From: Alistipes sp.
Lineage (GTDB): Bacteria > Bacteroidota > Bacteroidia > Bacteroidales > Rikenellaceae
Assembly (NCBI GenBank): GCA_017474235.1
Contig: JAFVIB010000018.1
Coordinates: 1 to 64,000, forward strand
Reading direction: 5' to 3'
DNA: 64,000 bases
Shown: positions 1-64,000 of the stretch, in pieces
Layout: each line of letters starts with the position of its first letter
Numbering within the stretch: position 1 is the first letter of the stretch
Program-made: the position numbers and the translations under genes
Notes under the pieces: generated by a model
What the model saw: the letters and a program-made list of their open reading frames with translations, nothing else
Told to the model about the DNA's origin: nothing
Database searches by the model: none

Positions 1-603
1 CATCAGATAGGTCTCGTTTGTGTTCTTTACTTGGTCAGGAATGCTTGAAATAACACGCCAGAAGAGTCTTGCACCGCGTGGCTCAGAGTCAAAATACCAA
101 CGGATAATTGTACGCTCGAGAGCTGTCTGACCCGGAGCATCGCGATTTACCACTTTCTGTGACTCGCCAGCTGGAATGGTTGTATCTCGAGAGTCCTGAA
201 CAGGCGCAACCGGTGTCATATAAGCCTCATCAGGTCTGAAATCAAGGTAGTACTCTTTGTACTCAGGCTTCATCATAGCTCCTGTTGCGGCATCAATACC
301 CCAAGCCAAAATATTGGTAAGGTTTACAATAGCTACAGGATTAAATTTCTTGTTTACATCAAGGCTGCAAGTCTTATAACCTGTACTCTCTGCAACTACA
401 GTAGTCTTTTTGAAGCCTTTACGAACTTTTACCTGATAAGGAAGTGTAACTTGACGATGCTTGCGACTGTCAATAGTCAAATCTACAGGCTGATTGATTT
501 TATCACTATGGAATATAACCTTGTCCTTAGAGCCTGTAAATATAGTTGCACAAGAAGTGAGTATGAATGTGCACAAAAGTAAGATTAAAGATAGTTTTTT
601 CAT
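1..603 (-). CDS. Lipoprotein, 3' part outside window
   Basis: The reading frame is open from an ATG at 603 to the window edge (201 codons), so the C-terminus is missing. Residues 1-18 are a lipoprotein signal with lipobox LTSC, followed by ATIFTGS, a start often seen in small outer-membrane lipoproteins of unknown function in this phylum. About 60 residues of beta-rich sequence with basic patches follow, then 'YYLDFRPDEAYMTP' near residue 120 and a region with WYFDSEPRGARLFWRV near residue 175. I do not recognise a catalytic motif. It is probably membrane anchored and faces the periplasm or the cell surface. The function is unknown. Confidence 0.8.
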   Translation of the reverse strand, partial: MKKLSLILLLCTFILTSCATIFTGSKDKVIFHSDKINQPVDLTIDSRKHRQVTLPYQVKVRKGFKKTTVVAESTGYKTCSLDVNKKFNPVAIVNLTNILAWGIDAATGAMMKPEYKEYYLDFRPDEAYMTPVAPVQDSRDTTIPAGESQKVVNRDAPGQTALERTIIRWYFDSEPRGARLFWRVISSIPDQVKNTNETYLM

Positions 604-949
604 AACATTTTATTTGTAAACATTATTTCCTGTCCCGGGATATTAGTTGGGTTTACAAATAAAAAGCGTGGGACAAAACTTTATATCTGCTTTTCGAGGT
701 TCTGGAATACCTTGTGGCACAAATACAGAGTGAAGCCCACACTGAACAGTGTGAGCATTAACTTCACATCCTTTGCCACAATTGAAATTTTCCAGATTTC
801 GAAAAGCAAGAGGTAAAATTAACGCTTTTTATTTTATGTCCCCTTTTCTATTTATTTTGCAATAAAAAAGGTGGTACGAGTCGATTCAAGAGGATTCTTC
901 GGTTATTTTATCATAGGCAAAAACTTTTTATTAGTGCAAAAATATAGAT
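604..949. other. Intergenic region with long hairpin
   Basis: No gene is visible in these 346 bases. The inverted pair ATTTGTAAAC / GTTTACAAAT (612-621 and 651-660) lies just upstream of the lipoprotein start. The rest is mainly the long hairpin listed separately at 657-834, followed by an A/T-rich stretch before the end of maf. Confidence 0.6.
657..834. repeat. Long imperfect palindrome (about 178 bp)
   Basis: Nested inverted repeats fold the whole segment into one rod: AAATAAAAAGCGT (657-669) with 822-834, TGCTTTTCGA (688-697) with 799-808, TCTGGAA (701-707) with 790-796, TTGTGGCA (712-719) with 774-781, GTGAAG (730-735) with 762-767, and CACACTG (738-744) with 747-753. This could be a non-autonomous hairpin transposable element or a structured RNA. 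No clear target duplication or promoter settles it. Confidence 0.6.
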
Positions 950-1564
950 TTATTTACAATTTTGCAAATTAGTGGTGATAAAGTCGCCCAATTCGACATA
1001 GAGTCGTTGGATAGGGAGCCCCATTACATTGAAGAACGACCCCTCGATGCCCTCAATAGCTACATAGCCTATCCACTCCTGTATTCCGTAGGCTCCAGCT
1101 TTATCGAATGGACGATAGTTATCTATGTAGTAATCAATCTCTTCATCTGTGATATCCCTAAAAAATACTTTGCTTGCCACAGAGAAACTCTTTATCGTAC
1201 TCTCTGTGCGCATAGTAACACCCGTAATTACCGTATGCTCACACCCTGAAAGCATATTTAACATTCTTACTGCATCCTCGCGATCTGCCGGTTTGCCAAG
1301 TATTGTATTCTGTGCAATAACCACCGTATCGGCAGTAAGGAGTATATCGCCACGCTGAAGAGCCTTTGGATATGCTTTGCTTTTAAGCTGTGAGAGATAC
1401 TCCGCCACATCGCAAGCGGGCATTGTGGCAGGGTAGTGCTCATCACACTCAAACTTTGGTGCAAGTGTAAATTTCAGTCCGCTCTGCTCAAGAAGTTGGC
1501 GACGGCGTGGCGAGGCTGAAGCAAGTATGAGGTTATAACTCTCTAAAAGGTTGTGCAGCAACAT
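950..1564 (-). CDS. maf: Maf-family nucleoside triphosphate pyrophosphatase
   Basis: Maf proteins hydrolyse non-canonical or pyrimidine nucleoside triphosphates to monophosphates in the cytoplasm, cleaning the nucleotide pool. The 204-residue length is normal. The N-terminal substrate loop is visible as ASASPRRRQLLEQSG (residues 16-30), the central LTADTVV (about 76-82) supplies the conserved Asp, and LGKPADREDA and GAYGIQEW follow in the right order. The ATG at 1564 puts the SASPRR motif at its usual distance. The gene lies 5 bp after the FAH-like gene and is probably cotranscribed with trmD-lpxB upstream. Whether it prefers dTTP/UTP or m7GTP cannot be decided here. Confidence 0.93.
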   Translation of the reverse strand: MLLHNLLESYNLILASASPRRRQLLEQSGLKFTLAPKFECDEHYPATMPACDVAEYLSQLKSKAYPKALQRGDILLTADTVVIAQNTILGKPADREDAVRMLNMLSGCEHTVITGVTMRTESTIKSFSVASKVFFRDITDEEIDYYIDNYRPFDKAGAYGIQEWIGYVAIEGIEGSFFNVMGLPIQRLYVELGDFITTNLQNCK

Positions 1565-1569
1565 ATTCT

Positions 1570-2139
1570 CTACTTTATACAGAAGTTAAGAGGCTCGATA
1601 TTATTAAGCGTCACCACAATCTGCTCTCCGCACTCCACGCAGACCTCTGTCGGAGCTGCTATAAAGACCAAATCGCCCATTTTGAGTGTCAGCTTTTGAG
1701 AGACTGCCGATACACACTCATCAATACTCTGTTTTAGCTCTGCGACGCTGAATTTTTGACTCTTTTCGCCAACCTTCATCTCCACAACACCTTCGCCAAT
1801 CTCTGACGGCTCAATCCACTCTGTGCCGATAGCTGTAGAGCGGTCAAAACTGTAAGCCTCGTCGCAGGCTCTGCCCTCACTAAGTGCCTGCTGCATAGTA
1901 TCGCGAGCAACAAAAGTGACACCCGTAGTGATAGAGTCGTAACAGCGAGATGCAAACTTCGGAGCAATGCACTTTGCCAAACGGGTAATGCGCACAACAA
2001 CACCGCAGCCGCACACAATATCTTTCGAGAAGTGGGGCAGATAGAAGTCGTCATTGTTCCTCAATACTGCATTATCAGGACGCAGTGTGATGTATAGTGT
2101 GCCCTCTGCAAGAGCATTATTCAGTACTACTATTTTCAT
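1570..2139 (-). CDS. FAH-family protein lacking metal-binding ExE motif
   Basis: This 189-residue protein belongs to the fumarylacetoacetate hydrolase fold (2-hydroxyhepta-2,4-diene-1,7-dioate isomerase type). Family-typical stretches are PDNAVLRNNDDFYLPHFSKD (about 22-41), VVVRITRLAK, FASRCYDSITTGVTFVARD and LKMGDLVFIAAPTEV. In active relatives the strand before VVVRI carries Glu-x-Glu, which binds Mg2+ or Mn2+. Here that place reads CGCGVVVRI (about residues 43-51), so both acidic ligands appear lost. The N-terminus is also shorter and lacks the usual NYxxH loop. It overlaps lpxB by 23 bp. I infer a catalytically altered or inactive homologue; the role is unknown. Confidence 0.75.
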   Translation of the reverse strand: MKIVVLNNALAEGTLYITLRPDNAVLRNNDDFYLPHFSKDIVCGCGVVVRITRLAKCIAPKFASRCYDSITTGVTFVARDTMQQALSEGRACDEAYSFDRSTAIGTEWIEPSEIGEGVVEMKVGEKSQKFSVAELKQSIDECVSAVSQKLTLKMGDLVFIAAPTEVCVECGEQIVVTLNNIEPLNFCIK

Positions 2140-3262
2140 TTTTTAAGCTATTTACTATATCTGTTGCAAAACGCTGTGAAGCACCTTCGCCACCAATAAG
2201 GGTACTCAACTCTGCAAAGTCTGCAAGCATTTTATCCCTCTTTGAGCCACCTTTGAGTATCGAGTTAAGCTCTGCCGCTGCACTATCAATATCGACCTTC
2301 GCCACGACAATCTCTTTTACAGCCTCTCGCCCCAAGTTGATATTTACAAGCGATACATACGGTATTTTAAGCACATAGGGACGCAAAACCTCGTACAACT
2401 TAGGAATATGATATAACACCATCTCGGGAATACCCATAAGTGCCGTTTCGAGCGTCGCCGTACCCGAGGTGACAATTGCCGCCTCGGCGTGGGCAAGGGT
2501 CTGCTGTGTCTGTGAACAGAGATAACGCACAGAACTGCTTGCGATGTACTTGTCATACACGCTCCTATCAATCCACGGCACGGCTGTAACTACAAACTGA
2601 TACTCACTAAAGCGTCTTGATAGCGCAACCATATCGGGCAGATTGGCATCTATCTCCGAAATACGGCTACCCGCCAAAAGCGCGATAATCGGGCGAGAAT
2701 CAAGCCCATTCTGCTCTATAAACTCCTCCCTTGTCGGTAAAGAGCTGCGCATCTGCGCAATATCATCCACAAGCGGATTGCCACAGAAGGTCGGCTCTAT
2801 GCCTTTGCTGCGGAAATAGTCGCTCTCAAATGGGAATATGGTGTATATCCTGTCTGTGTATCTCTTCAACCCCTTTACGCGCCACTCTTTCCACGCCCAA
2901 ACCTTCGGAGCGATGTAGTAATAGACCTTCATACCTCTCTTTTTCGCCCACTTTGCGATGCGCATATTGAAAGAGGGATAGTCTATAAGTATGATTACAT
3001 CGGGATTAAAAGCAGTTATAGCCGCCTTGCACTCGTCTATTTGCGAAAATATGGTCTTCAGATTCTTCAGCACCTGCACAAACCCAAAGAACGACATATC
3101 CTTGTAGTGCTTTATCAACCCCTCTCTGCCACCAACTTCAACCATACGGTCGCCACCACAAAAAGAGAACGAGGCATTGCTGTCACTATTAGCAATCCCA
3201 CGCATCAGCTTACTGCCATGCAAATCCCCCGACGGCTCCCCCGCAATAATAAAATATTTCAT
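2117..3262 (-). CDS. lpxB: Lipid-A-disaccharide synthase
   Basis: LpxB (GT19) joins UDP-2,3-diacylglucosamine and 2,3-diacylglucosamine-1-phosphate (lipid X) to form the disaccharide of lipid A at the inner membrane. The N-terminal IIAGEPSGDLHGSKLM (residues 5-20) is the family signature. PKVWAWKEWRVK (about 123-134) and the C-terminal SGTATLETALMGIPEMVLY (about 266-284) form the nucleotide-sugar site. The length of 381 matches the family. The gene starts 22 bp after the trmD stop and overlaps the FAH-like gene, so a minus-strand operon trmD-lpxB-FAH-maf is likely. This supports a Gram-negative envelope. Confidence 0.97.
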   Translation of the reverse strand: MKYFIIAGEPSGDLHGSKLMRGIANSDSNASFSFCGGDRMVEVGGREGLIKHYKDMSFFGFVQVLKNLKTIFSQIDECKAAITAFNPDVIILIDYPSFNMRIAKWAKKRGMKVYYYIAPKVWAWKEWRVKGLKRYTDRIYTIFPFESDYFRSKGIEPTFCGNPLVDDIAQMRSSLPTREEFIEQNGLDSRPIIALLAGSRISEIDANLPDMVALSRRFSEYQFVVTAVPWIDRSVYDKYIASSSVRYLCSQTQQTLAHAEAAIVTSGTATLETALMGIPEMVLYHIPKLYEVLRPYVLKIPYVSLVNINLGREAVKEIVVAKVDIDSAAAELNSILKGGSKRDKMLADFAELSTLIGGEGASQRFATDIVNSLKNENSSTE

Positions 3263-3284
3263 ATTTTTTAGCTTTTAGCTAAAT

Positions 3285-3959
3285 TTACTCCAATAAATCC
3301 GGTCTGAGGGTTTTGGTGCGCTCGTAGGCTTGTTCCTCCTGCCACTTGGCTATCTCGGCGAAGTTGCCCGAGGTGAGGACATCCGGCACTTTCCAGCCGT
3401 TGAACTCTGCGGGGCGGGTATAGACAGGTGGAGCGAGAAGATCGTCCTGAAAGCAGTCGGTAAGGGCTGAAGCCTCGTCGCCGATAGCACCCGGAAGCAG
3501 GCGCACGACGGAGTCGGTAATAATTGCCGCAGCCAGCTCGCCGCCCGTGAGGACATAGTCGCCAATAGAGATTTCGTGGGTGATAAGGTGTTCGCGGATG
3601 CGGTAGTCGATGCCCTTATAGTGACCGCAGAGTATAATGATATTTTCGAGTGTAGAGAGTCGATTTGCCTCGTGCTGGTCATAGCGGACGCCATCGGGCG
3701 AGGTAAAGATTATCTCGTCGTACTCACGCTCGCTCTTGAGCTTCTCGATACAGCGAAAAACAGGCTCTATCTTCATAACCATACCCGCCTCGCCACCGAA
3801 AGGGTAGTCATCGACCGTACGGCGTTTATCGTCCGTATAGTCACGCAGGTTGTGGATAACAATCTCTACAAAGCCGCCCTCCTGTGCGCGTTTGAGGATA
3901 GACTCGTTAAGCGGAGAGTCCAGCAGCTCAGGCACGACCGTAATAATATCTATACGCAT
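3285..3959 (-). CDS. trmD: tRNA (guanine-37-N1)-methyltransferase
   Basis: TrmD methylates G37 next to the anticodon of several tRNAs using S-adenosylmethionine, preventing +1 frameshifts. The protein begins [20 protein letters not shown]. The trefoil-knot SAM site is seen as [14 protein letters not shown] and [15 protein letters not shown] (about 111-145), and the tail ends with the expected [19 protein letters not shown] helix. I start at the ATG at 3959; an in-frame TTG two codons upstream is less likely. With 224 residues the length is standard. The gene heads a compact operon with lpxB. Confidence 0.97.
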
Positions 3960-3971
3960 ACTCAAAATCTG

Positions 3972-4637
3972 TTAATAGTTTACCTCGCCATTCATAGCCT
4001 CGACTACAAATGGGTTATATAGTGATTCGTGACCGATAGTACTCTTCTCGCCGTGTCCCGGGTAGATAGTAACCTCGTCGCCGAGAGGGATGATATTGCC
4101 GAGAATAGAGCGGATAATTGTGCCATACTCGCCACCCGGCAGGTCTGTTCTGCCGATACTCTCACGGAAGAGCGTATCGCCCGTAAAGAGCTGTTTGCTC
4201 TGTTCGTGCAGCAGCACCACGCCACCCGGGGTATGACCCGGAGTCTTGATAACCTTCAACACTGTATTTCCAAAGCTGATGCTCTCCACTGTATCGAGGT
4301 CAATATCAATCTGCGGCACATCGACAACCGCTGCAATGCCAAACATCGCGCAACTCTGCTGTGCAGACTTACGCAAATATTCATCTTTTGACGAGAGAGC
4401 AAACTGCGCGCCGTAGCTCTGCTTGATGAAGTTTACGCCCATAAGGTGGTCAAAATGACCGTGTGTATTTACCGCCATAACGGGCTTGAGACCATTCTGC
4501 GCAATAAAATCAGCCAAACGGCTATCTTCGCCAGCCGAGCAGTTGCCTGCATCGACAATTACACACTCAAGGCTCTCATCCCAAAGGATGTATGTATTCT
4601 CCTGAATAGGATTAAAGACAAATTTTGCTATATTCAT
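3972..4637 (-). CDS. MBL-fold hydrolase (glyoxalase II-like)
   Basis: A 221-residue metallo-beta-lactamase-fold enzyme of the short glyoxalase II-like class. The first metal motif is NTHGHFDHLMG (about residues 56-66), followed by the ligands in TPGHTPGG and FTGDTLFRESIGRTDLPGG, and the last His in YPGHGEKSTIG. The enzyme probably opens a thioester such as S-lactoylglutathione or a related hydroxyacyl thiol. Bacteroidota generally lack glutathione, so the true substrate is uncertain. The start is the ATG at 4637, about 20 bp downstream of a TATCTTTG box; upstream in-frame codons run back into the divergent promoter. It lies 12 bp before trmD on the same strand. Confidence 0.9.
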   Translation of the reverse strand: MNIAKFVFNPIQENTYILWDESLECVIVDAGNCSAGEDSRLADFIAQNGLKPVMAVNTHGHFDHLMGVNFIKQSYGAQFALSSKDEYLRKSAQQSCAMFGIAAVVDVPQIDIDLDTVESISFGNTVLKVIKTPGHTPGGVVLLHEQSKQLFTGDTLFRESIGRTDLPGGEYGTIIRSILGNIIPLGDEVTIYPGHGEKSTIGHESLYNPFVVEAMNGEVNY

Positions 4638-4659
4638 ATCTTCTCGAAAATTAATGGAA

Positions 4660-4667
4660 CAAAGATA
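4660..4667 (-). promoter_or_regulatory. -7 box (TATCTTTG) of MBL hydrolase gene
   Basis: On the minus strand the sequence reads TATCTTTG, an exact match to the Bacteroidota TAnnTTTG element. It implies a leader of about 15-20 nt before the ATG at 4637. The -33 part is not clear. Confidence 0.6.
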
Positions 4668-4700
4668 ACAAATTATGTGGAAAGATAACAATTTTTGCCC

Positions 4701-4708
4701 TATATTTG
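4701..4708 (+). promoter_or_regulatory. -7 box (TATATTTG) of flavodiiron gene
   Basis: TATATTTG lies 20 bp upstream of the ATG at 4728 and is back to back with the minus-strand promoter at 4660, so the two genes form a divergent pair with about 90 bp between their starts. Confidence 0.6.
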
Positions 4709-4727
4709 CACAAAAATAGGACAAAGT

Positions 4728-5879
4728 ATGGATAATATGATTAAGTATATAGGTGTAGATGACACCGACATTGACCTTTTTGAGGCTCTCTATGATGTTC
4801 CAAACGGAGTGTCATATAACTCATATCTTATCGCCGACGATAAGGTTGCTATTATGGATGCCGTAGATATTCGAAAGTGCAATGAGTGGATGGAAAATCT
4901 CTCAGAGGCTCTCAATGGCAGAACTCCCGACTACCTTGTAGTTCAACATATGGAGCCTGACCACGCCGGTTCTGTTGCAACCGTTATTGAGCGATATGGA
5001 GATATTAAGATTGTCTGCTCGGCTCGTGCTGCGCAGATGCTTCCGCAGTTCTTTGACGGCATTGATTTTGTCGGCAGGACTATTGTCGTAGCAGAGGGAG
5101 ATACCTTGTCGTTGGGTAGCCACACGCTTAAGTTCTTTATGGCTCCGATGGTCCATTGGCCCGAGGTTATGGTCAGCTATGAGACAAAGAGCAAAATTCT
5201 CTTCTCGGCAGATGCCTTTGGCAAGTTCGGCGCACTGAGTCACGAGGAGGAGTGGGCTTGCGAGGCTCGACGCTACTATTTCAATATATGTGGTAAGTAC
5301 GGAGTTCCCGTACAGGCTCTGCTCAAGAAGGCTGCATCACTCGATATAGCGGCAATATATCCTCTCCACGGACCGATGCTGACCGAGAACTTGGACTACT
5401 ATATCGGTCTGTACGACTGCTGGAGCAAGTATGAGGTTGAGACTGACGGCGTATTTATCGCCTATGCATCAATCTATGGCGGCACTGCAGCGGTGGCTAA
5501 AAAGTTAGCCGAGATGTTGCGAGCTATGGGTGTTCCGAAGGTCTCTATTGCCGACTTGTGCCGTGACGATAAGGCTGAGGCTGTCGAGGATGCTTTCCGT
5601 ATGGGTACGCTTGTACTTGCTGCTGCGTCATACGATGGCGATGTATTCCCGCCGATGCACGACTTCCTGCATCACCTCCAAATGAAGGGTTATCGCTCTC
5701 GCCGCGTGGCACTTATAGAGAATGGCTCTTGGGCTCCGAGTGCAGCTCGTGCGATGCGTGCAATGCTTGAACCACTCAAGGAGATAGAGATTCTCGAGCC
5801 TACGGTAACTATTCGCTCCCGAATGAAACAGAGTGATATTCCTGCCTTGGAGCGACTCGCGGAACAGATAGCCAAATAA
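4728..5879 (+). CDS. fprA: A-type flavodiiron protein (O2/NO reductase)
   Basis: Flavodiiron proteins reduce O2 to water, or NO to N2O, in anaerobes, taking electrons from rubredoxin or a similar carrier. Residues 1-245 form the MBL-like diiron domain with HMEPDHAG (about 79-86, the HxExDH ligands), the His in APMVHWPE, the Asp in FSADAFGK and the His in YPLHGPM. From about 250 there is a flavodoxin domain with the FMN loop YASIYGGTAAVAKK. The 383-residue length is typical, with no extra rubredoxin domain. The start is the ATG at 4728, chosen because the upstream TTG would place the -7 box inside the gene. It fits an anaerobe meeting occasional oxygen. Confidence 0.95.
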   Translation: MDNMIKYIGVDDTDIDLFEALYDVPNGVSYNSYLIADDKVAIMDAVDIRKCNEWMENLSEALNGRTPDYLVVQHMEPDHAGSVATVIERYGDIKIVCSARAAQMLPQFFDGIDFVGRTIVVAEGDTLSLGSHTLKFFMAPMVHWPEVMVSYETKSKILFSADAFGKFGALSHEEEWACEARRYYFNICGKYGVPVQALLKKAASLDIAAIYPLHGPMLTENLDYYIGLYDCWSKYEVETDGVFIAYASIYGGTAAVAKKLAEMLRAMGVPKVSIADLCRDDKAEAVEDAFRMGTLVLAAASYDGDVFPPMHDFLHHLQMKGYRSRRVALIENGSWAPSAARAMRAMLEPLKEIEILEPTVTIRSRMKQSDIPALERLAEQIAK

Positions 5880-5880
5880 C

Positions 5881-5909
5881 AAATATCCTGTCAAAATGAC
5901 AGGATATTT
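5881..5909. terminator. Bidirectional intrinsic terminator
   Basis: A perfect 12-bp stem, AAATATCCTGTC with GACAGGATATTT, closes a 5-nt loop directly between the converging flavodiiron and SIMPL genes. A and T runs at the ends make it usable from both sides. Confidence 0.9.
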
Positions 5910-5910
5910 G

Positions 5911-6594
5911 TTATTTGTCCAATTGGAACTTAGCTGTAATATAATAACTCAACTTAATCTTCTTAAACTCAACCGGTTGTTCCGCTTCGGGAGCTGCGGC
6001 ATTGCGACTCTTTGCATAGCTGACCATAACACCATCGTTATTGTACGATAGCGGAATATTACGGTTGCTGTCGTAGATATAAATACAGCTGCCTACACTC
6101 TGCCCGACCGCCTCTGCAAGCTCTGTTGCGACCTGCTTGGCATTTACCATAGCCTCCTTGCGACATTGACTCTTATATTTGTCAATATCTGTATGTGACA
6201 CGCGAGAGATAGTAATATCCGAGATACCCATATCGCCCAATTTGTCATAGACCGCCACAACCTGCTCGGAGGTTGATAGTTGTAGCTGATATTTGGCTAC
6301 GGCAAGCGATGTGCCACGGCGGAAATAGCTGCTTGATAGATTCTCCATTGTCAGCTGCTTCTCTGTATCGATTCCGAGGCTTTTGAGTGCCGAAATCATC
6401 TGACGACGCTGCAACTCAATCTCCTGACGACCTTTGGTGTCGCTCTCATCAAGAACAATAGTGAGATAAAACTCATTTGGCACAACCTCGACCTCAGCCG
6501 AGCCGTTTACCTGAACATAGTTCTCTTCAACGCTCTGAGCCATCACCGGCAGGGTAGTGGCAAGAGCCAATAAAATAATAAAAATACGCTTCAT
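5911..6594 (-). CDS. SIMPL-domain (DUF541) periplasmic protein
   Basis: A 227-residue exported protein. Residues 1-19 form a signal peptide ending VMA-QS. The SIMPL/DUF541 core starts at YVQVNGSAEVEVVPNEFYL and includes the SALKSLGI helix and the ITISRVSHTDIDKYKSQ region followed by KEAMVNAKQVATELAEAVG, the best conserved part of the family (about residues 140-160). SIMPL proteins form periplasmic rings and are linked to oxidative-stress tolerance in some bacteria, but the biochemical role is unsettled. It is a single gene on the minus strand, sharing its 3' terminator with the flavodiiron gene. Confidence 0.88.
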   Translation of the reverse strand: MKRIFIILLALATTLPVMAQSVEENYVQVNGSAEVEVVPNEFYLTIVLDESDTKGRQEIELQRRQMISALKSLGIDTEKQLTMENLSSSYFRRGTSLAVAKYQLQLSTSEQVVAVYDKLGDMGISDITISRVSHTDIDKYKSQCRKEAMVNAKQVATELAEAVGQSVGSCIYIYDSNRNIPLSYNNDGVMVSYAKSRNAAAPEAEQPVEFKKIKLSYYITAKFQLDK

Positions 6595-6644
6595 AACAGT
6601 TCTATTTGCTACAATAATAACGCCGAATTTTGCTATTTATTGCA

Positions 6645-6676
6645 TAAAAAAAGACCCGCAGCTACGGCTACGGGTC
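6645..6676 (-). terminator. Terminator after 6694 gene
   Basis: On the minus strand GACCCGTAGC pairs with GCTGCGGGTC (one G-U) around a CGTA loop, followed by seven T. It ends the rlmD-hypothetical transcript. Confidence 0.88.
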
Positions 6677-6693
6677 ATCAGAGTCATTAAAAC

Positions 6694-7350
6694 CTATCTG
6701 TATCTCTGTATTGTGTTATACATCAACTCTTTGTCTTCGGGAGTCATTGGGCTTTCGCGGTAGAAGACTAAATCGCCATCTTTAGTGATAAACATCAGCA
6801 CAAACTTATTGTTTACATCGGGTAATTTCCACGCATTACGTAGCGAGTGGTCATTATCGGCAAAGTTAAGCGACGGTACATTTTTGCCCAACACCATCCT
6901 AACAACACTGCGAACAAGACCTGACGGAAGTTTCGTATCTGCAAGGTTTAGCACCGCATATCCCTGAATGTCAGGACTATATGTCTTGCCCTGCATACCC
7001 ATTTTACCATCTGCTTTCAACTCCTTCTCGAGTTCTCTGTTTGCGCTTTCACGGACATACGACTCTGGATCGACATAGAAGAGAAACATATGGCGTGAGC
7101 CGTAATCTGGAAGGGCAGAAGGGTCATTATTGAGTGTCACGATAGTCGGATTGACAACTCTATATGGATTTTCGGGCGATACACTATAGAGGAACTCGCG
7201 AGTAACAGCATCCGGTACTAACGGGCGAGCATTCTTGCTTGCAAGTTTAACATTTACCTCGTTTGAAGAGAGATCTTTACTGCTATTATCAGCAAATGTT
7301 GGTGTCGTCACAAAAAGAGCTACCGCCAAGAGTATATATTTTATCATCAT
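6694..7350 (-). CDS. Exported protein of unknown function
   Basis: 218 residues with an N-terminal signal peptide cleaved near PTFA-DN (about residue 21). I do not recognise a named family. The middle has MFLFYVDPESYVRESANREL, and the C-terminal 40 residues (KFVLMFITKDGDLVFYRESP, then an acidic helix) resemble the last strand-helix part of a thioredoxin-like fold, but no CxxC is present. The ATG directly follows the rlmD stop codon with no gap, so translation is probably coupled. It likely works in the periplasm. Confidence 0.7.
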   Translation of the reverse strand: MMIKYILLAVALFVTTPTFADNSSKDLSSNEVNVKLASKNARPLVPDAVTREFLYSVSPENPYRVVNPTIVTLNNDPSALPDYGSRHMFLFYVDPESYVRESANRELEKELKADGKMGMQGKTYSPDIQGYAVLNLADTKLPSGLVRSVVRMVLGKNVPSLNFADNDHSLRNAWKLPDVNNKFVLMFITKDGDLVFYRESPMTPEDKELMYNTIQRYR

Positions 7351-8760
7351 CTATCGTTTTTCAAGTTTTACAACATTCTCAACATGGTGTGTATGTGGGA
7401 ACATATCTACCGGCTGAACAGATACCACGCGATACATACCACTCATCAGAGCAAGGTCGCGCGCTTGTGTTGCAGGATTACAACTTACATATACAATGCG
7501 CTTTGGCGCAGCGTTGAGAATAACATCAATCACAGGCTCATCTACACCTGCACGCGGCGGGTCGAGGATAATCACATCGGGACGACCATTGCGGGCAATA
7601 AACTCATTATCAAGCACCTTTTTCATATCGCCTGCATAGAAAACGGTATTATCAATGCCATTTATCGCCGAATTGACCTTTGCATCCTCAATAGCCTCGG
7701 GTACATACTCTATACCAACCACCTTCTTACACTGTCGCGCGCAAAAGTTTGCAATAGTACCTGTACCTGTATAGAGGTCGTAGAGCGTATCATCAGCCTC
7801 AAGAGCGGCAGCCTCTCGCGTAATCTTATACAATTCGTATGCCTGCTCTGAATTGGTCTGATAGAATGACTTTGGACCAACCTTGAATTTAAGACCCTCC
7901 ATACTCTCAAAAATATGGTCTTTACCGGCATAGCAAATTGGGGTTTGGTCAGTAAGCGAGTCATTCCACTTCTCATTTACAAAGTATATGAGCGATGTAA
8001 TCTCAGCAAAACGCTCCTTGACAGCATCGAGTAGGGCAGTGATGCGTGGCTGGTCGTTCTCGTTGAATATTACGCAGAGCATAATCTCGCCGGTAGATGC
8101 GGTGCGGATAATAATACCACGCATAAGACCTTGATGCTCGCGGGCATTATGGAAAGTGTAGCCGTGCTCAATACAGTAAGCCTTTATAAAATCGCGAATA
8201 GCATTTGACGGCTCGGGTTGCAGGTGACACTTGTTTATATCAAGCACCTTGTCAAACATATTTGGAACATGGAAGCCAAGCGCAGGTGTGGCAGCGATGT
8301 CGCCACCTGTGGCAATCTCCTCGTATGTCAGCCAACGACGGTCGGCAAATGTAAACTCGAGTTTATTGCGATAGTAGAGCTGCTTTTTAGAGCCCAAACA
8401 TGGCTTAACCTCCGGAATTTCAACCTTGCCGATGCGTACCAGCTGGTCGTGAACCTGCGAAGTCTTAAAACGGAGTTGCTCCTCGTATGGTAGATTCTGC
8501 CACTTACAACCGCCACAGACGCCAAAATGCTCACACACAGGCTCACAGCGCAACTCTGAACGCTTTACAAAGTTTACAACCGTACCCTCCATAAAGCGAC
8601 GCTTTTTTGCCTTAATCTGCACATCTACAACATCCCCGGGGACTGTCATCGGCACAAAGACCACCATGCCGTCATAGTGACCCATAGCCTTGCCCTCAGC
8701 TGCAAGTGTTGTTATCTCTAAACCCTCAATAAAGGGCAACTGACCTCTTTTTCTCGCCAT
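7351..8760 (-). CDS. rlmD: 23S rRNA (uracil-C5)-methyltransferase, RlmD/RumA type
   Basis: This SAM-dependent enzyme places m5U in 23S rRNA (U1939 in E. coli). A TRAM RNA-binding domain occupies about residues 5-65 (ITTLAAEGKAMGHYDGMVVFV). The iron-sulfur cluster cysteines follow at CEPVCEHFGVCGGCKW (about 72-87). The methyltransferase domain has LYDLYTGTGTIANFCAR, the substrate motif DPPRAGVD and the catalytic Cys in YVSCNPATQARDL near residue 425. The length of 469 is usual. The start ATG at 8760 is preceded by a TATCTTTG promoter box. Bacteroidota often carry several RumA paralogues, so the exact uridine is uncertain. Confidence 0.93.
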   Translation of the reverse strand: MARKRGQLPFIEGLEITTLAAEGKAMGHYDGMVVFVPMTVPGDVVDVQIKAKKRRFMEGTVVNFVKRSELRCEPVCEHFGVCGGCKWQNLPYEEQLRFKTSQVHDQLVRIGKVEIPEVKPCLGSKKQLYYRNKLEFTFADRRWLTYEEIATGGDIAATPALGFHVPNMFDKVLDINKCHLQPEPSNAIRDFIKAYCIEHGYTFHNAREHQGLMRGIIIRTASTGEIMLCVIFNENDQPRITALLDAVKERFAEITSLIYFVNEKWNDSLTDQTPICYAGKDHIFESMEGLKFKVGPKSFYQTNSEQAYELYKITREAAALEADDTLYDLYTGTGTIANFCARQCKKVVGIEYVPEAIEDAKVNSAINGIDNTVFYAGDMKKVLDNEFIARNGRPDVIILDPPRAGVDEPVIDVILNAAPKRIVYVSCNPATQARDLALMSGMYRVVSVQPVDMFPHTHHVENVVKLEKR

Positions 8761-8779
8761 AACTTCGTTATTTGTGCCG

Positions 8780-8787
8780 CAAAGATA
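8780..8787 (-). promoter_or_regulatory. -7 box (TATCTTTG) of rlmD
   Basis: An exact TAnnTTTG match on the minus strand, 19 bp before the rlmD ATG. The short leader contains the small palindrome AACGAAGTT. Confidence 0.6.
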
Positions 8788-8896
8788 GTAATTTTTTTTG
8801 GCTTTTAATCATCGTCTGCCGGCATACAACTTTTTAAACCACTTTTTGCGACATTTATTGATTAACAATAAACCTATACAGCGTTATTACTCTCCC

Positions 8897-9045
8897 GAGG
8901 TAACCCCAAGTAAAAAGCCACCAACGAGTTCGCAGTTTTTGTTTGTGGTGGATATGCTCTGCATATCGCGATAAAAGGAGTATTTCGAGGATGCTTGCAT
9001 ACTATCGATAATACTCATTTTATCGATAGCAACAAGTTGCACCAC
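8897..9045 (-). repeat. Structured direct repeat R1, copy a
   Basis: About 149 bp, nearly identical to 9134-9284. Read with the plus strand it holds CCACCA/TGGTGG arms, the small hairpin GATATGC-TCT-GCATATC, and a long stem made by CGATAAAA-GAGTATT and AATACTC-TTTTATCG enclosing ATGC-TT-GCAT. Copy b has CCGCCA in the first arm, a change that keeps pairing as G-U. Confidence 0.85.
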
Positions 9046-9060
9046 ATTCATTTTACATTA

Positions 9061-9136
9061 TAGGGCTCGAATGGCTTTAGCCATCACCGAAGGAGTCCCG
9101 TAGTCGCCGCAGGCGGTGCGGGAATAGACGACTGAG
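9061..9136 (-). repeat. Inter-repeat module with tRNA-Lys T-arm fragment
   Basis: Bases 9063-9071 read GGGCTCGAA, the complement of TTCGAGCCC, which is the T-loop and 3' T-stem of the adjacent tRNA-Lys. A hairpin ATGGCT-TT-AGCCAT follows at once, then CATCACCGA and a GC-rich hairpin, ending at GAGGTAACCCC. The same order of parts is seen at 33685-33780. Confidence 0.6.
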
Positions 9137-9284
9137 GTAACCCCAAGTAAAAAGCCGCCAACGAGTTCACGGTTTCTTGTTTGTGGTGGATATGCTCTGC
9201 ATATCACGATAAAAGGAGTATTTCGAGGATGCTTGCATACTATCGATAATACTCATTTTATCGGTAGCAACATCGTTGCACAAC
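9134..9284 (-). repeat. Structured direct repeat R1, copy b
   Basis: Second copy of the repeat, ending 5 bp before the tRNA-Lys terminator region. Differences from copy a are few single bases and one inserted base. The small stem GCAAC...GTTGC at its tRNA-proximal end keeps its arms while the loop differs (GAT here, TT in copy a). Confidence 0.85.
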
Positions 9285-9289
9285 AAACA

Positions 9290-9320
9290 AAAAAAAGACG
9301 ACAATCCGAAAATTGTCGTC
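9290..9320 (-). terminator. tRNA-Lys terminator
   Basis: On the minus strand GACGACAAT and ATTGTCGTC pair perfectly, followed by a run of eight T. The stem begins directly after the encoded CCA of the tRNA. Confidence 0.92.
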
Positions 9321-9396
9321 TGGTGAACTCGCTGGGGCTCGAACCCAGGACCCCAACATTAAAAGTGTTGTGCTCTACCTGCTGAGCTACGAATTC
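9321..9396 (-). tRNA. tRNA-Lys (anticodon TTT)
   Basis: 76 nt with CCA encoded. The acceptor pairs GAATTCG with CGAGTTC (one G-U) plus discriminator A. The D arm is AGCTCAGCAGGTAGAGC, the anticodon loop CTTTTAA gives UUU, and the T arm is CTGGG-TTCGAGC-CCCAG. All the standard cloverleaf positions are filled. Confidence 0.97.
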
Positions 9397-9423
9397 ATCG
9401 CACCAAATCACTTTTTGGTGGTG

Positions 9424-9454
9424 CAAAGATAGAACATTTTTCTTAAATGCCAAA
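9424..9454 (-). promoter_or_regulatory. tRNA-Lys promoter
   Basis: On the minus strand TTTG (9451-9454), 19 bp, then TATCTTTG (9424-9431). The transcript would begin near 9417 and include a short 5' leader that can fold as GCACCA...TGGTGC before the mature tRNA. Confidence 0.8.
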
Positions 9455-9557
9455 ATAAAACGATATTTTTATCATATTTTATATTTGGATAGGCTCTATT
9501 GCTAAGACTTATAAAAGAAACGGCATTCACGGGATGTAACCATCTTAAGAAAGCTCA

Positions 9558-9618
9558 ATACCCCTCTTACTTAGAGCAAGAGGGGTGAGGAGCGTGCGAG
9601 CCGCCCGAAGCGTAACGC
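9558..9618 (-). repeat. Covarying hairpin repeat H, copy 1
   Basis: Read on the minus strand, GTTACGCTTCGGGCGGCTCG is followed by a C-rich spacer and the hairpin CCCCTCTT...AAGAGGGG (9561-9568 with 9578-9585). A second copy at 33312-33371 has the same 20-base start and a hairpin in the same place with a different but still paired stem. The bases before it also resemble each other (TTGTATG then GTTACGC). Confidence 0.7.
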
Positions 9619-9722
9619 GCCCATACAACTTATAATAAACAAGATGATTTTACGGTCTATTGAAAATGGTTTAGGGTATAGTATTAACTACTTTTTTAGA
9701 GCGATACCCCGACAGAGTGTTG

Positions 9723-9750
9723 TTTGTTTACAAAACTTTTTCTAACTTTG
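9723..9750 (+). promoter_or_regulatory. Promoter of 6S-like RNA
   Basis: TTTG at 9723-9726, 16 bp, then TAACTTTG at 9743-9750. A start near 9757 sits just before the outer stem of the RNA described next. Confidence 0.65.
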
Positions 9751-9756
9751 TATTGT

Positions 9757-10010
9757 AATCGGACAGATTACGGACATATTGAAAGTGTTTTCGCAGTCCT
9801 TAATCGAAAATGTGGAAGTTTTCAATGTAGTAGGGCAAACGAACAGCACTCATTTCTTGTATAGCTATGCGGCTATGCGCGATTCGTGCATATATCTCAT
9901 ACTATTCAGGTGTGGGGTATTGCGCGTTTATTACTACATAGGTCTTTCCACAACCTTCGATTAGATAGACGGAAATCAACTCCACACTTTCTTATTGGAC
10001 AATTGCCATT
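9757..10010 (+). ncRNA. ssrS: Rod-shaped RNA, candidate 6S RNA (Bacteroidales-1 type)
   Basis: The segment folds end to end into one rod. GAAAGTGT (9781-9788) pairs with 9984-9991, AATCGAA (9802-9808) with 9956-9962, TGTGGAA (9811-9817) with 9946-9952, ATGTAGTA (9825-9832) with 9932-9939, AAACG (9837-9841) with 9925-9929, and the tip is ATGCGCG-ATT-CGTGCAT (9875-9891). A single long hairpin with bulges and a loose centre is the form of 6S RNA, which binds the RNA polymerase holoenzyme. The strong promoter and lack of a credible reading frame agree. The naming as 6S, and the exact ends, are inference. It could also be read as the leader of the membrane-protein gene that follows. Confidence 0.65.
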
Positions 10011-10043
10011 TGGGAGTTGGGTGGTCTAAAAAACTTAAATAAA

Positions 10044-10961
10044 ATGAAAAAAATCTTGATGGTAATGCTTCAAATGGCATTATTTGTACCTACTCTTTTC
10101 GCACAGACAGAGCAGGTGGTTGAGACCTCTGAGGAGTTGGCTCCTGTGGCAGAGACAAGTGGTTCTGCGGTTTTGGACATTATTCTGCTTGTGCTTATAG
10201 GCGTTGCAGCACTTGCAGTAGTAGGTCACATGATTTACGAGTGTTTTATTCGTAAATCTTTGCGCACAGATTACAGTGTTGATGAATTTGAGGCAGTTCG
10301 CGTTGCCGAAGGTTTAGATGCCGAGATGACCGAAGAGGAGATGAATGTATGTGAGCGTTTGAATGAGTATCAGAATATATGGGAGCAGATACCATCAGAA
10401 GGCGAGCCGTCATACTTACCTATTAAAAAGAAGCAAATAGATAAAGTACAGGTGCTTATCAACGATGCTATTGCAACAAAGCCTACAGATCAGAGTGTTG
10501 TAGATGTTATCAATGAGCTTAACGGCGTCATTAACGATATGTGGAAACGCTCATTTAATGGTTCTAAGACTATGATTGTTATATCTGTACTTGTCGCTGC
10601 GGCACTGTCGTTTATCGTAGAGATGGCTACTCCTGCAATAATGATTGGCACAGGTATCGTATTGTATCTCTTTGCAAGCCGTACACCTATGTTTGTCCTT
10701 ATCCGCAAGGAACTCAAGGGTAGAGGTGGCAGACGAAGCTTCCTTACACTTATTATGGGTGGTCTCTTTGGTGCTGTTGCTGCTGCTCCAACATACAAGA
10801 CAATTACAACATACAGCGATGGTCACGAAGAGACAGAGACTGACAACTCTCAGACGTGGTTTACTTTGCTTATTGCCTTTATAGTCTCTGTACTGTTAGC
10901 AATATTCTTGTGGGCTATTGCTCTTATCAACTATATTCGTAACTATTGGTTGTATTTCTAA
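10044..10961 (+). CDS. Membrane protein of unknown function
   Basis: 305 residues starting at the ATG at 10044 (an upstream in-frame TTG at 10017 lacks support). Residues 1-20 are a signal-like segment ending LFAQ. Membrane segments follow near 42-66 (LDIILLVLIGVAALAVVGHM), about 177-210, and 279-300, with a soluble, helical, acidic domain between about 70 and 170. I do not recognise the family. It stands alone, downstream of the 6S-like RNA and facing a convergent amylase gene. Confidence 0.75.
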   Translation: MKKILMVMLQMALFVPTLFAQTEQVVETSEELAPVAETSGSAVLDIILLVLIGVAALAVVGHMIYECFIRKSLRTDYSVDEFEAVRVAEGLDAEMTEEEMNVCERLNEYQNIWEQIPSEGEPSYLPIKKKQIDKVQVLINDAIATKPTDQSVVDVINELNGVINDMWKRSFNGSKTMIVISVLVAAALSFIVEMATPAIMIGTGIVLYLFASRTPMFVLIRKELKGRGGRRSFLTLIMGGLFGAVAAAPTYKTITTYSDGHEETETDNSQTWFTLLIAFIVSVLLAIFLWAIALINYIRNYWLYF

Positions 10962-10982
10962 TATTAGTCCAAATACACAAAA

Positions 10983-11013
10983 AAACGGCGAGCAGATAAC
11001 CTGTTCGCCGTTT
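10983..11013. terminator. Bidirectional terminator
   Basis: AAACGGCGAGCAG pairs with CTGTTCGCCGTTT (13 bp, one G-U) around a short loop between two convergent genes. Confidence 0.9.
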
Positions 11014-11032
11014 CTTGTGTATATACCACTCA

Positions 11033-13660
11033 TTACTCCCTAACCAGCACTACATAGTCGCCTGCTGCGAGGGTAGTTGAATAGGTTGCAGAGTTGAGTG
11101 TTACGGCTGCGCCTGTAAGTAGATTCTTCCACTCACCCTGAACAGGTACATTGCAAGTAGCATTGCTCTGTGCGTTTGTGAAGTTTGCCATAACGATAAC
11201 ACTGCCGGCATTTGTGCTATAAACAAGTGTCTTAGCTGCCATATTTGCGTCGCCAACCTTCCAAGTGTTGATTGTAGTTGTGCCGTCAAAACCGTACATA
11301 TTCTGATGTGTGGTACGGAAGGTGATAAACTTGCACATAGCGTCGTAGAGGGCTTTGCGGTTTGCATCCTCCATATAATCCCAATGTACAGGTTTTGGTT
11401 CGACCTTCTGACCGTCATCAGAGCCGATTGTAATATCGTAACCCATCTCGCCGAACTGCCACATCATCTTTGGATATGGAGAGAGGAAATGGAGAGCATA
11501 AGCAGCCTGAAGGTGCTTTGAGATGCGCTTCCAATCGCTCTTGACAAAGCTCTGACCGTAAGCTACAGCCTTATAAGCTACGCGCTCCTCATCGTGGTCC
11601 TCGATATTGCCGACATGACCGAATGAGGCAGCACCGCTGAAGTCGCTCTTTCCGCTACCTGTCCAGCCCATAACTGTCTCTGAATATGGAGCTACAGCCT
11701 TACGCCAGAGCAGTATGCCCTTATAGTTTGCCAACTCTGTCTCCTCCTGAGCATCTGAAAGGTGCTCAAGAATAATGTAAGCATCAGGTTCAACCTCGCG
11801 GATAGCATCAGCATAATCCTTGATAATTGCGATTCGAGATGCATCATATTGATTCCAAGTGCCGACATTGCTACCTGAGTTCTTCTGTGTAAGACCCTTT
11901 GAGAGGTCAAAACGATAGCCGTCAATATTGTACTCCTTGAGCCAATACTGGAGCATATCCTTGAAATACTGACGGGTCTTTGGATACTCGTGATTAAAGT
12001 CGTGGAATACATTGAATGGGTGACGAGCAACCTTATTGAAGAATGGATTGCTATTTGAAGCCTGACCGTCAGAGTCGCTCCACATCTTCATCCACGGATG
12101 CAGACCTGTTGCGTGGTTGATAACAATATCGAGAATAACAGCGATACCGCGCTTATGGCACTCGTCGATAAAGGTCTTGTAGTCCTCTACTGTACCGTAT
12201 GCCTTATCGGCTGCGAAGTAGAAGCAAGGGTTATAGCCCCAACTGTTATTACCATCAAACTCCTGAATAGGCATTAGCTCAATAGCGTTGATACCCAAAT
12301 TCTTGATATGGTCGAGCTTTGCAAGCGCAGCCTTCACTGAACGCTCTACAGTAAAGTCACGGAAGAGCAACTCGTAGATAGCAAGGCTATTCTGCTTTGG
12401 ACGCTGGAAATCGGTTACTATCCAATTAAAGTTTGCCGGAGTGGTAGAGAATACAGAGAGTACATCTGTAGCCTTATCTGACGGATATTGACGCAGGTTA
12501 GGGTAGATAGTACCATTCTCGTTAATCCACTTATCGTTCCAAGGGTCGAGAATCTTTGTGCCATAAGGGTCTGCACACTTAATGGTCTTATCGACAAGGA
12601 ATTGGTAAGCCACCTCAGTATTTGCGCTCAGACCATCAATTGTTATCCAAAAATAGTCGCCGTCACGCTTCATCATATACTTATTTGACGGCGCAAAGTC
12701 GTTAAAGTCGCCCAAGACAACAACCTGCTGCTTACCCGGAGCATAGAGAACAATAGTCGCACTATTGCCACTCACCGTAACACCATCCTTCACACCCGCA
12801 GGGCGAGCCTGACTCTCTGTTGCACCCAAAACAGTAGCAGTCACCTCATCAGTAACGCTCTTTGAGCCATCAGAAGCCTCAGCTTTAAATACAACATCCT
12901 CGCAAACACTTGCATTGTATGTGTATGTAATGTCACGACCCTCAGATGTAGCTACAACCTGACTATTCTTGTATAGAGTAACAGATGTTGCAGCCTGTGC
13001 TGTAACAGATACAGTATAATCAACATTCAAATCGAGAATTGCACGGTCAGCAGGGGAGAGAATCTTCACACCAAGACCAGCCTCTGAAAGCTCGATGAAG
13101 ATGTCGTTGCCGTTATCCTTCAACTCTGTAGTACTATCGGCAGAGCGGAATACAAATGCAAGGTGAGTAATCTTCTCAGATGCAGGAACGCCGTAGAATG
13201 CACGCGGACCACCCTTGATAATGAGCTTATAGATGTTTGTCTTAACCTTTGACAGCTTACAAGAGTTGTCGTTTACGCCCCAATCGGTCTTAACATACTT
13301 CCAATCGCCCGTAGATATACTTGCAGAAGTAAGGACTCCGGTATGAGCATAGATATCGCCCTTGAAATTGTCCATCGTTGTACCCTCGGTATTGAGATAG
13401 ACAATCACATCGGTTGTCATATCAGCAGTAATAAACTTCGGGTCGGAAGAGATGAACGGGAATACCTCGTCAGCAGGAGGTGTCTCTCCCGGGTCATTTG
13501 GGTCATCCGTATTATCAGGATTTTCTGGCTCCGGATCCGGTTTCTCCTGCTCCTCTTTATTGACCGGCTTGTTATCCACCAAGTCGCCACCACCTACACA
13601 GGCAGTAGTAAAGAGCAGTGCCGAGCAGAGGGTTAAGATTAGTAAATGAAGTTTTTTCAT
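11033..13660 (-). CDS. Secreted GH13 alpha-amylase-family lipoprotein
   Basis: An 875-residue lipoprotein (lipobox TTAC, Cys21) that would cut alpha-1,4-glucans at the cell surface. After the Cys comes a Pro/Glu/Asp-rich linker (about 25-65). An N-terminal beta region of about 130 residues may bind starch. A CBM48-like beta domain follows near 285-390 (TIVLYAPGKQQVVVLGDFND). The GH13 barrel starts near 430 (LAIYELLFRDFT). Conserved regions are DIVINHA, GYRFDLSKG (nucleophile Asp), IILEHLSD (acid Glu) and NIEDHDEER. A C-terminal beta domain ends the protein. It is not in the plus-strand starch operon but lies close by, so shared use of starch is inferred. Confidence 0.92.
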   Translation of the reverse strand: MKKLHLLILTLCSALLFTTACVGGGDLVDNKPVNKEEQEKPDPEPENPDNTDDPNDPGETPPADEVFPFISSDPKFITADMTTDVIVYLNTEGTTMDNFKGDIYAHTGVLTSASISTGDWKYVKTDWGVNDNSCKLSKVKTNIYKLIIKGGPRAFYGVPASEKITHLAFVFRSADSTTELKDNGNDIFIELSEAGLGVKILSPADRAILDLNVDYTVSVTAQAATSVTLYKNSQVVATSEGRDITYTYNASVCEDVVFKAEASDGSKSVTDEVTATVLGATESQARPAGVKDGVTVSGNSATIVLYAPGKQQVVVLGDFNDFAPSNKYMMKRDGDYFWITIDGLSANTEVAYQFLVDKTIKCADPYGTKILDPWNDKWINENGTIYPNLRQYPSDKATDVLSVFSTTPANFNWIVTDFQRPKQNSLAIYELLFRDFTVERSVKAALAKLDHIKNLGINAIELMPIQEFDGNNSWGYNPCFYFAADKAYGTVEDYKTFIDECHKRGIAVILDIVINHATGLHPWMKMWSDSDGQASNSNPFFNKVARHPFNVFHDFNHEYPKTRQYFKDMLQYWLKEYNIDGYRFDLSKGLTQKNSGSNVGTWNQYDASRIAIIKDYADAIREVEPDAYIILEHLSDAQEETELANYKGILLWRKAVAPYSETVMGWTGSGKSDFSGAASFGHVGNIEDHDEERVAYKAVAYGQSFVKSDWKRISKHLQAAYALHFLSPYPKMMWQFGEMGYDITIGSDDGQKVEPKPVHWDYMEDANRKALYDAMCKFITFRTTHQNMYGFDGTTTINTWKVGDANMAAKTLVYSTNAGSVIVMANFTNAQSNATCNVPVQGEWKNLLTGAAVTLNSATYSTTLAAGDYVVLVRE

Positions 13661-13971
13661 AGTTTATAAATCGGTTTATTAGTTAATAAAATCTTCGAAT
13701 GCAATCGCAAATTTTATTAAAAAATACGAAACTCTGTAACTCTTCGCGCGCGGGCGGTGGTATTAAGGTGTTGAGATGTGAGAAAATGGGAATGAATGGA
13801 TAGCAAAAGAGGCTGTTCTACAACTTTGTTGCGACAGCCTCTTCTCTTAGAAGTTGTATAACAATAGGGATTTCAAGGCTTGCAAGCCCGAAAAAGCGGA
13901 GTTTACTCGTCGTAAATGAGCATTTTGAGGGCAAGTGTAATGCAGAAATCACCTTGTTAAACAGCTTCTAT
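13661..13971. other. Intergenic region between amylase and lytTR gene
   Basis: No gene is seen. It contains the amylase upstream region (13661-13790), a hairpin (13807-13843), and a stretch 13850-13965 with inverted TTTAC/GTAAA arms that looks like a dispersed Bacteroidota intergenic repeat. Confidence 0.55.
13807..13843 (-). terminator. Hairpin after the response-regulator gene
   Basis: AAGAGGCTGT pairs with ACAGCCTCTT. On the minus strand it is followed by TTTTGC, so it can end the two-component transcript, although it lies about 130 bp past the stop codon. Confidence 0.65.
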
Positions 13972-14745
13972 TTACTGTTGTTCGCCACTCTCAAGCCATA
14001 GCAAAAAATCTGCCGTCTTGCTGCGACTGACAAATGAGTCGATGTTGCTTGCAGGACGAAGTGTCAGCTTTATTCTGTTACCAAGTCGTTTTGCGACATT
14101 TCCAACAGCCTTATCCGAAACGATACAACTACGAGAGATGCGGAAGAAGTGTGAAGGATTAAGCTCTTTACTAATAGTATCGAGCGAGATGTCCATAAGG
14201 TATTTCTCTGCGCCGACAGTCATCAGATATGTACAGCCCTCCTCGGAGTAGAAGTATGCGATATTGGAGGTATCGACAAGGATAATCTTGTCGTTATATC
14301 TGAGCAGATAACGCTGCTTGTAACGACGAATCTCACTATTGACAGCACTTCTGAGCGCAGTAGTATCAATATTTCTGCCTTGTAATACCCGCTTCTCACG
14401 ACAACGCTCCAGCGCACGAGCAAGGTCATTGATACTCACAGGTTTAAGCAGGTAGTCGATAGAGTTTACCTCAAATGCTTTGATGGCATAGTTATTATAC
14501 GCCGTAACGATAATGACAGGGCAGGCAATCTTTATCCTGTCAAAAATATCAAAACATTTACCATCAGACAGCTCTACATCCATAAAGATAACATCAGGGT
14601 ACAGAGTAGTACTCTCTAACCAGCTCACACTCTTATCTACACTATCCAGAACGCCACAAATACTGATGTCGTCAAAATTTGTTGTTAAAGCTCTTACAAG
14701 TGCCTGCTGTGCAACAAGCTCATCCTCAATAATAAGAACATTCAT
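13972..14745 (-). CDS. LytTR-family response regulator
   Basis: 257 residues. The receiver domain (1-120) has the acidic pair in IIEDE, the phosphoacceptor Asp in VIFMDVELSDG (about residue 55), Thr in VIIVTAYNNYA and the Lys in YLLKPV. After a linker, a LytTR DNA-binding domain spans about 150-250 (RYLLRYNDKIILVDTSNIAYFY, then HFFRISRSCIV). LytTR proteins bind pairs of short direct repeats. It is transcribed 12 bp after the sensor kinase gene and away from the starch operon. No SusR-type regulator is present in the window, so this pair is the nearest candidate controller of the starch operon (inference). Confidence 0.93.
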   Translation of the reverse strand: MNVLIIEDELVAQQALVRALTTNFDDISICGVLDSVDKSVSWLESTTLYPDVIFMDVELSDGKCFDIFDRIKIACPVIIVTAYNNYAIKAFEVNSIDYLLKPVSINDLARALERCREKRVLQGRNIDTTALRSAVNSEIRRYKQRYLLRYNDKIILVDTSNIAYFYSEEGCTYLMTVGAEKYLMDISLDTISKELNPSHFFRISRSCIVSDKAVGNVAKRLGNRIKLTLRPASNIDSFVSRSKTADFLLWLESGEQQ

Positions 14746-14757
14746 AGGTTTGGTTGG

Positions 14758-16122
14758 TTATATTAATGGTAGTTTAACTTCAAAAATGGTATCGCTCTTT
14801 GTTATTGTAATCTCTTTGCCAATAGCAGTAATATACTGTTTAGAGATATTCTGCAAGCCGACTTTTGTACTATCTCCACTTGAGGCTTTAGGTTGCAAAT
14901 TGTTGCGCACAACAATCTCATCGCCCTCTGTACAAATATCGATATTGAGAGGCTGCTCGGCGCGGACAATATTATGCTTAAAGGCATTCTCTATAAGCAC
15001 CTGTATCGAACACTGCACAACAAACCTGCCATTATACCTCTCGTCAATATCTACATTGACACTAAAACCATTTGGAAAACGAACTTTCAATAGGTCAATA
15101 TACTGCTCAATAAAGGCTAATTCATCTGAAAGGCGAACCAAATGTTCATCCTCGTTCTGCAACATATAACGATAGAGCGATGCGAGTTTTCGAACATATT
15201 CACAAGCATCATCATTTTTACCCTCCTCAATAAGTCCGTTGAGAATATTGAGCGAATTAAATAGGAAGTGAGGATTAACCTGCTGCTTGAGGATATTGTA
15301 TTGAAACTGTGCTAAACGACGCTTCTCCTGCTCTTTTTCTATACGGGTACGAGTCTGATAGACATACGACAGCATCACCATAACCACATAGACTATCAGA
15401 TTGGCGATAAATGTAATCGAAAAGAGCTGTATAAATGTAGCCTGCTGATAGGGAGTCGGAGTACCAAAAGGTAGATTATAGCCGATAATTACAGCTGTAA
15501 GCGCTGCAATAGCGACAGACTCTGTAATAATGCCGACAATATACCCGACAGGGGTAGAGAGCCAATTGTAGTGATGGCTGACTATCAAGTAGATGATATT
15601 GCAACATATCAGCACAATAATAGCGAGCGAATTGCCTAATATGAGCTTTATAGAGAGGTTTACAGCCTCCTCGGAGAGCATATTACCAAATATCTTCGAA
15701 TAGACGAGGCGGACAATGAGTAACACTCCGATAGTCAGTACTATAGAGAACATATCCGGCACCCACATATTTCGCGAACTCCCCCCCCCGAGAGAGTTAT
15801 ACAACAGAAGTATTCCAAAGCCTATTATCTCGGTCGTAATAAGCGATGTGATAGGGTGGAGGGCGTATGGAGGGAGAACTCCCGCAAGCCATTGCGCTCC
15901 GTAAGTACCAATCACGAAACCTAAAATATTACCGGCAATAACACTCGCCGCAATAATACCAAGACCCTGACCTTTGCGAATACCTATGATAGCTATCATA
16001 GAGACTGTCGCCACTGTAAGCAGCAGCTCGTCAGATACACTGAGGAATTGACACAACGCAACTATAATCGCGTGCAAAGCCGCGAATATATGTATAATAT
16101 GTGTACAACGCAGTGTATTCAT
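14758..16122 (-). CDS. LytS-type sensor histidine kinase with G9 tract
   Basis: A 454-residue membrane sensor. About eight hydrophobic segments occupy residues 5-265. The kinase part begins at RRLAQFQYNILKQQVNPHFLFNSLN, whose NPHFLFNSLN holds the phosphorylated His (about residue 300), and the ATPase domain shows VLIENAFKHNI and VGLQNISKQY. It phosphorylates the LytTR regulator encoded next. The gene contains nine G in a row (bases 15781-15789 as C on the plus strand), coding for Gly-Gly-Gly near residue 112 between membrane segments. Slippage there would shift the frame before the kinase domain. The ligand is unknown. Confidence 0.92.
   Translation of the reverse strand: MNTLRCTHIIHIFAALHAIIVALCQFLSVSDELLLTVATVSMIAIIGIRKGQGLGIIAASVIAGNILGFVIGTYGAQWLAGVLPPYALHPITSLITTEIIGFGILLLYNSLGGGSSRNMWVPDMFSIVLTIGVLLIVRLVYSKIFGNMLSEEAVNLSIKLILGNSLAIIVLICCNIIYLIVSHHYNWLSTPVGYIVGIITESVAIAALTAVIIGYNLPFGTPTPYQQATFIQLFSITFIANLIVYVVMVMLSYVYQTRTRIEKEQEKRRLAQFQYNILKQQVNPHFLFNSLNILNGLIEEGKNDDACEYVRKLASLYRYMLQNEDEHLVRLSDELAFIEQYIDLLKVRFPNGFSVNVDIDERYNGRFVVQCSIQVLIENAFKHNIVRAEQPLNIDICTEGDEIVVRNNLQPKASSGDSTKVGLQNISKQYITAIGKEITITKSDTIFEVKLPLI
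15781..15789 (-). repeat. Homopolymer tract (G9 in coding strand)
   Basis: Nine identical bases inside the sensor kinase gene, the longest G/C run I noticed in the window. Such runs can change length by polymerase slippage. Confidence 0.85.
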
Positions 16123-16146
16123 TAATTAAATTCCTTAAAAACAGTT

Positions 16147-16178
16147 CAAATTTAATACAAAAATCTCGTTTCTACAAA
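16147..16178 (-). promoter_or_regulatory. Promoter of the two-component operon
   Basis: On the minus strand TTTG (16175-16178), 20 bp, then TAAATTTG (16147-16154), placing the start about 18 nt before the sensor ATG. Confidence 0.7.
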
Positions 16179-16309
16179 CAATTTGTAAATATTTCATAAA
16201 TTCATTGCTAAAAAAGTACCCGAAAAACCAATCCGCTCAACTCCTTTTTTATACATTTCAACACCTAAATACTACCGCTCGCGCGAGGAGATTTTCTCAT
16301 ATTAAAAAT

Positions 16310-16350
16310 ATTTTCAAATTTTGTCTATTGACAGCATGCAATTTGAAAAT
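16310..16350. promoter_or_regulatory. Inverted repeat upstream of the starch operon
   Basis: ATTTTCAAATT (16310-16320) and AATTTGAAAAT (16340-16350) are a perfect 11-bp inverted pair 19 bp apart, ending 23 bp before the first operon gene. It could be an operator or a leader hairpin. No exact TAnnTTTG box was found nearby. Confidence 0.5.
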
Positions 16351-16373
16351 TTTTAAGAAATTTTAATAATTAT

Positions 16374-17681
16374 ATGATGAACAAACCAAATCTCTCATTT
16401 TGGCAAATCTGGAACCTAAGTTTCGGATTCTTCGGTGTACAGATTGCCTATGCGCTTCAGAGTGCCAATATCAGTCGTATCTTTGCGACTTTGGGTGCTG
16501 ATCCGCATAGTTTGAGTTATTTCTGGATTTTGCCACCGCTTATGGGTATGATTGTCCAGCCGCTTGTTGGTAAGTGGAGTGACAAGACTTGGTGCCGTTG
16601 GGGTCGCCGTAAGCCGTACCTCTATGTGGGCGCATTGGTTGCAGTGCTTGTAATGGCTCTGTTGCCTAATTCAGGAAGTCTCAACCTTACTGTAAAAGCT
16701 GCAATGTCTTTCGGACTTGTAATGCTTATGTTGCTCGACACATCAATCAATATGGCTATGCAGCCGTTTAAGATGATGGTGGGCGATATGGTAAACGAAG
16801 AGCAGAAGGCAAAGGCATATTCAGTACAGAGTATGCTCTGCAATGCCGGCTCGCTTGTGGGTTACCTGTTCCCTTACTTCTTCACTTGGATTGGTATCAG
16901 CAACATCGCTCCTGAGGGTGTTATTCCTGATTCGGTAACATACTCGTTCTATGCAGGTGCAGCAATTATGATTTTCTGCGTACTCTACACAGGTTTTACC
17001 GTTACAGAGATGCCTCCACAGCAGTATGCACAGTTCCACAACATTTCTGAGGAGGATAAGAGTGAGAATACAAACCTTATCTACCTGCTCTTCCACGCTC
17101 CAAAGGCATTTTGGCAGATTGGTTTAGTGCAGTTCTTCTGCTGGTTTGCATTCCTCTATATGTGGAACTATACAACAGGAGGTATTGCCGAGAATGTATG
17201 GGGTGTTGATCCGATGAATACAACTTCAAAGGAGTATCAGAATGCTGCCGATTGGGTAGGTGTACTCTTTGCTGTTCAGGCTATCGGCTCTATTCTTTGG
17301 GCTATGGTGTTGCCACTCTTTAAGAAGATTAAGGTTGGCTACTCTGTAAGTTTGGTCCTCGGTGCATTAGGCTTTATATCGACCTACTTTATCCACGACC
17401 AATATACACTCTTCGTGTCATTCCTGCTTATCGGTTGCGGTTGGGCTGCAATGCTTGCTATGCCATTCGCGCTGCTCACAAACGCGCTGTCAGGAAACTC
17501 TATTGGTGCATACTTGGGTCTGTTTAACTGTACTATCTGCCTGCCACAGATTGCAGCAGCACTGCTTGGTGGTGTAATACTCTCTGTAGTCGGCAGCAGT
17601 CAGATTATGATGCTCGTAGTTGCAGGTGTATCTATACTCTTGGGTGCGCTGACAGTTCCATTTATTAAGGAGAAACGATAG
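16374..17681 (+). CDS. MFS sugar transporter (SLC45/MalT-like)
   Basis: A 435-residue, 12-segment permease of the sucrose/maltose (SLC45/GPH-like) type for import of oligosaccharides across the inner membrane. The signature LVGKWSDKTWCRWGRRKPY (about 63-81, RWGRRKP loop between TM2 and TM3) and the opening FWQIWNLSFGFFGVQIAYAL are characteristic. As first gene of the starch operon it would bring in maltose or maltodextrins released in the periplasm. The start is the first of two adjacent ATGs. The gap to susC is 39 bp without a terminator. Confidence 0.93.
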   Translation: MMNKPNLSFWQIWNLSFGFFGVQIAYALQSANISRIFATLGADPHSLSYFWILPPLMGMIVQPLVGKWSDKTWCRWGRRKPYLYVGALVAVLVMALLPNSGSLNLTVKAAMSFGLVMLMLLDTSINMAMQPFKMMVGDMVNEEQKAKAYSVQSMLCNAGSLVGYLFPYFFTWIGISNIAPEGVIPDSVTYSFYAGAAIMIFCVLYTGFTVTEMPPQQYAQFHNISEEDKSENTNLIYLLFHAPKAFWQIGLVQFFCWFAFLYMWNYTTGGIAENVWGVDPMNTTSKEYQNAADWVGVLFAVQAIGSILWAMVLPLFKKIKVGYSVSLVLGALGFISTYFIHDQYTLFVSFLLIGCGWAAMLAMPFALLTNALSGNSIGAYLGLFNCTICLPQIAAALLGGVILSVVGSSQIMMLVVAGVSILLGALTVPFIKEKR

Positions 17682-17720
17682 ATATCCATATATTAACATT
17701 TATTAACCAACAAAATTTTT

Positions 17721-20700
17721 ATGAAAAGACTTCTAATGTGTGTGGCAGTTGCGCTTCTATGCGTAATTACCCCGCCACTTGCTCTGGCACAGGGCAAGGA
17801 GGTAAAGGGTGTCGTTGTCGATGCAAGCGGTCTTCCGGTTATCGGAGCAACCGTTGCCGAAGTTGGCACAGTCAATGGTACGATGACAGACATTCAGGGT
17901 CAGTATGCACTGACCGTTGAGGGCAACGATTCAGTTGTCGAGATTAGTTTTATCGGTTTCAAGTCTGTACAGTTGGTAGCAAGTTCTACCGAGCTGGCTC
18001 GCGTAACCCTTATCGAGGACGCGATGGGTCTTGATGAGGTAGTTGTTATCGGTTATGGTTCTGTTAAGAAGAACGATATGACCGGTTCAGTTATCGCAGT
18101 TAAGGCTGAGGAGTTAAACCGTGGTGCGCTCACATCTCCACAGGAGCTTCTCCGTGGTAAGGTTCCGGGCGTAAATATCGTATCCGGTAACGGTGCTCCG
18201 GGTGCAGGTGCTGAGATTCGTATCCGTGGTGGTGCATCTCTCTCTGCAAACAACGACCCACTGATTGTTATCGACGGTGTGCCTGTTGCAAAGGAGGCTG
18301 GTGTAGGTATGTCAAACGGCTTGGCTACTGTAAACCCTAACGATATCGAGTCATTTACCGTACTCAAGGATGCATCTGCAACAGCTATCTACGGTTCTCG
18401 TGCATCTAACGGTGTCATCCTCATCACTACAAAGAAGGGTACAAGTGGCGCTCCTCGCGTATCTTATAATGGTAGTGTGTCTGTAAAGCACAACTACAAC
18501 ACTATGGATATGATGAACGCAGAGCAGTTAAAGAATCATGTTCTTACATTCGCTCCTGACTTGGCAGAGAAGGCTAACTCACTCTTTGGTACTGCTGATA
18601 CTAATTGGCAGAATGAGATTTTCCGTCTCGGTGTTGCTACAGACCACAATGTATCAATCACAGGTGCTGCTGCAAAGGATAAGATGCCTTACCGTGCATC
18701 AGTAGGTTATGTTTACGATGGTGGTACTGTTAAGAACTCTGACAACCAGCGTGCAAACATCGATATCAGCTTGGCTCCTAAGTTCCTCAAGGATCACCTT
18801 TCACTCAATTTCAACGCAAAGGGTATCTATAACCGCGGTAATTATGTGGATGGTGGTGTTATCGGCTCTGCTGTATATTTCGACCCAACTCAGAATGTAC
18901 ACAACTACACAGCTGATGGTGCTATTGATAAGGAGCTTTATAACGGCTACTACAACTGGGCTTCTGACCTTACAGCTGTAAACCCATTCTCAATGCTCTA
19001 TGACCAGTGGGACACTAACGAGTCTCTGCGTGCATTGGGTAACATTCAGCTCGACTATAAGGTACACGGTTTCGAGGATTTGAGCTTCAATCTCAACTTG
19101 GGTCTCGATATTACCTCTACAAATGGTAATAAGGGTAACAGACCTGGCTCTATCTTCTCAAGCCGCGATAATGGCGATAGCGGTATCTATAAGAACCTCG
19201 GTCGCTACTCAACATACAACAACCTCCACTACAACGAGTTGTTGGAGTTCTACGCAAACTATAAGAAGGAGATTGGCGTACACAGCATTAACGCAATGCT
19301 CGGTTACTCTTGGTCAAAGAACCACTCAGAGACTACCAGCTATAACTATGGTCGTGTAGCTCCTGCTGACGCAACTGTTGCTCTGTTCGACAGTAAGCTC
19401 ATTAGCGACTCTTATAGCGCAACTCGCAATGCACTCGTATCTTTCTACGGTCGTATCAACTACTCAATCGACTCTCGCTATCTGTTCACATTCACAATGC
19501 GTGCCGATGGTTCATCTCGCTTTGTAAAGAAGAATCGTTGGGGTTACTTCCCATCAGCAGCTGCAGCTTGGAATATCGCACAGGAGAGCTGGCTTAAGGA
19601 TTCTGAGACTGTATCAGCCCTCAAGCTCCGTTTGGGTTGGGGTGTTACAGGTCAGCAGGAGTTTGGTGAGAACTATGCAGCTGTTCAGTATGCAATTATC
19701 TCTCAGGACCCTACTACTCAGTACCCTCTCGGTCCAAATGTAGGCGACTTCTACTTCCCTGTTCGCCCTCAGGCATACAACGAGAGCCTTAAGTGGGAGG
19801 AGACAACTACTTACAATGTCGGTTTGGACTTCGGTTTCTTGAGAGGTCGTATCAACGGTAGTGTTGATGCTTACTATCGCTACACCGATGACCTTCTCTC
19901 TTATGTAGATGTACCACTCGGTGTAAACTTCTCTAATAAGGTATATCAGAATATCGGTGCTATGGAGAATAAGGGTGTCGAGGTATCTCTCAACTTTATT
20001 CCTGTAGAGACTGAGGATTGGAACCTCCAGATTGGTCTGAACGGTACTTGGCAGCAGACAAAGATTACTGAGCTCCCTGGTCCATATATCGACCTCGGTG
20101 GTGCAGGTGGCGGAACAGGTAACACCGCACAGCGTCACATGGTAGGCTATGCTCCACATACCTTCTACCTCTGGCAGCAGGTTTATGATCAGGATGGTAA
20201 TCCTATCCAGAACGCTATTGTTGATCGCGATCTTGATGGTCAGATTACAAATACAGACCGTTATATGACAAACAAGAGTCCTAACCCTGACTTCTTCTAC
20301 GGTGTAAGCCTCAAGTTGGCTTATAAGAATTGGGACTTCGGTTTCAACGGTCACGGCACTGTTGGCAACTATATGTTCAACGATGTATTGCGTGGTTCGG
20401 CAACTACAAACTATCGTGATATTATCGACAAGGGTTACCTCGTAAACACTCAGGCAGCAGGTGCTAAGTATGGCTTCAAGCAGAGCTCTACAACACCACA
20501 GAGCCTGTCTGATATGTTCCTTGAGGATGCTTCATTCTTCCGTCTTGACGATATTAACCTCGGTTATACATTCACAAACATTGGTCAGTGGGGTACTCAG
20601 ATTCGCGTTGCTGCAGGTGTTCAGAATGTATTCGTACTTACAAAGTATAGCGGTCTTGATCCTGAGACCTCTGTAGCCGGCGGTATTGACGGTAACATCT

Positions 20701-20747
20701 ATCCTCGTCCACGAGTATTCAGTGTTCGCTTGGGTATTAACTTTTAA
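17721..20747 (+). CDS. susC: SusC-like TonB-dependent outer-membrane transporter
   Basis: A 1008-residue protein with a signal peptide (to about ALAQ, residue 24), a carboxypeptidase-regulatory-like beta domain (KEVKGVVVDASGLPVIGATV, about 26-105), the plug (MGLDEVVVIGYGSVKKNDMT, about 103-122, then GAGAEIRIRGG) and a large barrel that ends in Phe (LGINF). With the SusD-like lipoprotein it forms the lidded pore that takes in glucan oligosaccharides using TonB energy. The gene lies between the MFS permease and susD. Codon use is strongly biased (GGT, AAG, CTC), as expected for high expression. Confidence 0.97.
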   Translation: MKRLLMCVAVALLCVITPPLALAQGKEVKGVVVDASGLPVIGATVAEVGTVNGTMTDIQGQYALTVEGNDSVVEISFIGFKSVQLVASSTELARVTLIEDAMGLDEVVVIGYGSVKKNDMTGSVIAVKAEELNRGALTSPQELLRGKVPGVNIVSGNGAPGAGAEIRIRGGASLSANNDPLIVIDGVPVAKEAGVGMSNGLATVNPNDIESFTVLKDASATAIYGSRASNGVILITTKKGTSGAPRVSYNGSVSVKHNYNTMDMMNAEQLKNHVLTFAPDLAEKANSLFGTADTNWQNEIFRLGVATDHNVSITGAAAKDKMPYRASVGYVYDGGTVKNSDNQRANIDISLAPKFLKDHLSLNFNAKGIYNRGNYVDGGVIGSAVYFDPTQNVHNYTADGAIDKELYNGYYNWASDLTAVNPFSMLYDQWDTNESLRALGNIQLDYKVHGFEDLSFNLNLGLDITSTNGNKGNRPGSIFSSRDNGDSGIYKNLGRYSTYNNLHYNELLEFYANYKKEIGVHSINAMLGYSWSKNHSETTSYNYGRVAPADATVALFDSKLISDSYSATRNALVSFYGRINYSIDSRYLFTFTMRADGSSRFVKKNRWGYFPSAAAAWNIAQESWLKDSETVSALKLRLGWGVTGQQEFGENYAAVQYAIISQDPTTQYPLGPNVGDFYFPVRPQAYNESLKWEETTTYNVGLDFGFLRGRINGSVDAYYRYTDDLLSYVDVPLGVNFSNKVYQNIGAMENKGVEVSLNFIPVETEDWNLQIGLNGTWQQTKITELPGPYIDLGGAGGGTGNTAQRHMVGYAPHTFYLWQQVYDQDGNPIQNAIVDRDLDGQITNTDRYMTNKSPNPDFFYGVSLKLAYKNWDFGFNGHGTVGNYMFNDVLRGSATTNYRDIIDKGYLVNTQAAGAKYGFKQSSTTPQSLSDMFLEDASFFRLDDINLGYTFTNIGQWGTQIRVAAGVQNVFVLTKYSGLDPETSVAGGIDGNIYPRPRVFSVRLGINF

Positions 20748-20761
20748 TTGAGAGAATGTTT

Positions 20762-22375
20762 ATGAAAAAGATAATGATTTTTGCTGCTCTTGCGGCATTC
20801 GCCCTTACCTCTTGCGTAGGCGTCCTCGATCAGGAGCCTATGTCAAGCGATGTTGTAGGCAGTGGCGATGTTTATTCAAATCCGACATACCGTCTGGGTC
20901 AGCTGTCAAAGATCTACGGCAGCTTCAACCTTACAGGTACAGCCGGTCCCGGTAGTACAGACATCTCTGTATCTGATGCCGGTGCATCTGAGTTTATCCG
21001 TGCTTGGTGGTCTATCAATACACTCTCTACAGATGAGGCAAAGTGTACTTGGGGTGACCCTTGGGTAAAGGAGATTGACACTAACACTTGGACAGCAACT
21101 AAGAATGACGCTATCTATGCAACTTATGTTCGTGGCGTTATGATGGTTACTCTTGCTAACAACTTCTTGCGTAACACTGATGACTCTGACCCTGAGATTG
21201 CTACTGAGCGTGCAGAGGTTCGTGTTCTCCGTGCAATGGCTTACTGGATTCTCCTTGACTGTTTCGGCAATCCTCCATTTGTAACAGAGGAGGACGAGAT
21301 GGGTGCATTCAAGCCTGAGCAGACAACTGCTGCTGAGCTCTTCGCTTGGCTTAAGGGCGAACTCGAGGCATTGGTATCTTCAGAGTCTCACCTCAAGGAT
21401 ATCCACACACAGGTATATCCACGCGTAGATAAGGGTGCTGCTTACGGTCTGCTTGCTCGTCTGCTCATCAACCACAAGACTTATCTCGGTACAGAGGATA
21501 ACACTATCTATGAGGAGGCTGCTGCAGCTGCTGAGAAGGTTGTAGATAGCTACACTCTGGCTCCAAACTATCGCGAGCTCTTTATGGGTGACAATGGTCA
21601 GAATCCTGCTGCTGTAGGCGAGTTCCTCTTGGCAGCTTGCTATGACGCTAACAAGACCCAGTCTTATGGTGGTCCTACCTTCTTTATTGCAGGTAGTACA
21701 AACAACAATAACAACCTCGGTCTTGCTGCAGGTTGGGCAGGTCTTGTAACCTCTACACAGTTTGTTTCTAACCTTATCGGTGCTGCTGCTGACAGCGCAA
21801 CTCTCGGTCAGGGTACAAATGACTTTACATCTATCGACAAGCGTGCCCTTGTAACTTTGGCATACTCTGAGAAGAAGGATATCGCTATTGACGCATTTAC
21901 CAATGGCTGGCATGTAACAAAGTGGAACAACCACCACTCTGACTGCACAGACCTCTATGGCGAGTCTGTACTTCCTACAGAGTCTTTCGCATCTATCGAC
22001 TTCCCACTTCTTCGTGCTGCTGAGAGCTATCTGATTTATGCAGAGGCTAAGGCTCGTATCGGTGGTGGTTCTTCTACCGATGCAAAGGCTGTAAAGTGCA
22101 TCAACGATATTCAGAAGCGTGCCGGTCTTACAGGTGCAAATACAAGCATCACTCTCGATGGCGTATTCGAGGAGATTACTCGTGAGCTCTATTGGGAGGG
22201 TCTTCGTCGTACAACTCTGATTCGTTTTGACAAGTATCTCTCAGGTACATTTGTTTGGCCTTTCAAGGGTGCTGCAGAGTCTGGTCAGGCACTTGCTGAT
22301 CACTTCAAGCTCTTCCCACTCCCATCTGACGACTTGGCTACAAATGACAATCTTGATCAGAACAAGGGTTATTAG
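20762..22375 (+). CDS. susD: SusD-like starch-binding outer-membrane lipoprotein
   Basis: A 537-residue surface lipoprotein (lipobox LTSC, Cys18) of the RagB/SusD family, the lid over SusC that binds the helical form of starch. TPR-like helices are visible as EVRVLRAMAYWILLDCFGNPPFV (split by the family motif RAxAY) near residue 155, YGLLARLLIN near 225, and the C-terminal EITRELYWEGLRRTTLIRF with the usual ending near the SusC interface. I start at ATG 20762; an ATG two codons upstream is also possible. It follows susC by 14 bp. Confidence 0.96.
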   Translation: MKKIMIFAALAAFALTSCVGVLDQEPMSSDVVGSGDVYSNPTYRLGQLSKIYGSFNLTGTAGPGSTDISVSDAGASEFIRAWWSINTLSTDEAKCTWGDPWVKEIDTNTWTATKNDAIYATYVRGVMMVTLANNFLRNTDDSDPEIATERAEVRVLRAMAYWILLDCFGNPPFVTEEDEMGAFKPEQTTAAELFAWLKGELEALVSSESHLKDIHTQVYPRVDKGAAYGLLARLLINHKTYLGTEDNTIYEEAAAAAEKVVDSYTLAPNYRELFMGDNGQNPAAVGEFLLAACYDANKTQSYGGPTFFIAGSTNNNNNLGLAAGWAGLVTSTQFVSNLIGAAADSATLGQGTNDFTSIDKRALVTLAYSEKKDIAIDAFTNGWHVTKWNNHHSDCTDLYGESVLPTESFASIDFPLLRAAESYLIYAEAKARIGGGSSTDAKAVKCINDIQKRAGLTGANTSITLDGVFEEITRELYWEGLRRTTLIRFDKYLSGTFVWPFKGAAESGQALADHFKLFPLPSDDLATNDNLDQNKGY

Positions 22376-22399
22376 TATTAACACTAAAAATTAGAAACA

Positions 22400-23530
22400 A
22401 TGAAATTTCTGAAATATTTTTCGATAGCTGCAGCTGCTCTGCTCTCGTTCTCTTGCCAGCAGGTCGATAAGACCTTTGCTACTCCAGCAGACGAGATTGC
22501 AAAGCCTGTGCTCAATGCCCACGCAGATATTGTTGTGGACGAGGCTACACTCGCTTCAGATGTAACCTTCACTTGGAGTGCTGTTGATTATGGTTATCCT
22601 GCACAGATTGCCTATAATCTCTATGCTGTATATGGCGAGGCTGAGATTCAGCTCGGTCAGTCTTATACTACAAGCTACACTATGACAAAGGAGGCATTTA
22701 ATAACACATTGGTAGATGAGAAGGGTCTTGCTCTTCCTGCTGATGCAACCTCTATGATTACTCTCTATTTGACTTCGTCTATCTCTAACAACTCAGAGGC
22801 TTATACAAAGCGTTCAGAGAACATTACTGTTAATGTAACTACTATCGCTGCAACCTCTGCACCTTGGATTCGTCGTCACATCTTCGTTCCTGGTAACCAC
22901 CAGGGTTGGGCTCCTGCTGATGCTCCAATTCTTTGGGAGACTGCAGAGAACAGCAACAAGTACGAGGGTCTTGTAAACCTTGTAAATGCAGACGATGCAA
23001 GTGCAAATGTCGAGTTCAAGTTCACTCAGTTCGGTAACTGGGATGTAAACCTCGGTGGTAGCATGGACGGAATGAACCCTGGCGGTGACAATATCGTTAT
23101 CGAGGGTAGCAAGAGCGGTATCTACTGGATTTCAGTAGAGGTTGAGGAGGACTTCTCAACAGGTACTGTAACCCTTAAGAGAGCAGGTGCTATCAATGTT
23201 ATTGGTGGTGCTGTTGGTGGTTGGGATCTTGCAAACGACCTTCCGCTTGTATGCACAGACACCAACTCACAGGTTTGGTCTGCTGTATGCGACAACTGCT
23301 TGGGTGGCGAGTTTAAGTTCCGCCTTACCGGTGGCGACTTTGAGGCTAACCCTTGGGAGATGAACTGGGGTGGTGATATCGACCATCTTACCCCTGGTGG
23401 TGACAATATCGTTACCGACCTCTCTGGTAAGGTTCGCTTCTCAATCAACTTCCGTGGTGATGTTCCTGCACTTGCAGAGGATCCTACAAACCCATCTCCA
23501 ATTTGCGCAAGCGTTGAGAGTGCTCAGTAA
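22400..23530 (+). CDS. susE: SusE-like starch-binding lipoprotein
   Basis: A 376-residue surface lipoprotein (Cys19, SFSC). Residues 25-150 match the SusE N-terminal immunoglobulin-like domain (DVTFTWSAVDYGYPAQIAYN). Two starch-binding beta modules follow, one near 160-260 (IFVPGNHQGWAPADAPILW) and one near 265-355 (INVIGGAVGGWDLANDLPL, EMNWGGDIDHLTPGGDN). Trp residues in GNHQGWAP and GGWD are likely sugar stackers, as in SusE and SusF. It comes after susD by 24 bp and before a second, longer paralogue. A hairpin follows the gene. Confidence 0.9.
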   Translation: MKFLKYFSIAAAALLSFSCQQVDKTFATPADEIAKPVLNAHADIVVDEATLASDVTFTWSAVDYGYPAQIAYNLYAVYGEAEIQLGQSYTTSYTMTKEAFNNTLVDEKGLALPADATSMITLYLTSSISNNSEAYTKRSENITVNVTTIAATSAPWIRRHIFVPGNHQGWAPADAPILWETAENSNKYEGLVNLVNADDASANVEFKFTQFGNWDVNLGGSMDGMNPGGDNIVIEGSKSGIYWISVEVEEDFSTGTVTLKRAGAINVIGGAVGGWDLANDLPLVCTDTNSQVWSAVCDNCLGGEFKFRLTGGDFEANPWEMNWGGDIDHLTPGGDNIVTDLSGKVRFSINFRGDVPALAEDPTNPSPICASVESAQ

Positions 23531-23537
23531 AACATCG

Positions 23538-23563
23538 AGGTGGTAACGCTCGAGTTACCACCT
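23538..23563 (+). terminator. Intercistronic hairpin after susE
   Basis: AGGTGGTAAC pairs perfectly with GTTACCACCT around GCTCGA. There is no clear T run, so it probably acts as an mRNA end stabiliser or a weak attenuator inside the operon. Confidence 0.7.
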
Positions 23564-23583
23564 TATAATAAAAAGATAAAATT

Positions 23584-25191
23584 ATGAAAATTTGGAAATA
23601 TATTTTGTCGGTTGCAGCACTTCTCTCAATGGGCGCATGTAACCACGATGCAGATCCGATGGTAATTCCTCAGAGAGACCTTGACATCGCAAACCACAGT
23701 GCTTTGGTTGTCAATGATCTTACTGCTGACGAGGAGTTTACCCTCACTTGGACTGCTGCAAAGTTCGGTATTCAGACCGATGTAGAGTACACCGTAGCTG
23801 CTGCTGTAGATAGCAATGCTGCTGTTACTCTCGGCACTACTGCAAACCTCTATTACACAACTACCAATGGTGCCCTTCTCGAGGCTCTCGGTTTGGCTCT
23901 TGGTGGTAGCTACAATGTAACATTCACTGTAACAGCCGCTGCTGTTGAGACTGAGGAGACTTGCGAGGATACTATCGCAATGGCTCTTACAATCGACAAG
24001 GAGGCTCATATGTGGATTATCGGTGCTTATCAGGGTTGGGATCACAAGAAGCCATCTTCTCGCCTTATTCAGGGTGAGGACGGTATTCTCCGTGGTTTTG
24101 TAAACATTCTCTCTGACACTGAGGGTGGCAACGAGGTTAAGTTCTGTACTCAGGAGAATTGGAACGGTACTAATTACGGTATGAAGGATGGTGCATTGAG
24201 CACAGATCCTGAGGCTGGTAATATTGTTCTTACAAAGGGTCTGCACTATCTGCACTTCGATGCTAAGAATATGACTCTTGTTGATATTCCGCTTACAAAG
24301 GTTGCACTTATCGGTGAGGCTGTAGGTAGCTGGGATAACGATCAGGCTGAGTTTACATTCGATGCTGAGAATAATGTTTGGACAGCAGTATGCGAGAATG
24401 TTGTTAAGGATAAGGAGTACAAGATTCGCTTTAACGGTGTTTGGGATGTAGTTGATGCTGCCGGCGCAGGTTATAATATCTCACTTGGTGGTGAGTTTGG
24501 CAACCTTGCTATGGGTGGTGGCAACCTCAAGGCTCAGAACAACGGTAGGGTTACATTTACCCTTAACCTCTTCGACGCTCCTTACACCCTTACAGAGGCT
24601 GGTCCAATTCCTTCACAGCTCCACATTATCGGTGCTTATCAGGGTTGGGATCACTCAAAACCACACTCTGACTTGGTTAAGCAGGGCGATGGTAAGCTGA
24701 CCGGTTTCTTGAACATCACATCAGCAGATGCTGCAGCATTCAAGTTCTGTACAGACCTTAATTGGGATGGTATTAACTACGGTATGCAGGATGGTGTTAT
24801 CAGCACTGACGGTGGCGCAAGCGACATTACTCTTGAGGTAGGTCTTCACTACTTGGTATTTGATATGGAGGCTATGACTCTCACAACAACTACAATTACA
24901 AAGGTTGGTCTGATCGGTAATGGTGAGGCATTTGGTAATTGGGGCAATGATGGAGGTGTAGATGTCGAGATGACTTACAATGCTACTACACAGACTTGGT
25001 CTGCAACCGTTGCAAATGTTCCTGCTAATAATGAGTACAAGGTTCGCTTTAACAGCGATTGGACAATCAACCTCGGTGGAAATGCTGCAAACCTTACTTA
25101 TGGTGGCGACAATCTTAAGACAACAAAGGATGGCAGCGTTACATTTGAGCTGAACATCTTCAGTACACCTTACACTATTGTAGAGAAGTAA
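23584..25191 (+). CDS. SusF-like starch-binding lipoprotein with duplicated modules
   Basis: A 535-residue lipoprotein (Cys19, MGAC). The N-terminal SusE/SusF domain covers about 20-135. Four beta modules then come in an A-B-A'-B' order. A and A' share IIGAYQGWDHxKP (about 143 and 344), a Lys/Phe-Cys-Thr strand, NYGMxDG and GLHYL. B and B' share a Lys-Val-x-Leu-Ile-Gly strand and an EYKxRFN strand. The paired modules look like a tandem duplication. Like SusF it should hold starch on the surface without being a pore part. It lies between two intercistronic hairpins. Confidence 0.9.
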   Translation: MKIWKYILSVAALLSMGACNHDADPMVIPQRDLDIANHSALVVNDLTADEEFTLTWTAAKFGIQTDVEYTVAAAVDSNAAVTLGTTANLYYTTTNGALLEALGLALGGSYNVTFTVTAAAVETEETCEDTIAMALTIDKEAHMWIIGAYQGWDHKKPSSRLIQGEDGILRGFVNILSDTEGGNEVKFCTQENWNGTNYGMKDGALSTDPEAGNIVLTKGLHYLHFDAKNMTLVDIPLTKVALIGEAVGSWDNDQAEFTFDAENNVWTAVCENVVKDKEYKIRFNGVWDVVDAAGAGYNISLGGEFGNLAMGGGNLKAQNNGRVTFTLNLFDAPYTLTEAGPIPSQLHIIGAYQGWDHSKPHSDLVKQGDGKLTGFLNITSADAAAFKFCTDLNWDGINYGMQDGVISTDGGASDITLEVGLHYLVFDMEAMTLTTTTITKVGLIGNGEAFGNWGNDGGVDVEMTYNATTQTWSATVANVPANNEYKVRFNSDWTINLGGNAANLTYGGDNLKTTKDGSVTFELNIFSTPYTIVEK

Positions 25192-25206
25192 TTCTTACAA
25201 TATTTG

Positions 25207-25234
25207 ACCGGAGAGCTTTGACCGGCTCTCCGGT
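25207..25234 (+). terminator. Intercistronic hairpin before GH13 genes
   Basis: ACCGGAGAGC pairs perfectly with GCTCTCCGGT. No T run follows. It separates the transport/binding genes from the enzyme genes of the operon. Confidence 0.7.
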
Positions 25235-25266
25235 TCCTAAATAAAAATTATTAACCAACAAATACT

Positions 25267-26535
25267 ATGTTTAAGAAGTTTTTATCACTTTCTCTGCTTG
25301 TAGCAATGATTTTTACCTCTTGCTGCAACAATACTCCGCAGGGCGCACATCCTGAATGGACATACGATGCGGTTGTATATGAGATGAATGTGCGCCAATA
25401 TACTCCTGAGGGTACTTTTGCAGCTGCTGAGCAGCATCTGCCTCGACTCAAGGAGCTGGGTGTAGATATTGTTTGGCTGATGCCTATCTATCCTATCGGA
25501 GTAAAGGAGCGCAAGGGTACTCTTGGCTCTTACTATGCAATTTCAGACTACTGCAAGACCAATCCTGAGTTTGGAACACTTGAGCAGTTTGATGCATTTG
25601 TCGCTTCGGCTCATAAGTTGGGTCTGAAAGTTGTTCTGGATTGGGTTGCAAATCACACCTCTCCGGATGCGCTGTGGATTAACGAGCGTCCTGCAGATTG
25701 GTATGTTCGTGACGAGCAGGGTAATACTATTGTCCAGTATGATTGGACAGATATTGCAAAGCTCAACTACGACAACCACGATATGCGTGCCGAGATGGTC
25801 AAGGCTATGCGTTTTTGGATGGAGCGTGGCATTGACGGATTCCGTTGCGATATGGCTTGCGAGGTTCCGTTTGACTTCTGGAAGGCTACAACCGCAGAGC
25901 TTCGCAAAGATTACCCGCAGATGTATTGGCTTGCCGAGGGCGAGAATACAGAGCTTCACAACAACTCATTTGATGCCTCCTATGCTTGGGAGCTTCACCA
26001 CCTTCTCAACGCAATTGCTCGCTCTGAGAAGGGTGTAAACGAGCTTAAGGAGTATATCGCAAAGGATGCTGCTGCACACCCTGCAGAGGCTTTCAGACTT
26101 ATGTTTACATCAAATCACGACGAGAACTCTTGGGCAGGAACCGAGTTTGAGCGTATGGGCGATGCTGCAAAGGTTATGGCTGTGCTGACATTCACACTGC
26201 CAAACGGTCAGCCGCTGATTTACACCGGTCAGGAGATGGGTTGGAACAAGCGTTTCGAGTTTTTTGAGAAGGACCATATTCCTGCTTGGGAGGCAAATGA
26301 GTATGCAGAGTTCTATAAGAGCCTTACAACTCTTCGCCACAACAATCCTGCACTTGCAGCAGGCGAGCGCGGTGGTAAGATTGAGTATATCGACGCAGTT
26401 CCAGAGGGTGTGTTTGCATTCAGACGCGCCGTAGAGGGTAATAGCGTTACTGTTTATGCAAATCTTACAAAGGAGGCTGTCTCTTTCAATGATATTAACC
26501 TTGCAGCTTGGGGCTGGCATATAATTACAGAGTAA
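25267..26535 (+). CDS. GH13 alpha-amylase lipoprotein
   Basis: A 422-residue glycoside hydrolase family 13 enzyme with a lipoprotein signal (FTSC, Cys19). The barrel starts at once (YDAVVYEMNVRQYTPEG) and all four conserved regions are present: VLDWVANHTS, GFRCDMACEVP (nucleophile Asp), WLAEGENTELHN (acid Glu) and FTSNHDENSW. It is short and has no extra carbohydrate module, so it likely cuts maltodextrins gathered by the Sus proteins. Surface or periplasmic position cannot be told from sequence alone. The next gene begins 1 base after its stop. Confidence 0.93.
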   Translation: MFKKFLSLSLLVAMIFTSCCNNTPQGAHPEWTYDAVVYEMNVRQYTPEGTFAAAEQHLPRLKELGVDIVWLMPIYPIGVKERKGTLGSYYAISDYCKTNPEFGTLEQFDAFVASAHKLGLKVVLDWVANHTSPDALWINERPADWYVRDEQGNTIVQYDWTDIAKLNYDNHDMRAEMVKAMRFWMERGIDGFRCDMACEVPFDFWKATTAELRKDYPQMYWLAEGENTELHNNSFDASYAWELHHLLNAIARSEKGVNELKEYIAKDAAAHPAEAFRLMFTSNHDENSWAGTEFERMGDAAKVMAVLTFTLPNGQPLIYTGQEMGWNKRFEFFEKDHIPAWEANEYAEFYKSLTTLRHNNPALAAGERGGKIEYIDAVPEGVFAFRRAVEGNSVTVYANLTKEAVSFNDINLAAWGWHIITE

Positions 26536-26536
26536 T

Positions 26537-28420
26537 ATGAAGAAGTTATTTATAGTTTTAGCAGCACTTGGAGTTATCGCTTGCACAGGTAACTCATCTT
26601 TTAATGCCGACAGTGTAGCAGATGCTGATGGTCAGATTGCTCGCGTAGAGCCACTGAGCTGGTGGACAGGTCTTAAGACTCCTCTTCAGCTTATGATTAA
26701 TGGCGAGAATATCTCGCAGTATAATGTTGCCATTGAGGGTGGCAATGGGGTAGAGATTACTGCCGTACACAAGGCAGATAGTCCAAACTACCTCTTTGTA
26801 GATGTCGCTGTAGATGATAGCGCAAAAGAGGGAACATACTATCTTGTATTTACAAAGGGTGAGGAGAGCTTTAAGTATCCTTATACCATCAACTCTCGTC
26901 GTAAGGGCTCTGCAGAGCGTTGTGGCTTTACTACGGCAGATGCAATTTACCTGCTTATGCCTGACCGCTTTGGCAACGGTAACCCTGATAACGACTCTAC
27001 ACCTTGCACAACTGAAAAGGCTGCTCGTAATGAGTTCTTTGGTCGTCACGGTGGCGATTTGCAGGGTATGATTAATGGTTTGGACTATATTGCATCTCTC
27101 GGTGCAACTACAATTTGGCCCACTCCACTACTTTTGGATAACGAGCCTCGCGAGTCTTACCACGGCTATGCTTGCGGTGACTACTACCATATCGACCCTC
27201 GTTTTGGCGATAATGAGCTCTACAAGGAGTTTGTTGCTCAGGCTCACAGCCGCGATTTGAAGGTTATTATGGATGTTGTAACCAACCATTGCGGAGTATC
27301 TCACTGGTGGATGAACGACCTGCCATTTAATGATTGGGTGCATGTATTCCCTGAGTACACAGGTACAAATGTATGCTTCTCAACCAATATGGACCCTAAC
27401 GCTTCTGCTTATGACCTTAATCTTCAGGAGAGCGGCTGGTTTGTTCCATCAATGCCTGATATGAACCTCAATAACGAGTTTGTTCTCAACTACTTCAAGC
27501 AGTGGGCTGTATGGTGGATTGAGTATGCAGACCTTGACGGCTTCCGTGTAGATACATATCCATATAACGAGAAGGAGCCAATGAGTCAGTGGTGCAAGTC
27601 TGTTATGGCTGAGTATCCGAATATCAATATTGTAGGCGAGTGCTGGACATCATCTATCCCTCAGCTTGCATATTGGCAGGGTGGTAATGCAAATAAGGAT
27701 GGTTTTGACACAAACCTGCGCTCTGTTATGGACTTCCCACTACAGGAGGCTATCTGCCACGCACTCTCTTGTGACAATCCGGGTTGGGGTCAGGGTATGA
27801 CTCGTGTATATGACTGTCTGTCGCACGACTTTGTATATCACGACCTTGACAATATGTTGATTTTTACAAATAACCACGATACAACCCGTATTGGCGATGT
27901 TATCAACCGTAACCCGGGTCGTGCAAAGATTGGTCTTGCAATGCTGGCAACTATGCGCGGTATTCCTCAGATTTTCTACGGCGAGGAGATGATGCTCTGC
28001 TCTGCCGACCTCAGTCAGGGTCACGGTGGTCTGAGAATTGACTTCCCGGGCGGCTGGGCTGGCGATAAAGTCAATCTGCTGACAGCAGAGGGTCGTAAGG
28101 GTCAGAATAAGGAGCTGTTTGACTTCTCTTCTCGTCTTTTCAATTGGCGTAAGAGCAAGGAGGTTATCCACAACGGTCAGACGATGCACTTTATGACCCG
28201 TGATAACACCTACGCATACTTCCGTTATAACGATACAGATGCAGTATTTGTATATATCAACAATAGTGCAGAGACTAAGAATATTCCGTGGTCAAACTAC
28301 GCAGAGATTGGCTCTACACTCAAGGAGGGTCGTTGTGTTATAACCGGCAAGGAGGCTGTTGTAGATAACAATACTAAGGTTGCCCCTTACAGCGTTATTA
28401 TTGTGGAATATAAGAGATAA
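26537..28420 (+). CDS. GH13 neopullulanase/cyclomaltodextrinase-like lipoprotein
   Basis: A 627-residue GH13 protein resembling SusA. The lipobox is VIAC (Cys16). An N-terminal immunoglobulin-like domain covers about 30-125 (RVEPLSWWTGLKTPLQLMI). The barrel begins IYLLMPDRFGNGNPDND, typical of neopullulanases. Catalytic regions are VIMDVVTNHCG, GFRVDTYPYNE (nucleophile), NIVGECWTSS (acid) and FTNNHDTTRI. It would degrade maltodextrins, pullulan or cyclodextrins to short sugars, probably in the periplasm. It overlaps the gene order amylase-this-GH97 with gaps of 1 and 6 bp, so coupled translation is likely. Confidence 0.93.
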   Translation: MKKLFIVLAALGVIACTGNSSFNADSVADADGQIARVEPLSWWTGLKTPLQLMINGENISQYNVAIEGGNGVEITAVHKADSPNYLFVDVAVDDSAKEGTYYLVFTKGEESFKYPYTINSRRKGSAERCGFTTADAIYLLMPDRFGNGNPDNDSTPCTTEKAARNEFFGRHGGDLQGMINGLDYIASLGATTIWPTPLLLDNEPRESYHGYACGDYYHIDPRFGDNELYKEFVAQAHSRDLKVIMDVVTNHCGVSHWWMNDLPFNDWVHVFPEYTGTNVCFSTNMDPNASAYDLNLQESGWFVPSMPDMNLNNEFVLNYFKQWAVWWIEYADLDGFRVDTYPYNEKEPMSQWCKSVMAEYPNINIVGECWTSSIPQLAYWQGGNANKDGFDTNLRSVMDFPLQEAICHALSCDNPGWGQGMTRVYDCLSHDFVYHDLDNMLIFTNNHDTTRIGDVINRNPGRAKIGLAMLATMRGIPQIFYGEEMMLCSADLSQGHGGLRIDFPGGWAGDKVNLLTAEGRKGQNKELFDFSSRLFNWRKSKEVIHNGQTMHFMTRDNTYAYFRYNDTDAVFVYINNSAETKNIPWSNYAEIGSTLKEGRCVITGKEAVVDNNTKVAPYSVIIVEYKR

Positions 28421-30622
<2,202 letters not shown>

Positions 30623-30661
30623 ATAACGCTTTCAGCCGAGGTTAGGTTGGTTTTTATTTGG

Positions 30662-30697
30662 AGAGAGGGGCAAAGTATTGCTCCTCTCTAATTTTTG
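30662..30697 (+). terminator. Terminator of the starch operon
   Basis: AGAGAGGGGCAA pairs with TTGCTCCTCTCT (12 bp, one G-U) around AGTA, followed by AATTTTTG. Confidence 0.88.
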
Positions 30698-30700
30698 TAT

Positions 30701-30708
30701 TATCTTTG
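30701..30708 (+). promoter_or_regulatory. -7 box (TATCTTTG) of symporter gene
   Basis: An exact TAnnTTTG match only 7 bp upstream of the ATG at 30716, with a weak TTG at 30678-30680 at the -33 place. The transcript would have almost no leader. Confidence 0.65.
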
Positions 30709-30715
30709 TGTAACT

Positions 30716-31933
30716 ATGAAGAAGATAATCACAAATCTCGGTTTTTGGATTCTTGTAGCGATGGCTGCGGGAGTTGTGGCAGGCGTTGCTATGGGCGAGG
30801 GTGCAGCGATATTTGCACCTCTTGGAGCGCTATTTATCCAACTTATTAAGATGCTTGTAGTGCCACTTGTGGCTGTATCTATTATTTCCGGAGCTGCATC
30901 GCTCGGCAGTAGTCGCTCAGCAGGCAAGATAGGCGTTGTAAGTATTGGATATATAATGCTGACAACTGTTATCTCTATCATTATCGCTATCTGTGCGGGT
31001 CTGATATTCAAGCCCGGGGCAGGGCTGAGTGCCGAGAGCATCAGAGCGATAAATGCAGTAGCAGCCTCTACAGACGGTGGAGCATCAACACCCGGTTTTT
31101 GGGAGACTACAATCGGGATGATTCCGGCAAATCCTATTCAGGCGTTTGCGGAGGGAAATATATTGCAAATTATCGTTTTTGGTCTCTTCCTCGGCTTTGG
31201 TATTGCAGCTATGGAGCAGGGTAAAAGAGATAAGGTTGTTGCAGGGCTGAACTACATTCTCGAGGCTCTGATTTGGTGTATCGGAAAGGTTATGCTTGTA
31301 GCCCCTCTCGGAGTGTTTGGTCTTATGGCAGAGGCGACAGGCACATTTGGCTTTGATGTACTTTTAAAGGTGGCAAATCTGCTATGGGTTGATCTGTTGG
31401 CTGTGCTTGTTATGGGGTTGGCTATATACCCGATGACTATCGGGCTGTTCTCAAGAGTGGGTATTATTACCTTCTTTAAGGAGATGATACGACCGCAGAT
31501 TATAGCATTCTCGACAGCATCATCTATGGCTACACTCCCTGTAACTATGGCAGCTTGTGACAGAATGGGCATCTCAAAACAGGTATCCGGCTTTGTTGCG
31601 CCACTTGGTGCTACTATTAATATGACAGGTAATGCTATCTACTATACACTTGTAGCGATATTCTTTGCACAATTTTATGGCATAGAACTTACTATGGCGC
31701 AGTATGTGGCGATAGCTATCACAGCATCGCTCGGCTCTATAGGACAAGCGGGTGTTCCGGGTCCTACACTTATGGTTGTGGCAGTGCTTGTCAGCGCAGG
31801 TATTCCGATAGAGGGTCTGCCACTGCTATATGCTCTTGACCGTGTATTTGATATGATTCGTACAGTGCTTAATATTACGGGGGATGCGGCATGCGCAGCC
31901 GTTACCGACCGTTTTGCTGCAGAGAATGAATAG
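30716..31933 (+). CDS. Dicarboxylate/amino acid:cation symporter (DAACS family)
   Basis: A 405-residue GltP/DctA-type transporter with about eight membrane helices and two re-entrant hairpins. Family motifs include LIKMLVVPLVAVSIISGAAS (about 43-62), the Ser-rich hairpin AFSTASSMATLPVTM (about 264-278, here STASS for the usual SSSS), the MTGNA helix (about 303-307) and the C-terminal DRVFDMIRTVLNITGDA (about 377-393). Inward transport of glutamate, aspartate or C4-dicarboxylates with Na+ or H+ is inferred. The start ATG at 30716 lies right after the promoter; a TTG seven codons upstream would be inside it. The last codons overlap the next gene by 8 bp. Confidence 0.93.
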   Translation: MKKIITNLGFWILVAMAAGVVAGVAMGEGAAIFAPLGALFIQLIKMLVVPLVAVSIISGAASLGSSRSAGKIGVVSIGYIMLTTVISIIIAICAGLIFKPGAGLSAESIRAINAVAASTDGGASTPGFWETTIGMIPANPIQAFAEGNILQIIVFGLFLGFGIAAMEQGKRDKVVAGLNYILEALIWCIGKVMLVAPLGVFGLMAEATGTFGFDVLLKVANLLWVDLLAVLVMGLAIYPMTIGLFSRVGIITFFKEMIRPQIIAFSTASSMATLPVTMAACDRMGISKQVSGFVAPLGATINMTGNAIYYTLVAIFFAQFYGIELTMAQYVAIAITASLGSIGQAGVPGPTLMVVAVLVSAGIPIEGLPLLYALDRVFDMIRTVLNITGDAACAAVTDRFAAENE

Positions 31934-32336
31934 TGCCGTAGAGATACTCCACAAACAGAGCTGCTCCCTTGTTATTCAGAGCAGGGGAGAGGTGCATACA
32001 TTCTTCAATAGGGGTATCAAAGACCTATATAACATCTATACTACCGATAAATCGCTGCTATACGGAGCTGTTATTGCCGATAAAGTGGTTGGCAGAGCCG
32101 CTGCTGCACTGATGATTTTGGGTGGGGTAGAGCGCATCTATGCCGATACGATAAGTCAGCTTGCCCTTGAGTTGTTAGCAACAACAGATATTGTTGTCGA
32201 ATATGCAGAGGTTGTGCCCCATATAATCAATCGCACAAAAACCGATTTATGCCCGATGGAGCGTGCCACGCGCCATTTGACAGATTTAAACGATATTTGC
32301 AGAGCAATTGACGATTTTGTACGGTCGTTGGCTTAG
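31926..32336 (+). CDS. DUF1893 protein
   Basis: 136 residues, matching the short DUF1893 family of anaerobes: SLVIQSRGEVHTFFNRGIKDLY, then GAVIADKVVGRAAAALMILGG (about 55-75, the most conserved part), and VPHIINRTKTDLCPMER. The family resembles the cytidine-deaminase fold in its helical core, but its function is not known. The ATG overlaps the symporter stop by 8 bp, which indicates translational coupling and a possible link to that transport system. An earlier in-frame start would lie inside the symporter gene. Confidence 0.85.
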   Translation: MNSAVEILHKQSCSLVIQSRGEVHTFFNRGIKDLYNIYTTDKSLLYGAVIADKVVGRAAAALMILGGVERIYADTISQLALELLATTDIVVEYAEVVPHIINRTKTDLCPMERATRHLTDLNDICRAIDDFVRSLA

Positions 32337-32366
32337 AGTTTGTATCTCCACAATAAAAAAGGAGAT

Positions 32367-32975
32367 ATGAAACATTCTTTTCTTGAGGCTTTAGAGAATC
32401 GCCGCAGCTATTATAGCATAGGAGCGGCAATGAGCGTATCCCAACAGGATATTGTCAAAACAATAGACCGCATAATGCTTGCTACACCATCTGCCTATAA
32501 TAGCCAATCAAGCAGGGTAGTGATATTGTTCGGCATACATCATATATGCCTATGGGGTATTGTAAAACAGACATTGGCAAAGATTGTCACTCCGGAGGCT
32601 TTTATCGGCACGCGCGAGAAGATAGATAACTGCTTTGCAGCAGGTTGTGGAACTATACTGTTCTATGAGGATATGAAGGTTGTAGAGCAGATGAAGGTCG
32701 ATTTTGCCACCTATGCCGATAAGTTTGACACCTATGCAGAACACACATCTGCGATGCACCAGCTCGCCATTTGGACGGCACTTGAGGATATGGGATTTGG
32801 CGCAACTCTTCAACACTATAATCCACTTATCGATACACAGGTAGCAGAGCAGTGGAACATTGACAAAAGCTGGCGGCTTATCGCTCAAATGCCATTTGGA
32901 ACGCCATTGACAACACCCGGAACAAAGGCTCAACACCTACCTCTAAACGAGCGAAGATTGGTTTTCAGTGATTAA
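32367..32975 (+). CDS. Nitroreductase-family flavoprotein
   Basis: A 202-residue FMN-dependent oxidoreductase of the nitroreductase family (YdgI/NfsB-like). Seen are the N-terminal ENRRSYYSIG (about 9-18, FMN phosphate contact), PSAYNSQSSRVVIL, GCGTILFYED, HQLAIWTALEDMGFGATLQHYNP (residues written around the conserved GxGxxLQHYNP) and a short C-terminus. Such enzymes reduce nitro compounds or quinones with NAD(P)H; the natural substrate is unknown. I start at ATG 32367 because a good ribosome site (GGAGAT) sits just before it. Confidence 0.9.
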   Translation: MKHSFLEALENRRSYYSIGAAMSVSQQDIVKTIDRIMLATPSAYNSQSSRVVILFGIHHICLWGIVKQTLAKIVTPEAFIGTREKIDNCFAAGCGTILFYEDMKVVEQMKVDFATYADKFDTYAEHTSAMHQLAIWTALEDMGFGATLQHYNPLIDTQVAEQWNIDKSWRLIAQMPFGTPLTTPGTKAQHLPLNERRLVFSD

Positions 32976-33010
32976 TCGTGCAAATAGTTGCTTTATATTG
33001 ATTTTATTTA

Positions 33011-33018
33011 TACCTTTG
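33011..33018 (+). promoter_or_regulatory. -7 box (TACCTTTG) of small peptide gene
   Basis: An exact TAnnTTTG match 33 bp upstream of the ATG at 33052, lying just past the end of the nitroreductase gene. Confidence 0.6.
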
Positions 33019-33051
33019 CTTACAGAGTGTATAATTTCAAAAGCGACAGTA

Positions 33052-33180
33052 ATGAAAAGAGGTGCATATACTAATCCAACATTGGAGGCTTATACTGTAA
33101 AAGTAGAGCTCGGCTTTAATGTTTCAGACCCTACTAATAGTGTAGAGGATCCCGTTGTAGCCGATACTCAGCAGTGGTAA
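33052..33180 (+). CDS. Small peptide (42 aa), family S, member 1
   Basis: MKRGAYTNPTLEAYTVKVEL opens a 42-residue product that ends EDPVVADTQQW. It resembles the 49-residue product at 55927: both have a basic start, Pro then Leu-Glu or Leu-Met, a Tyr, Val-Glu-x-Gly-Phe, a Ser, then Glu-Asp-Pro and a late Gln-Trp. It has its own TAnnTTTG box and its own terminator, which supports a real gene. There is no signal peptide or membrane segment. Small products of this build are frequent in Bacteroidales genomes in my experience, but I know of no function. Confidence 0.7.
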   Translation: MKRGAYTNPTLEAYTVKVELGFNVSDPTNSVEDPVVADTQQW

Positions 33181-33203
33181 ATTCCTGTAACCATCCACAT
33201 CTA

Positions 33204-33230
33204 AGAGATTGCATCAGCAGTCTCTTTTTT
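33204..33230 (+). terminator. Terminator of small peptide gene
   Basis: AGAGATTGC pairs with GCAGTCTCT (one G-U) around ATCA, then six T. Confidence 0.88.
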
Positions 33231-33293
33231 ATTGCCGTATTTAGAAAATCGTCTTTTTTTTGACATGTGATTTGGATATTAAAAATATACTTA

Positions 33294-33301
33294 CTACTTT
33301 T
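33294..33301 (+). promoter_or_regulatory. TACTTTTG box before hairpin repeat H
   Basis: Matches TAnnTTTG and would start a transcript about 4 bp before the hairpin repeat at 33312, which could make that repeat a small RNA. Confidence 0.4.
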
Positions 33302-33311
33302 GTATGTCTGT

Positions 33312-33371
33312 GTTACGCTTCGGGCGGCTCGGACACCCCTTGCCCTTCTTGCTAAAAGTAGGAAGGGCATT
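33312..33371 (+). repeat. Covarying hairpin repeat H, copy 2
   Basis: Begins GTTACGCTTCGGGCGGCTCG, identical to copy 1 at 9558-9618 (reverse strand), and then forms GCCCTTC (33342-33348) with GAAGGGC (33362-33368). Copy 1 uses CCCCTCTT with AAGAGGGG in the same place, so the stem bases changed but pairing was kept. Confidence 0.7.
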
Positions 33372-33382
33372 GATTTTAGAAT

Positions 33383-33490
33383 CTACAAATCTGAAAACTC
33401 GGATGAAAAAGTAAGCCTCTGAGCATTTATATCTACGAATGGAAATAGAGATATTAGAGTGGTAATGATTACAAGATAGAGCCGTTTCAT
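33383..33490 (-). pseudogene. Truncated exported-protein remnant (35 codons)
   Basis: From an ATG at 33490 the product starts MKRLYLVIITTLISLFPFV and continues DINAQ, a good Bacteroidota signal peptide ending in AQ, but a stop comes after only 11 further residues (RLTFSSEFSDL). It looks like the 5' end of a secreted-protein gene cut off by rearrangement next to the repeats. A short secreted peptide cannot be excluded. No clear promoter was found. Confidence 0.4.
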
Positions 33491-33602
33491 AGATAAGTTT
33501 TTTATGACAACGAGCCTAATATTGTAATTAGTATGTTGATAAGGTATTTTTTCGTCCTTCACCGGAATTTTACATCCCCACCGACTTTTGCAGGTGATCC
33601 TA

Positions 33603-33681
33603 AGTTGTGTTGATTGGCAGCTGTGGGCTTGCACACATAGCCGGCAATCAACATAACATAGCCGATGTAATCGGCTGACCT
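33603..33681 (-). repeat. Structured direct repeat R2, copy a
   Basis: 79 bp, identical to 33843-33921, exactly 240 bp away. The outer stem is GTTGTGTTGATTG with CAATCAACATAAC (13 bp, one G-U), with inner GGC...GCC arms, and a second hairpin AGCCGAT-GTA-ATCGGCT follows. Confidence 0.92.
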
Positions 33682-33684
33682 AAG

Positions 33685-33780
33685 AGGGGACTCGAATGTG
33701 TGCTATGCACATCATCATCGACGAGGTAGCGCAGTCAAGCTATGCTTGGTGCGCGAACAACCGAGGAGATAACCCCTCCT
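33685..33780 (-). repeat. Inter-repeat module with tRNA-Asp T-arm fragment
   Basis: Bases 33685-33696 are AGGGGACTCGAA, an exact 12-base match to the tRNA-Asp gene at 33992-34003 (complement TTCGAGTCCCCT, the T-loop and 3' T-stem). Then come the hairpins TGTGC-TAT-GCACA and AAGC-TAT-GCTT inside GCGC...GCGC, ending near GATAACCCC. The order of parts mirrors 9061-9136. Confidence 0.65.
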
Positions 33781-33842
33781 AAAGTTTGAGTCGCCTACGG
33801 ACTATTGTTCTATTTTCGGGCGAGGGCTATCGCAAAGCGATG

Positions 33843-33921
33843 AGTTGTGTTGATTGGCAGCTGTGGGCTTGCACACATAGCCGGCAATCAACATAACATA
33901 GCCGATGTAATCGGCTGACCT
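33843..33921 (-). repeat. Structured direct repeat R2, copy b
   Basis: Identical to copy a over 79 bp. It is flanked by GGGCGAGG/CCTCGCCC arms that enclose the element, and lies 26 bp from the tRNA-Asp terminator. Confidence 0.92.
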
Positions 33922-33947
33922 CGCCCTGACCTTGCTCAAGTAAAGAC

Positions 33948-33980
33948 AAAAAAAAGAAGACAACCTTTCGATTGTCTTCT
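33948..33980 (-). terminator. tRNA-Asp terminator
   Basis: On the minus strand AGAAGACAA pairs with TTGTCTTCT, then eight T. It starts immediately after the encoded CCA. Confidence 0.92.
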
Positions 33981-34057
33981 TGGCGGTGCGTAGGGGACTC
34001 GAACCCCTGACCCCGTGCGTGACAGGCACGTATTCTAACCAGCTGAACTAACGCACC
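33981..34057 (-). tRNA. tRNA-Asp (anticodon GTC)
   Basis: 77 nt with CCA encoded. The acceptor is GGTGCGT with ACGCACC and discriminator G. The D arm is GTTCAGCTGGTTAGAAT, the anticodon loop CTGTCAC gives GUC, and the T arm is AGGGG-TTCGAGT-CCCCT. Confidence 0.97.
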
Positions 34058-34102
34058 AAGAACCTTTTGCTTTCAGTACCGTTTCCTTCCTGATTGCGAG
34101 TG

Positions 34103-34133
34103 CAAAGATAGAGCAAATTTTTCAATCTCCAAA
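34103..34133 (-). promoter_or_regulatory. tRNA-Asp promoter
   Basis: On the minus strand TTTG (34130-34133), 19 bp, then TATCTTTG (34103-34110). It implies a 5' leader of about 40 nt removed by RNase P. Confidence 0.8.
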
Positions 34134-34163
34134 CTTTTTCACAACTTTTTTTCAAAAAAAATA

Positions 34164-34697
34164 CTACTTTTTGAAGAAGGTAAATTGCACACTTCCGTAA
34201 CTTCTTGACTGCCAAAATAATGGATGATTTTCGAAATTATACTTTTCGGAGTGCTCAAATATAAATATTCCCTCCTCTGCAAGTATATCGCCATCCAAAA
34301 CAAGCCCCACAATATCCTCTACTCCCTCTAAATCGTATGGAGCATCCGAAAAAACGATATCAAATCGCTTAGGACAACTCTTAAGATAGAGGAATACATT
34401 TGCCTTAACAGCAAAGATATTATCCGCACCAAGGCTACGCGCTGTTGTACGGATAAAATTATGATGAACAGCATTTATCTCGACAGCGGTCACGCTCTTC
34501 ACTCCACGCGAAGCAAACTCATAGCTTATAGAGCCCGTGCCGGCAAAGAGGTCGAGAACTGTACACTCCTCAAAATCTACGAGATTTGTAAGGATATTAA
34601 ACAGATTCTCCTTTGCAAAGTCCGTTGTCGGACGCGCACGAAGATTCTTCGGTGGATTTATAGCTCGTCCGCGATATTTACCGCTAATTATTCGCAT
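34164..34697 (-). CDS. rsmD: 16S rRNA (guanine-966-N2)-methyltransferase
   Basis: RsmD methylates G966 of 16S rRNA in the 30S subunit. The 177-residue protein starts with the family signature MRIISGKYRGRAINPP, then RPTTDFAKENLFNIL (about 22-36) and the SAM-binding VLDLFAGTGSISYEFASRG (about 44-62). The catalytic motif, usually DPPY or DPPF, reads FSDAPYDL (about 117-124): the first Pro is Ala. The gene overlaps the preceding DUF3822 gene by 10 bp. The altered motif may lower activity or be a neutral variant. Confidence 0.93.
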   Translation of the reverse strand: MRIISGKYRGRAINPPKNLRARPTTDFAKENLFNILTNLVDFEECTVLDLFAGTGSISYEFASRGVKSVTAVEINAVHHNFIRTTARSLGADNIFAVKANVFLYLKSCPKRFDIVFSDAPYDLEGVEDIVGLVLDGDILAEEGIFIFEHSEKYNFENHPLFWQSRSYGSVQFTFFKK

Positions 34698-35290
34698 ATT
34701 ACGGTGTAGTACTTTTTAAGTAGTTTATAAGCCTTATTAGAGCCTATAATATACATAGGTATATCGTTACTCTCCTTTGCCAAATTCAAAATATTGGCAA
34801 CATAGTAGAGCAGTTCATCACACGACTCAACATCAACAGCCTCGGCAAGTTGCAGTCCGTTATTATACAGACGCAGGTAACAGATATTCTCGCTCACCTC
34901 AATAACCAACCCTCGACCGTGAGAGTAGTTGTCACTTTGGAGGGGAGAGTAGATGTGCATCCTGCTACCCAAGCGTGACATTAATGTCTCATACGCATCT
35001 TTATTTACAGCAACTACTGCCACCTTTTCGTTCACAGCATCACTGAAAATAGCAACCTCGTCAGTAAGTGGAGATTGACCGGTTATTGCCAATAGACGCT
35101 CTGCGCTAACGCTCTCTGCCATCTGCTGAGGCACAAGCGTTACTCGTGCGGTATCGATAATAACATCGACATCGGCACCCTCTGCTATACCCGCAAGGGT
35201 AGATGCAGAAAAAAAGCGTCCACCCGAAGCAAGACGGATGGACGCTTTAGATTCGGAGTTATTAGAGCTCCTCCCAGTTACCTGCCTCAT
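34688..35290 (-). CDS. DUF3822-like protein, N-terminus unusual
   Basis: About 200 residues. The part from ARVTLVPQQM to the end resembles DUF3822, a Bacteroidota family with an actin/ASKHA-like fold found beside rsmD and coaD: YSHGRGLVIEVSENICYLRLYN, then LYYVANILNLAKESNDIPMY. The usual N-terminal third is missing or replaced. The only ATG that keeps the conserved part whole is at 35290, inside the upstream gene. The first 30 codons would then run through the terminator of that gene (35206-35248). It is either an overlapping start or a gene that has lost its 5' end. The function is unknown. Confidence 0.6.
   Translation of the reverse strand: MRQVTGRSSNNSESKASIRLASGGRFFSASTLAGIAEGADVDVIIDTARVTLVPQQMAESVSAERLLAITGQSPLTDEVAIFSDAVNEKVAVVAVNKDAYETLMSRLGSRMHIYSPLQSDNYSHGRGLVIEVSENICYLRLYNNGLQLAEAVDVESCDELLYYVANILNLAKESNDIPMYIIGSNKAYKLLKKYYTVICE
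35206..35248 (-). terminator. Terminator-like hairpin inside DUF3822 frame
   Basis: On the minus strand AAAGCGTCCATCCG pairs with CGGGTGGACGCTTT (14 bp, one G-U) and is followed by seven T in total. It lies 14 bp after the stop of the 35262-35906 gene. Confidence 0.85.
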
Positions 35291-35906
35291 TGTTACCTCT
35301 CTCCATTGAGCCGAACTTGATGCCCGGATACTTATTGAGAACATTCAGACAGTTGTCAACCAAGTTGATAACCTCCTGACGGTAAACTACTGTATCAAGG
35401 AAATTGATATAAGGCGCACGGCACTCAACAGTAGGGATGACAATCTTAGACTCTGTAGTAAGGATAGCTGCCTCAAGGTAGAACTCCTTATTGTCAGAGT
35501 AAGGAATGTAGCGAAGGTTCTGAACATCCTCTACAGAGAGGTGCTTGAACAGAGAGTCCTTAACAGAGTAAGTGAACTTCTCTACATTCTTAAACTTACG
35601 ACCATACTTCTTACGAGCCTGAGCCATAGCAACAGAGTCATCCTCGTCAATCAGACGACGCTCACCCTCCATAGTCTCATTGAGCACGAAGTTGATGAGT
35701 GAATCAAAATCAGCTGTAAAGTGCTGATACTTACTCTTGAACTGACGCTCTGCTGTACGGATGTCCTTAATGCGAGTGATAACAGCCTTCTCACGAATCT
35801 TCTGCTCCTCACCAAACTTGATAGGAGTTGAGATAAGCACATACACATAGAAGCCCAGACCAATAGCAGCCAAAGCGAGTACCAATTGAAGTAATTTCTT
35901 TCCCAT
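35262..35906 (-). CDS. Membrane-anchored protein of unknown function
   Basis: 214 residues with one N-terminal membrane helix (residues 5-27, LLQLVLALAAIGLGFYVYVL) and a long soluble part. The segment after the helix, KIREKAVITRIKDIRTAERQ (about 37-56), has the look of the helix of a pseudopilin-like protein. The C-terminus is acidic (NWEEL). Proteins of this size are found in Bacteroidales beside rsmD or coaD, with no assigned function that I know of. Use of preferred codons suggests good expression. A strong terminator follows. Confidence 0.75.
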   Translation of the reverse strand: MGKKLLQLVLALAAIGLGFYVYVLISTPIKFGEEQKIREKAVITRIKDIRTAERQFKSKYQHFTADFDSLINFVLNETMEGERRLIDEDDSVAMAQARKKYGRKFKNVEKFTYSVKDSLFKHLSVEDVQNLRYIPYSDNKEFYLEAAILTTESKIVIPTVECRAPYINFLDTVVYRQEVINLVDNCLNVLNKYPGIKFGSMERGNNEAGNWEEL

Positions 35907-35999
35907 TTTTAGAAATAGTTTTTAATTTATAATTTTTTTGTTTAGTTGCGAAACTGCGAAAAAAACATTAAGTTTGTAACCAATTAAAACAACTGGAAA

Positions 36000-37418
36000 A
36001 TGCAAAGCATCACAATTGCGACCCAAATTTACGCAAAATTATCGTTTCAACCAACGGAAAATCAAAAAAAAATTATCGAATCTTTCTCAAACTACCTTTC
36101 TGATGATGATTTTTCTCGTTTTTTCGTTCTGAACGGCTATGCAGGCACGGGTAAAACGACTCTTATCGCTGCAATTGTAGCTGCTCTTAAAATGTTAGGT
36201 ATCAAGACTATACTGCTTGCTCCGACGGGTCGCGCAGCAAAAGTCCTTTCACAATACACATCAGAGAAAGCACTTACAATCCACAAAAGAATATACAGGG
36301 AGCAGACAAATGCTCAATATGAGTCAAAATTCTCACTAAATATCAACAGAGAGGCTGATGCGCTATTTATTGTCGATGAGGCATCAATGCTCTCCACGGG
36401 CAGAAATAGCGACAAGACAATCTTCGGCAGCGGTTCGTTGCTTGAAGACCTTATACAGTATGTCCGCAGTGGTAAGCGTTGCAGACTTATGCTTGTAGGA
36501 GACTCCGCCCAGCTACCGCCTGTGGGAGATGATTACAGCCCTGCTCTTTCTCCGGCAGAGTTGCTTCCATATGCAGATGTAGAGTATCAGACAATGGATG
36601 AAGTGGTGCGTCAAGAGCAGAGTTCAGGAATACTCTTTAATGCTACGCTTGTGCGCTGCATGCTCGAGAACGGCATCTACGAGATACCGCATTTAGATAT
36701 GGGGTATGATGATATTGAGGCTGTAAGTGGTGGCGAATTCTTAGAAAAGCTACAGGATTGTTACGACAAATATGGTCGTGATGAGACAATAGTTATTACC
36801 CGCTCAAACAAGCGTGCAAATCGTTACAATGAGGGTATTCGTCGAAATACTCTCTTTGCTGAGGAGGAGATTGAGAGTGGCGATATGCTTATGGTTGTAA
36901 AGAACAATTACCACTATACAGAGCGCATAGAGCAGTGCCCGATGAGTTTTATTGCAAATGGAGATATTGCACGCCTTAAGCGCATCAGGCGATTTGAGGA
37001 GTTGTACGGTTTTAGATACGCCAATGCAGTGTTGGAGTTTGGCGACTATGACAATACGGAGATAGAGTGTAAAGTACTGCTCGACACACTCAATTCCGAG
37101 TCGCCATCGCTTACATACGAGCAGTCGCAGCAGCTCTTCTCACAGATAGAGCAAGACTACACCGATATAAAGAGTAAAATCAAGCGTTTCAAGGAGATAC
37201 GCGAGAACGAGTACTTCAACGCATTGCAGGTAAAGTTCTCATACGCAGTCACTTGTCACAAAGCGCAAGGTGGTCAGTGGAGTGCAGTATTTATCGACAG
37301 ATTTCTCTTTGGCGACGAGCCTATGACAAAAGATATGCTCCGATGGTTATATACGGCTATGACACGAGCGACAGAGCATCTTTTTTTGGTAAATTTCGAC
37401 GATAAATTCTTTGAATAG
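36000..37418 (+). CDS. RecD-like ATP-dependent DNA helicase
   Basis: A 472-residue superfamily 1 helicase. Motif I is NGYAGTGKTTLIAAIVAALK (about 43-62), followed by APTGRAAKVLS (Ia), FIVDEASML (II), MLVGDSAQLPPVGDDYSP (III) and, near the end, the UvrD-like C-terminal motifs FSYAVTCHKAQGGQW and LRWLYTAMTRATEHLFLV. This is the RecD2/exodeoxyribonuclease V alpha-type core without long N-terminal extensions. A role in DNA repair or recombination is likely; exact partners are unknown. It is followed 28 bp later by mutS, which has its own promoter inside the gap. Confidence 0.92.
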   Translation: MQSITIATQIYAKLSFQPTENQKKIIESFSNYLSDDDFSRFFVLNGYAGTGKTTLIAAIVAALKMLGIKTILLAPTGRAAKVLSQYTSEKALTIHKRIYREQTNAQYESKFSLNINREADALFIVDEASMLSTGRNSDKTIFGSGSLLEDLIQYVRSGKRCRLMLVGDSAQLPPVGDDYSPALSPAELLPYADVEYQTMDEVVRQEQSSGILFNATLVRCMLENGIYEIPHLDMGYDDIEAVSGGEFLEKLQDCYDKYGRDETIVITRSNKRANRYNEGIRRNTLFAEEEIESGDMLMVVKNNYHYTERIEQCPMSFIANGDIARLKRIRRFEELYGFRYANAVLEFGDYDNTEIECKVLLDTLNSESPSLTYEQSQQLFSQIEQDYTDIKSKIKRFKEIRENEYFNALQVKFSYAVTCHKAQGGQWSAVFIDRFLFGDEPMTKDMLRWLYTAMTRATEHLFLVNFDDKFFE

Positions 37419-37440
37419 TCGGGCAAAATAATTACCTTTG
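37410..37440 (+). promoter_or_regulatory. mutS promoter
   Basis: TTTG (37410-37413), 19 bp, TACCTTTG (37433-37440). The ATG at 37447 is only 6 bp beyond the -7 box, so the mRNA would be leaderless or nearly so. The -33 part lies within the last codons of the helicase gene. Confidence 0.75.
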
Positions 37441-37446
37441 CCAATT

Positions 37447-40107
37447 ATGGCAGTAGAGAAAAAATATGTCGAAACACCCTTGATGAAGCAGTACTATCAA
37501 ATCAAGGCTGTTCATCCCGATGCGATACTTCTGTTTCGCGTCGGAGACTTCTATGAGACATTTGGTGATGATGCTATTGAAGCATCTTCAATCCTCGGAA
37601 TTACACTTACAAAGCGTGCCAATGGCTCAGCATCGTCTGTCGAATTGGCGGGTTTTCCTCACCACGCAGTAGATACATATCTTCCAAAGCTCGTAAGGGC
37701 AGGTAAGCGTGTGGCTATATGCGAGCAGTTGGAGGACCCAAAGACCGTAAAGGGTTTGGTAAAGCGAGGTGTCATCGAGTTGGTAACCCCGGGAGTGACG
37801 CTATCCGAGAATCTTATTGAAAATAAGGAGAATAACTATCTTGCTGCCGTATGTTTTGGCAAGGAGCAGACCGGCGTGGCTTTTCTCGATATTACAACGG
37901 GAGAATTTTTTGTTGCGCAGGGCGATGATAAGTATATCGAGAAGCTGGTTTCAAGTCTCGCTCCGAAAGAGATTGTCTATCAGCGCGGTTTTGAGGAGCG
38001 TTTTGCTGAGGTTTTCGGCACAAAGCACTATACATATCGCCTTGAGCAGTGGGTATTCTCATATCAGGTCAATTATGACAAACTGTGTACCCAATTTGCA
38101 ACATCATCGCTGCGAGGTTTTGGTGTAGAGGGTATGGCAGAGGGTATTACTGCTGCCGGAGCAATTCTCTACTACCTTGAGTTTACAGAGCATAAGCAGA
38201 TTGCTCATATTGCCTCTATCTCGCGTCTTGACAAGAATGACTATGTGTGGATTGATAAGTTTACAATCCGCAACCTTGAGCTGTTTAGCTCAAATGGAAG
38301 TGAGAATAACTCCTTTGCAAAGGTTATAGACCGTACATCGACCGCTATGGGAGGGCGTCTATTGCGCCGTTGGATTGCTATGCCGATACTCGACATAGAA
38401 CGCATTACCCGTCGCCAAGAGGTTGTAAGTCAATTTGTTAATGACCGTGAGCTATCAGAGGTTATTGGCGAGCAAGTATCTTCTATCGGCGACTTGGAGC
38501 GTATTGCCTCCCGTGTGGCATCAATGCGAGCAACTCCGCGCGAGTTGTTGCAACTCAAGAGTTCGCTTGCTGCGGTAGAGATTTTGCAGGCGGCTCTCGA
38601 ATCTACCGACTCAGAGGTACTACACACTATAGCACAAAAGATAGACCCTCTGACAGCCGTACGAGAGCGTCTTGAGAGAGATATATATCCCGATCCGGAG
38701 TGTAATCAGATTCAGAAGGGTGGTATTATCGCAAGTGGCGTAAGTGCAGAGCTTGACGATTTGCGCCGCATAGCACTGCATGGTAAAGAGGTGCTGCAAA
38801 CCATCCAGCAGCGCGAGAGCGAGGCTACAGGTATTCCATCACTCAAGATTAGCTATAACAATGTCTTTGGTTACTATATCGAGGTGCGCAACACCTATAA
38901 AGATAGAGTTCCGGAGAGCTGGATTCGCAAGCAGACCCTTACAGCCGCCGAGCGTTATATCACTGAGGAGCTAAAAGAGTATGAGGAGAAAATTCTCGGA
39001 GCGCAGGAGCGTATGCTTATTCTCGAGCAGCAGTTGTACAACGAGTTGCTCGGCTATATATCACTGCACCTCAAGCAGTTACAGGAGGATGCAAAGGCAG
39101 TCGCAACGGTAGATTGTCTGCACAGTTTTGCAACTCTTGCCGTAGAGCGCAACTACTGTCGCCCAACGCTTGACAGTGGAACACGAATAGAGCTAAAGGA
39201 TGCTCGCCATCCTGTTATCGAGACGCTGATGAAGGTAGGGGAGGAGTATATTCCAAACGACCTTATGCTCGACAGCGACAGTGAGCAGATTATCATCATC
39301 ACCGGTCCGAATATGGCTGGTAAGTCGGCACTGCTCCGCCAAACAGCTCTGATTGTGCTTATGGCGCAGATGGGCTCGTTTGTCCCTGCATCGAAGGCTC
39401 ATATCGGCATTGTAGATAAGATTTTTACCCGTGTAGGAGCAAGTGACAATATCTCGCAGGGCGAATCTACATTTATGGTCGAGATGTTGGAGAGTGCAAG
39501 TATTCTGAACAATATCTCAAAGCGTAGCCTTGTGCTGCTCGATGAGATTGGTCGAGGTACAAGCACATACGACGGTATATCTATTGCGTGGTCAATGGTA
39601 GAGTATCTGCATAACTACCGCAATATGCGTCCGCGAACACTCTTTGCAACCCACTATCACGAGCTCAATGAGCTTGCACAGATGTGTCAGCGAGTGAAAA
39701 ACTACCATATCTCTGTCCGCGAAGTGGATAACACAATCGTCTTTCTCAGAAAGCTCGAAAAGGGTGGCACAGAGCACTCTTTCGGTATCCATGTGGCAAA
39801 AATGGCAGGTATGCCTGAGTCTATCGTCGAGAGGGCAACGGATATATTGCATAGCTTAGAGCAGGTCTATGGCGACAATGAGATAGTGCCGTCCGTATCG
39901 CTCTCGTCGCGCAAGCGTTCCCGCAAACCTTCGCCATCTGTCAGTGCCGCTGCTCAAAGCACTGAGGGTGCTATACAGTTGTCGATGTTCAAGCTTGACG
40001 ACCCTGTACTAATCAAGATACGCGACCAAATCAAAGATTTGGATATCAACAGTTTAACACCTCTTCAGGCACTAAACTTATTATCAGAAATCAAGAGTTT
40101 GGTATAA
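37447..40107 (+). CDS. mutS: DNA mismatch repair protein MutS
   Basis: MutS binds mismatches and starts mismatch repair with MutL. The 886 residues show the mismatch-binding N-domain with the Phe-x-Glu motif as VGDFYETFGDDA (about 33-44), and then connector, core and clamp domains. The ATPase has the Walker A GPNMAGKS (about 619-626), FTRVGASDNISQGESTFMVE, the Walker B LVLLDEIGRGTSTYDG and the ATHYHEL loop. The C-terminal dimer helix ends the protein. The start is ATG 37447, taken because the -7 box overlaps the possible upstream start. Confidence 0.97.
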   Translation: MAVEKKYVETPLMKQYYQIKAVHPDAILLFRVGDFYETFGDDAIEASSILGITLTKRANGSASSVELAGFPHHAVDTYLPKLVRAGKRVAICEQLEDPKTVKGLVKRGVIELVTPGVTLSENLIENKENNYLAAVCFGKEQTGVAFLDITTGEFFVAQGDDKYIEKLVSSLAPKEIVYQRGFEERFAEVFGTKHYTYRLEQWVFSYQVNYDKLCTQFATSSLRGFGVEGMAEGITAAGAILYYLEFTEHKQIAHIASISRLDKNDYVWIDKFTIRNLELFSSNGSENNSFAKVIDRTSTAMGGRLLRRWIAMPILDIERITRRQEVVSQFVNDRELSEVIGEQVSSIGDLERIASRVASMRATPRELLQLKSSLAAVEILQAALESTDSEVLHTIAQKIDPLTAVRERLERDIYPDPECNQIQKGGIIASGVSAELDDLRRIALHGKEVLQTIQQRESEATGIPSLKISYNNVFGYYIEVRNTYKDRVPESWIRKQTLTAAERYITEELKEYEEKILGAQERMLILEQQLYNELLGYISLHLKQLQEDAKAVATVDCLHSFATLAVERNYCRPTLDSGTRIELKDARHPVIETLMKVGEEYIPNDLMLDSDSEQIIIITGPNMAGKSALLRQTALIVLMAQMGSFVPASKAHIGIVDKIFTRVGASDNISQGESTFMVEMLESASILNNISKRSLVLLDEIGRGTSTYDGISIAWSMVEYLHNYRNMRPRTLFATHYHELNELAQMCQRVKNYHISVREVDNTIVFLRKLEKGGTEHSFGIHVAKMAGMPESIVERATDILHSLEQVYGDNEIVPSVSLSSRKRSRKPSPSVSAAAQSTEGAIQLSMFKLDDPVLIKIRDQIKDLDINSLTPLQALNLLSEIKSLV

Positions 40108-40149
40108 ATAATAACGGGTATGTTCCTCACGAACACACCCGTTATTATT
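40108..40149. terminator. Bidirectional terminator between mutS and udk
   Basis: AATAATAACGGGT pairs with ACCCGTTATTATT across a 17-nt loop that can pair further (TGTTC with GAACA). Confidence 0.9.
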
Positions 40150-40759
40150 AGAATAGTGAGCGAATATTCTGTATCAGCATCTGCACCGCCACAGAGTTGA
40201 AGCCGCCCTCCGGAATAATCACATCGGCATACTTCTTACTCGGCTCTACAAACTGCTCGTGCATAGGTTTTACTGTCTGAGTATATTGGTTTACAACAGA
40301 CTCCATACTACGACCACGCTCACGAACATCTCGAAGAATACGGCGTGCCAAACGCAAATCGGCATCGGTATCCACAAAGACTTTGATATCCATCAGCTCG
40401 CGCAACTCCTTATTCTCAAAAATAAGTATGCCGTCGATAATAACCACCTTTGACGGTTTTACAAACACACGCTCATCTGTACGATTATGCTCAACAAAAG
40501 AGTAAACCGGATGCTCCACAGCCTCTCCATTTTTCAATGCGCGAATATGCTCCACAAGCATATCTGTATCAAAAGCGTCAGGGTGGTCATAGTTGAGCTG
40601 TGAGCGTTCTTCATAGGTAAGCTCAGGGTGCGCCTTATAATAGTAGTCGTGACAGAGTGTAGCTACATCTTCACGGCTGAAAGCCTCCTGCAATCTTCTG
40701 ACAAGGGTACTCTTTCCCGAACCTGTGCCGCCTGCGACACCAATAACAGTTACATCCAT
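40148..40759 (-). CDS. udk: Uridine kinase
   Basis: A 203-residue kinase phosphorylating uridine and cytidine to UMP and CMP (pyrimidine salvage). The Walker A is GVAGGTGSGKSTLVRRL (about 7-23). Family residues follow in CHDYYYK, YDHPDAFDTDML (nucleoside site), PVYSFVEHNRTDE and VVIIDGILIFENKELRELMD. The lid has RRILRDVRERGRSMESVVNQY. The length is standard. It is transcribed away from gyrB's terminator and converges on mutS. Confidence 0.96.
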   Translation of the reverse strand: MDVTVIGVAGGTGSGKSTLVRRLQEAFSREDVATLCHDYYYKAHPELTYEERSQLNYDHPDAFDTDMLVEHIRALKNGEAVEHPVYSFVEHNRTDERVFVKPSKVVIIDGILIFENKELRELMDIKVFVDTDADLRLARRILRDVRERGRSMESVVNQYTQTVKPMHEQFVEPSKKYADVIIPEGGFNSVAVQMLIQNIRSLF

Positions 40760-40772
40760 ACTCTTTTGGGTA

Positions 40773-40808
40773 TAAAAAATGGGAATAGACGCAATCTACC
40801 CCCATTTT
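40773..40808 (-). terminator. gyrB terminator
   Basis: On the minus strand AAAATGGG-GGTAGA pairs with TCTATT-CCCATTTT, then a T run. It separates gyrB from udk. Confidence 0.8.
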
Positions 40809-40821
40809 GGTTTATAAAATA

Positions 40822-42792
<1,971 letters not shown>

Positions 42793-42815
42793 TTATTTTC
42801 TTCCTAAAAAACGAA

Positions 42816-42847
42816 CAAAAGTAGCATTTTTTTCTCAAATATCCAAA
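42816..42847 (-). promoter_or_regulatory. gyrB promoter
   Basis: On the minus strand TTTG (42844-42847), 20 bp, then TACTTTTG (42816-42823), about 32 bp before the ATG. Confidence 0.65.
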
Positions 42848-42887
42848 TCTAAATCATAGATTTAGTTATTAAAGTTAGTTATAGAAC

Positions 42888-43619
42888 CTAACTTAAATCA
42901 ACCTCTCGCATCTCTCCCTTGCTAAAAAGCAATGTACGAGCAGGAAAACGCTCCACAAAAGCCGTATTATGAGTAGCCATAAGCACCGCAGTACCCTCCG
43001 CAGCAATAGCGTGAAAAAGCTTTACAATAGACTCGGCAGTAACCGGATCAAGGTTACCCGTAGGCTCATCTGCAAGTATCAATCGAGGAGAGTTCAGTAA
43101 CGCTCTGGCAATCATCAGTCGCTGACACTCTCCACCCGAGAGCTCAAACGGCATACGGTCACTACGAGATTTCAAACCCACCTGTTCCAGCACAGAGGCA
43201 ATACGCGCCTCAATTTCGCGCTCACTCTTCCAACCTGTCGCACGCAGCACAAAGGCGAGATTTTCATAAACAGTGCGATCAGAGAGCATCTGCACATCCT
43301 GAAAAACAATGCCCATATTGCGCCTTAACTCCGAAATATGCCTACGCTTAAGCTCACGCAAATCAAAACCCACAACGCGACCATCACCCTCAAAGAGCGG
43401 CAGCTCGCCATAAAGAGTTTTAAGCAGTGAACTCTTACCACTGCCCACACGACCGATAAGATATACCAGCTCGCCCGAATAGACCTTTAAATCGACATTA
43501 GAGAGTACCTTCTCTCCATTGCGCTGATAACTCCTCGATGTAAGCTCCTTAAACGGATCAATATTGTGGTACAACGACACTCCCGAGAGCTCTATGACAC
43601 AATCTCTACTCTTAACCAT
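42888..43619 (-). CDS. ftsE: FtsE-like ABC transporter ATP-binding protein
   Basis: A 243-residue ABC ATPase. It contains Walker A GRVGSGKSSLLKTL (about 46-59), the Q-loop GIVFQDVQML, the signature LSGGECQRLMIARALL (about 148-163), Walker B LILADEPTGNLD and the H-loop MATHNTAFV. FtsE with FtsX controls peptidoglycan hydrolysis during division, and Bacteroidota FtsE genes often stand without ftsX beside them, as here. LolD or MacB-type ATPases are close relatives, so the assignment is moderate. ATG 43619 is chosen; the upstream TTG lies in the promoter. Confidence 0.8.
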   Translation of the reverse strand: MVKSRDCVIELSGVSLYHNIDPFKELTSRSYQRNGEKVLSNVDLKVYSGELVYLIGRVGSGKSSLLKTLYGELPLFEGDGRVVGFDLRELKRRHISELRRNMGIVFQDVQMLSDRTVYENLAFVLRATGWKSEREIEARIASVLEQVGLKSRSDRMPFELSGGECQRLMIARALLNSPRLILADEPTGNLDPVTAESIVKLFHAIAAEGTAVLMATHNTAFVERFPARTLLFSKGEMREVDLS

Positions 43620-43640
43620 ACAACATTTGCATTTAACCCT

Positions 43641-43671
43641 CAAAGATACAAAAAATTATGGAGTTATCAAA
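43641..43671 (-). promoter_or_regulatory. ftsE promoter
   Basis: On the minus strand TTTG (43668-43671), 19 bp, then TATCTTTG (43641-43648), about 21 bp before the ATG. Confidence 0.75.
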
Positions 43672-43723
43672 GGATGAGCGTGTTTAAAATCGTTTTATGA
43701 TATGTTATTTCGAAAATTTGCAC

Positions 43724-43731
43724 TATCTTTG
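43724..43731 (+). promoter_or_regulatory. -7 box (TATCTTTG) of tmRNA
   Basis: An exact TAnnTTTG match 16 bp before the mature 5' end of tmRNA. The -33 part is not a clean TTTG. Confidence 0.7.
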
Positions 43732-43747
43732 CCCCAAACTTACAATC

Positions 43748-44147
43748 GGGGGTGACCGGTTTTGACAGCAGGTAGAGTTTGATTGTAAGCACGCCGAGCA
43801 TTGTGTGGGTTCTCGTTAATCGAAACACTCAAACTACAAATGGCAATAATAGCTATGCACTCGCTGCTTAATTTTCTGGGAAAATTGGCTTAATTGATGC
43901 ACACAAGGTTTGCGTCAACGAGTATCCCGAACAGCTGTTCCGCTCTCTAACAGTTTGTTCATACGGGGTATCATCTTTTGAGAGATAGCGCGATATGTGC
44001 CTCGGTTATCGTGCGAGATTTAGAGGCTGGGGCTAAGGTCTTGGCTGTTGTCTGCCGAACTTTAGCAGAAGGATTAAACGACAACTAAGCGTGTAGAAAG
44101 CTTTTGGGTTCCTTGTTTGGACGCGAGTTCGACTCTCGCCACCTCCA
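43748..44147 (+). ncRNA. ssrA: Transfer-messenger RNA (tmRNA)
   Basis: tmRNA rescues stalled ribosomes by adding a degradation tag. The tRNA-like ends pair GGGGGTG (43748-43754) with CACCTCC (44140-44146), followed by discriminator A. The T arm is GCGAG-TTCGACT-CTCGC. The tag frame reads GNNSYALAA from 43842 to 43868 and then TAA. The last residues ALAA are the usual protease signal. The CCA is not encoded (ACT follows). At about 400 nt it is of normal one-piece form, with room for the usual pseudoknots after the tag. Confidence 0.97.
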
Positions 44148-44152
44148 CTTCA

Positions 44153-44179
44153 AAAAGACGGATTACCTCCGTCTTTTTT
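44153..44179 (+). terminator. tmRNA terminator
   Basis: AAAAGACGGA pairs perfectly with TCCGTCTTTT around TTACC. Confidence 0.93.
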
Positions 44180-44393
44180 CGTTGCGGTGGCTCGGTCGCT
44201 TAACCGGTGGCGGTGTGGCAGAGTTTTCTGCGGATTATGGATTTGCAGAGTTGCTGTGCAACTTCTCGTTGTGACAGCATGATATTCTTGAGCAAGCTCA
44301 TAATATCACACTATCACAAACAAACGACTGCGTCGTCTGCAAATCTTAAACCTTGCTCTGCTCAAACCTGCGGCGGTCACTCGACTCTATGCG
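44169..44393 (+). repeat. Structured tandem repeat R3, copy a
   Basis: About 225 bp, offset exactly 270 bp from copy b, with fewer than ten single-base differences. It starts with the 3' arm of the tmRNA terminator, holds the hairpins AGTTGC-TGT-GCAACT, a GATATT...AATATC stem and ACGAC-TGC-GTCGT, and ends with TCGACTCT (44381-44388), a copy of the tmRNA T-loop/T-stem at 44129-44136. Confidence 0.92.
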
Positions 44394-44425
44394 GTAGAAA
44401 CTATATCGAAAGTGGTTAGGAGCAG

Positions 44426-44449
44426 GATGGATTTATTTCCATCTTTTTT
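44426..44449 (+). terminator. Terminator-like hairpin of second repeat unit
   Basis: GATGGA pairs with TCCATC around TTTATT, then six T. It occupies the same place relative to copy b as the tmRNA terminator does to copy a, but with a different 5' arm that still pairs. Confidence 0.8.
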
Positions 44450-44663
44450 CGTTGCGGTGGCTCGGTCGCTTAACCGGTGGCGGTGTGGCAGAGTTGTCTG
44501 CGGATTATGGATTTGCAGAGTTGCTATGCAACTTTTCGTTGTGACAGAATGATATTCTTGAGCAAGCTCATAATATCACTCTATCACAAACAAACGACTG
44601 CGTCGTCTGCAAATCTTAAACCTTGCTCTGCTCAAACCTGCGGCGGTCACTCGACTCTGTACG
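44439..44663 (+). repeat. Structured tandem repeat R3, copy b
   Basis: Second copy. Here the small hairpin is AGTTGC-TAT-GCAACT (only the loop differs) and the end again carries TCGACTCT (44651-44658). Spacing of TCGACTCT is 252 bp from the tmRNA to copy a and 270 bp from copy a to copy b. Confidence 0.92.
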
Positions 44664-44696
44664 GTAAGAGTGAGTAAAAAAATGGGATTGGGTAGT

Positions 44697-44831
44697 CTAT
44701 TTAGATTTTTTACGGCGGGAGCACTCCTTTGTGCAGTGGCGGCAAGGATTTGTAATTTCAAGCCACAAGTAGCGAAAAGCAATTACCACGGCAACAGCAA
44801 CGATTACAATTGTGACAACATTCTCTAACAT
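44697..44831 (-). CDS. FeoB-associated Cys-rich small membrane protein
   Basis: 44 residues: one membrane helix (about 5-20, VVTIVIVAVAVVIAF) and then a short Cys-rich tail with Cys at 30, 33 and 37 (PCRHCTKEC) and a basic end (SRRKKSK). Its ATG overlaps the last codons of feoB, so translation is coupled. Small proteins of this build stand directly after feoB in many bacteria (FeoB-associated, FeoC-like in position) and may help assemble the iron channel. The gene is too short for ordinary ORF cut-offs. Confidence 0.88.
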   Translation of the reverse strand: MLENVVTIVIVAVAVVIAFRYLWLEITNPCRHCTKECSRRKKSK

Positions 44832-46897
44832 AGCAAGTTAGTGATATGATATGTAACAAATGCCAGCACCCACGCCACAGCCGTAGAATAGAGAGCGGAG
44901 AACAACGCCCACCCCTTACCATACTCTGTCCATATAGCAGCGAGGGTTGCTAAGCAAGGGAAATAGAGCAGTGTAAAGACAAGCAGGGCAAGTACTGATG
45001 CCGTTGTAAAATCGCCACTTCTCGCAAGGCGTCCGTGGAGCGACTCTTCATCTGTCTCAAGGGCTGCAATAGCATCATCGTCATTATACAGCACACCGAT
45101 AGTACTCACAACAATCTCCTTAGCAGCTATACCCGAGATAACAGCCACGCTACTCTTCCAATTAAGACCGAGTGGCTCAAATACCGGCTCACAAGCCTTG
45201 CCAATCTTGCCGATATACGACTGTTCAAAGTGTTCCTGTTCGCTCATCTGTCCATCATTGATAGGGAAGTAGCTCAAAGCCCAAATAATCACCGAAGCTA
45301 CGAGTATAACACCGCTCAGATTTTTGATATAGTGCAAAACTCTATCCCACATATGCGACACTGTCGCGCGCAGGGTTGGAAGGCGATATGGAGAGAGTTC
45401 CATAACAAACGGAGTCTCATCTGCCGAGAACTTCAGTCGGCGCATCAGGCGAGCTGTAATCATAGCAACAGCTATACCGAGCAGATAGAGCCCAAACAGT
45501 ATTGTCCCCGAGTATTTACCAAAGAAACTACCCAAAAAGAGGATATAGACAGGTAATCGTGCGCTACAAGACATAAACGGCAATATAAGAGCCGTAATAA
45601 CTCTTGAGCTATGGCTCTCGATACTCTTTGTTGCCAAAACCGCAGGCACATTACAACCAAAGCCCATAACCAACGGAATAAATGACTTTCCGTGCAGACC
45701 CACCTTATGCATCAACTTATCCATTATAAAGGCTGCGCGGGATAGATAGCCCGAGTCCTCCATAAATGCGATAAAGAGGTAGAGTATCATAATATTGGGC
45801 AGAAAGACTATCACGCTACCCACTCCGCCGACAATACCATCAACAATAAGGTCTTTAAGAACACCCTCCGACATCACCCCGTCAAGGAATTGAGAGAGCA
45901 GTGTCACACCCGACTCTATCCACTGCTGAGGGTATTGACCCAAACTAAATGTGCAGTAGAACATTGCCCACATCACAAGCAGAAAGATAGGGTAGCCCCA
46001 AATCTTATGGGTCACAATCTCGTCAATATGATTTGACAGCTCTCGGCGACTATTGCGCGCCTTTTTATATGTTTCACGGAGCGCACCCGATATAAAGCCA
46101 TACTTCTGATTAGAGATTGTACTCTCTATATCCTCGCTCTGACCCAAATCGTACTTCAGATGCTCCTGCTCTGCCTTGACAACCCTCTGCCACTTATCGT
46201 ATGATGGCAGTTTTTGGAGCAGAGAGACAATATCACGGTCATTTTCGAGCAGCTTAATGGCATAATATCTCGGAGGAAAAGCCTTTGGAAGCTGGTCACG
46301 GTCTGCCTTAAGAACCTTATCAACAGCAGCAACACTCTGCTCGGCAATACCTTGACTGATATGTATATGCTTACGACGAGGCTCCTTGCCCTCATAAGCC
46401 GCTACAATAGTGCCTATTAGTTGCTCTACACCCCGACCCCTATTACCCACAACGGGAATCATCGGCAGACCCATCATCTGACCGAGCAGTTGATAGTCAA
46501 GGGTTGCACCGGAACTCTCCAACTCGTCATACTTATTGAGCGCGACAACGATATTCTGATTCATATCAATCAGCTCTGTTGTCATAAATAGCTGCTGCTC
46601 AAGAGCTGTTGAGCAGACAACATTAAGCACAACATCCGGAACATTATCAAGAATATACCTACGCACAAAAGAGCCTTCAGAAGTGGAGTGTGATAGCGCA
46701 TAAGTACCCGGCAACTCGCAGATAGAGAGCGTATAGCCATTATGGAGACATCTGCCGACCATAACACCATCGACCTCTTCACGCTCGCCATCTGCCACAA
46801 TACTCTCAAAAAGCGCACTCTTGCCACTCTTTGCATTTCCGATAATTGCGACACTTATCTGTTTTGGGTAATCTATATTCTGCTCAGGCAACCTCAT
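44825..46897 (-). CDS. feoB: Ferrous iron transporter FeoB
   Basis: A 690-residue inner-membrane Fe2+ transporter with an N-terminal G domain. G1 reads GNAKSGKSALFES (about 21-33, usual form GNPNxGKT), G3 is ELPGTYALS, and G4 is NKYDE in place of NxxD. The membrane part has about 10 helices, with the gating Cys region at FGCNVPAVLATKSIE (about 415-429) and a second Cys motif FMSCSARLPVY. No FeoA domain is fused and no feoA lies nearby, which differs from the FeoAB fusions common in this phylum. A small Cys-rich protein follows. Confidence 0.95.
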   Translation of the reverse strand: MRLPEQNIDYPKQISVAIIGNAKSGKSALFESIVADGEREEVDGVMVGRCLHNGYTLSICELPGTYALSHSTSEGSFVRRYILDNVPDVVLNVVCSTALEQQLFMTTELIDMNQNIVVALNKYDELESSGATLDYQLLGQMMGLPMIPVVGNRGRGVEQLIGTIVAAYEGKEPRRKHIHISQGIAEQSVAAVDKVLKADRDQLPKAFPPRYYAIKLLENDRDIVSLLQKLPSYDKWQRVVKAEQEHLKYDLGQSEDIESTISNQKYGFISGALRETYKKARNSRRELSNHIDEIVTHKIWGYPIFLLVMWAMFYCTFSLGQYPQQWIESGVTLLSQFLDGVMSEGVLKDLIVDGIVGGVGSVIVFLPNIMILYLFIAFMEDSGYLSRAAFIMDKLMHKVGLHGKSFIPLVMGFGCNVPAVLATKSIESHSSRVITALILPFMSCSARLPVYILFLGSFFGKYSGTILFGLYLLGIAVAMITARLMRRLKFSADETPFVMELSPYRLPTLRATVSHMWDRVLHYIKNLSGVILVASVIIWALSYFPINDGQMSEQEHFEQSYIGKIGKACEPVFEPLGLNWKSSVAVISGIAAKEIVVSTIGVLYNDDDAIAALETDEESLHGRLARSGDFTTASVLALLVFTLLYFPCLATLAAIWTEYGKGWALFSALYSTAVAWVLAFVTYHITNLLC

Positions 46898-46904
46898 AAC
46901 GGCT

Positions 46905-46937
46905 ACAAAGTTACACTTTGTAACTCAAAAAAACAAA
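46905..46937 (-). promoter_or_regulatory. feoB promoter with overlapping palindrome
   Basis: On the minus strand TTTG (46934-46937), 20 bp, then TAACTTTG (46906-46913), 8 bp before the ATG. The plus-strand sequence TACAAAGT-TAC-ACTTTGTA (46905-46923) is a perfect palindrome covering the -7 box, a good place for a repressor to bind. It does not match the Fur or DtxR consensus well. Confidence 0.6.
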
Positions 46938-46965
46938 TTTTTTTTGTCGTAGTCGCCAACAATAA

Positions 46966-47157
46966 GAGTCTGTTTGAATTTTATTTCGAGATTATTTGAG
47001 AGCTATTTTTATGTAGATTTTAACTTGGGGAAAGCAGATAATAGCGGGCTATTTTCAAATTTCACAAGTCAAAAGATGCAAGAAATAGCCTCAAAGAAGC
47101 CGAAACTAATCTTCAGAGCAACGGACTAACTCGTTTAATAAAATTCAAAACAGACTC
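46966..47157. mobile_element. MITE-like element (192 bp)
   Basis: The ends GAGTCTGTTTGAATTTTAT (46966-46984) and, reversed, GAGTCTGTTTTGAATTTTAT (47138-47157) are inverted copies differing by one extra base, and a looser match continues inward (CGAG). TAA flanks both ends (46963-46965 and 47158-47160), fitting a 3-bp target duplication. It has no gene inside. It sits just after the stop codon of the efflux outer-membrane gene. Confidence 0.7.
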
Positions 47158-47162
47158 TAATG

Positions 47163-48515
47163 CTAATAGAAGTTTCCACCCAAAGCCTGACAGAGATTGA
47201 TGTAATTGATATATTGAGCCGCAATTATATTTGAATACTCCATTTGTGAGTTATAGAGCGTACGCTCGGCATCAATTACATCAAGATAGGCATTAAGACC
47301 GTTAAGATAGAGCGCCCGACTCATCTCCGCAATAGCGCGATTTGACTCTATCAGTTCGTTATACCTCTCTATTTCAGCACGATAGGTCGATATGCTTACC
47401 AACGACTTCTCTACATCAGCAAGTGCCGAGATAAAGGTCTGCTGATACTCTACCACCGCCTGATTATACTGCTCAACAGCCACCTTTTCGCTACTCTTAA
47501 GCGAGCCGAAAGCAAACAGTGGTTGTGAGAGTGACAGCAGAGCATTCCACGCCCAAGTAGGCGAGGTTACAATCTTTGAAATTTCATCCGACACAATACC
47601 GCCATCTCCTGTAAGCGAAAAAGAGGGCAGGCGTGCTATTCGCGCACTCTTTGCAGCCGCTGCCGCAGAGCGCATTTTGGCGTGACTACTCATCATATCG
47701 GGACGGCGATAGAGCAGCTCTGAAGGCACTCCCGACGGGATATTGATAGGGGTATAGTCTGCCACAAATGGGGCGTTACTCACTACTGATGGTTGTAATT
47801 GAGGAGTCTGACCCAGCAGTATATCAAGTTGCAGAAGCGTCTGTGCCACGGCTCGCTCATAGAGCGGAATATCGGCAAGTGCTGTATAGAGTAGGTTATA
47901 AGCCTGCTCACGATTAACACCCGATGCCATACCTCGAACAAAGAGCGAATCTACAAGTTTTGCCGTCTGCGCTCTAAGCTCTGAACTTTGACGGGCAATA
48001 TCAAGGTCGCGCCGATACTGCAACAGTGTGTAGTATGTCGTAGCAACCTGCGCAGCAAGTGATAGTTCAACCCCTCGGTACTGCCACAGCGCATAATCGA
48101 CATCCGCCTTTGCAGCCGTTGTGGCACTGCGCAATGAACCAAAAATGGGTATCTCCCAGCTTGCCGTAGGTTCTACAATATACTGCTGTGTAACTTCGTC
48201 ATCACTCCCCGACACACCCGCACTGCGACCTAAAGCAAATTCAGGCAGATATTGAGCCCTTACAACCCTCTGTTTTGCCCGCGCCTCTTCTATGCGCGAC
48301 ACTGCCGCCTTAAGGTCGTTATTTGCAGCCAACGCAGTGGTTATAAGGCGATTAAGAGTAGTATCACCAAACATCTCCCACCAATTATGCGAAAGATTGA
48401 TGCTATCCGTATCGGTTGCATAGAGATAGTTTTCAGGCAAATCTATCTGCGGTTGTTGCAGATGCGGATTACACCCGACAAATATTAGAGATAGTATTAC
48501 AATTATCTGTTTCAT
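47163..48515 (-). CDS. RND efflux outer-membrane lipoprotein (OprM/NodT type)
   Basis: A 450-residue trimeric outer-membrane channel subunit. The lipobox is FVGC (Cys15). The first of two TolC repeats begins WWEMFGDTTLNRLITTALAA (about 47-66), with NNDLKAAVSRIEEARA; the second has RRPDMMSSHAKMRSAAAAAK near residue 270. It ends LCQALGGNFY, typical of NodT proteins. With the RND pump and adaptor genes upstream it forms a tripartite pump exporting drugs, bile salts or similar compounds. Its ATG overlaps the pump stop by 4 bp. Confidence 0.95.
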   Translation of the reverse strand: MKQIIVILSLIFVGCNPHLQQPQIDLPENYLYATDTDSINLSHNWWEMFGDTTLNRLITTALAANNDLKAAVSRIEEARAKQRVVRAQYLPEFALGRSAGVSGSDDEVTQQYIVEPTASWEIPIFGSLRSATTAAKADVDYALWQYRGVELSLAAQVATTYYTLLQYRRDLDIARQSSELRAQTAKLVDSLFVRGMASGVNREQAYNLLYTALADIPLYERAVAQTLLQLDILLGQTPQLQPSVVSNAPFVADYTPINIPSGVPSELLYRRPDMMSSHAKMRSAAAAAKSARIARLPSFSLTGDGGIVSDEISKIVTSPTWAWNALLSLSQPLFAFGSLKSSEKVAVEQYNQAVVEYQQTFISALADVEKSLVSISTYRAEIERYNELIESNRAIAEMSRALYLNGLNAYLDVIDAERTLYNSQMEYSNIIAAQYINYINLCQALGGNFY

Positions 48516-51500
48516 AGCTTTCTAATCATATAATATAGTGCCGGATATAGTATCAATCCGATAGTTGTTGCAGCCACCATACCGCCAACAAGAGCTATAC
48601 CCATAATATTTCGTGCCGTATGGAATACTCCGCTTGCAAATACAAGTGGCAAAACTCCGAGGATAAATGCCGTAGCAGTCATTATAATTGGTCTTGCACG
48701 AAGTAGTGCAGCATCTACAGTTGCTCTCGTAAGTTCCTTGCCCGATTTATACTCACTATCGGCATACTCTACAACAAGTATAGAGTTTTTTGCAGCCAAA
48801 CCGATAAGCATAACAAGCGAAATCTGCATATAAATATCGTTCAGCACCTCGGCATTAAAAAGATGCACTACAGCCGTTGTTGCAATAGCACCTAAAAGGG
48901 CAAGAGGCACTGCCAGAACAATCGCTAACGGCAATTTCCAACTCTCATAGAGCATCGCAAGGATAAGCACTACAAAGAGTATTGCCACAAGATAGACAAC
49001 CCAACGACTACCACTTTCACGACTCTCAAGAAGCGATACACCGCTCCAACTTGTAGTCATATTATCTGGCAGCACGCTACTGCTTATGCTCTGTATAGTC
49101 TCCATAGCTTTAGCTGTCGAGACACCCTTTGCAGGTGTCACTGTCACTTGCGCGGCATTATATAAGTTAAACTGCTCTACAAAAGAGACTCCGACCGTAT
49201 CTTTCACAGTAACAAATGTCGATAGGGGAATACTCTGATTCTCGCCATTGGTTATAAAGTAGCTATTAAGTGCCTGCTCGGTCTGTCGGTACTCCGGAGC
49301 TGCGGCAATATAGCTGCGATAGAGGCGTCCAAAGCGTGTAAAGTTTCCGATATACTGACCTCCCAACAGTGCAGATAGCTCATTATACAACTCCGAAAGT
49401 GATACGCCCTTCATCATTGCGTGCTGGCGATCTACCTCCATACGCTTTTGAGGCACTTGATTGTTAAACTGCGATGATGCCAAGACAAAATTGGGATTAT
49501 GGTTGAGCGTATCGAGCAGCAGCGCAAGATTTTCGCCTAAATACTCACTACCGCGACCCTCTCTGTCCAAAAGCTCGAAAGTAACGCCCGAAGTAACACC
49601 CAATCCGGGTATTGCAGGCTGTATAAATGCGTAACTACTAAATGTTTGGAAAGTTTGTCTAAACTGTTGGTTTAACTGCTCTGCAATCTCCGCCGATGAG
49701 AGTTTTCGCTCCTTAAAATCCTTTAATCTGACAAATAGAACTCCGCTTGAGGTATTTGCAGTGCCGCTGAGCATATCAAAACCCGCAACAACAGCATCAC
49801 TCTCCACATCCGCTCTTGCTCTAACTATCGCATCGACCTGATTAATAGCCTTTTGTGTCACTTGCAGCGAACTTGACGGAGGTGTATTGACCGCTATCAT
49901 AAGGTAGCCTTGATCCTCCTCAGGCAGAAAACCCGATGGGAGCAGATACCATATTGCGCCAAAGCCCACAATAATCACTGCCACAGCCGCCGCAGTAACT
50001 CTCTGTTTGACAACTAATCGCTCCACGCCACGCTTATAGCTCACCATCGCTCTGTCAAATACCCTATTGAATGTACCGAAAAATCCCGTAGTTATCGCCT
50101 TGCGTGGTCGCAATAGAGCCGCACACAGAGCAGGGGATAGGGTAAGGGCATTGATAGTCGATATTGCAACGGCAACAGATATTGTCACAGCAAACTGCTC
50201 AAACAGTTTTCCTGTAATACCGCCCGTAAACGAGACAGGAATAAATACAGCAAGCAGCACAACAGATGTGGCGATAATCGGAGCTGTAACACTCTTCATT
50301 GCCTCTACGGTCGCATCAAAAGGCTTTAATCCCCTCTCGATACCCACCTGCACAGCCTCGACAACTACAATGGCATCATCCACAACAAGACCGATAGCAA
50401 GCACAAGGGCAAGCAGAGAGATTACATTTAAACTCAGCCCGAATATAGGGAAGAGGGCAAAAGTTCCAACAATAGATACAGGGATGGCTACAAGCGGGAT
50501 AATGGTCGCTCTCCAATCCTGAATAAAGAGGAAGATTATCGCCATAACGAGCAGCAGCGAGATAATCAGTGTTATCACAATCTCCTCGATACCCGCCTTG
50601 ATACTCTCTGTACCATCTACAATCACATCGCACTCCAAGCCATCCGGAAAACGCTCTTCCGAGAGTTTCATCTGCGCCCTCACACGCTCGGCTACCGTCA
50701 CTGCATTACTCCCGGGCTCTTGATAGACAACAATAACAGCCGTAGGATTACCCTCAAAGAGCGACTGTGTAGTATAACTCTGACCTCCGAGGCTGACATC
50801 AGCAACCTCTTCGAGCCTTATCTGTCGTCCATCACTTGTCGTACGGATAATAATCTTACTAAACTGCTCTGCTGTTGAGAATTGTGGCGGTAGGGTAATG
50901 GTAAATGTTCGCGTTGTGCCTTCAGGAGCCGGCTCTGCACCAAACTCGCCCACAGGGTAGGCTCCAGCCTGCGTAGCTATGGCATCGACAATCTGATTTA
51001 ACGATATATTATAGTACTCCAACACATCCGGCTTGAGCCATATACGCATAGCGTACTCTGCCGCACCCATAATCGACACCTTTCCCACGCCGTCAATCTT
51101 GAGCAACTCATTTTGCAAATTGATATAGGCATAGTTCGAGACAAACTCGCCATCGTATCGCCCATCACTATGCAGAGCATAGACCATCAGAAAGCCTGTT
51201 TGACTCTTGCGCGTAACAACACCTTGCTCTACAACAGATTGCGGTAGCAGAGCCGTTGCTGCCGAGACATTATTCTCGACAAATACGGCATTCATATCGG
51301 GGTCAGAACCCACATCAAATGTAACTTGCAGATTCATTGAGCCATCAGAGCCACTTATTGCATCCATATAGAGCATATTGCTCACACCCATAATATTCTC
51401 TGCAATAGGCGTTGCAACACTCTGTGCCACAGTCTGCGCATCTGCTCCACTATATGTTGCCGAGACCTCTACTACGGGTGGTGTAATATCTGGATACTGC

Positions 51501-51598
51501 TCTATTGAGAGTTCAGATACGGCAATAATACCCATAAAGAGTATTATTACAGATAGTGCGATAGATGCTATCGGTCGAGAGATGAAAAATTTGTTCAT
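48512..51598 (-). CDS. RND multidrug efflux pump, inner-membrane subunit (HAE1 type)
   Basis: A 1028-residue proton-driven AcrB-like pump. It begins MNKFFISRPIASIALSVII and has 12 membrane helices, two large periplasmic loops, and the proton-relay helix with LALVLAIGLVVDDAIVVVEA (two neighbouring Asp, about residue 405). GFLPEEDQGY (about 565) and the C-terminal MLIGLAAKNSILVVEYADSE are characteristic HAE1 motifs. It is the middle gene of an adaptor-pump-channel operon with ATGA overlaps at both ends. Substrates cannot be predicted. Confidence 0.97.
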   Translation of the reverse strand: MNKFFISRPIASIALSVIILFMGIIAVSELSIEQYPDITPPVVEVSATYSGADAQTVAQSVATPIAENIMGVSNMLYMDAISGSDGSMNLQVTFDVGSDPDMNAVFVENNVSAATALLPQSVVEQGVVTRKSQTGFLMVYALHSDGRYDGEFVSNYAYINLQNELLKIDGVGKVSIMGAAEYAMRIWLKPDVLEYYNISLNQIVDAIATQAGAYPVGEFGAEPAPEGTTRTFTITLPPQFSTAEQFSKIIIRTTSDGRQIRLEEVADVSLGGQSYTTQSLFEGNPTAVIVVYQEPGSNAVTVAERVRAQMKLSEERFPDGLECDVIVDGTESIKAGIEEIVITLIISLLLVMAIIFLFIQDWRATIIPLVAIPVSIVGTFALFPIFGLSLNVISLLALVLAIGLVVDDAIVVVEAVQVGIERGLKPFDATVEAMKSVTAPIIATSVVLLAVFIPVSFTGGITGKLFEQFAVTISVAVAISTINALTLSPALCAALLRPRKAITTGFFGTFNRVFDRAMVSYKRGVERLVVKQRVTAAAVAVIIVGFGAIWYLLPSGFLPEEDQGYLMIAVNTPPSSSLQVTQKAINQVDAIVRARADVESDAVVAGFDMLSGTANTSSGVLFVRLKDFKERKLSSAEIAEQLNQQFRQTFQTFSSYAFIQPAIPGLGVTSGVTFELLDREGRGSEYLGENLALLLDTLNHNPNFVLASSQFNNQVPQKRMEVDRQHAMMKGVSLSELYNELSALLGGQYIGNFTRFGRLYRSYIAAAPEYRQTEQALNSYFITNGENQSIPLSTFVTVKDTVGVSFVEQFNLYNAAQVTVTPAKGVSTAKAMETIQSISSSVLPDNMTTSWSGVSLLESRESGSRWVVYLVAILFVVLILAMLYESWKLPLAIVLAVPLALLGAIATTAVVHLFNAEVLNDIYMQISLVMLIGLAAKNSILVVEYADSEYKSGKELTRATVDAALLRARPIIMTATAFILGVLPLVFASGVFHTARNIMGIALVGGMVAATTIGLILYPALYYMIRKL

Positions 51599-52698
51599 AA
51601 CACCTTTACCGTTTGACCATTAGATAATTTTGTTCCACCCTCTTTTACAACCATCTCGCCATCACTCAGACCCGCAAGCACTACTTGTCTGCCTGCATAG
51701 CTGTTTCCGAGCGTTACCGCCCGATATTCCACCGTAGAGTCAGCCTTCAACACCCATACAGACTGCACGCCCTGAATATCGTTTACGGCAGACTGTGGAA
51801 CAGTCAATCGAGGCTGAGGCGCGCCAATATTACTCTTCACACGGGCAAATTGACCCGATTTTAGCAGATAATCGGGATTTGGAAATGTAACGACAATAAC
51901 AATTGTACCCTCTGATGCAGCCACAGCACTCTTTGTAAAGCTATAACTACCCTTCAGAGGATAGAGTGTTCCATCTGCAAGATATAGCTCTATATCCGAC
52001 AGCAAATCCTTATTATTATATGTAAACGACTTTCTGCCCGACAGAGCAAGATACTGCGCCACAGGTATTGCTATATCGGCACACAAAGTATCTATATTCT
52101 CTATCCGTGTCAGGGTAGCGAACTTTGTTCCCGGACCCACATAGTCGCCTGCATACGCCTCCGAAGTCGAGATAATGCCATCTATTGACGCTCTTATGGT
52201 GGTGTAATCAAGTTCAAGACGGGCATTTTTAAGATTTTGCTCGGCAGACTTGACATTCGCTTTAGCTGCATTATACTGAGCCGTATATTGGTCAAGTTGT
52301 GCCTTAGAGATAGCATCTATTTTAGCCAACGGAATGGCTCTGTTATAGTTATTTTCAGCCTCAATTGCGTTAGCTCGCGCCGCCTCAAGTGTAGCTGCTG
52401 CCGACAATACATCTGCACTCTGCTTGCGATTATCTATGCGAAAGATTACCTCTCCGCGCTTTACAGGCATACCGTTACTGAACAGTTTTGCTGCAAGATA
52501 GCCATTGACCCGAGGCTGAACTATTGCCACATAATTTGGTGTCAGAGAACTTATAAAGCTCTCTCTTACAGCGATAGTATCCCTACGCACCAATACACCA
52601 CTAACTACTACCGGTTCCGGATTTTTCTGTTTTATCGGATTTATGCACGACTGCACAGACAATACAAGCAGTGCAATGAGTAGAATATTGTACCTCAT
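51595..52698 (-). CDS. RND efflux periplasmic adaptor lipoprotein
   Basis: A 367-residue membrane-fusion protein linking pump and outer-membrane channel. The lipobox is VQSC (Cys18). The barrel-sandwich hybrid is split around a helical hairpin (about 85-165, with ATLEAARANAIEAENNYNRA and SAEQNLKNARLELDYTTIRA). The beta-barrel and membrane-proximal domains follow, with LKSGQFARVK and the terminal KEGGTKLSNGQTVKVL. ATG 52698 is used, as the upstream TTG would place a long non-signal stretch ahead of the lipoprotein signal. It is the first gene of the efflux operon; no TetR-type regulator is adjacent. Confidence 0.94.
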   Translation of the reverse strand: MRYNILLIALLVLSVQSCINPIKQKNPEPVVVSGVLVRRDTIAVRESFISSLTPNYVAIVQPRVNGYLAAKLFSNGMPVKRGEVIFRIDNRKQSADVLSAAATLEAARANAIEAENNYNRAIPLAKIDAISKAQLDQYTAQYNAAKANVKSAEQNLKNARLELDYTTIRASIDGIISTSEAYAGDYVGPGTKFATLTRIENIDTLCADIAIPVAQYLALSGRKSFTYNNKDLLSDIELYLADGTLYPLKGSYSFTKSAVAASEGTIVIVVTFPNPDYLLKSGQFARVKSNIGAPQPRLTVPQSAVNDIQGVQSVWVLKADSTVEYRAVTLGNSYAGRQVVLAGLSDGEMVVKEGGTKLSNGQTVKVL

Positions 52699-52796
52699 AA
52701 CTCTCTTTTTTTCGTCGCAAAAGGTCAAAAAATATACCGACAGTGTGCAAAAAAGAGTTTTTTTTACAATAAAAGATGAAAAAACTGTTAAAATAT

Positions 52797-52827
52797 TTGT
52801 TTTTCAACAAAACAGTTTTTACATTTG
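52797..52827 (+). promoter_or_regulatory. Promoter of histone-like gene
   Basis: TTTG (52797-52800), 19 bp, TACATTTG (52820-52827), leaving a leader of about 35 nt. Confidence 0.8.
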
Positions 52828-52868
52828 TATAAACCAATTGTTTTATTTACAGTAAATTATTAAGAATT

Positions 52869-53045
52869 ATGAAAGCATTAGTAGAAAAAATCAATGCACT
52901 TATCGCTGATTTCCAGGTAAACGCTGCTGCTCAGGTTGAGAAGGGTAATAAGGCTGCAGGTACTCGCGCACGCAAGGCTGCCCTCGAGTTGAGCAAGGAG
53001 TTGAAGGAGTTCCGCAAGGTGTCTGTAGAGGAGGCAAAGAAATAA
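52869..53045 (+). CDS. Histone H1-like small basic protein
   Basis: 58 residues (MKALVEKINALIADFQVN at the start; KGNKAAGTRARKAALELSKE in the middle; EFRKVSVEEAKK at the end). This fits the short Hc1/histone H1-like proteins common in Bacteroidota, which are Lys/Ala-rich helices thought to bind DNA in the nucleoid. It has a full promoter and its own terminator, and uses preferred codons, so strong expression is likely. It is too short for common ORF cut-offs. Confidence 0.92.
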   Translation: MKALVEKINALIADFQVNAAAQVEKGNKAAGTRARKAALELSKELKEFRKVSVEEAKK

Positions 53046-53065
53046 GCGACTTTTACTTACACAAT

Positions 53066-53099
53066 AAAGATGGGCTACGGAGATGTAGCCCATCTTTTG
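53066..53099. terminator. Bidirectional terminator
   Basis: AGATGGGCTAC pairs perfectly with GTAGCCCATCT around GGAGAT, between the histone-like and phosphatase genes. Confidence 0.92.
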
Positions 53100-53104
53100 T
53101 ATTA

Positions 53105-53581
53105 TTATAATTCAGTCTCTATTTTATCGAGAATATTCTCACAACCATTCTCAAGCATATTGAGCACCAAATAGAAGCCCTCTACACCCTCATAGTAGGG
53201 GTCAGGGACATAACTATAATCAGGGAAGTCGGTTGTAAACTCCGCCATACGATACAGTTTATCGAGGTATTTACGCTCCGGAGCAAGACGACTCACACGC
53301 TCATAATTGCTGTCGTCCATAACAACAATCATATCGAAATTATAGAAGTCATCTTCGCAGATTGGTCGTGAGCGGTGCGTCAGCTCATAACCACGCTCTG
53401 CTGCTGCACGACGCATTCTCGGATCAGGAAGTTCTCCGCGATGACCGGCGTATGTACCGGCAGAATCTGTATAAATTCTATCCGCCAAACCTCGCTTTAT
53501 AACCTTATCCTCAAAAATTCCCTGCGCCGCAGGGGAGCGACAGATATTTCCGAGGCAGACAAAAAGTACTCGCTGTTTCAT
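53105..53581 (-). CDS. Low-molecular-weight protein tyrosine phosphatase
   Basis: A 158-residue cysteine phosphatase. The active-site loop is FVCLGNICRSP (about 7-17, CX5R with Cys9 and Arg15) and the general-acid loop is VPDPYYEG (about 126-133). DSAGTYAGHRGELPDPRM is the family's specificity stretch. It removes phosphate from tyrosine, often in control of polysaccharide export. Its ATG shares one base with the stop of the upstream GH78-like gene (TAATG), so the two are co-translated although their functions look unrelated. Confidence 0.94.
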   Translation of the reverse strand: MKQRVLFVCLGNICRSPAAQGIFEDKVIKRGLADRIYTDSAGTYAGHRGELPDPRMRRAAAERGYELTHRSRPICEDDFYNFDMIVVMDDSNYERVSRLAPERKYLDKLYRMAEFTTDFPDYSYVPDPYYEGVEGFYLVLNMLENGCENILDKIETEL

Positions 53582-55818
53582 TACTCTGCTACTATATTAT
53601 ATTGACCCGCTGAAAGGGTAAGTATTGAGGCAGTTTTGCCATTACAACTTATAGATTTATAACCCTGTGGAACAGATACTTGAGCCGTACAATCTTGAGG
53701 AACGGTTAAAGTAATGTCAAGGCGATTTTCAGTGCGTTTTGCACTCATCGAAATATTACCATACACCGTCGGCACAACGCTCTCTACCCAATTCAAATTA
53801 CCCAAATTCGGAGATAGGGTAAAGCTCTTAAATTTAGGCTCTAAAGGTGCAATACCTGCGATATACTGAGAGAGGATAATAAGTCCGCCACCACTCCACG
53901 CGTGGTTGTATGTTCCATAGCCACTTCTATACTTCATTCCGCGTGCGCCGGTGTACTCCCAGCCCTCCCACAGAGTGCTATACTTTGCAGCCACCATCTC
54001 ACCAAATCTGCGCTCCATACGCTCCAAAGCATCCTCATAATAGCCCATCTTACACAGAGCCTCCAAAACATACTTCTCCATATAAGTACTTGACTGATAG
54101 TGCTTCTTGAAGAAGTTGCGCATAGCCTCATATCGCTCTTTAGGAACAAAACCTGCCAAAACAGCCATAGCCTGCACGCGATCATCCGGCTGATCTTTAT
54201 ACTCAGGTGTGCGATACTGCTGCAACTTTTCATTCCAATAACGCTTATTAAAAGCGTAGTTCATCATATCATAGCTCTGATTTATGCATATCGCATCGCT
54301 ATTATGCCCTGTAATCTGTGCCATCTCGGCAAAGCCCTTAAGAGCAAGGGCATACCAACACTGCTGCAACGCCTCTTGGTCGATATTAGTACCCCAATCG
54401 CCCCAAAGCCAGCCACCTTCACGGAACTCAACCAACTCTTGATTTGACGGATTCCAAACATCTATCAGATAACGCTTTACGCGGTCATAAACCGTTGCAA
54501 TAGTCTCAACATCGCCGGTCTGCATATAGTATGTATAGAAGCCATAATATCCAACTGAAGCCAACATCTGACACGGTAGCTCTCGCTTATACATACCCGG
54601 GATAGGTGCATATATCACGCCATCCTCACGCTGAAACATCATTAGTTCAAGTATAGCCTTTCGAGTAAGCTGGTGAGCTCTATGGTCAAAGACATAACCT
54701 GCTTGTCCAAGCTCTATAACCACATCGCCCCACCACTGCGCACGCTCTCGGTCGGGGCAATCCATATAGTTATCGCGCATATTGACATAGAGGGTACGGC
54801 GAGCCTTCTCCCACAACTTGTTACAGAACTCGCTGTCGCATTTGAAAGAGCCTACAAAATCAGAGTCATAGCCACTCTCACGATATTTCACTTCGACAAC
54901 CTCTACACCTTCAGGGACAATATATAGCACCTCGTGACCATTTGTCCAAATAGGTGTCTCATACTCCTGCTCGCCATCGCGAGTGATATACTCTGTGTAA
55001 TATGAGCGTGCAGCACCAATCCAATAGTCATCAGTACAAATCTTAATGCGCTCTCCGCTCTTGGAGCGCAACTTTATATATGGGGATACATGGGCATTGT
55101 ACGGCAGTTTGCAGACAAGTTCTCTGCCATTCCACTCTTGCGATTCGTAGTCACGAAGCTCATTCCAACGCCAAAATGGGATAGGTCGCTCTACAAACTC
55201 GCCCCAATCAGACTTCTCTCGCGATACAACCTCAGCCTCTAACCACTTATCGCTATCTATAGGCTGCGAGAAATCTAACGCTTTACGGGCATCATAACCA
55301 ACATTTGCACCGGCAAGACGGTACTTTCTCAAGCCCCCTAAATTATGCTCGTGCGGAGGCTGCCACATAGCGTCATATCGCTCTGCGCGCCACGAACTGT
55401 CACTTACGATATGGTCAAGAGCACTATTCAAATCAAAATATAGACCCGGGGTTGCCGATACTCTGTGGCTATACGAATTGCGACCATAATACTGCACCAA
55501 AACCACAACCTCATTACGACCAAATTTCAAATTTGGCACCTCCTGCAAAACATCACAATAGCTGTCAGTAGGGGTAGGACCGCGCTTCAAGCCACCCTCG
55601 CGCACAACCAACTCGCCATTAACCCAAAGCCAATACTTTGTATCTGCAGCGATTCTCAGTTCCGCACTCTTAGGAGTAAATAACACAAACTTCTTATGAA
55701 AACACTGCCACTCGCCATCGGCAATAGCCTCAGCCGTAGTGATAATCTCCGCCTGCTTTGTACAAGAGGAGAGAATAAGGGCTATAAAAAGCCACAGAAA
55801 AGCATACTTACGGTTCAT
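53581..55818 (-). CDS. GH78-like alpha-L-rhamnosidase lipoprotein
   Basis: A 745-residue lipoprotein (lipobox LSSC, Cys19). The N-terminal beta domains (AELRIAADTKYWLWVNGELV, about 53-72) match the jelly-roll part of bacterial rhamnosidases. The six-hairpin barrel has DCPDRERAQWWGDVVIE (about 349-365), which carries the general-acid Glu, and the later GGWLWGDWGTNID and LWEGWEYTGARGMKYRSG with the Glu of the base position. It would remove L-rhamnose or a related sugar from plant or microbial glycans. The substrate is inferred only from the family. Confidence 0.88.
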   Translation of the reverse strand: MNRKYAFLWLFIALILSSCTKQAEIITTAEAIADGEWQCFHKKFVLFTPKSAELRIAADTKYWLWVNGELVVREGGLKRGPTPTDSYCDVLQEVPNLKFGRNEVVVLVQYYGRNSYSHRVSATPGLYFDLNSALDHIVSDSSWRAERYDAMWQPPHEHNLGGLRKYRLAGANVGYDARKALDFSQPIDSDKWLEAEVVSREKSDWGEFVERPIPFWRWNELRDYESQEWNGRELVCKLPYNAHVSPYIKLRSKSGERIKICTDDYWIGAARSYYTEYITRDGEQEYETPIWTNGHEVLYIVPEGVEVVEVKYRESGYDSDFVGSFKCDSEFCNKLWEKARRTLYVNMRDNYMDCPDRERAQWWGDVVIELGQAGYVFDHRAHQLTRKAILELMMFQREDGVIYAPIPGMYKRELPCQMLASVGYYGFYTYYMQTGDVETIATVYDRVKRYLIDVWNPSNQELVEFREGGWLWGDWGTNIDQEALQQCWYALALKGFAEMAQITGHNSDAICINQSYDMMNYAFNKRYWNEKLQQYRTPEYKDQPDDRVQAMAVLAGFVPKERYEAMRNFFKKHYQSSTYMEKYVLEALCKMGYYEDALERMERRFGEMVAAKYSTLWEGWEYTGARGMKYRSGYGTYNHAWSGGGLIILSQYIAGIAPLEPKFKSFTLSPNLGNLNWVESVVPTVYGNISMSAKRTENRLDITLTVPQDCTAQVSVPQGYKSISCNGKTASILTLSAGQYNIVAE

Positions 55819-55886
55819 AATGTTATATTGTTTTTACAAAAATAGTAATTAATATTGATTATTTATTGCATTTCTGAAAATTTCAC

Positions 55887-55894
55887 TAATTTTG
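55887..55894 (+). promoter_or_regulatory. -7 box (TAATTTTG) of second small peptide gene
   Basis: Matches TAnnTTTG, with TTG at 55866-55868 near the -33 place, and lies 32 bp before the ATG at 55927. Confidence 0.55.
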
Positions 55895-55926
55895 TAAAAT
55901 AAATATACATACTAAAATATACCGTT

Positions 55927-56076
55927 ATGAAGAAAATTAACACCTATTCAGCTCCTGAGCTGATGTACTACAACGCCGTTGTAGAGCAAGGTTTCTCAAA
56001 TTCTATTGATCAGGTTTTTGAGGACCCTACAGAGAATTCACCTATTCAGTGGGAAACAGAATTAATAGAACTTTAA
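55927..56076 (+). CDS. Small peptide (49 aa), family S, member 2
   Basis: The product starts MKKINTYSAPELMYYNAVVE and goes on with QGFSNSIDQVFEDPTENSPI then QWETELIEL. It lines up with the 42-residue product at 33052 (Pro-x-Leu, Tyr, Val-Glu-x-Gly-Phe, Ser, Glu-Asp-Pro, Gln-Trp). Here it stands 11 bp before a fimbrillin-like lipoprotein gene and has its own TAnnTTTG box, so the two are probably one transcript. It has no signal peptide. The role is unknown. Confidence 0.72.
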   Translation: MKKINTYSAPELMYYNAVVEQGFSNSIDQVFEDPTENSPIQWETELIEL

Positions 56077-56087
56077 TATTCAAAACA

Positions 56088-57806
56088 ATGAGAAAGTATT
56101 TATATAGTTTCATAGCACTCGGAGCTTTATTGTGTACCTCTTGCTCTAAAGAGATGCAGGAGGAGGCTATATCACAGACCCGCGAAATCCCACAGAGTAT
56201 TGCTATTGCTTTCGAGGCAGATACCCGTTTACACCTTGAGAATGGAAAAACAGCCCCTGCCGTAGGTGATTTATTCTATGTTTTCAACAAGATAAATCAC
56301 TGCGATACATATGTCTATAAAGGCAATACCAACAACGAGGGCAAGTATATTATTGAATTACAAACTTCAACATACTATTCTCAACATACAGCTACAGACA
56401 AAGTCATTGTTGCATTCTGTCCCGATGGTACGCCTACAATGAGTGTTAACAACGGTACTGTTGAGTCTATTAAAATGATATCGAGAAGTACACAGATGTA
56501 TCTAAAAGATAGTTACTCGGACTCTTCTGCACCTTTAATCTCTGTTAGCGACGATTTAGGCTCCATAAAGATTAAGAACATCTGCGGTTGGATAAAACTA
56601 TCTATAACCGGCAATGGAGAGACTATCAAGAAGATTGAATTGACCGGCAAGAATAACGAAGAGTTAGCAACCAGCAGTATGGTCAATTCTGCCGCTACCG
56701 TATCCATCCCTGATTTGAACATAACAAGTGTCGGTTATGCATTTTCAAAGCTAACCATGACTTTTAATAACAGCGACGAGGAGGATAATTGGAATAGCGC
56801 AACTCTTAGCTCTACACCTACAGAACTCTATTTTACCGTATTACCTGTTGAGTTTACAAATGGTTTTAATGTAAAAATCACTTGTACAGACGGTACTGTA
56901 ATGACCAAATCGACAACCAAAAAGGTTAAGATTGGTCGTAATGAGATACAGCCAATGGAGACTTTTGCATACGCCGGAGAGCCTATACAGTTGAATATCA
57001 GTGACCTTAACTCCCCTGTATTTAGAGATTTGACATACTCAGAGGGATATGCAAATACATTTGAGGTTAAGGTTGCCAACAACAAGTATCAGAATGGTTT
57101 CTTTATCTTCTACAATCCTGATTATCAGCCATCAGGAGCGGGCGATGCAGGCACGCTCAATGGCGAGTATGAGATTGTAACTGATGAAATTGGTACAAAA
57201 ACATACACTGCAAAGACCTTTATTGCAGACCCTTCTCGCAGCTGCATCCCTTACGATGGCGATTTGTACTACTTCAAGAGCGGAAAGGTTACCGTAAGCG
57301 GTAATAATGCAAGCACTACAATCGCATTTGATGCAATTGTAACCAATAGCGAGGGTGGCGAGCTACCTCTGAAGAGCCAGTGTACACTTACAGAGATGGG
57401 TTATACAACTATTGACTATAATGGCGCGTTAACTTATACCAGCTTTATATATCAGGCATCCGGAGGTTACTTTACAATGCAATCTACATCTGGTCAGAAT
57501 ACAATGACAATTGAGCTCAAAACAACTGCTACAACAGCTAATGAGATTGCCGGCAAGACCTTTACTGATAAAGGTTTGACAGAGTATATCGGAGAGGGTT
57601 CTTCTTTAAGAATGGGCGATATTACTTCATACGACAAACTTGTTGGTTCTCTTACTATTACAAGATCAGGTCTTAGATATGCTATAACAACAAAGGATCT
57701 GAAGTTTGTTGATGGTGCAGGAAATATCTACCAAATTACTGATGGAAGTTATGATTTAACATCTTTCGATCCGGGCAAGATAAGTACCGGTGGTGGTATT
57801 TGGTAA
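56088..57806 (+). CDS. Fimbrillin-like surface lipoprotein
   Basis: A 572-residue lipoprotein (lipobox CTSC, Cys19). Residues 35-310 have the pattern of Bacteroidales fimbrillin-type proteins (FimA/Mfa-like): FEADTRLHLENGKTAPAVGD near 40, a Ser/Thr-rich beta region, GWIKLSITGNGETIKKIELT near 180 and LYFTVLPVEFTNGFNVKI near 260. The last 250 residues are another beta-rich part with no family I can name, ending GKISTGGGIW. It is probably a cell-surface adhesin or glycan-binding protein. I start at ATG 56088; the upstream GTG lies inside the small peptide gene. A strong terminator follows. Confidence 0.75.
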   Translation: MRKYLYSFIALGALLCTSCSKEMQEEAISQTREIPQSIAIAFEADTRLHLENGKTAPAVGDLFYVFNKINHCDTYVYKGNTNNEGKYIIELQTSTYYSQHTATDKVIVAFCPDGTPTMSVNNGTVESIKMISRSTQMYLKDSYSDSSAPLISVSDDLGSIKIKNICGWIKLSITGNGETIKKIELTGKNNEELATSSMVNSAATVSIPDLNITSVGYAFSKLTMTFNNSDEEDNWNSATLSSTPTELYFTVLPVEFTNGFNVKITCTDGTVMTKSTTKKVKIGRNEIQPMETFAYAGEPIQLNISDLNSPVFRDLTYSEGYANTFEVKVANNKYQNGFFIFYNPDYQPSGAGDAGTLNGEYEIVTDEIGTKTYTAKTFIADPSRSCIPYDGDLYYFKSGKVTVSGNNASTTIAFDAIVTNSEGGELPLKSQCTLTEMGYTTIDYNGALTYTSFIYQASGGYFTMQSTSGQNTMTIELKTTATTANEIAGKTFTDKGLTEYIGEGSSLRMGDITSYDKLVGSLTITRSGLRYAITTKDLKFVDGAGNIYQITDGSYDLTSFDPGKISTGGGIW

Positions 57807-57823
57807 TCATTATCAAACAACAA

Positions 57824-57862
57824 AAAAATATGGTGTATGCGAAGAACATACACCATATTTTT
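57824..57862. terminator. Bidirectional terminator
   Basis: AAAAATATGGTGTATG pairs perfectly with CATACACCATATTTTT (16 bp) between two convergent genes. Confidence 0.95.
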
Positions 57863-57876
57863 TGTTTCTCTCCGAA

Positions 57877-59544
57877 CTACTCGACCGGAAAAGCAGCGGG
57901 GCGCACGAGCGTCTGTGTATAGCTCTCTCCATCCGGCGTTGTAAGGGTAATTACAACCGGAGAGTCAGCAGAGGTAGTCTTTGCACGGAACATAGCAGCT
58001 GAGATTGCCAGGCGGTTATTCTTTGCGCTCTCAACCTTTGTATCGAAGATTGTCGGCTTTGCATAGACAACCTTTGCAGCAAGCGGGTCAGAGTCTGGAA
58101 CCTTCTCTACATTCAATTCCACACCATTTTCTGAAATCATCAGTGTTGAGCCGCTCTCCCAACTCCAGCAATTGACATAAACATAGTCCTTATAGCAAGG
58201 CTCTGCATAGTTAATCTGCTTACTCTGAAGGTTGCACAGATACTGAAGAGCCTCACTTGCAGCATAGACCTTAGCCACCTCATTCATATCGTAGGCACGG
58301 AATGGATACTCCGAGCCACCAACTGCGCTATACCAACGCTTTGTGAACTTATCGCCCGCAAAGGTGCAGAGATAGAAACCTGCATCACCGCCATCCTCGC
58401 CTATATTAAGACCGCAAATATTAGGGGTATTCCACAGTTCGCCACCTACAGATGTAACATTATACTCAACAATATTCGGATACTGAGGGTGTACAAACGA
58501 CATTGTGCGATGAGAGTGACCCGAGAATACCTTTACAGAGTCAAAATCTTTAAGCAGCTCAACAAGCAGTTCGCTCTTGCCTTCAACAAAGCTGTAAACC
58601 TGCTCGCCATCGCCATTATATGTAAACAGCGGAGCGTGCATACATACTACAACAGGGGTACTCTTATCTACTGCCGCTAAATCCTTTGCAAGCCAAGCGA
58701 GCTGAGAATCATCAACATAGAGGTCATAATTACGGCTTCCGACAACACCCTTTGCATTTTTCTGACCCTCTTTGACCTCATTCTTATAGACAATATTATC
58801 AAGCATCACAAAGTGAACACCGCCCTTATTTACAGAGTAGAATGTAGGACCAAAGGTGTTGCAGAAACGCTGGACAGCTTTACTGTTAGGATTATCATTT
58901 GACGGCACAGATGGGTCGTAGTCGTGATTTCCGTGTACGCAGTAGAACGGCACAGGGAAGTTGTGACCAATAAGGTGCGCAGGAACGCTCTCTATATCCA
59001 TACCAGTTGCATACCAAAAGCGATCCCAAGTAATATCGCCAAGATTTACAGAGAGTGTATAGCCCTCAGCCTCTGATGCTGCACGCTCGATAGCCGGCAT
59101 TATAAGCTCCTTGAAGTGCTTAAAATCGTTACGCTTAGGGTCATTACAGAAGTGTGTATCGGAGAACATTATTACCGACAGAGTGCTGTCATCCACCTTT
59201 TTAAGCTTAAAATCGTGACGCTCAAGCTCTGTTGCAGGGGCTATTGTCCTTGCCCAATAGGCTTGACGCACATCATCTATAGCCACAGGCTCGTAACTAG
59301 ATGGGGTAGTGATATAGACCATTCCATAAGGCTTTGTAGAGGCTATATTATACACTCCATTCTCATCTGTCAGAACAATCTGCTCGCCATCTGTCACAGC
59401 AACACCCGCAACAGCTCTACAGCCGCACTTTACAACACCCGTAAGGGTTGTACCCTCCGGAGATACGATAGTTTGCTCTTTACACGAGGTTGCGCAGACA
59501 ATAATGGCAACCAAAGCGAGGGTTTGAATTAGTAGTCGTCTCAT
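57877..59544 (-). CDS. Calcineurin-like phosphoesterase lipoprotein
   Basis: A 555-residue lipoprotein (lipobox ATSC, Cys21). An N-terminal beta domain (TLTGVVKCGCRAVAGVAVTD, about 34-53) is a carboxypeptidase-regulatory-like fold. The metallophosphatase domain shows MFSDTHFCND (about 131-140), NLGDITWDR, VHGNHDYDP, VVCMHAPLF and FSGHSHRT, the five metal motifs in order. A C-terminal beta domain as found in Bacteroidota phosphoesterases follows. The substrate is unknown; release of phosphate from surface or periplasmic compounds is likely. Its ATG shares a base with the stop of the M20 peptidase. Confidence 0.9.
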   Translation of the reverse strand: MRRLLIQTLALVAIIVCATSCKEQTIVSPEGTTLTGVVKCGCRAVAGVAVTDGEQIVLTDENGVYNIASTKPYGMVYITTPSSYEPVAIDDVRQAYWARTIAPATELERHDFKLKKVDDSTLSVIMFSDTHFCNDPKRNDFKHFKELIMPAIERAASEAEGYTLSVNLGDITWDRFWYATGMDIESVPAHLIGHNFPVPFYCVHGNHDYDPSVPSNDNPNSKAVQRFCNTFGPTFYSVNKGGVHFVMLDNIVYKNEVKEGQKNAKGVVGSRNYDLYVDDSQLAWLAKDLAAVDKSTPVVVCMHAPLFTYNGDGEQVYSFVEGKSELLVELLKDFDSVKVFSGHSHRTMSFVHPQYPNIVEYNVTSVGGELWNTPNICGLNIGEDGGDAGFYLCTFAGDKFTKRWYSAVGGSEYPFRAYDMNEVAKVYAASEALQYLCNLQSKQINYAEPCYKDYVYVNCWSWESGSTLMISENGVELNVEKVPDSDPLAAKVVYAKPTIFDTKVESAKNNRLAISAAMFRAKTTSADSPVVITLTTPDGESYTQTLVRPAAFPVE

Positions 59545-60902
59545 TATGCAAAGTATTTATAGAATAAAGGTATAGACTTAAGACCCAAATCAAATTGGTC
59601 AAGACCGTAACTCTCATTAGGGGAGTGGATAGCATCCTTTGACAGACCAAATCCCATAAGTATCGACTTAATGCCCAAAACCTGCTCAAAACAGCTGATA
59701 ACACCTATCGAGCCACCCGAATATACAGGTACAGGTCGCTTACCGAACACCTCGGCAATAGCCTTCTCGGCAGCCTTATATGCCGCCATATCGGTTGGAG
59801 AGACATACGGCACACCTCCGTGCATAGGACGCACATCAACCTTAACACCCTTTGGTGCAAGGGTCTTGAAGTGGTCTTTGAAGAGCTTTGTAATCTTATC
59901 CGGAGTCTGATATGGCACAAGACGCATAGTAATCTTTGCACTTGCTACTGCCGGAATAATAGTCTTACTTCCCTCGCCTGTATAGCCGCTCCACATACCG
60001 TTAATCTCAAAGGTAGGGCGGACACCAACCCTCTCAAGAGTTGTATAACCCTCCTCGCCGGCTACTGCACCCACGCCAATAGATGCCTTATACTTACGAG
60101 TGCAGAATGGTACGCGATTAAGAGCCTTACGCTCAGATGCGCTCAACTCGCGCACATCGTCATAAAAGCCCGGAATATTGATATGACCATCCTCGCCAAC
60201 AATCTGTGAGAGCATCTTTGACAACACCATAGCAGGATTATGCACAGCACCACCATAGATACCCGAGTGCAGGTCTGCTGCACCATTTGATACCGACACC
60301 TCCACGCCCGCAAGACCTCGCAGACCGCAAGTAATAGATGGAGTATCAAGTCCGAGCATAGATGTATCAGAGACAAGAATTACATCTGCCTTAAGCATCT
60401 TCTTATTGGCTGCACAGAACTTACTAATCTGTGTAGAGCCACTCTCCTCCTCGCCCTCAAGCAGGAATTTGACATTACAAGGCAGACTATCTGTGGCACA
60501 CATAGCCTCAAAAGCCTTGATGTGCATAAACGACTGACCTTTATCGTCATCAGCACCGCGACCATATATTCTACCATCCTTAATCACAGGCTCAAAAGGC
60601 TCTGTTGTCCACTCGTTAAGTGGTTCAGGAGGCATAACATCGTAGTGACCATATACCATCACTGTCTTTGCCTTTGGAGAGATAATCTTCTCGCCATAGA
60701 CAATCGGCGCGCCCTCGGTAGCAATCACTTCGGCACTATCAGCACCTGCCTTTACAAGCGCAGCAGCAAGATGCTCCGCACAACGCTGACGAGCCTCGGC
60801 ATACTCTGTCACCGCACTTATAGACGGAATACGAAGAAGCTCAAACAGCTCCTCCAAAAAACGCTCTTTATTGGCGTCAATATACTCTCTTACCTTATCC
60901 AT
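59544..60902 (-). CDS. M20-family dipeptidase
   Basis: A 452-residue zinc peptidase of the M20 (carnosinase/CNDP-like) class. Metal-binding motifs are VYGHYDVMP (about 81-89), GRGADDDKGQ, FLLEGEEESGS (catalytic Glu-Glu) and VSDTSM; the last His lies near KDAIHSPNESYG. The lid domain sits at about 200-360. It has no signal peptide and so would split dipeptides in the cytoplasm. I use ATG 60902 (MDKVREYID); the long upstream frame overlaps glmM. It is the middle gene of the operon glmM-M20-phosphoesterase, with a 10-bp gap from glmM. Confidence 0.94.
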   Translation of the reverse strand: MDKVREYIDANKERFLEELFELLRIPSISAVTEYAEARQRCAEHLAAALVKAGADSAEVIATEGAPIVYGEKIISPKAKTVMVYGHYDVMPPEPLNEWTTEPFEPVIKDGRIYGRGADDDKGQSFMHIKAFEAMCATDSLPCNVKFLLEGEEESGSTQISKFCAANKKMLKADVILVSDTSMLGLDTPSITCGLRGLAGVEVSVSNGAADLHSGIYGGAVHNPAMVLSKMLSQIVGEDGHINIPGFYDDVRELSASERKALNRVPFCTRKYKASIGVGAVAGEEGYTTLERVGVRPTFEINGMWSGYTGEGSKTIIPAVASAKITMRLVPYQTPDKITKLFKDHFKTLAPKGVKVDVRPMHGGVPYVSPTDMAAYKAAEKAIAEVFGKRPVPVYSGGSIGVISCFEQVLGIKSILMGFGLSKDAIHSPNESYGLDQFDLGLKSIPLFYKYFA

Positions 60903-60912
60903 AGTTCTCTTT

Positions 60913-62301
60913 TTATAGGTTACAAATTTCACTAATTTCCGCAATAAAACGCTCAGCAAGAGCATCTGCCTCTGCCGGCGATTTTGCCTCTGTATAGATA
61001 CGAATAATAGGCTCGGTATTTGACTTGCGAAGGTGTACCCAACTCTCAGCAAAGTCGATTTTTACACCGTCTATATCATTCACATTTTCAGAAGCATAAC
61101 GAGCCTTCATCTCAAGCAATACTTTATCTACATCAATAGCCGGTGTTAGCTCTATTTTATTCTTCGATGCAAAGTATGCAGGATACGATGCACGAAGGGC
61201 TGTCATCGTCATATTTTTCTGCGCAAAATAGGTAAGGAACAGTGCTGTTCCGACAAGTGCATCACGACCATAGTGAAGCTCCGGATAGATAACTCCGCCA
61301 TTGCCCTCGCCACCGATAATTGCACCGGTCTGCTTCATCATTGCCACAACATTCACCTCACCAACTGCCGAAGCAGAGTAGTTGCCGCCGTGAGCCTCTG
61401 TAACATCGCGCAATGCTCGTGAAGAGCTGAGGTTTGAAACGGTATTTCCAACCTGCTTTGAGAGGATATAATCAGCAACAGCGACAAGCGTATATTCCTC
61501 GACAAACATCGTTCCATCCTCGTTTACAAATGCCAAACGATCGACATCCGGATCGACAACAATACCTAAATCAGCACCCTCGCGCACAATGACCTCCGAA
61601 ATCTCTGTCAAATTCTGAGGCAGTGGCTCAGGATTGTGTGCAAAGTGACCTGTCGGTTCACAATTAAGCTCCACAACCTCACAACCCAACTCGCGCAACA
61701 ACTTCGGCATAACAACACCACCCACAGAGTTTACGGCATCAACTACAACCTTGAACTTACGAGCGCGCACAGCCGCCACATCTACAAGCGGAAGTGCAAG
61801 CACCTGTGCGATATGTGTATCATTGAAATCTTCTCTTGAGATAACCTTTCCAAGATAGTCAACATCAGGGAATTGATAGCTATCATCTTCTGCCAATGCA
61901 AGCACTCGCTTACCCTCGGCATCGTTCAGAAATTCACCCTTTTCATTGAGCAGTTTAAGTGCGTTCCACTGCTTCGGATTGTGAGAGGCTGTGATTATAA
62001 TTCCGCCATCTGCCTTATAGGTTATCACCGCCATCTCGGTACCCGGGGTGGTACACAGACCGACATTGATAACATCAACTCCACAACCGAGCAGAGTACC
62101 CTCGATAATATCATTTACCATTTCGCCCGAAATACGAGCATCTCGACCCACTACGATACGCAATCTTTTGCCCTCATTTTTCTCACTCATAAAGCGAGCA
62201 TAGGCTGTTGTAAACTTAACGATGTCGATAGGGGTAAGGTTGTTGCCGGGCTGCGAACCGATAGTTCCGCGAATACCCGAAATAGACTTAATCAGTGTCA
62301 T
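60913..62301 (-). CDS. glmM: Phosphoglucosamine mutase
   Basis: The 462-residue enzyme turns glucosamine-6-phosphate into glucosamine-1-phosphate for peptidoglycan and lipopolysaccharide. It begins MTLIKSISGIRGTIG. The active-site Ser lies in GIIITASHNPKQWNALK (about 94-110), the metal loop is DPDVDRLAFVNEDG (about 237-250), the sugar loop GGEGNGGVIYPELHYGRDA (about 324-342) and the phosphate site RKSNTEPIIRIYTEA (about 431-445). ATG 62301 fits the family start; an earlier frame overlaps the divergent gene's coding region. A phosphomannomutase is the main alternative. Confidence 0.93.
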   Translation of the reverse strand: MTLIKSISGIRGTIGSQPGNNLTPIDIVKFTTAYARFMSEKNEGKRLRIVVGRDARISGEMVNDIIEGTLLGCGVDVINVGLCTTPGTEMAVITYKADGGIIITASHNPKQWNALKLLNEKGEFLNDAEGKRVLALAEDDSYQFPDVDYLGKVISREDFNDTHIAQVLALPLVDVAAVRARKFKVVVDAVNSVGGVVMPKLLRELGCEVVELNCEPTGHFAHNPEPLPQNLTEISEVIVREGADLGIVVDPDVDRLAFVNEDGTMFVEEYTLVAVADYILSKQVGNTVSNLSSSRALRDVTEAHGGNYSASAVGEVNVVAMMKQTGAIIGGEGNGGVIYPELHYGRDALVGTALFLTYFAQKNMTMTALRASYPAYFASKNKIELTPAIDVDKVLLEMKARYASENVNDIDGVKIDFAESWVHLRKSNTEPIIRIYTEAKSPAEADALAERFIAEISEICNL

Positions 62302-62407
62302 TTTTTTATTTTTAATAAAAAAGTTTTGCAAAATTTTTGAAATACGATGTAAATATATTACTTTTATGCCAATTATCCAACAATAAACGAACATAAATAG
62401 GACAATT

Positions 62408-63292
62408 ATGACTGAAAAGAGAACCATACCGGCTTCAGAACTCATTATCAATGAGGATGGTACAATATTCCACCTGCACCTTCTTCCGGAGCAGATTGCC
62501 GATATTGTTATGCTTGTCGGCGACCCTGGTCGTGTTGCGATGGTGTCATCTTTCTTTGACAGCATCGAGTGCGAGGTGTCAAATCGTGAATTTAAGACCG
62601 TAACCGGTACTTACAAGGGTAAGCGTATGACTGTACTCTCTACCGGTATCGGCATCGGAAATATAGACATTTGCGTCACAGAGTTGGACGCATTGGCAAA
62701 TATCGACTTTACCACTCGTCAGGTTAAGGATACCTTCCGCCAGCTGACACTCGTGCGTCTCGGCACATCGGGTGCTTTGCAGCCAGATATTAAGGTTGGC
62801 GAGGCTGTATTCTCACGCACATCGGTCGGTTTTGATGGTCTTTTGAACTACTATGCCGGCAGAAACGATGTCTGCGACCTTGACATTGAGCGTGCATTTA
62901 TTGAGCATACCGGTTGGAACGAGCTATTGCCAAAGCCATACTTTATTGATGCAGACCCATCGCTTGCAGGGTTGTTTAGCGATATTACCCGCGAGGGCAT
63001 CACTATTGCCTCCCCGGGTTTCTATGCGCCGCAGGGTCGTTGGGTAAGACTTCAGCCTCAGGATTTGAAGCTCAATGAGAAGATTGAGTCTTTCGACTTT
63101 GGTGGTCGTAAGATTACCAACTTCGAGATGGAGAGTTCTGCTCTTGCCGGTCTTGCAGCCCTTATGGGTCACAAGGCTGCAACCATCTGTACAATCATTG
63201 CGCAGCGTATCGCCCTTGATGCCTGCACAGACTACAAGCCATTTGTGCGACAGATGATTGCCAACGCACTTGACAAGTTAGCAACACTTTAG
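62408..63292 (+). CDS. Nucleoside phosphorylase (uridine phosphorylase-like)
   Basis: 294 residues of the PNP/UDP family, cutting nucleosides with phosphate to a free base and ribose-1-phosphate. Motifs are VMLVGDPGRVAMVSSFFD (about 35-52, phosphate loop), STGIGIGNIDICVTEL (about 79-94), LVRLGTSGALQPDIKVGEAV (about 119-138) and KITNFEMESSALAGLAALMG (about 236-255, sugar site). Uridine is the likely substrate from the general form, though this is not certain. It is divergent from glmM, with 106 bp between the starts, and is followed 32 bp later by dnaN. Confidence 0.9.
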   Translation: MTEKRTIPASELIINEDGTIFHLHLLPEQIADIVMLVGDPGRVAMVSSFFDSIECEVSNREFKTVTGTYKGKRMTVLSTGIGIGNIDICVTELDALANIDFTTRQVKDTFRQLTLVRLGTSGALQPDIKVGEAVFSRTSVGFDGLLNYYAGRNDVCDLDIERAFIEHTGWNELLPKPYFIDADPSLAGLFSDITREGITIASPGFYAPQGRWVRLQPQDLKLNEKIESFDFGGRKITNFEMESSALAGLAALMGHKAATICTIIAQRIALDACTDYKPFVRQMIANALDKLATL

Positions 63293-63324
63293 ACAATAAT
63301 ACAAACAAATAAAACAACAGAAAG

Positions 63325-64000
63325 ATGAAATTTACAGTATCAAGTTCAGCCCTACTATCGATTCTTTCGATTACAGGCAAAGTTATCAACAACAAGAGTT
63401 CACTTCCTATTCTCGAGCACTTCCTTATGGAGCTTAAGGATGGTGTTTTGCGTGTAACTGCATCAGATTCAGAGACTACACTCATCGGCACATTAGAGGT
63501 TGAGAATGTAGAGCGTGAGGGTATGGTTGCAGCACCTGCGAAGGTTCTTCTCGATGTGCTTAAGGAGTGTTCTGAGATGCCTCTTACATTCGATGTAAAT
63601 GACAATACTTGGGAGATTAAGATTACTTGGCACAGCGGCGGTTCGTCTGTTCCGGGCGCAAACCCTGTAAGCTATCCGACAAATAAGACTCTTGCAGAGG
63701 ACAAGACTGAGATTACTCTCGATGTAGATACCCTTGTGAACGGTATCAACAAGACTATCTTTGCTACTGCTGATGATGATTTCAAGCCTATGATGAACGG
63801 TGTATTCTTCAACATCGAGCAGAGCGGCATTACCTATGTGGCAACAGATGGTCACAAGCTCGTTAAATTTACAACCGAGCACGAGAATAACAGCGCAGCA
63901 TCATTTATCCTTCCAAAGAAGCCTGCAAACCTGCTCAAGGCTCTGCTGCTCAAGGAGGAGGATGATGTTACCGTAAGTTTCGACAAGAGCAATGCTGTAT
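63325..64000 (+). CDS. dnaN: DNA polymerase III beta clamp, 3' end outside window
   Basis: The open frame runs from ATG 63325 (MKFTVSSSALLSILSITGKV) to the window end, giving 225 of about 370-375 residues. The first clamp domain has NNKSSLPILEHFLMELKDGV (about 24-43) and TASDSETTLIG; the second shows FATADDDFKPMMNGVFFNI (about 149-167) and YVATDGHKLVKF. DnaN is the ring that holds replicative polymerase on DNA. It is preceded by AACAGAAAG as a leader and no ribosome site of the GGAGG type, which is common in this phylum. Confidence 0.96.
   Translation, partial: MKFTVSSSALLSILSITGKVINNKSSLPILEHFLMELKDGVLRVTASDSETTLIGTLEVENVEREGMVAAPAKVLLDVLKECSEMPLTFDVNDNTWEIKITWHSGGSSVPGANPVSYPTNKTLAEDKTEITLDVDTLVNGINKTIFATADDDFKPMMNGVFFNIEQSGITYVATDGHKLVKFTTEHENNSAASFILPKKPANLLKALLLKEEDDVTVSFDKSNAV

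Follow-up and report, generated by a model that had tools for sequence, protein, structure and literature searches.

Gene-less repeat units with copies of the host tRNA 3' half behind many tRNA genes of Alistipes

In the genus Alistipes, many tRNA genes and the tmRNA gene are followed by gene-less, hairpin-rich units of about 150–280 nt that carry copies of the 3' half of the host RNA, and in the genome studied here 22 of 36 distinct tRNA and tmRNA genes have such 3' units by reading. The best explanation, which we hold tentatively as somewhat short of probable, is that these are tRNA-restoring, non-coding cassettes that would recombine at a TT core in tRNA and tmRNA T-loops through an enzyme acting in trans. 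Genomic islands have tRNA genes as favourite landing sites and are usually explained integrase by integrase. A unit family found beside many tRNA genes within a single genus could reveal a so far unrecognised route by which small DNA elements spread, and because its junction is exact (GG/TT, module, TT/CGA), the reaction, the enzyme and the site are directly testable. The arrays are a many-locus version of what is annotated for Escherichia coli at a single locus, and the long-known tyrT repeats gain a family for comparison. Arrays of this type may also mislead finders of att sites and islands.

Arrays at three stable RNA genes

The window is a stretch of 64,000 nt from an Alistipes sp. genome (GCA_017474235.1, contig JAFVIB010000018.1, positions 1 to 64,000). 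ARAGORN finds three stable RNAs in it, tRNA-Lys, tRNA-Asp and tmRNA, and repeated units lie 3' of all three (Table 1), as an earlier note on this DNA had claimed for the RNA genes with a tRNA-like 3' end. Parts of 99 and 42 nt repeat at a spacing of 237–238 nt behind tRNA-Lys, 79 nt repeat at 240 nt with 100% identity behind tRNA-Asp, and 234 nt repeat at 270 nt with 96% identity behind tmRNA, where the second unit is preceded by its own, different terminator-like hairpin. Hairpins with small loops are visible in the arrays by eye. The Lys and tmRNA arrays contain no ORF of at least 80 aa, and at the Asp array one ORF (83 aa) overlaps the distal end. The modules at 9061-9136 and 33685-33780 align as the earlier note said. 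Its idea of a single element type at three genes holds for Lys and Asp, which share class 1 (model R1), but the tmRNA module is of a different class and has only the plan in common. The 6S-like RNA that it had placed in the window has no Rfam match at the gathering threshold.

Table 1 Features of the three arrays of the window (X, 3' half of the host RNA; X', its inverted copy)
Feature	Position	Strand	Remarks
tRNA-Lys(TTT)	9321..9396	-	X, the 3' half from C56, is 9321-9341
Lys terminator hairpin and T-run	9289..9320	-	directly behind gene; first fold-back arm
Lys fold-back	9153..9288	-	T-run stem, apical hairpins, complementary A-run; ends in X' 9153-9170 (inverted self score 26)
Lys GGGGTT	9139..9144	-	pseudo T-stem 5' strand and TT of second T-arm
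Lys class 1 module (ACCTC...CATT)	9070..9138	-	inserted in pseudo T-loop; R1 match 9063-9142, E 8.7e-16
Lys CGAGCCC	9063..9069	-	direct copy of start of X
Lys second unit, 3'-truncated	8897..9055	-	fold-back, X' 8916-8933, module start; ends at GGTTACCTC (8897-8905)
tRNA-Asp(GTC)	33981..34057	-	X = 33981-34001
tRNA-Asp terminator	33948..33980	-	behind gene
Asp fold-back	33771..33947	-	X' 33788-33798; pseudo T-stem 5' strand AGGGG and TT; inverted self score 22
Asp class 1 module	33695..33770	-	R1 match 33688-33774, E 3.2e-15
Asp direct copy of start of X (CGAGTCCCC)	33686..33694	-	
Asp second unit, truncated	33603..33681	-	79 nt identical to 33843-33921
tmRNA	43748..44148	+	tag AMHSLLNFLGKLA; X = 44130-44148
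tmRNA terminator	44152..44179	+	
tmRNA first unit	44163..44396	+	class 3-like module; T-arm copy at end, 44380-44389
tmRNA second unit	44433..44666	+	96% identical; T-arm copy 44650-44659

Unit plan, module family and self-matches

A full unit runs from X (the tRNA 3' half) with its terminator through a cloverleaf-like fold-back, inverted X and a pseudo T-arm to X again. A structured module, itself ending in TT, interrupts the pseudo T-loop after GGTT; it sits between T55 and C56 of the second T-arm, and its ends meet at TT (GG/TT...CA/TT/CGA). The tRNA 3' end is directly repeated at both ends of the insert and the tRNA is restored. Distal tRNA 3' copies with different terminators are found by reading at Cys and, three of them, at Lys-CTT, and terminal units are often cut off at arbitrary places. 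Arrays also stand at contig ends in draft genomes.

The class 1 module family is that of model R1; classes 2 to 5 were set up by visual inspection, with neither a model nor a significance test. The class 1 structure is supported by covariation, and class 1 modules occur in 16 of 61 genomes of the genus and in none of the others among 393 sampled from the order, with 10 modules in the window's genome and 11 in genome G028. Among 81 distinct modules, 71 lie 3' of a tRNA or tmRNA gene on the same strand and at most 469 nt away, adjoining 16 tRNA kinds plus tmRNA. The remaining ones are at contig or locus edges (6), dispersed in genome G029 (3) or in locus L090 (1), where the module adjoins a tRNA-Glu 3' end fragment and an integrase gene. 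The module start reads GGTTA in 70/81 and CATTA in 7/81, and modules are chained at CATT/ACC in loci L072, L080, L086 and L123. Ahead of the module, the T-stem 5' strand agrees with that of the host tRNA (1.87 of the first 3 nt versus 1.05 ± 0.085, a match reached by 0 of 5,000 permutations), and with this match a pseudo T-arm replaced our former reading of that stem as an acceptor mimic. Within one genome, similar module cores are found at different tRNAs.

The earlier note had proposed searching the DNA behind each gene for the gene's own T-arm, and the enrichment is clear. Counting scores of at least 11 as matches, over distinct gene sequences and with the expectation taken from non-self pairs, 12 of 36 genes in the window's genome match themselves against 0.37 expected, none of the 12 matches lying inside a neighbouring tRNA gene. 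The mean self score is 10.0 versus 6.78 ± 0.27, a value reached by 0/20,000 permutations. In the window, Asp passes with a score of 12, and Lys (9) and tmRNA (8) stay below the threshold because their distal copies stop after the first part of the tRNA 3' half. Three congeners agree with 10/27, 4/24 and 8/26 matches, the last falling to 7 when one neighbouring tRNA-Pro gene is taken out (genes were tested out of 35, 34 and 36 RF00005 matches, omitting those with too little 3' DNA), and a control genome from another genus of Rikenellaceae gives 0/31. Inverted self copies score at least 20 at 12 of 35 genes in the window's genome versus 0.56 expected; a wider count of 27/100 versus 1.54 takes in loci fetched because they bear modules.

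Proposed recombination at the T-loop and competing explanations

If the units recombine at the TT core, a site-specific recombinase acting in trans would join them there, and the tRNA would stay functional after each event thanks to the 3' half and terminator that the unit brings, as in tRNA-targeting islands. The hairpin module would be the recombination site, folded as DNA, and tandem copies would later grow or shrink through ordinary slippage. The genus encodes large serine integrases, which are the candidate enzymes. Serine integrases exchange strands over a 2-bp core, and large serine recombinase ORFs overlap a tRNA 3' end in 14 of the 20 PF00239 stretches read, which were hand-chosen, some for a nearby tRNA. 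A hairpin site is unexpected for them because serine integrases normally act on duplex DNA; alternatively, tyrosine recombinases could act on a folded strand, like the integron integrase on attC. No recombinase was seen beside the arrays of the window's genome, in which PF00239, PF02371, PF00078 and PF01797 have no match and the five tyrosine recombinases all lie in stretches without tRNA, away from the arrays. Across the genus, the presence of serine recombinases is not tied to that of class 1 modules (8/16 genomes with modules, 19/45 without). Integration alone does not account for inverted copies that match their own tRNA.

Two identical tRNA-Val genes of the window's genome differ in that one has only the fold-back and X' and the other also the module and X. 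The Gln(TTG) array is full in G000, G003 and G029, a remnant in G028 and absent in G006, and at the locus without the array the neighbour genes differ. In G029, the last 121 bp of groEL flank a module on both sides (114/121 identical). For module moves between tRNAs the sequences offer soft evidence, because the G028 modules resembling that of Val (Asp 92%, Met-type 90%) lack the GGTT start and the Val/Asp module pair of G029 has its left flank in common too (0.86). Neither strain-level polymorphism nor an excised circle was seen among these genomes, which are one per species and mostly draft MAGs. A broader reading, which we find rather doubtful, would make the T-loops of the whole tRNA gene set platforms at which folded-DNA modules are captured at TT, chained and moved from one tRNA locus to another, each cassette supplying the host 3' half and terminator anew, with the E. 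coli tyrT repeats as the one-locus case.

The arrays could also have arisen in place with no dedicated enzyme, if terminator palindromes trigger template switching and slippage that copy the tRNA 3' half inverted and direct, the modules being inert passengers that gene conversion occasionally spreads. Such an origin, which we consider possible though not likely, fits the fold-backs without strand bias, the partial terminal units, the near-perfect tandem copies (Asp 100%, tmRNA 96%), the arrays without recombinase, the hybrid module copies of G028 that lack a GGTT start, and the genes with an inverted copy alone, among them Gly(CCC), one Met and the second Val. It does not fit a module that is conserved, covaries and occupies exactly the same T-loop position at 16 tRNA kinds and tmRNA, nor the chaining of different modules at TT, nor distal copies with different terminators; these call for a specific reaction. 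Another source would be past integrase islands, whose recombined attL/attR pairs would remain as scars or satellites, debris with no active system. Serine integrase genes do stand at the 3' ends of tRNA-Leu, Met and Lys; they also neighbour Ser-type class 2 units (L230, L231) and precede class 3 arrays (L240, L244), and L090 resembles an array displaced by an island. However, one elaborate plan and covarying modules are common to the units, unlike random island ends, and similar modules recur beside different tRNAs, which leaves this origin unlikely. Behind ten serine-recombinase islands (about 220 kb) there are no direct X copies (first 14 nt, one mismatch), and inverted copies occur only in the class 3 arrays of G057 and G006; these data thus do not fix the island crossover. 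A pattern scan of viral_contigs gave 0 matches. GGTTCGATAAT lies near both ends in G057 and may merely encode an NYRT/DYRT motif.

Still less likely, in our view, is a functional RNA, in which transcription would pass the terminator and the units, by way of X' pairing with the host 3' half, would serve as decoys, processing signals or switches. Folds are strong (z below -4 in 10/31 near versus 1/31 far regions of G000), the module structure is conserved, and a like position in E. coli is annotated as the sRNA RttR. G-U dominates two module positions (48 and 74 of 77 distinct rows), with which the module holds 127 G-U versus 19 A-C, favouring the sense strand; the other 14 module pairs, with the two positions excluded post hoc, hold 5 and 19. 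Moreover, the sense strand is more stable than the antisense strand in only 13 of 35 G000 regions, and G-T versus A-C mismatches stand at 14:10 in X:X' and 38:27 in helices. The decoy and 3'-end processing roles raised in the earlier note are still conceivable, with fold-backs that lack a sense-strand preference and two G-U positions that fit a sense-strand fold; attachment sites and a mobile element taking its neighbour's T-arm are the best-supported of its readings. An RNA switch lost weight because the fold-backs lack strand bias, and an invertible terminator, with X' as spare functional 3' end, was dropped because of frequent mismatches between X' and the acceptor stem. A retroelement or HUH-type (REP/RAYT-like) element with a borrowed enzyme appears very improbable. 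X' could pair with the tRNA 3' end from about nt 57, in the manner of a retroviral primer-binding site, and RVT_1, present in 20/61 genomes of the genus, is commoner in those with class 1 modules (9/16 versus 11/45). This made reverse transcription a strong lead at one time, but neither the window's genome nor G028 has an RVT_1 match, despite their 10 and 11 modules, and in the alignments read X' mostly follows the gene, not the mature CCA end. HUH/REP transposition (REP/RAYT, IS200/IS605) was rejected with the Y1 HUH transposase in 0/61 genomes, and IS110 or bridge-RNA elements with the IS110 transposase in 2/61, the window's not among them.

Known systems compared

The earlier note knew of no described system of this type. 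This stands for repeats at many tRNA genes of one bacterium, of which we found no report in the literature, although subscription journals were thinly covered and the absence is weak evidence. It does not stand for the E. coli tyrT/tyrV repeats (rttR/rtT RNA, tpr), which share this anatomy at a single locus. There, partly by reading, tandem 178-nt units stand behind the tRNA and each closes with a copy of its 3' end; direct copies of 19 nt from A58 lie at +159, +337 and +515, and the further parts are GGGGAAGGAT as an inverted copy of 10 nt, AAGGTTCGA resembling a T-stem, a module with a hairpin, and finally AATCC once more. Repeats of the rtT type yield a stable RNA product released from the tRNA precursor. 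The comparison covers this one locus in E. coli itself, and in contrast to the Alistipes arrays at many tRNAs its copies include CCA, its whole unit folds no better than shuffles (z -0.4), its module sequence is by eye unlike classes 1–5, and it carries an annotated sRNA and a small protein. The comparison suggests that part of the tyrT locus read as an RNA gene may be a mobile DNA site.

Islands that target tRNA genes likewise restore the tRNA 3' half and, by reading, leave a displaced copy further on with another terminator, but the Alistipes units are only about 150–280 nt, lack an integrase and are stacked at many tRNA genes. REP/BIME, MITEs and Rickettsia palindromic elements are also short, palindromic, non-coding and multi-copy; the Alistipes units differ in being tRNA-bound with host tRNA copies, and the Y1 transposase is found in 0/61 genomes. 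Casposons, which have a Cas1-solo integrase and terminal inverted repeats, came into consideration for their tRNA targeting and target duplication. Integron attC arrays and CALINs, which may be integrase-free, share the cassette-like chaining at a short core, and as with attC sites the fold is more alike than the sequence (across module classes, by eye). In integrons, unlike here, cassettes carry genes and the platform is not a tRNA T-loop. One account of attC (PMC2727003) describes extrahelical bases, an unpaired central spacer and bottom-strand use. To set against these features, the Alistipes module offers a covarying hairpin that starts at GGTT. All five tyrosine recombinases fall below the cut-off of the integron integrase model TIGR02249 (best 146 of 265 bits), and the XerD-like one among them passes NF040815 ('site-specific tyrosine recombinase/integron integrase') with 225.6 of 220.

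Structured units behind tRNA genes

Non-coding units on the 3' side of tRNA genes are real and genome-wide in the Alistipes-like genome of the window (G000; 1.97 Mb, 98.9% complete, in 50 contigs of which the window is C50). The window's three stable RNAs each carry tandem units on their 3' side, as the earlier note had said. RF00005 gives 37 tRNA matches in this genome, one of them weak, and with two identical tRNA-Val genes merged the set whose 3' sides were read holds 36 distinct tRNA/tmRNA sequences. The self-match check that the same note proposed was run by comparing each gene's string from T-loop to 3' end with the DNA that follows every gene, over at most 800 nt. Twelve of the 36 genes (Thr(GGT), Thr(CGT), Val, Gly(GCC), Pro, Asp, Gln(TTG), Lys(CTT), His, Cys, Gln(CTG) and Ser(GGA)) match their own region with a score of 11 or more, where non-self pairs would predict 0.37, and none of the 12 matches falls inside another tRNA gene. 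Inverted self copies are also in excess (12/35 score at least 20, 0.56 expected). Reading added units at Lys(TTT), tmRNA, Leu(TAG), Leu(CAG), Leu(TAA), Ser(CGA), Ser(GCT) and Arg(CCG), and the inverted copy alone at one Met and Gly(CCC), so that test and reading together give 22 of 36 genes; the other 14 include four tuf-adjoining tRNAs.

The same test in three congeners returned self matches at 10/27, 4/24 and 8/26 genes (of 35, 34 and 36 RF00005 matches), shares that are somewhat inflated because the unfetched or too-short loci left out include the Thr-Tyr-Gly-Trp cluster, array-free in G000; one of the eight is a neighbouring tRNA-Pro gene. One genome from a different genus of the same family gave 0/31, direct and inverted (loci of 30 of 43 RF00005 matches).

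In tRNA orientation, a full unit runs from X, the tRNA or tmRNA 3' half from C56, through a trailer and terminator hairpin with a T-run to a long stem, with the T-run paired to an A-run further downstream; next come small hairpins, apical and lateral, and then X', an inverted copy of X, and the unit ends with a pseudo T-stem 5' strand closing in GGTT, a structured module closing in -TT, and X again at variable length. Terminal units frequently stop at arbitrary points. In the predicted folds, which were read for most genes, an outer X:X' stem encloses the terminator hairpin and a long second arm, frequently with a third hairpin as well, in a cloverleaf-like junction. Scored against 20 composition shuffles per region, 10/31, 8/25, 2/23 and 3/24 regions 60-260 nt downstream reach z < -4 in G000 and the congeners G028, G006 and G056, compared with 1, 0, 0 and 0 regions at 800-1000 nt. 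At tRNA-Gly(CCC) of G000 (L013), an inverted T-arm copy of about 25 nt lies directly behind the terminator, without a module. Two G000 contigs, C5 and C36, both end within an apparently single tRNA-Arg(CCG) array; repeats of this type may be a cause of breaks at tRNA genes in draft assemblies.

A structured module within the pseudo T-loop

Class 1, the module found at Lys and Asp in the window, was modelled from nine G000 copies (model R1; 16 pairs, 7 with changes on both sides). R1 finds ten copies in G000: nine follow tRNA genes, and the tenth, on a contig end, continues the Arg(CCG) array. Within the genus, 16 of the 61 genomes sampled have copies. Among 393 genomes drawn from the order, a search under strict filters returned 1, the window's own, with no congener among the matches listed. 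A pattern scan named 33 stretches, 31 from Alistipes sp. or Rikenellaceae bacterium, one from a 'Bacteroidales bacterium' and one from Fonsibacter, the last taken for chance; this is the basis for calling the genome Alistipes-like. Class 1 is restricted to the genus in the genomes sampled.

Applied to 80 loci (duplicate-DNA loci and Fonsibacter omitted), R1 gave 96 matches, of which three were dropped (two repeats, one partial); the remaining matches represent 81 distinct copies. A tRNA or tmRNA gene precedes 71 of the copies on the same strand, at most 469 nt away (16 tRNA kinds and tmRNA); six are at contig or locus edges and four elsewhere. Ahead of these 71 modules the T-stem 5' strand matches the host tRNA, and therefore both halves of the host T-arm flank the module, between T55 and C56. 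Across 77 distinct rows, in an alignment made against R1 and hence leaning towards it, the majority of pairs are preserved through Watson-Crick changes. G-U dominates two positions (48 and 74 rows), consistent with folding of the sense strand, and the other 14 pairs show G-U 5 times and A-C 19 times. Other hairpin modules, told apart by eye, occupy the same position: class 2 at His and Ser, class 3 at Leu and tmRNA, a short module at Gln(CTG), and class 5 (GGTTGAGCCGATA...TATCGGCTC...GTT) at several tRNAs of G056.

Among the copies away from intact tRNA genes, the orphan module of G003 resembles an array that an island has displaced. Three dispersed modules of G029 (L097, L099, L100) lie at protein genes, and two of these three repeats have a common cloverleaf laid out like the tRNA fold-backs. 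At L100 the flanking groEL ends are 114/121 identical, and the distal end copy is followed by its own terminator.

Coordinates of selected features (G-numbers, genomes of the genus; L-numbers, stretches examined)
Feature	Genome	Locus	Position
Orphan class 1 module behind tRNA-Glu 3' end fragment, near tyrosine integrase gene	G003	L090	L220 2888-4596
groEL 3'-terminal 121 bp on both sides of class 1 module and cloverleaf	G029	L100	gene ends 1257, 1810
Serine-recombinase island at tRNA-Leu(TAG)		L240	~10500-11700 (with class 3 array and small ORF)
Serine-recombinase island at tRNA-Leu(TAG)		L244	~18500-20000 (with class 3 array and small ORF)
Large serine recombinase ORF into tRNA 3' end (n = 14, two are fragments)		L217-L219, L221-L228, L234-L236	

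Movement or duplication in place

Our preferred, still tentative, reading is that the units are tRNA-restoring non-coding cassettes that recombine at a TT core in T-loops. The main rival, that each array arose by duplication in place, seems less likely to us. Bearing on the two are chains of modules joined TT to TT at Val (L080), Asp (L086), Met (L072) and Arg (L123); three or more of these four chains combine different module variants. The core of the G028 Val module is 92% identical to a copy at Asp and 90% to a copy with Met-type X, with left flanks at background (0.50-0.55); the Asp and Met-type copies have no GGTT start. The Val and Asp modules of G029 are 94% identical and have a common left flank, because another module precedes each. 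Terminators behind distal tRNA 3' copies differ from the proximal one at Cys, and three different ones occur at Lys(CTT). The two identical tRNA-Val genes of G000 offer a natural comparison: the copy on contig C24 has a module and distal X, whereas that on C35 (L005) lacks both, although its fold-back and inverted copy are almost the same. The Gln(TTG) array is complete in three genomes (G000, G003, G029), reduced to a remnant in G028 and missing from G006, in which the following gene is also a different one.

This kind of unit is already known at one locus, tyrV of E. coli, behind which the K-12 record annotates rttR and tpr. There the 19-nt tRNA end recurs three more times at 178-nt spacing, and the unit contains an inverted GGGGAAGGAT, comparable to X', and, by reading, a T-stem-like AAGGTTCGA, a hairpin module and a return to AATCC; the whole unit, however, folds no better than shuffles (z -0.4). 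Bosl and Kersten (1991) and Altman et al. (1981), both cited in PMC11623569, reportedly treat the sRNA and the protamine-like protein. Use at many tRNAs across a genus, together with a module that is conserved, covaries and occupies a single T-loop position, is undescribed to our knowledge and in our literature searches.

Candidate enzymes

G000 has five tyrosine recombinases (XerD-like, XerC-like, one beside an apparent type I restriction specificity gene, two others), with no tRNA near them within the fetched stretches, and no match to Y1, RVT_1, IS110 or a serine recombinase. The specificity-gene neighbour, on contig C12 (L176), is possibly part of a phase-variable shufflon. RVT_1 occurs more often among genomes that have class 1 modules (9/16) than among those that lack them (11/45), with no match in G000 or G028, two of the three genomes richest in class 1. 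PF00239, the serine recombinase family, occurs in 27 of the 61 genomes, where a small and a large enzyme are frequently adjacent, and does not track the modules (8/16 with, 19/45 without).

Among 20 PF00239 stretches, hand-chosen partly for a nearby tRNA, 14 have a large ORF or fragment that overlaps a tRNA 3' end convergently (Leu, Met, Lys; Pfam run on L217 and L223), so that the tRNA encodes the protein's last residues; a small enzyme lies ~0.3-0.7 kb upstream in 12 of the 14. One further stretch (G027, tRNA-Ser) has the enzyme pair behind a class 2 unit, and in five no tRNA was found nearby.

A 2-bp core is a property of the serine recombinase family, which the TT core of the units fits. 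A folded site is a trait of integron-like tyrosine recombinases (PMC2727003), and a folded module site would fit these; the data favour neither. The islands of L240 and L244 appear to sit between tRNA-Leu(TAG) and an older class 3 array, and a small conserved ORF (...DYRT...LK.VEFI.WL) runs from the array into the island.
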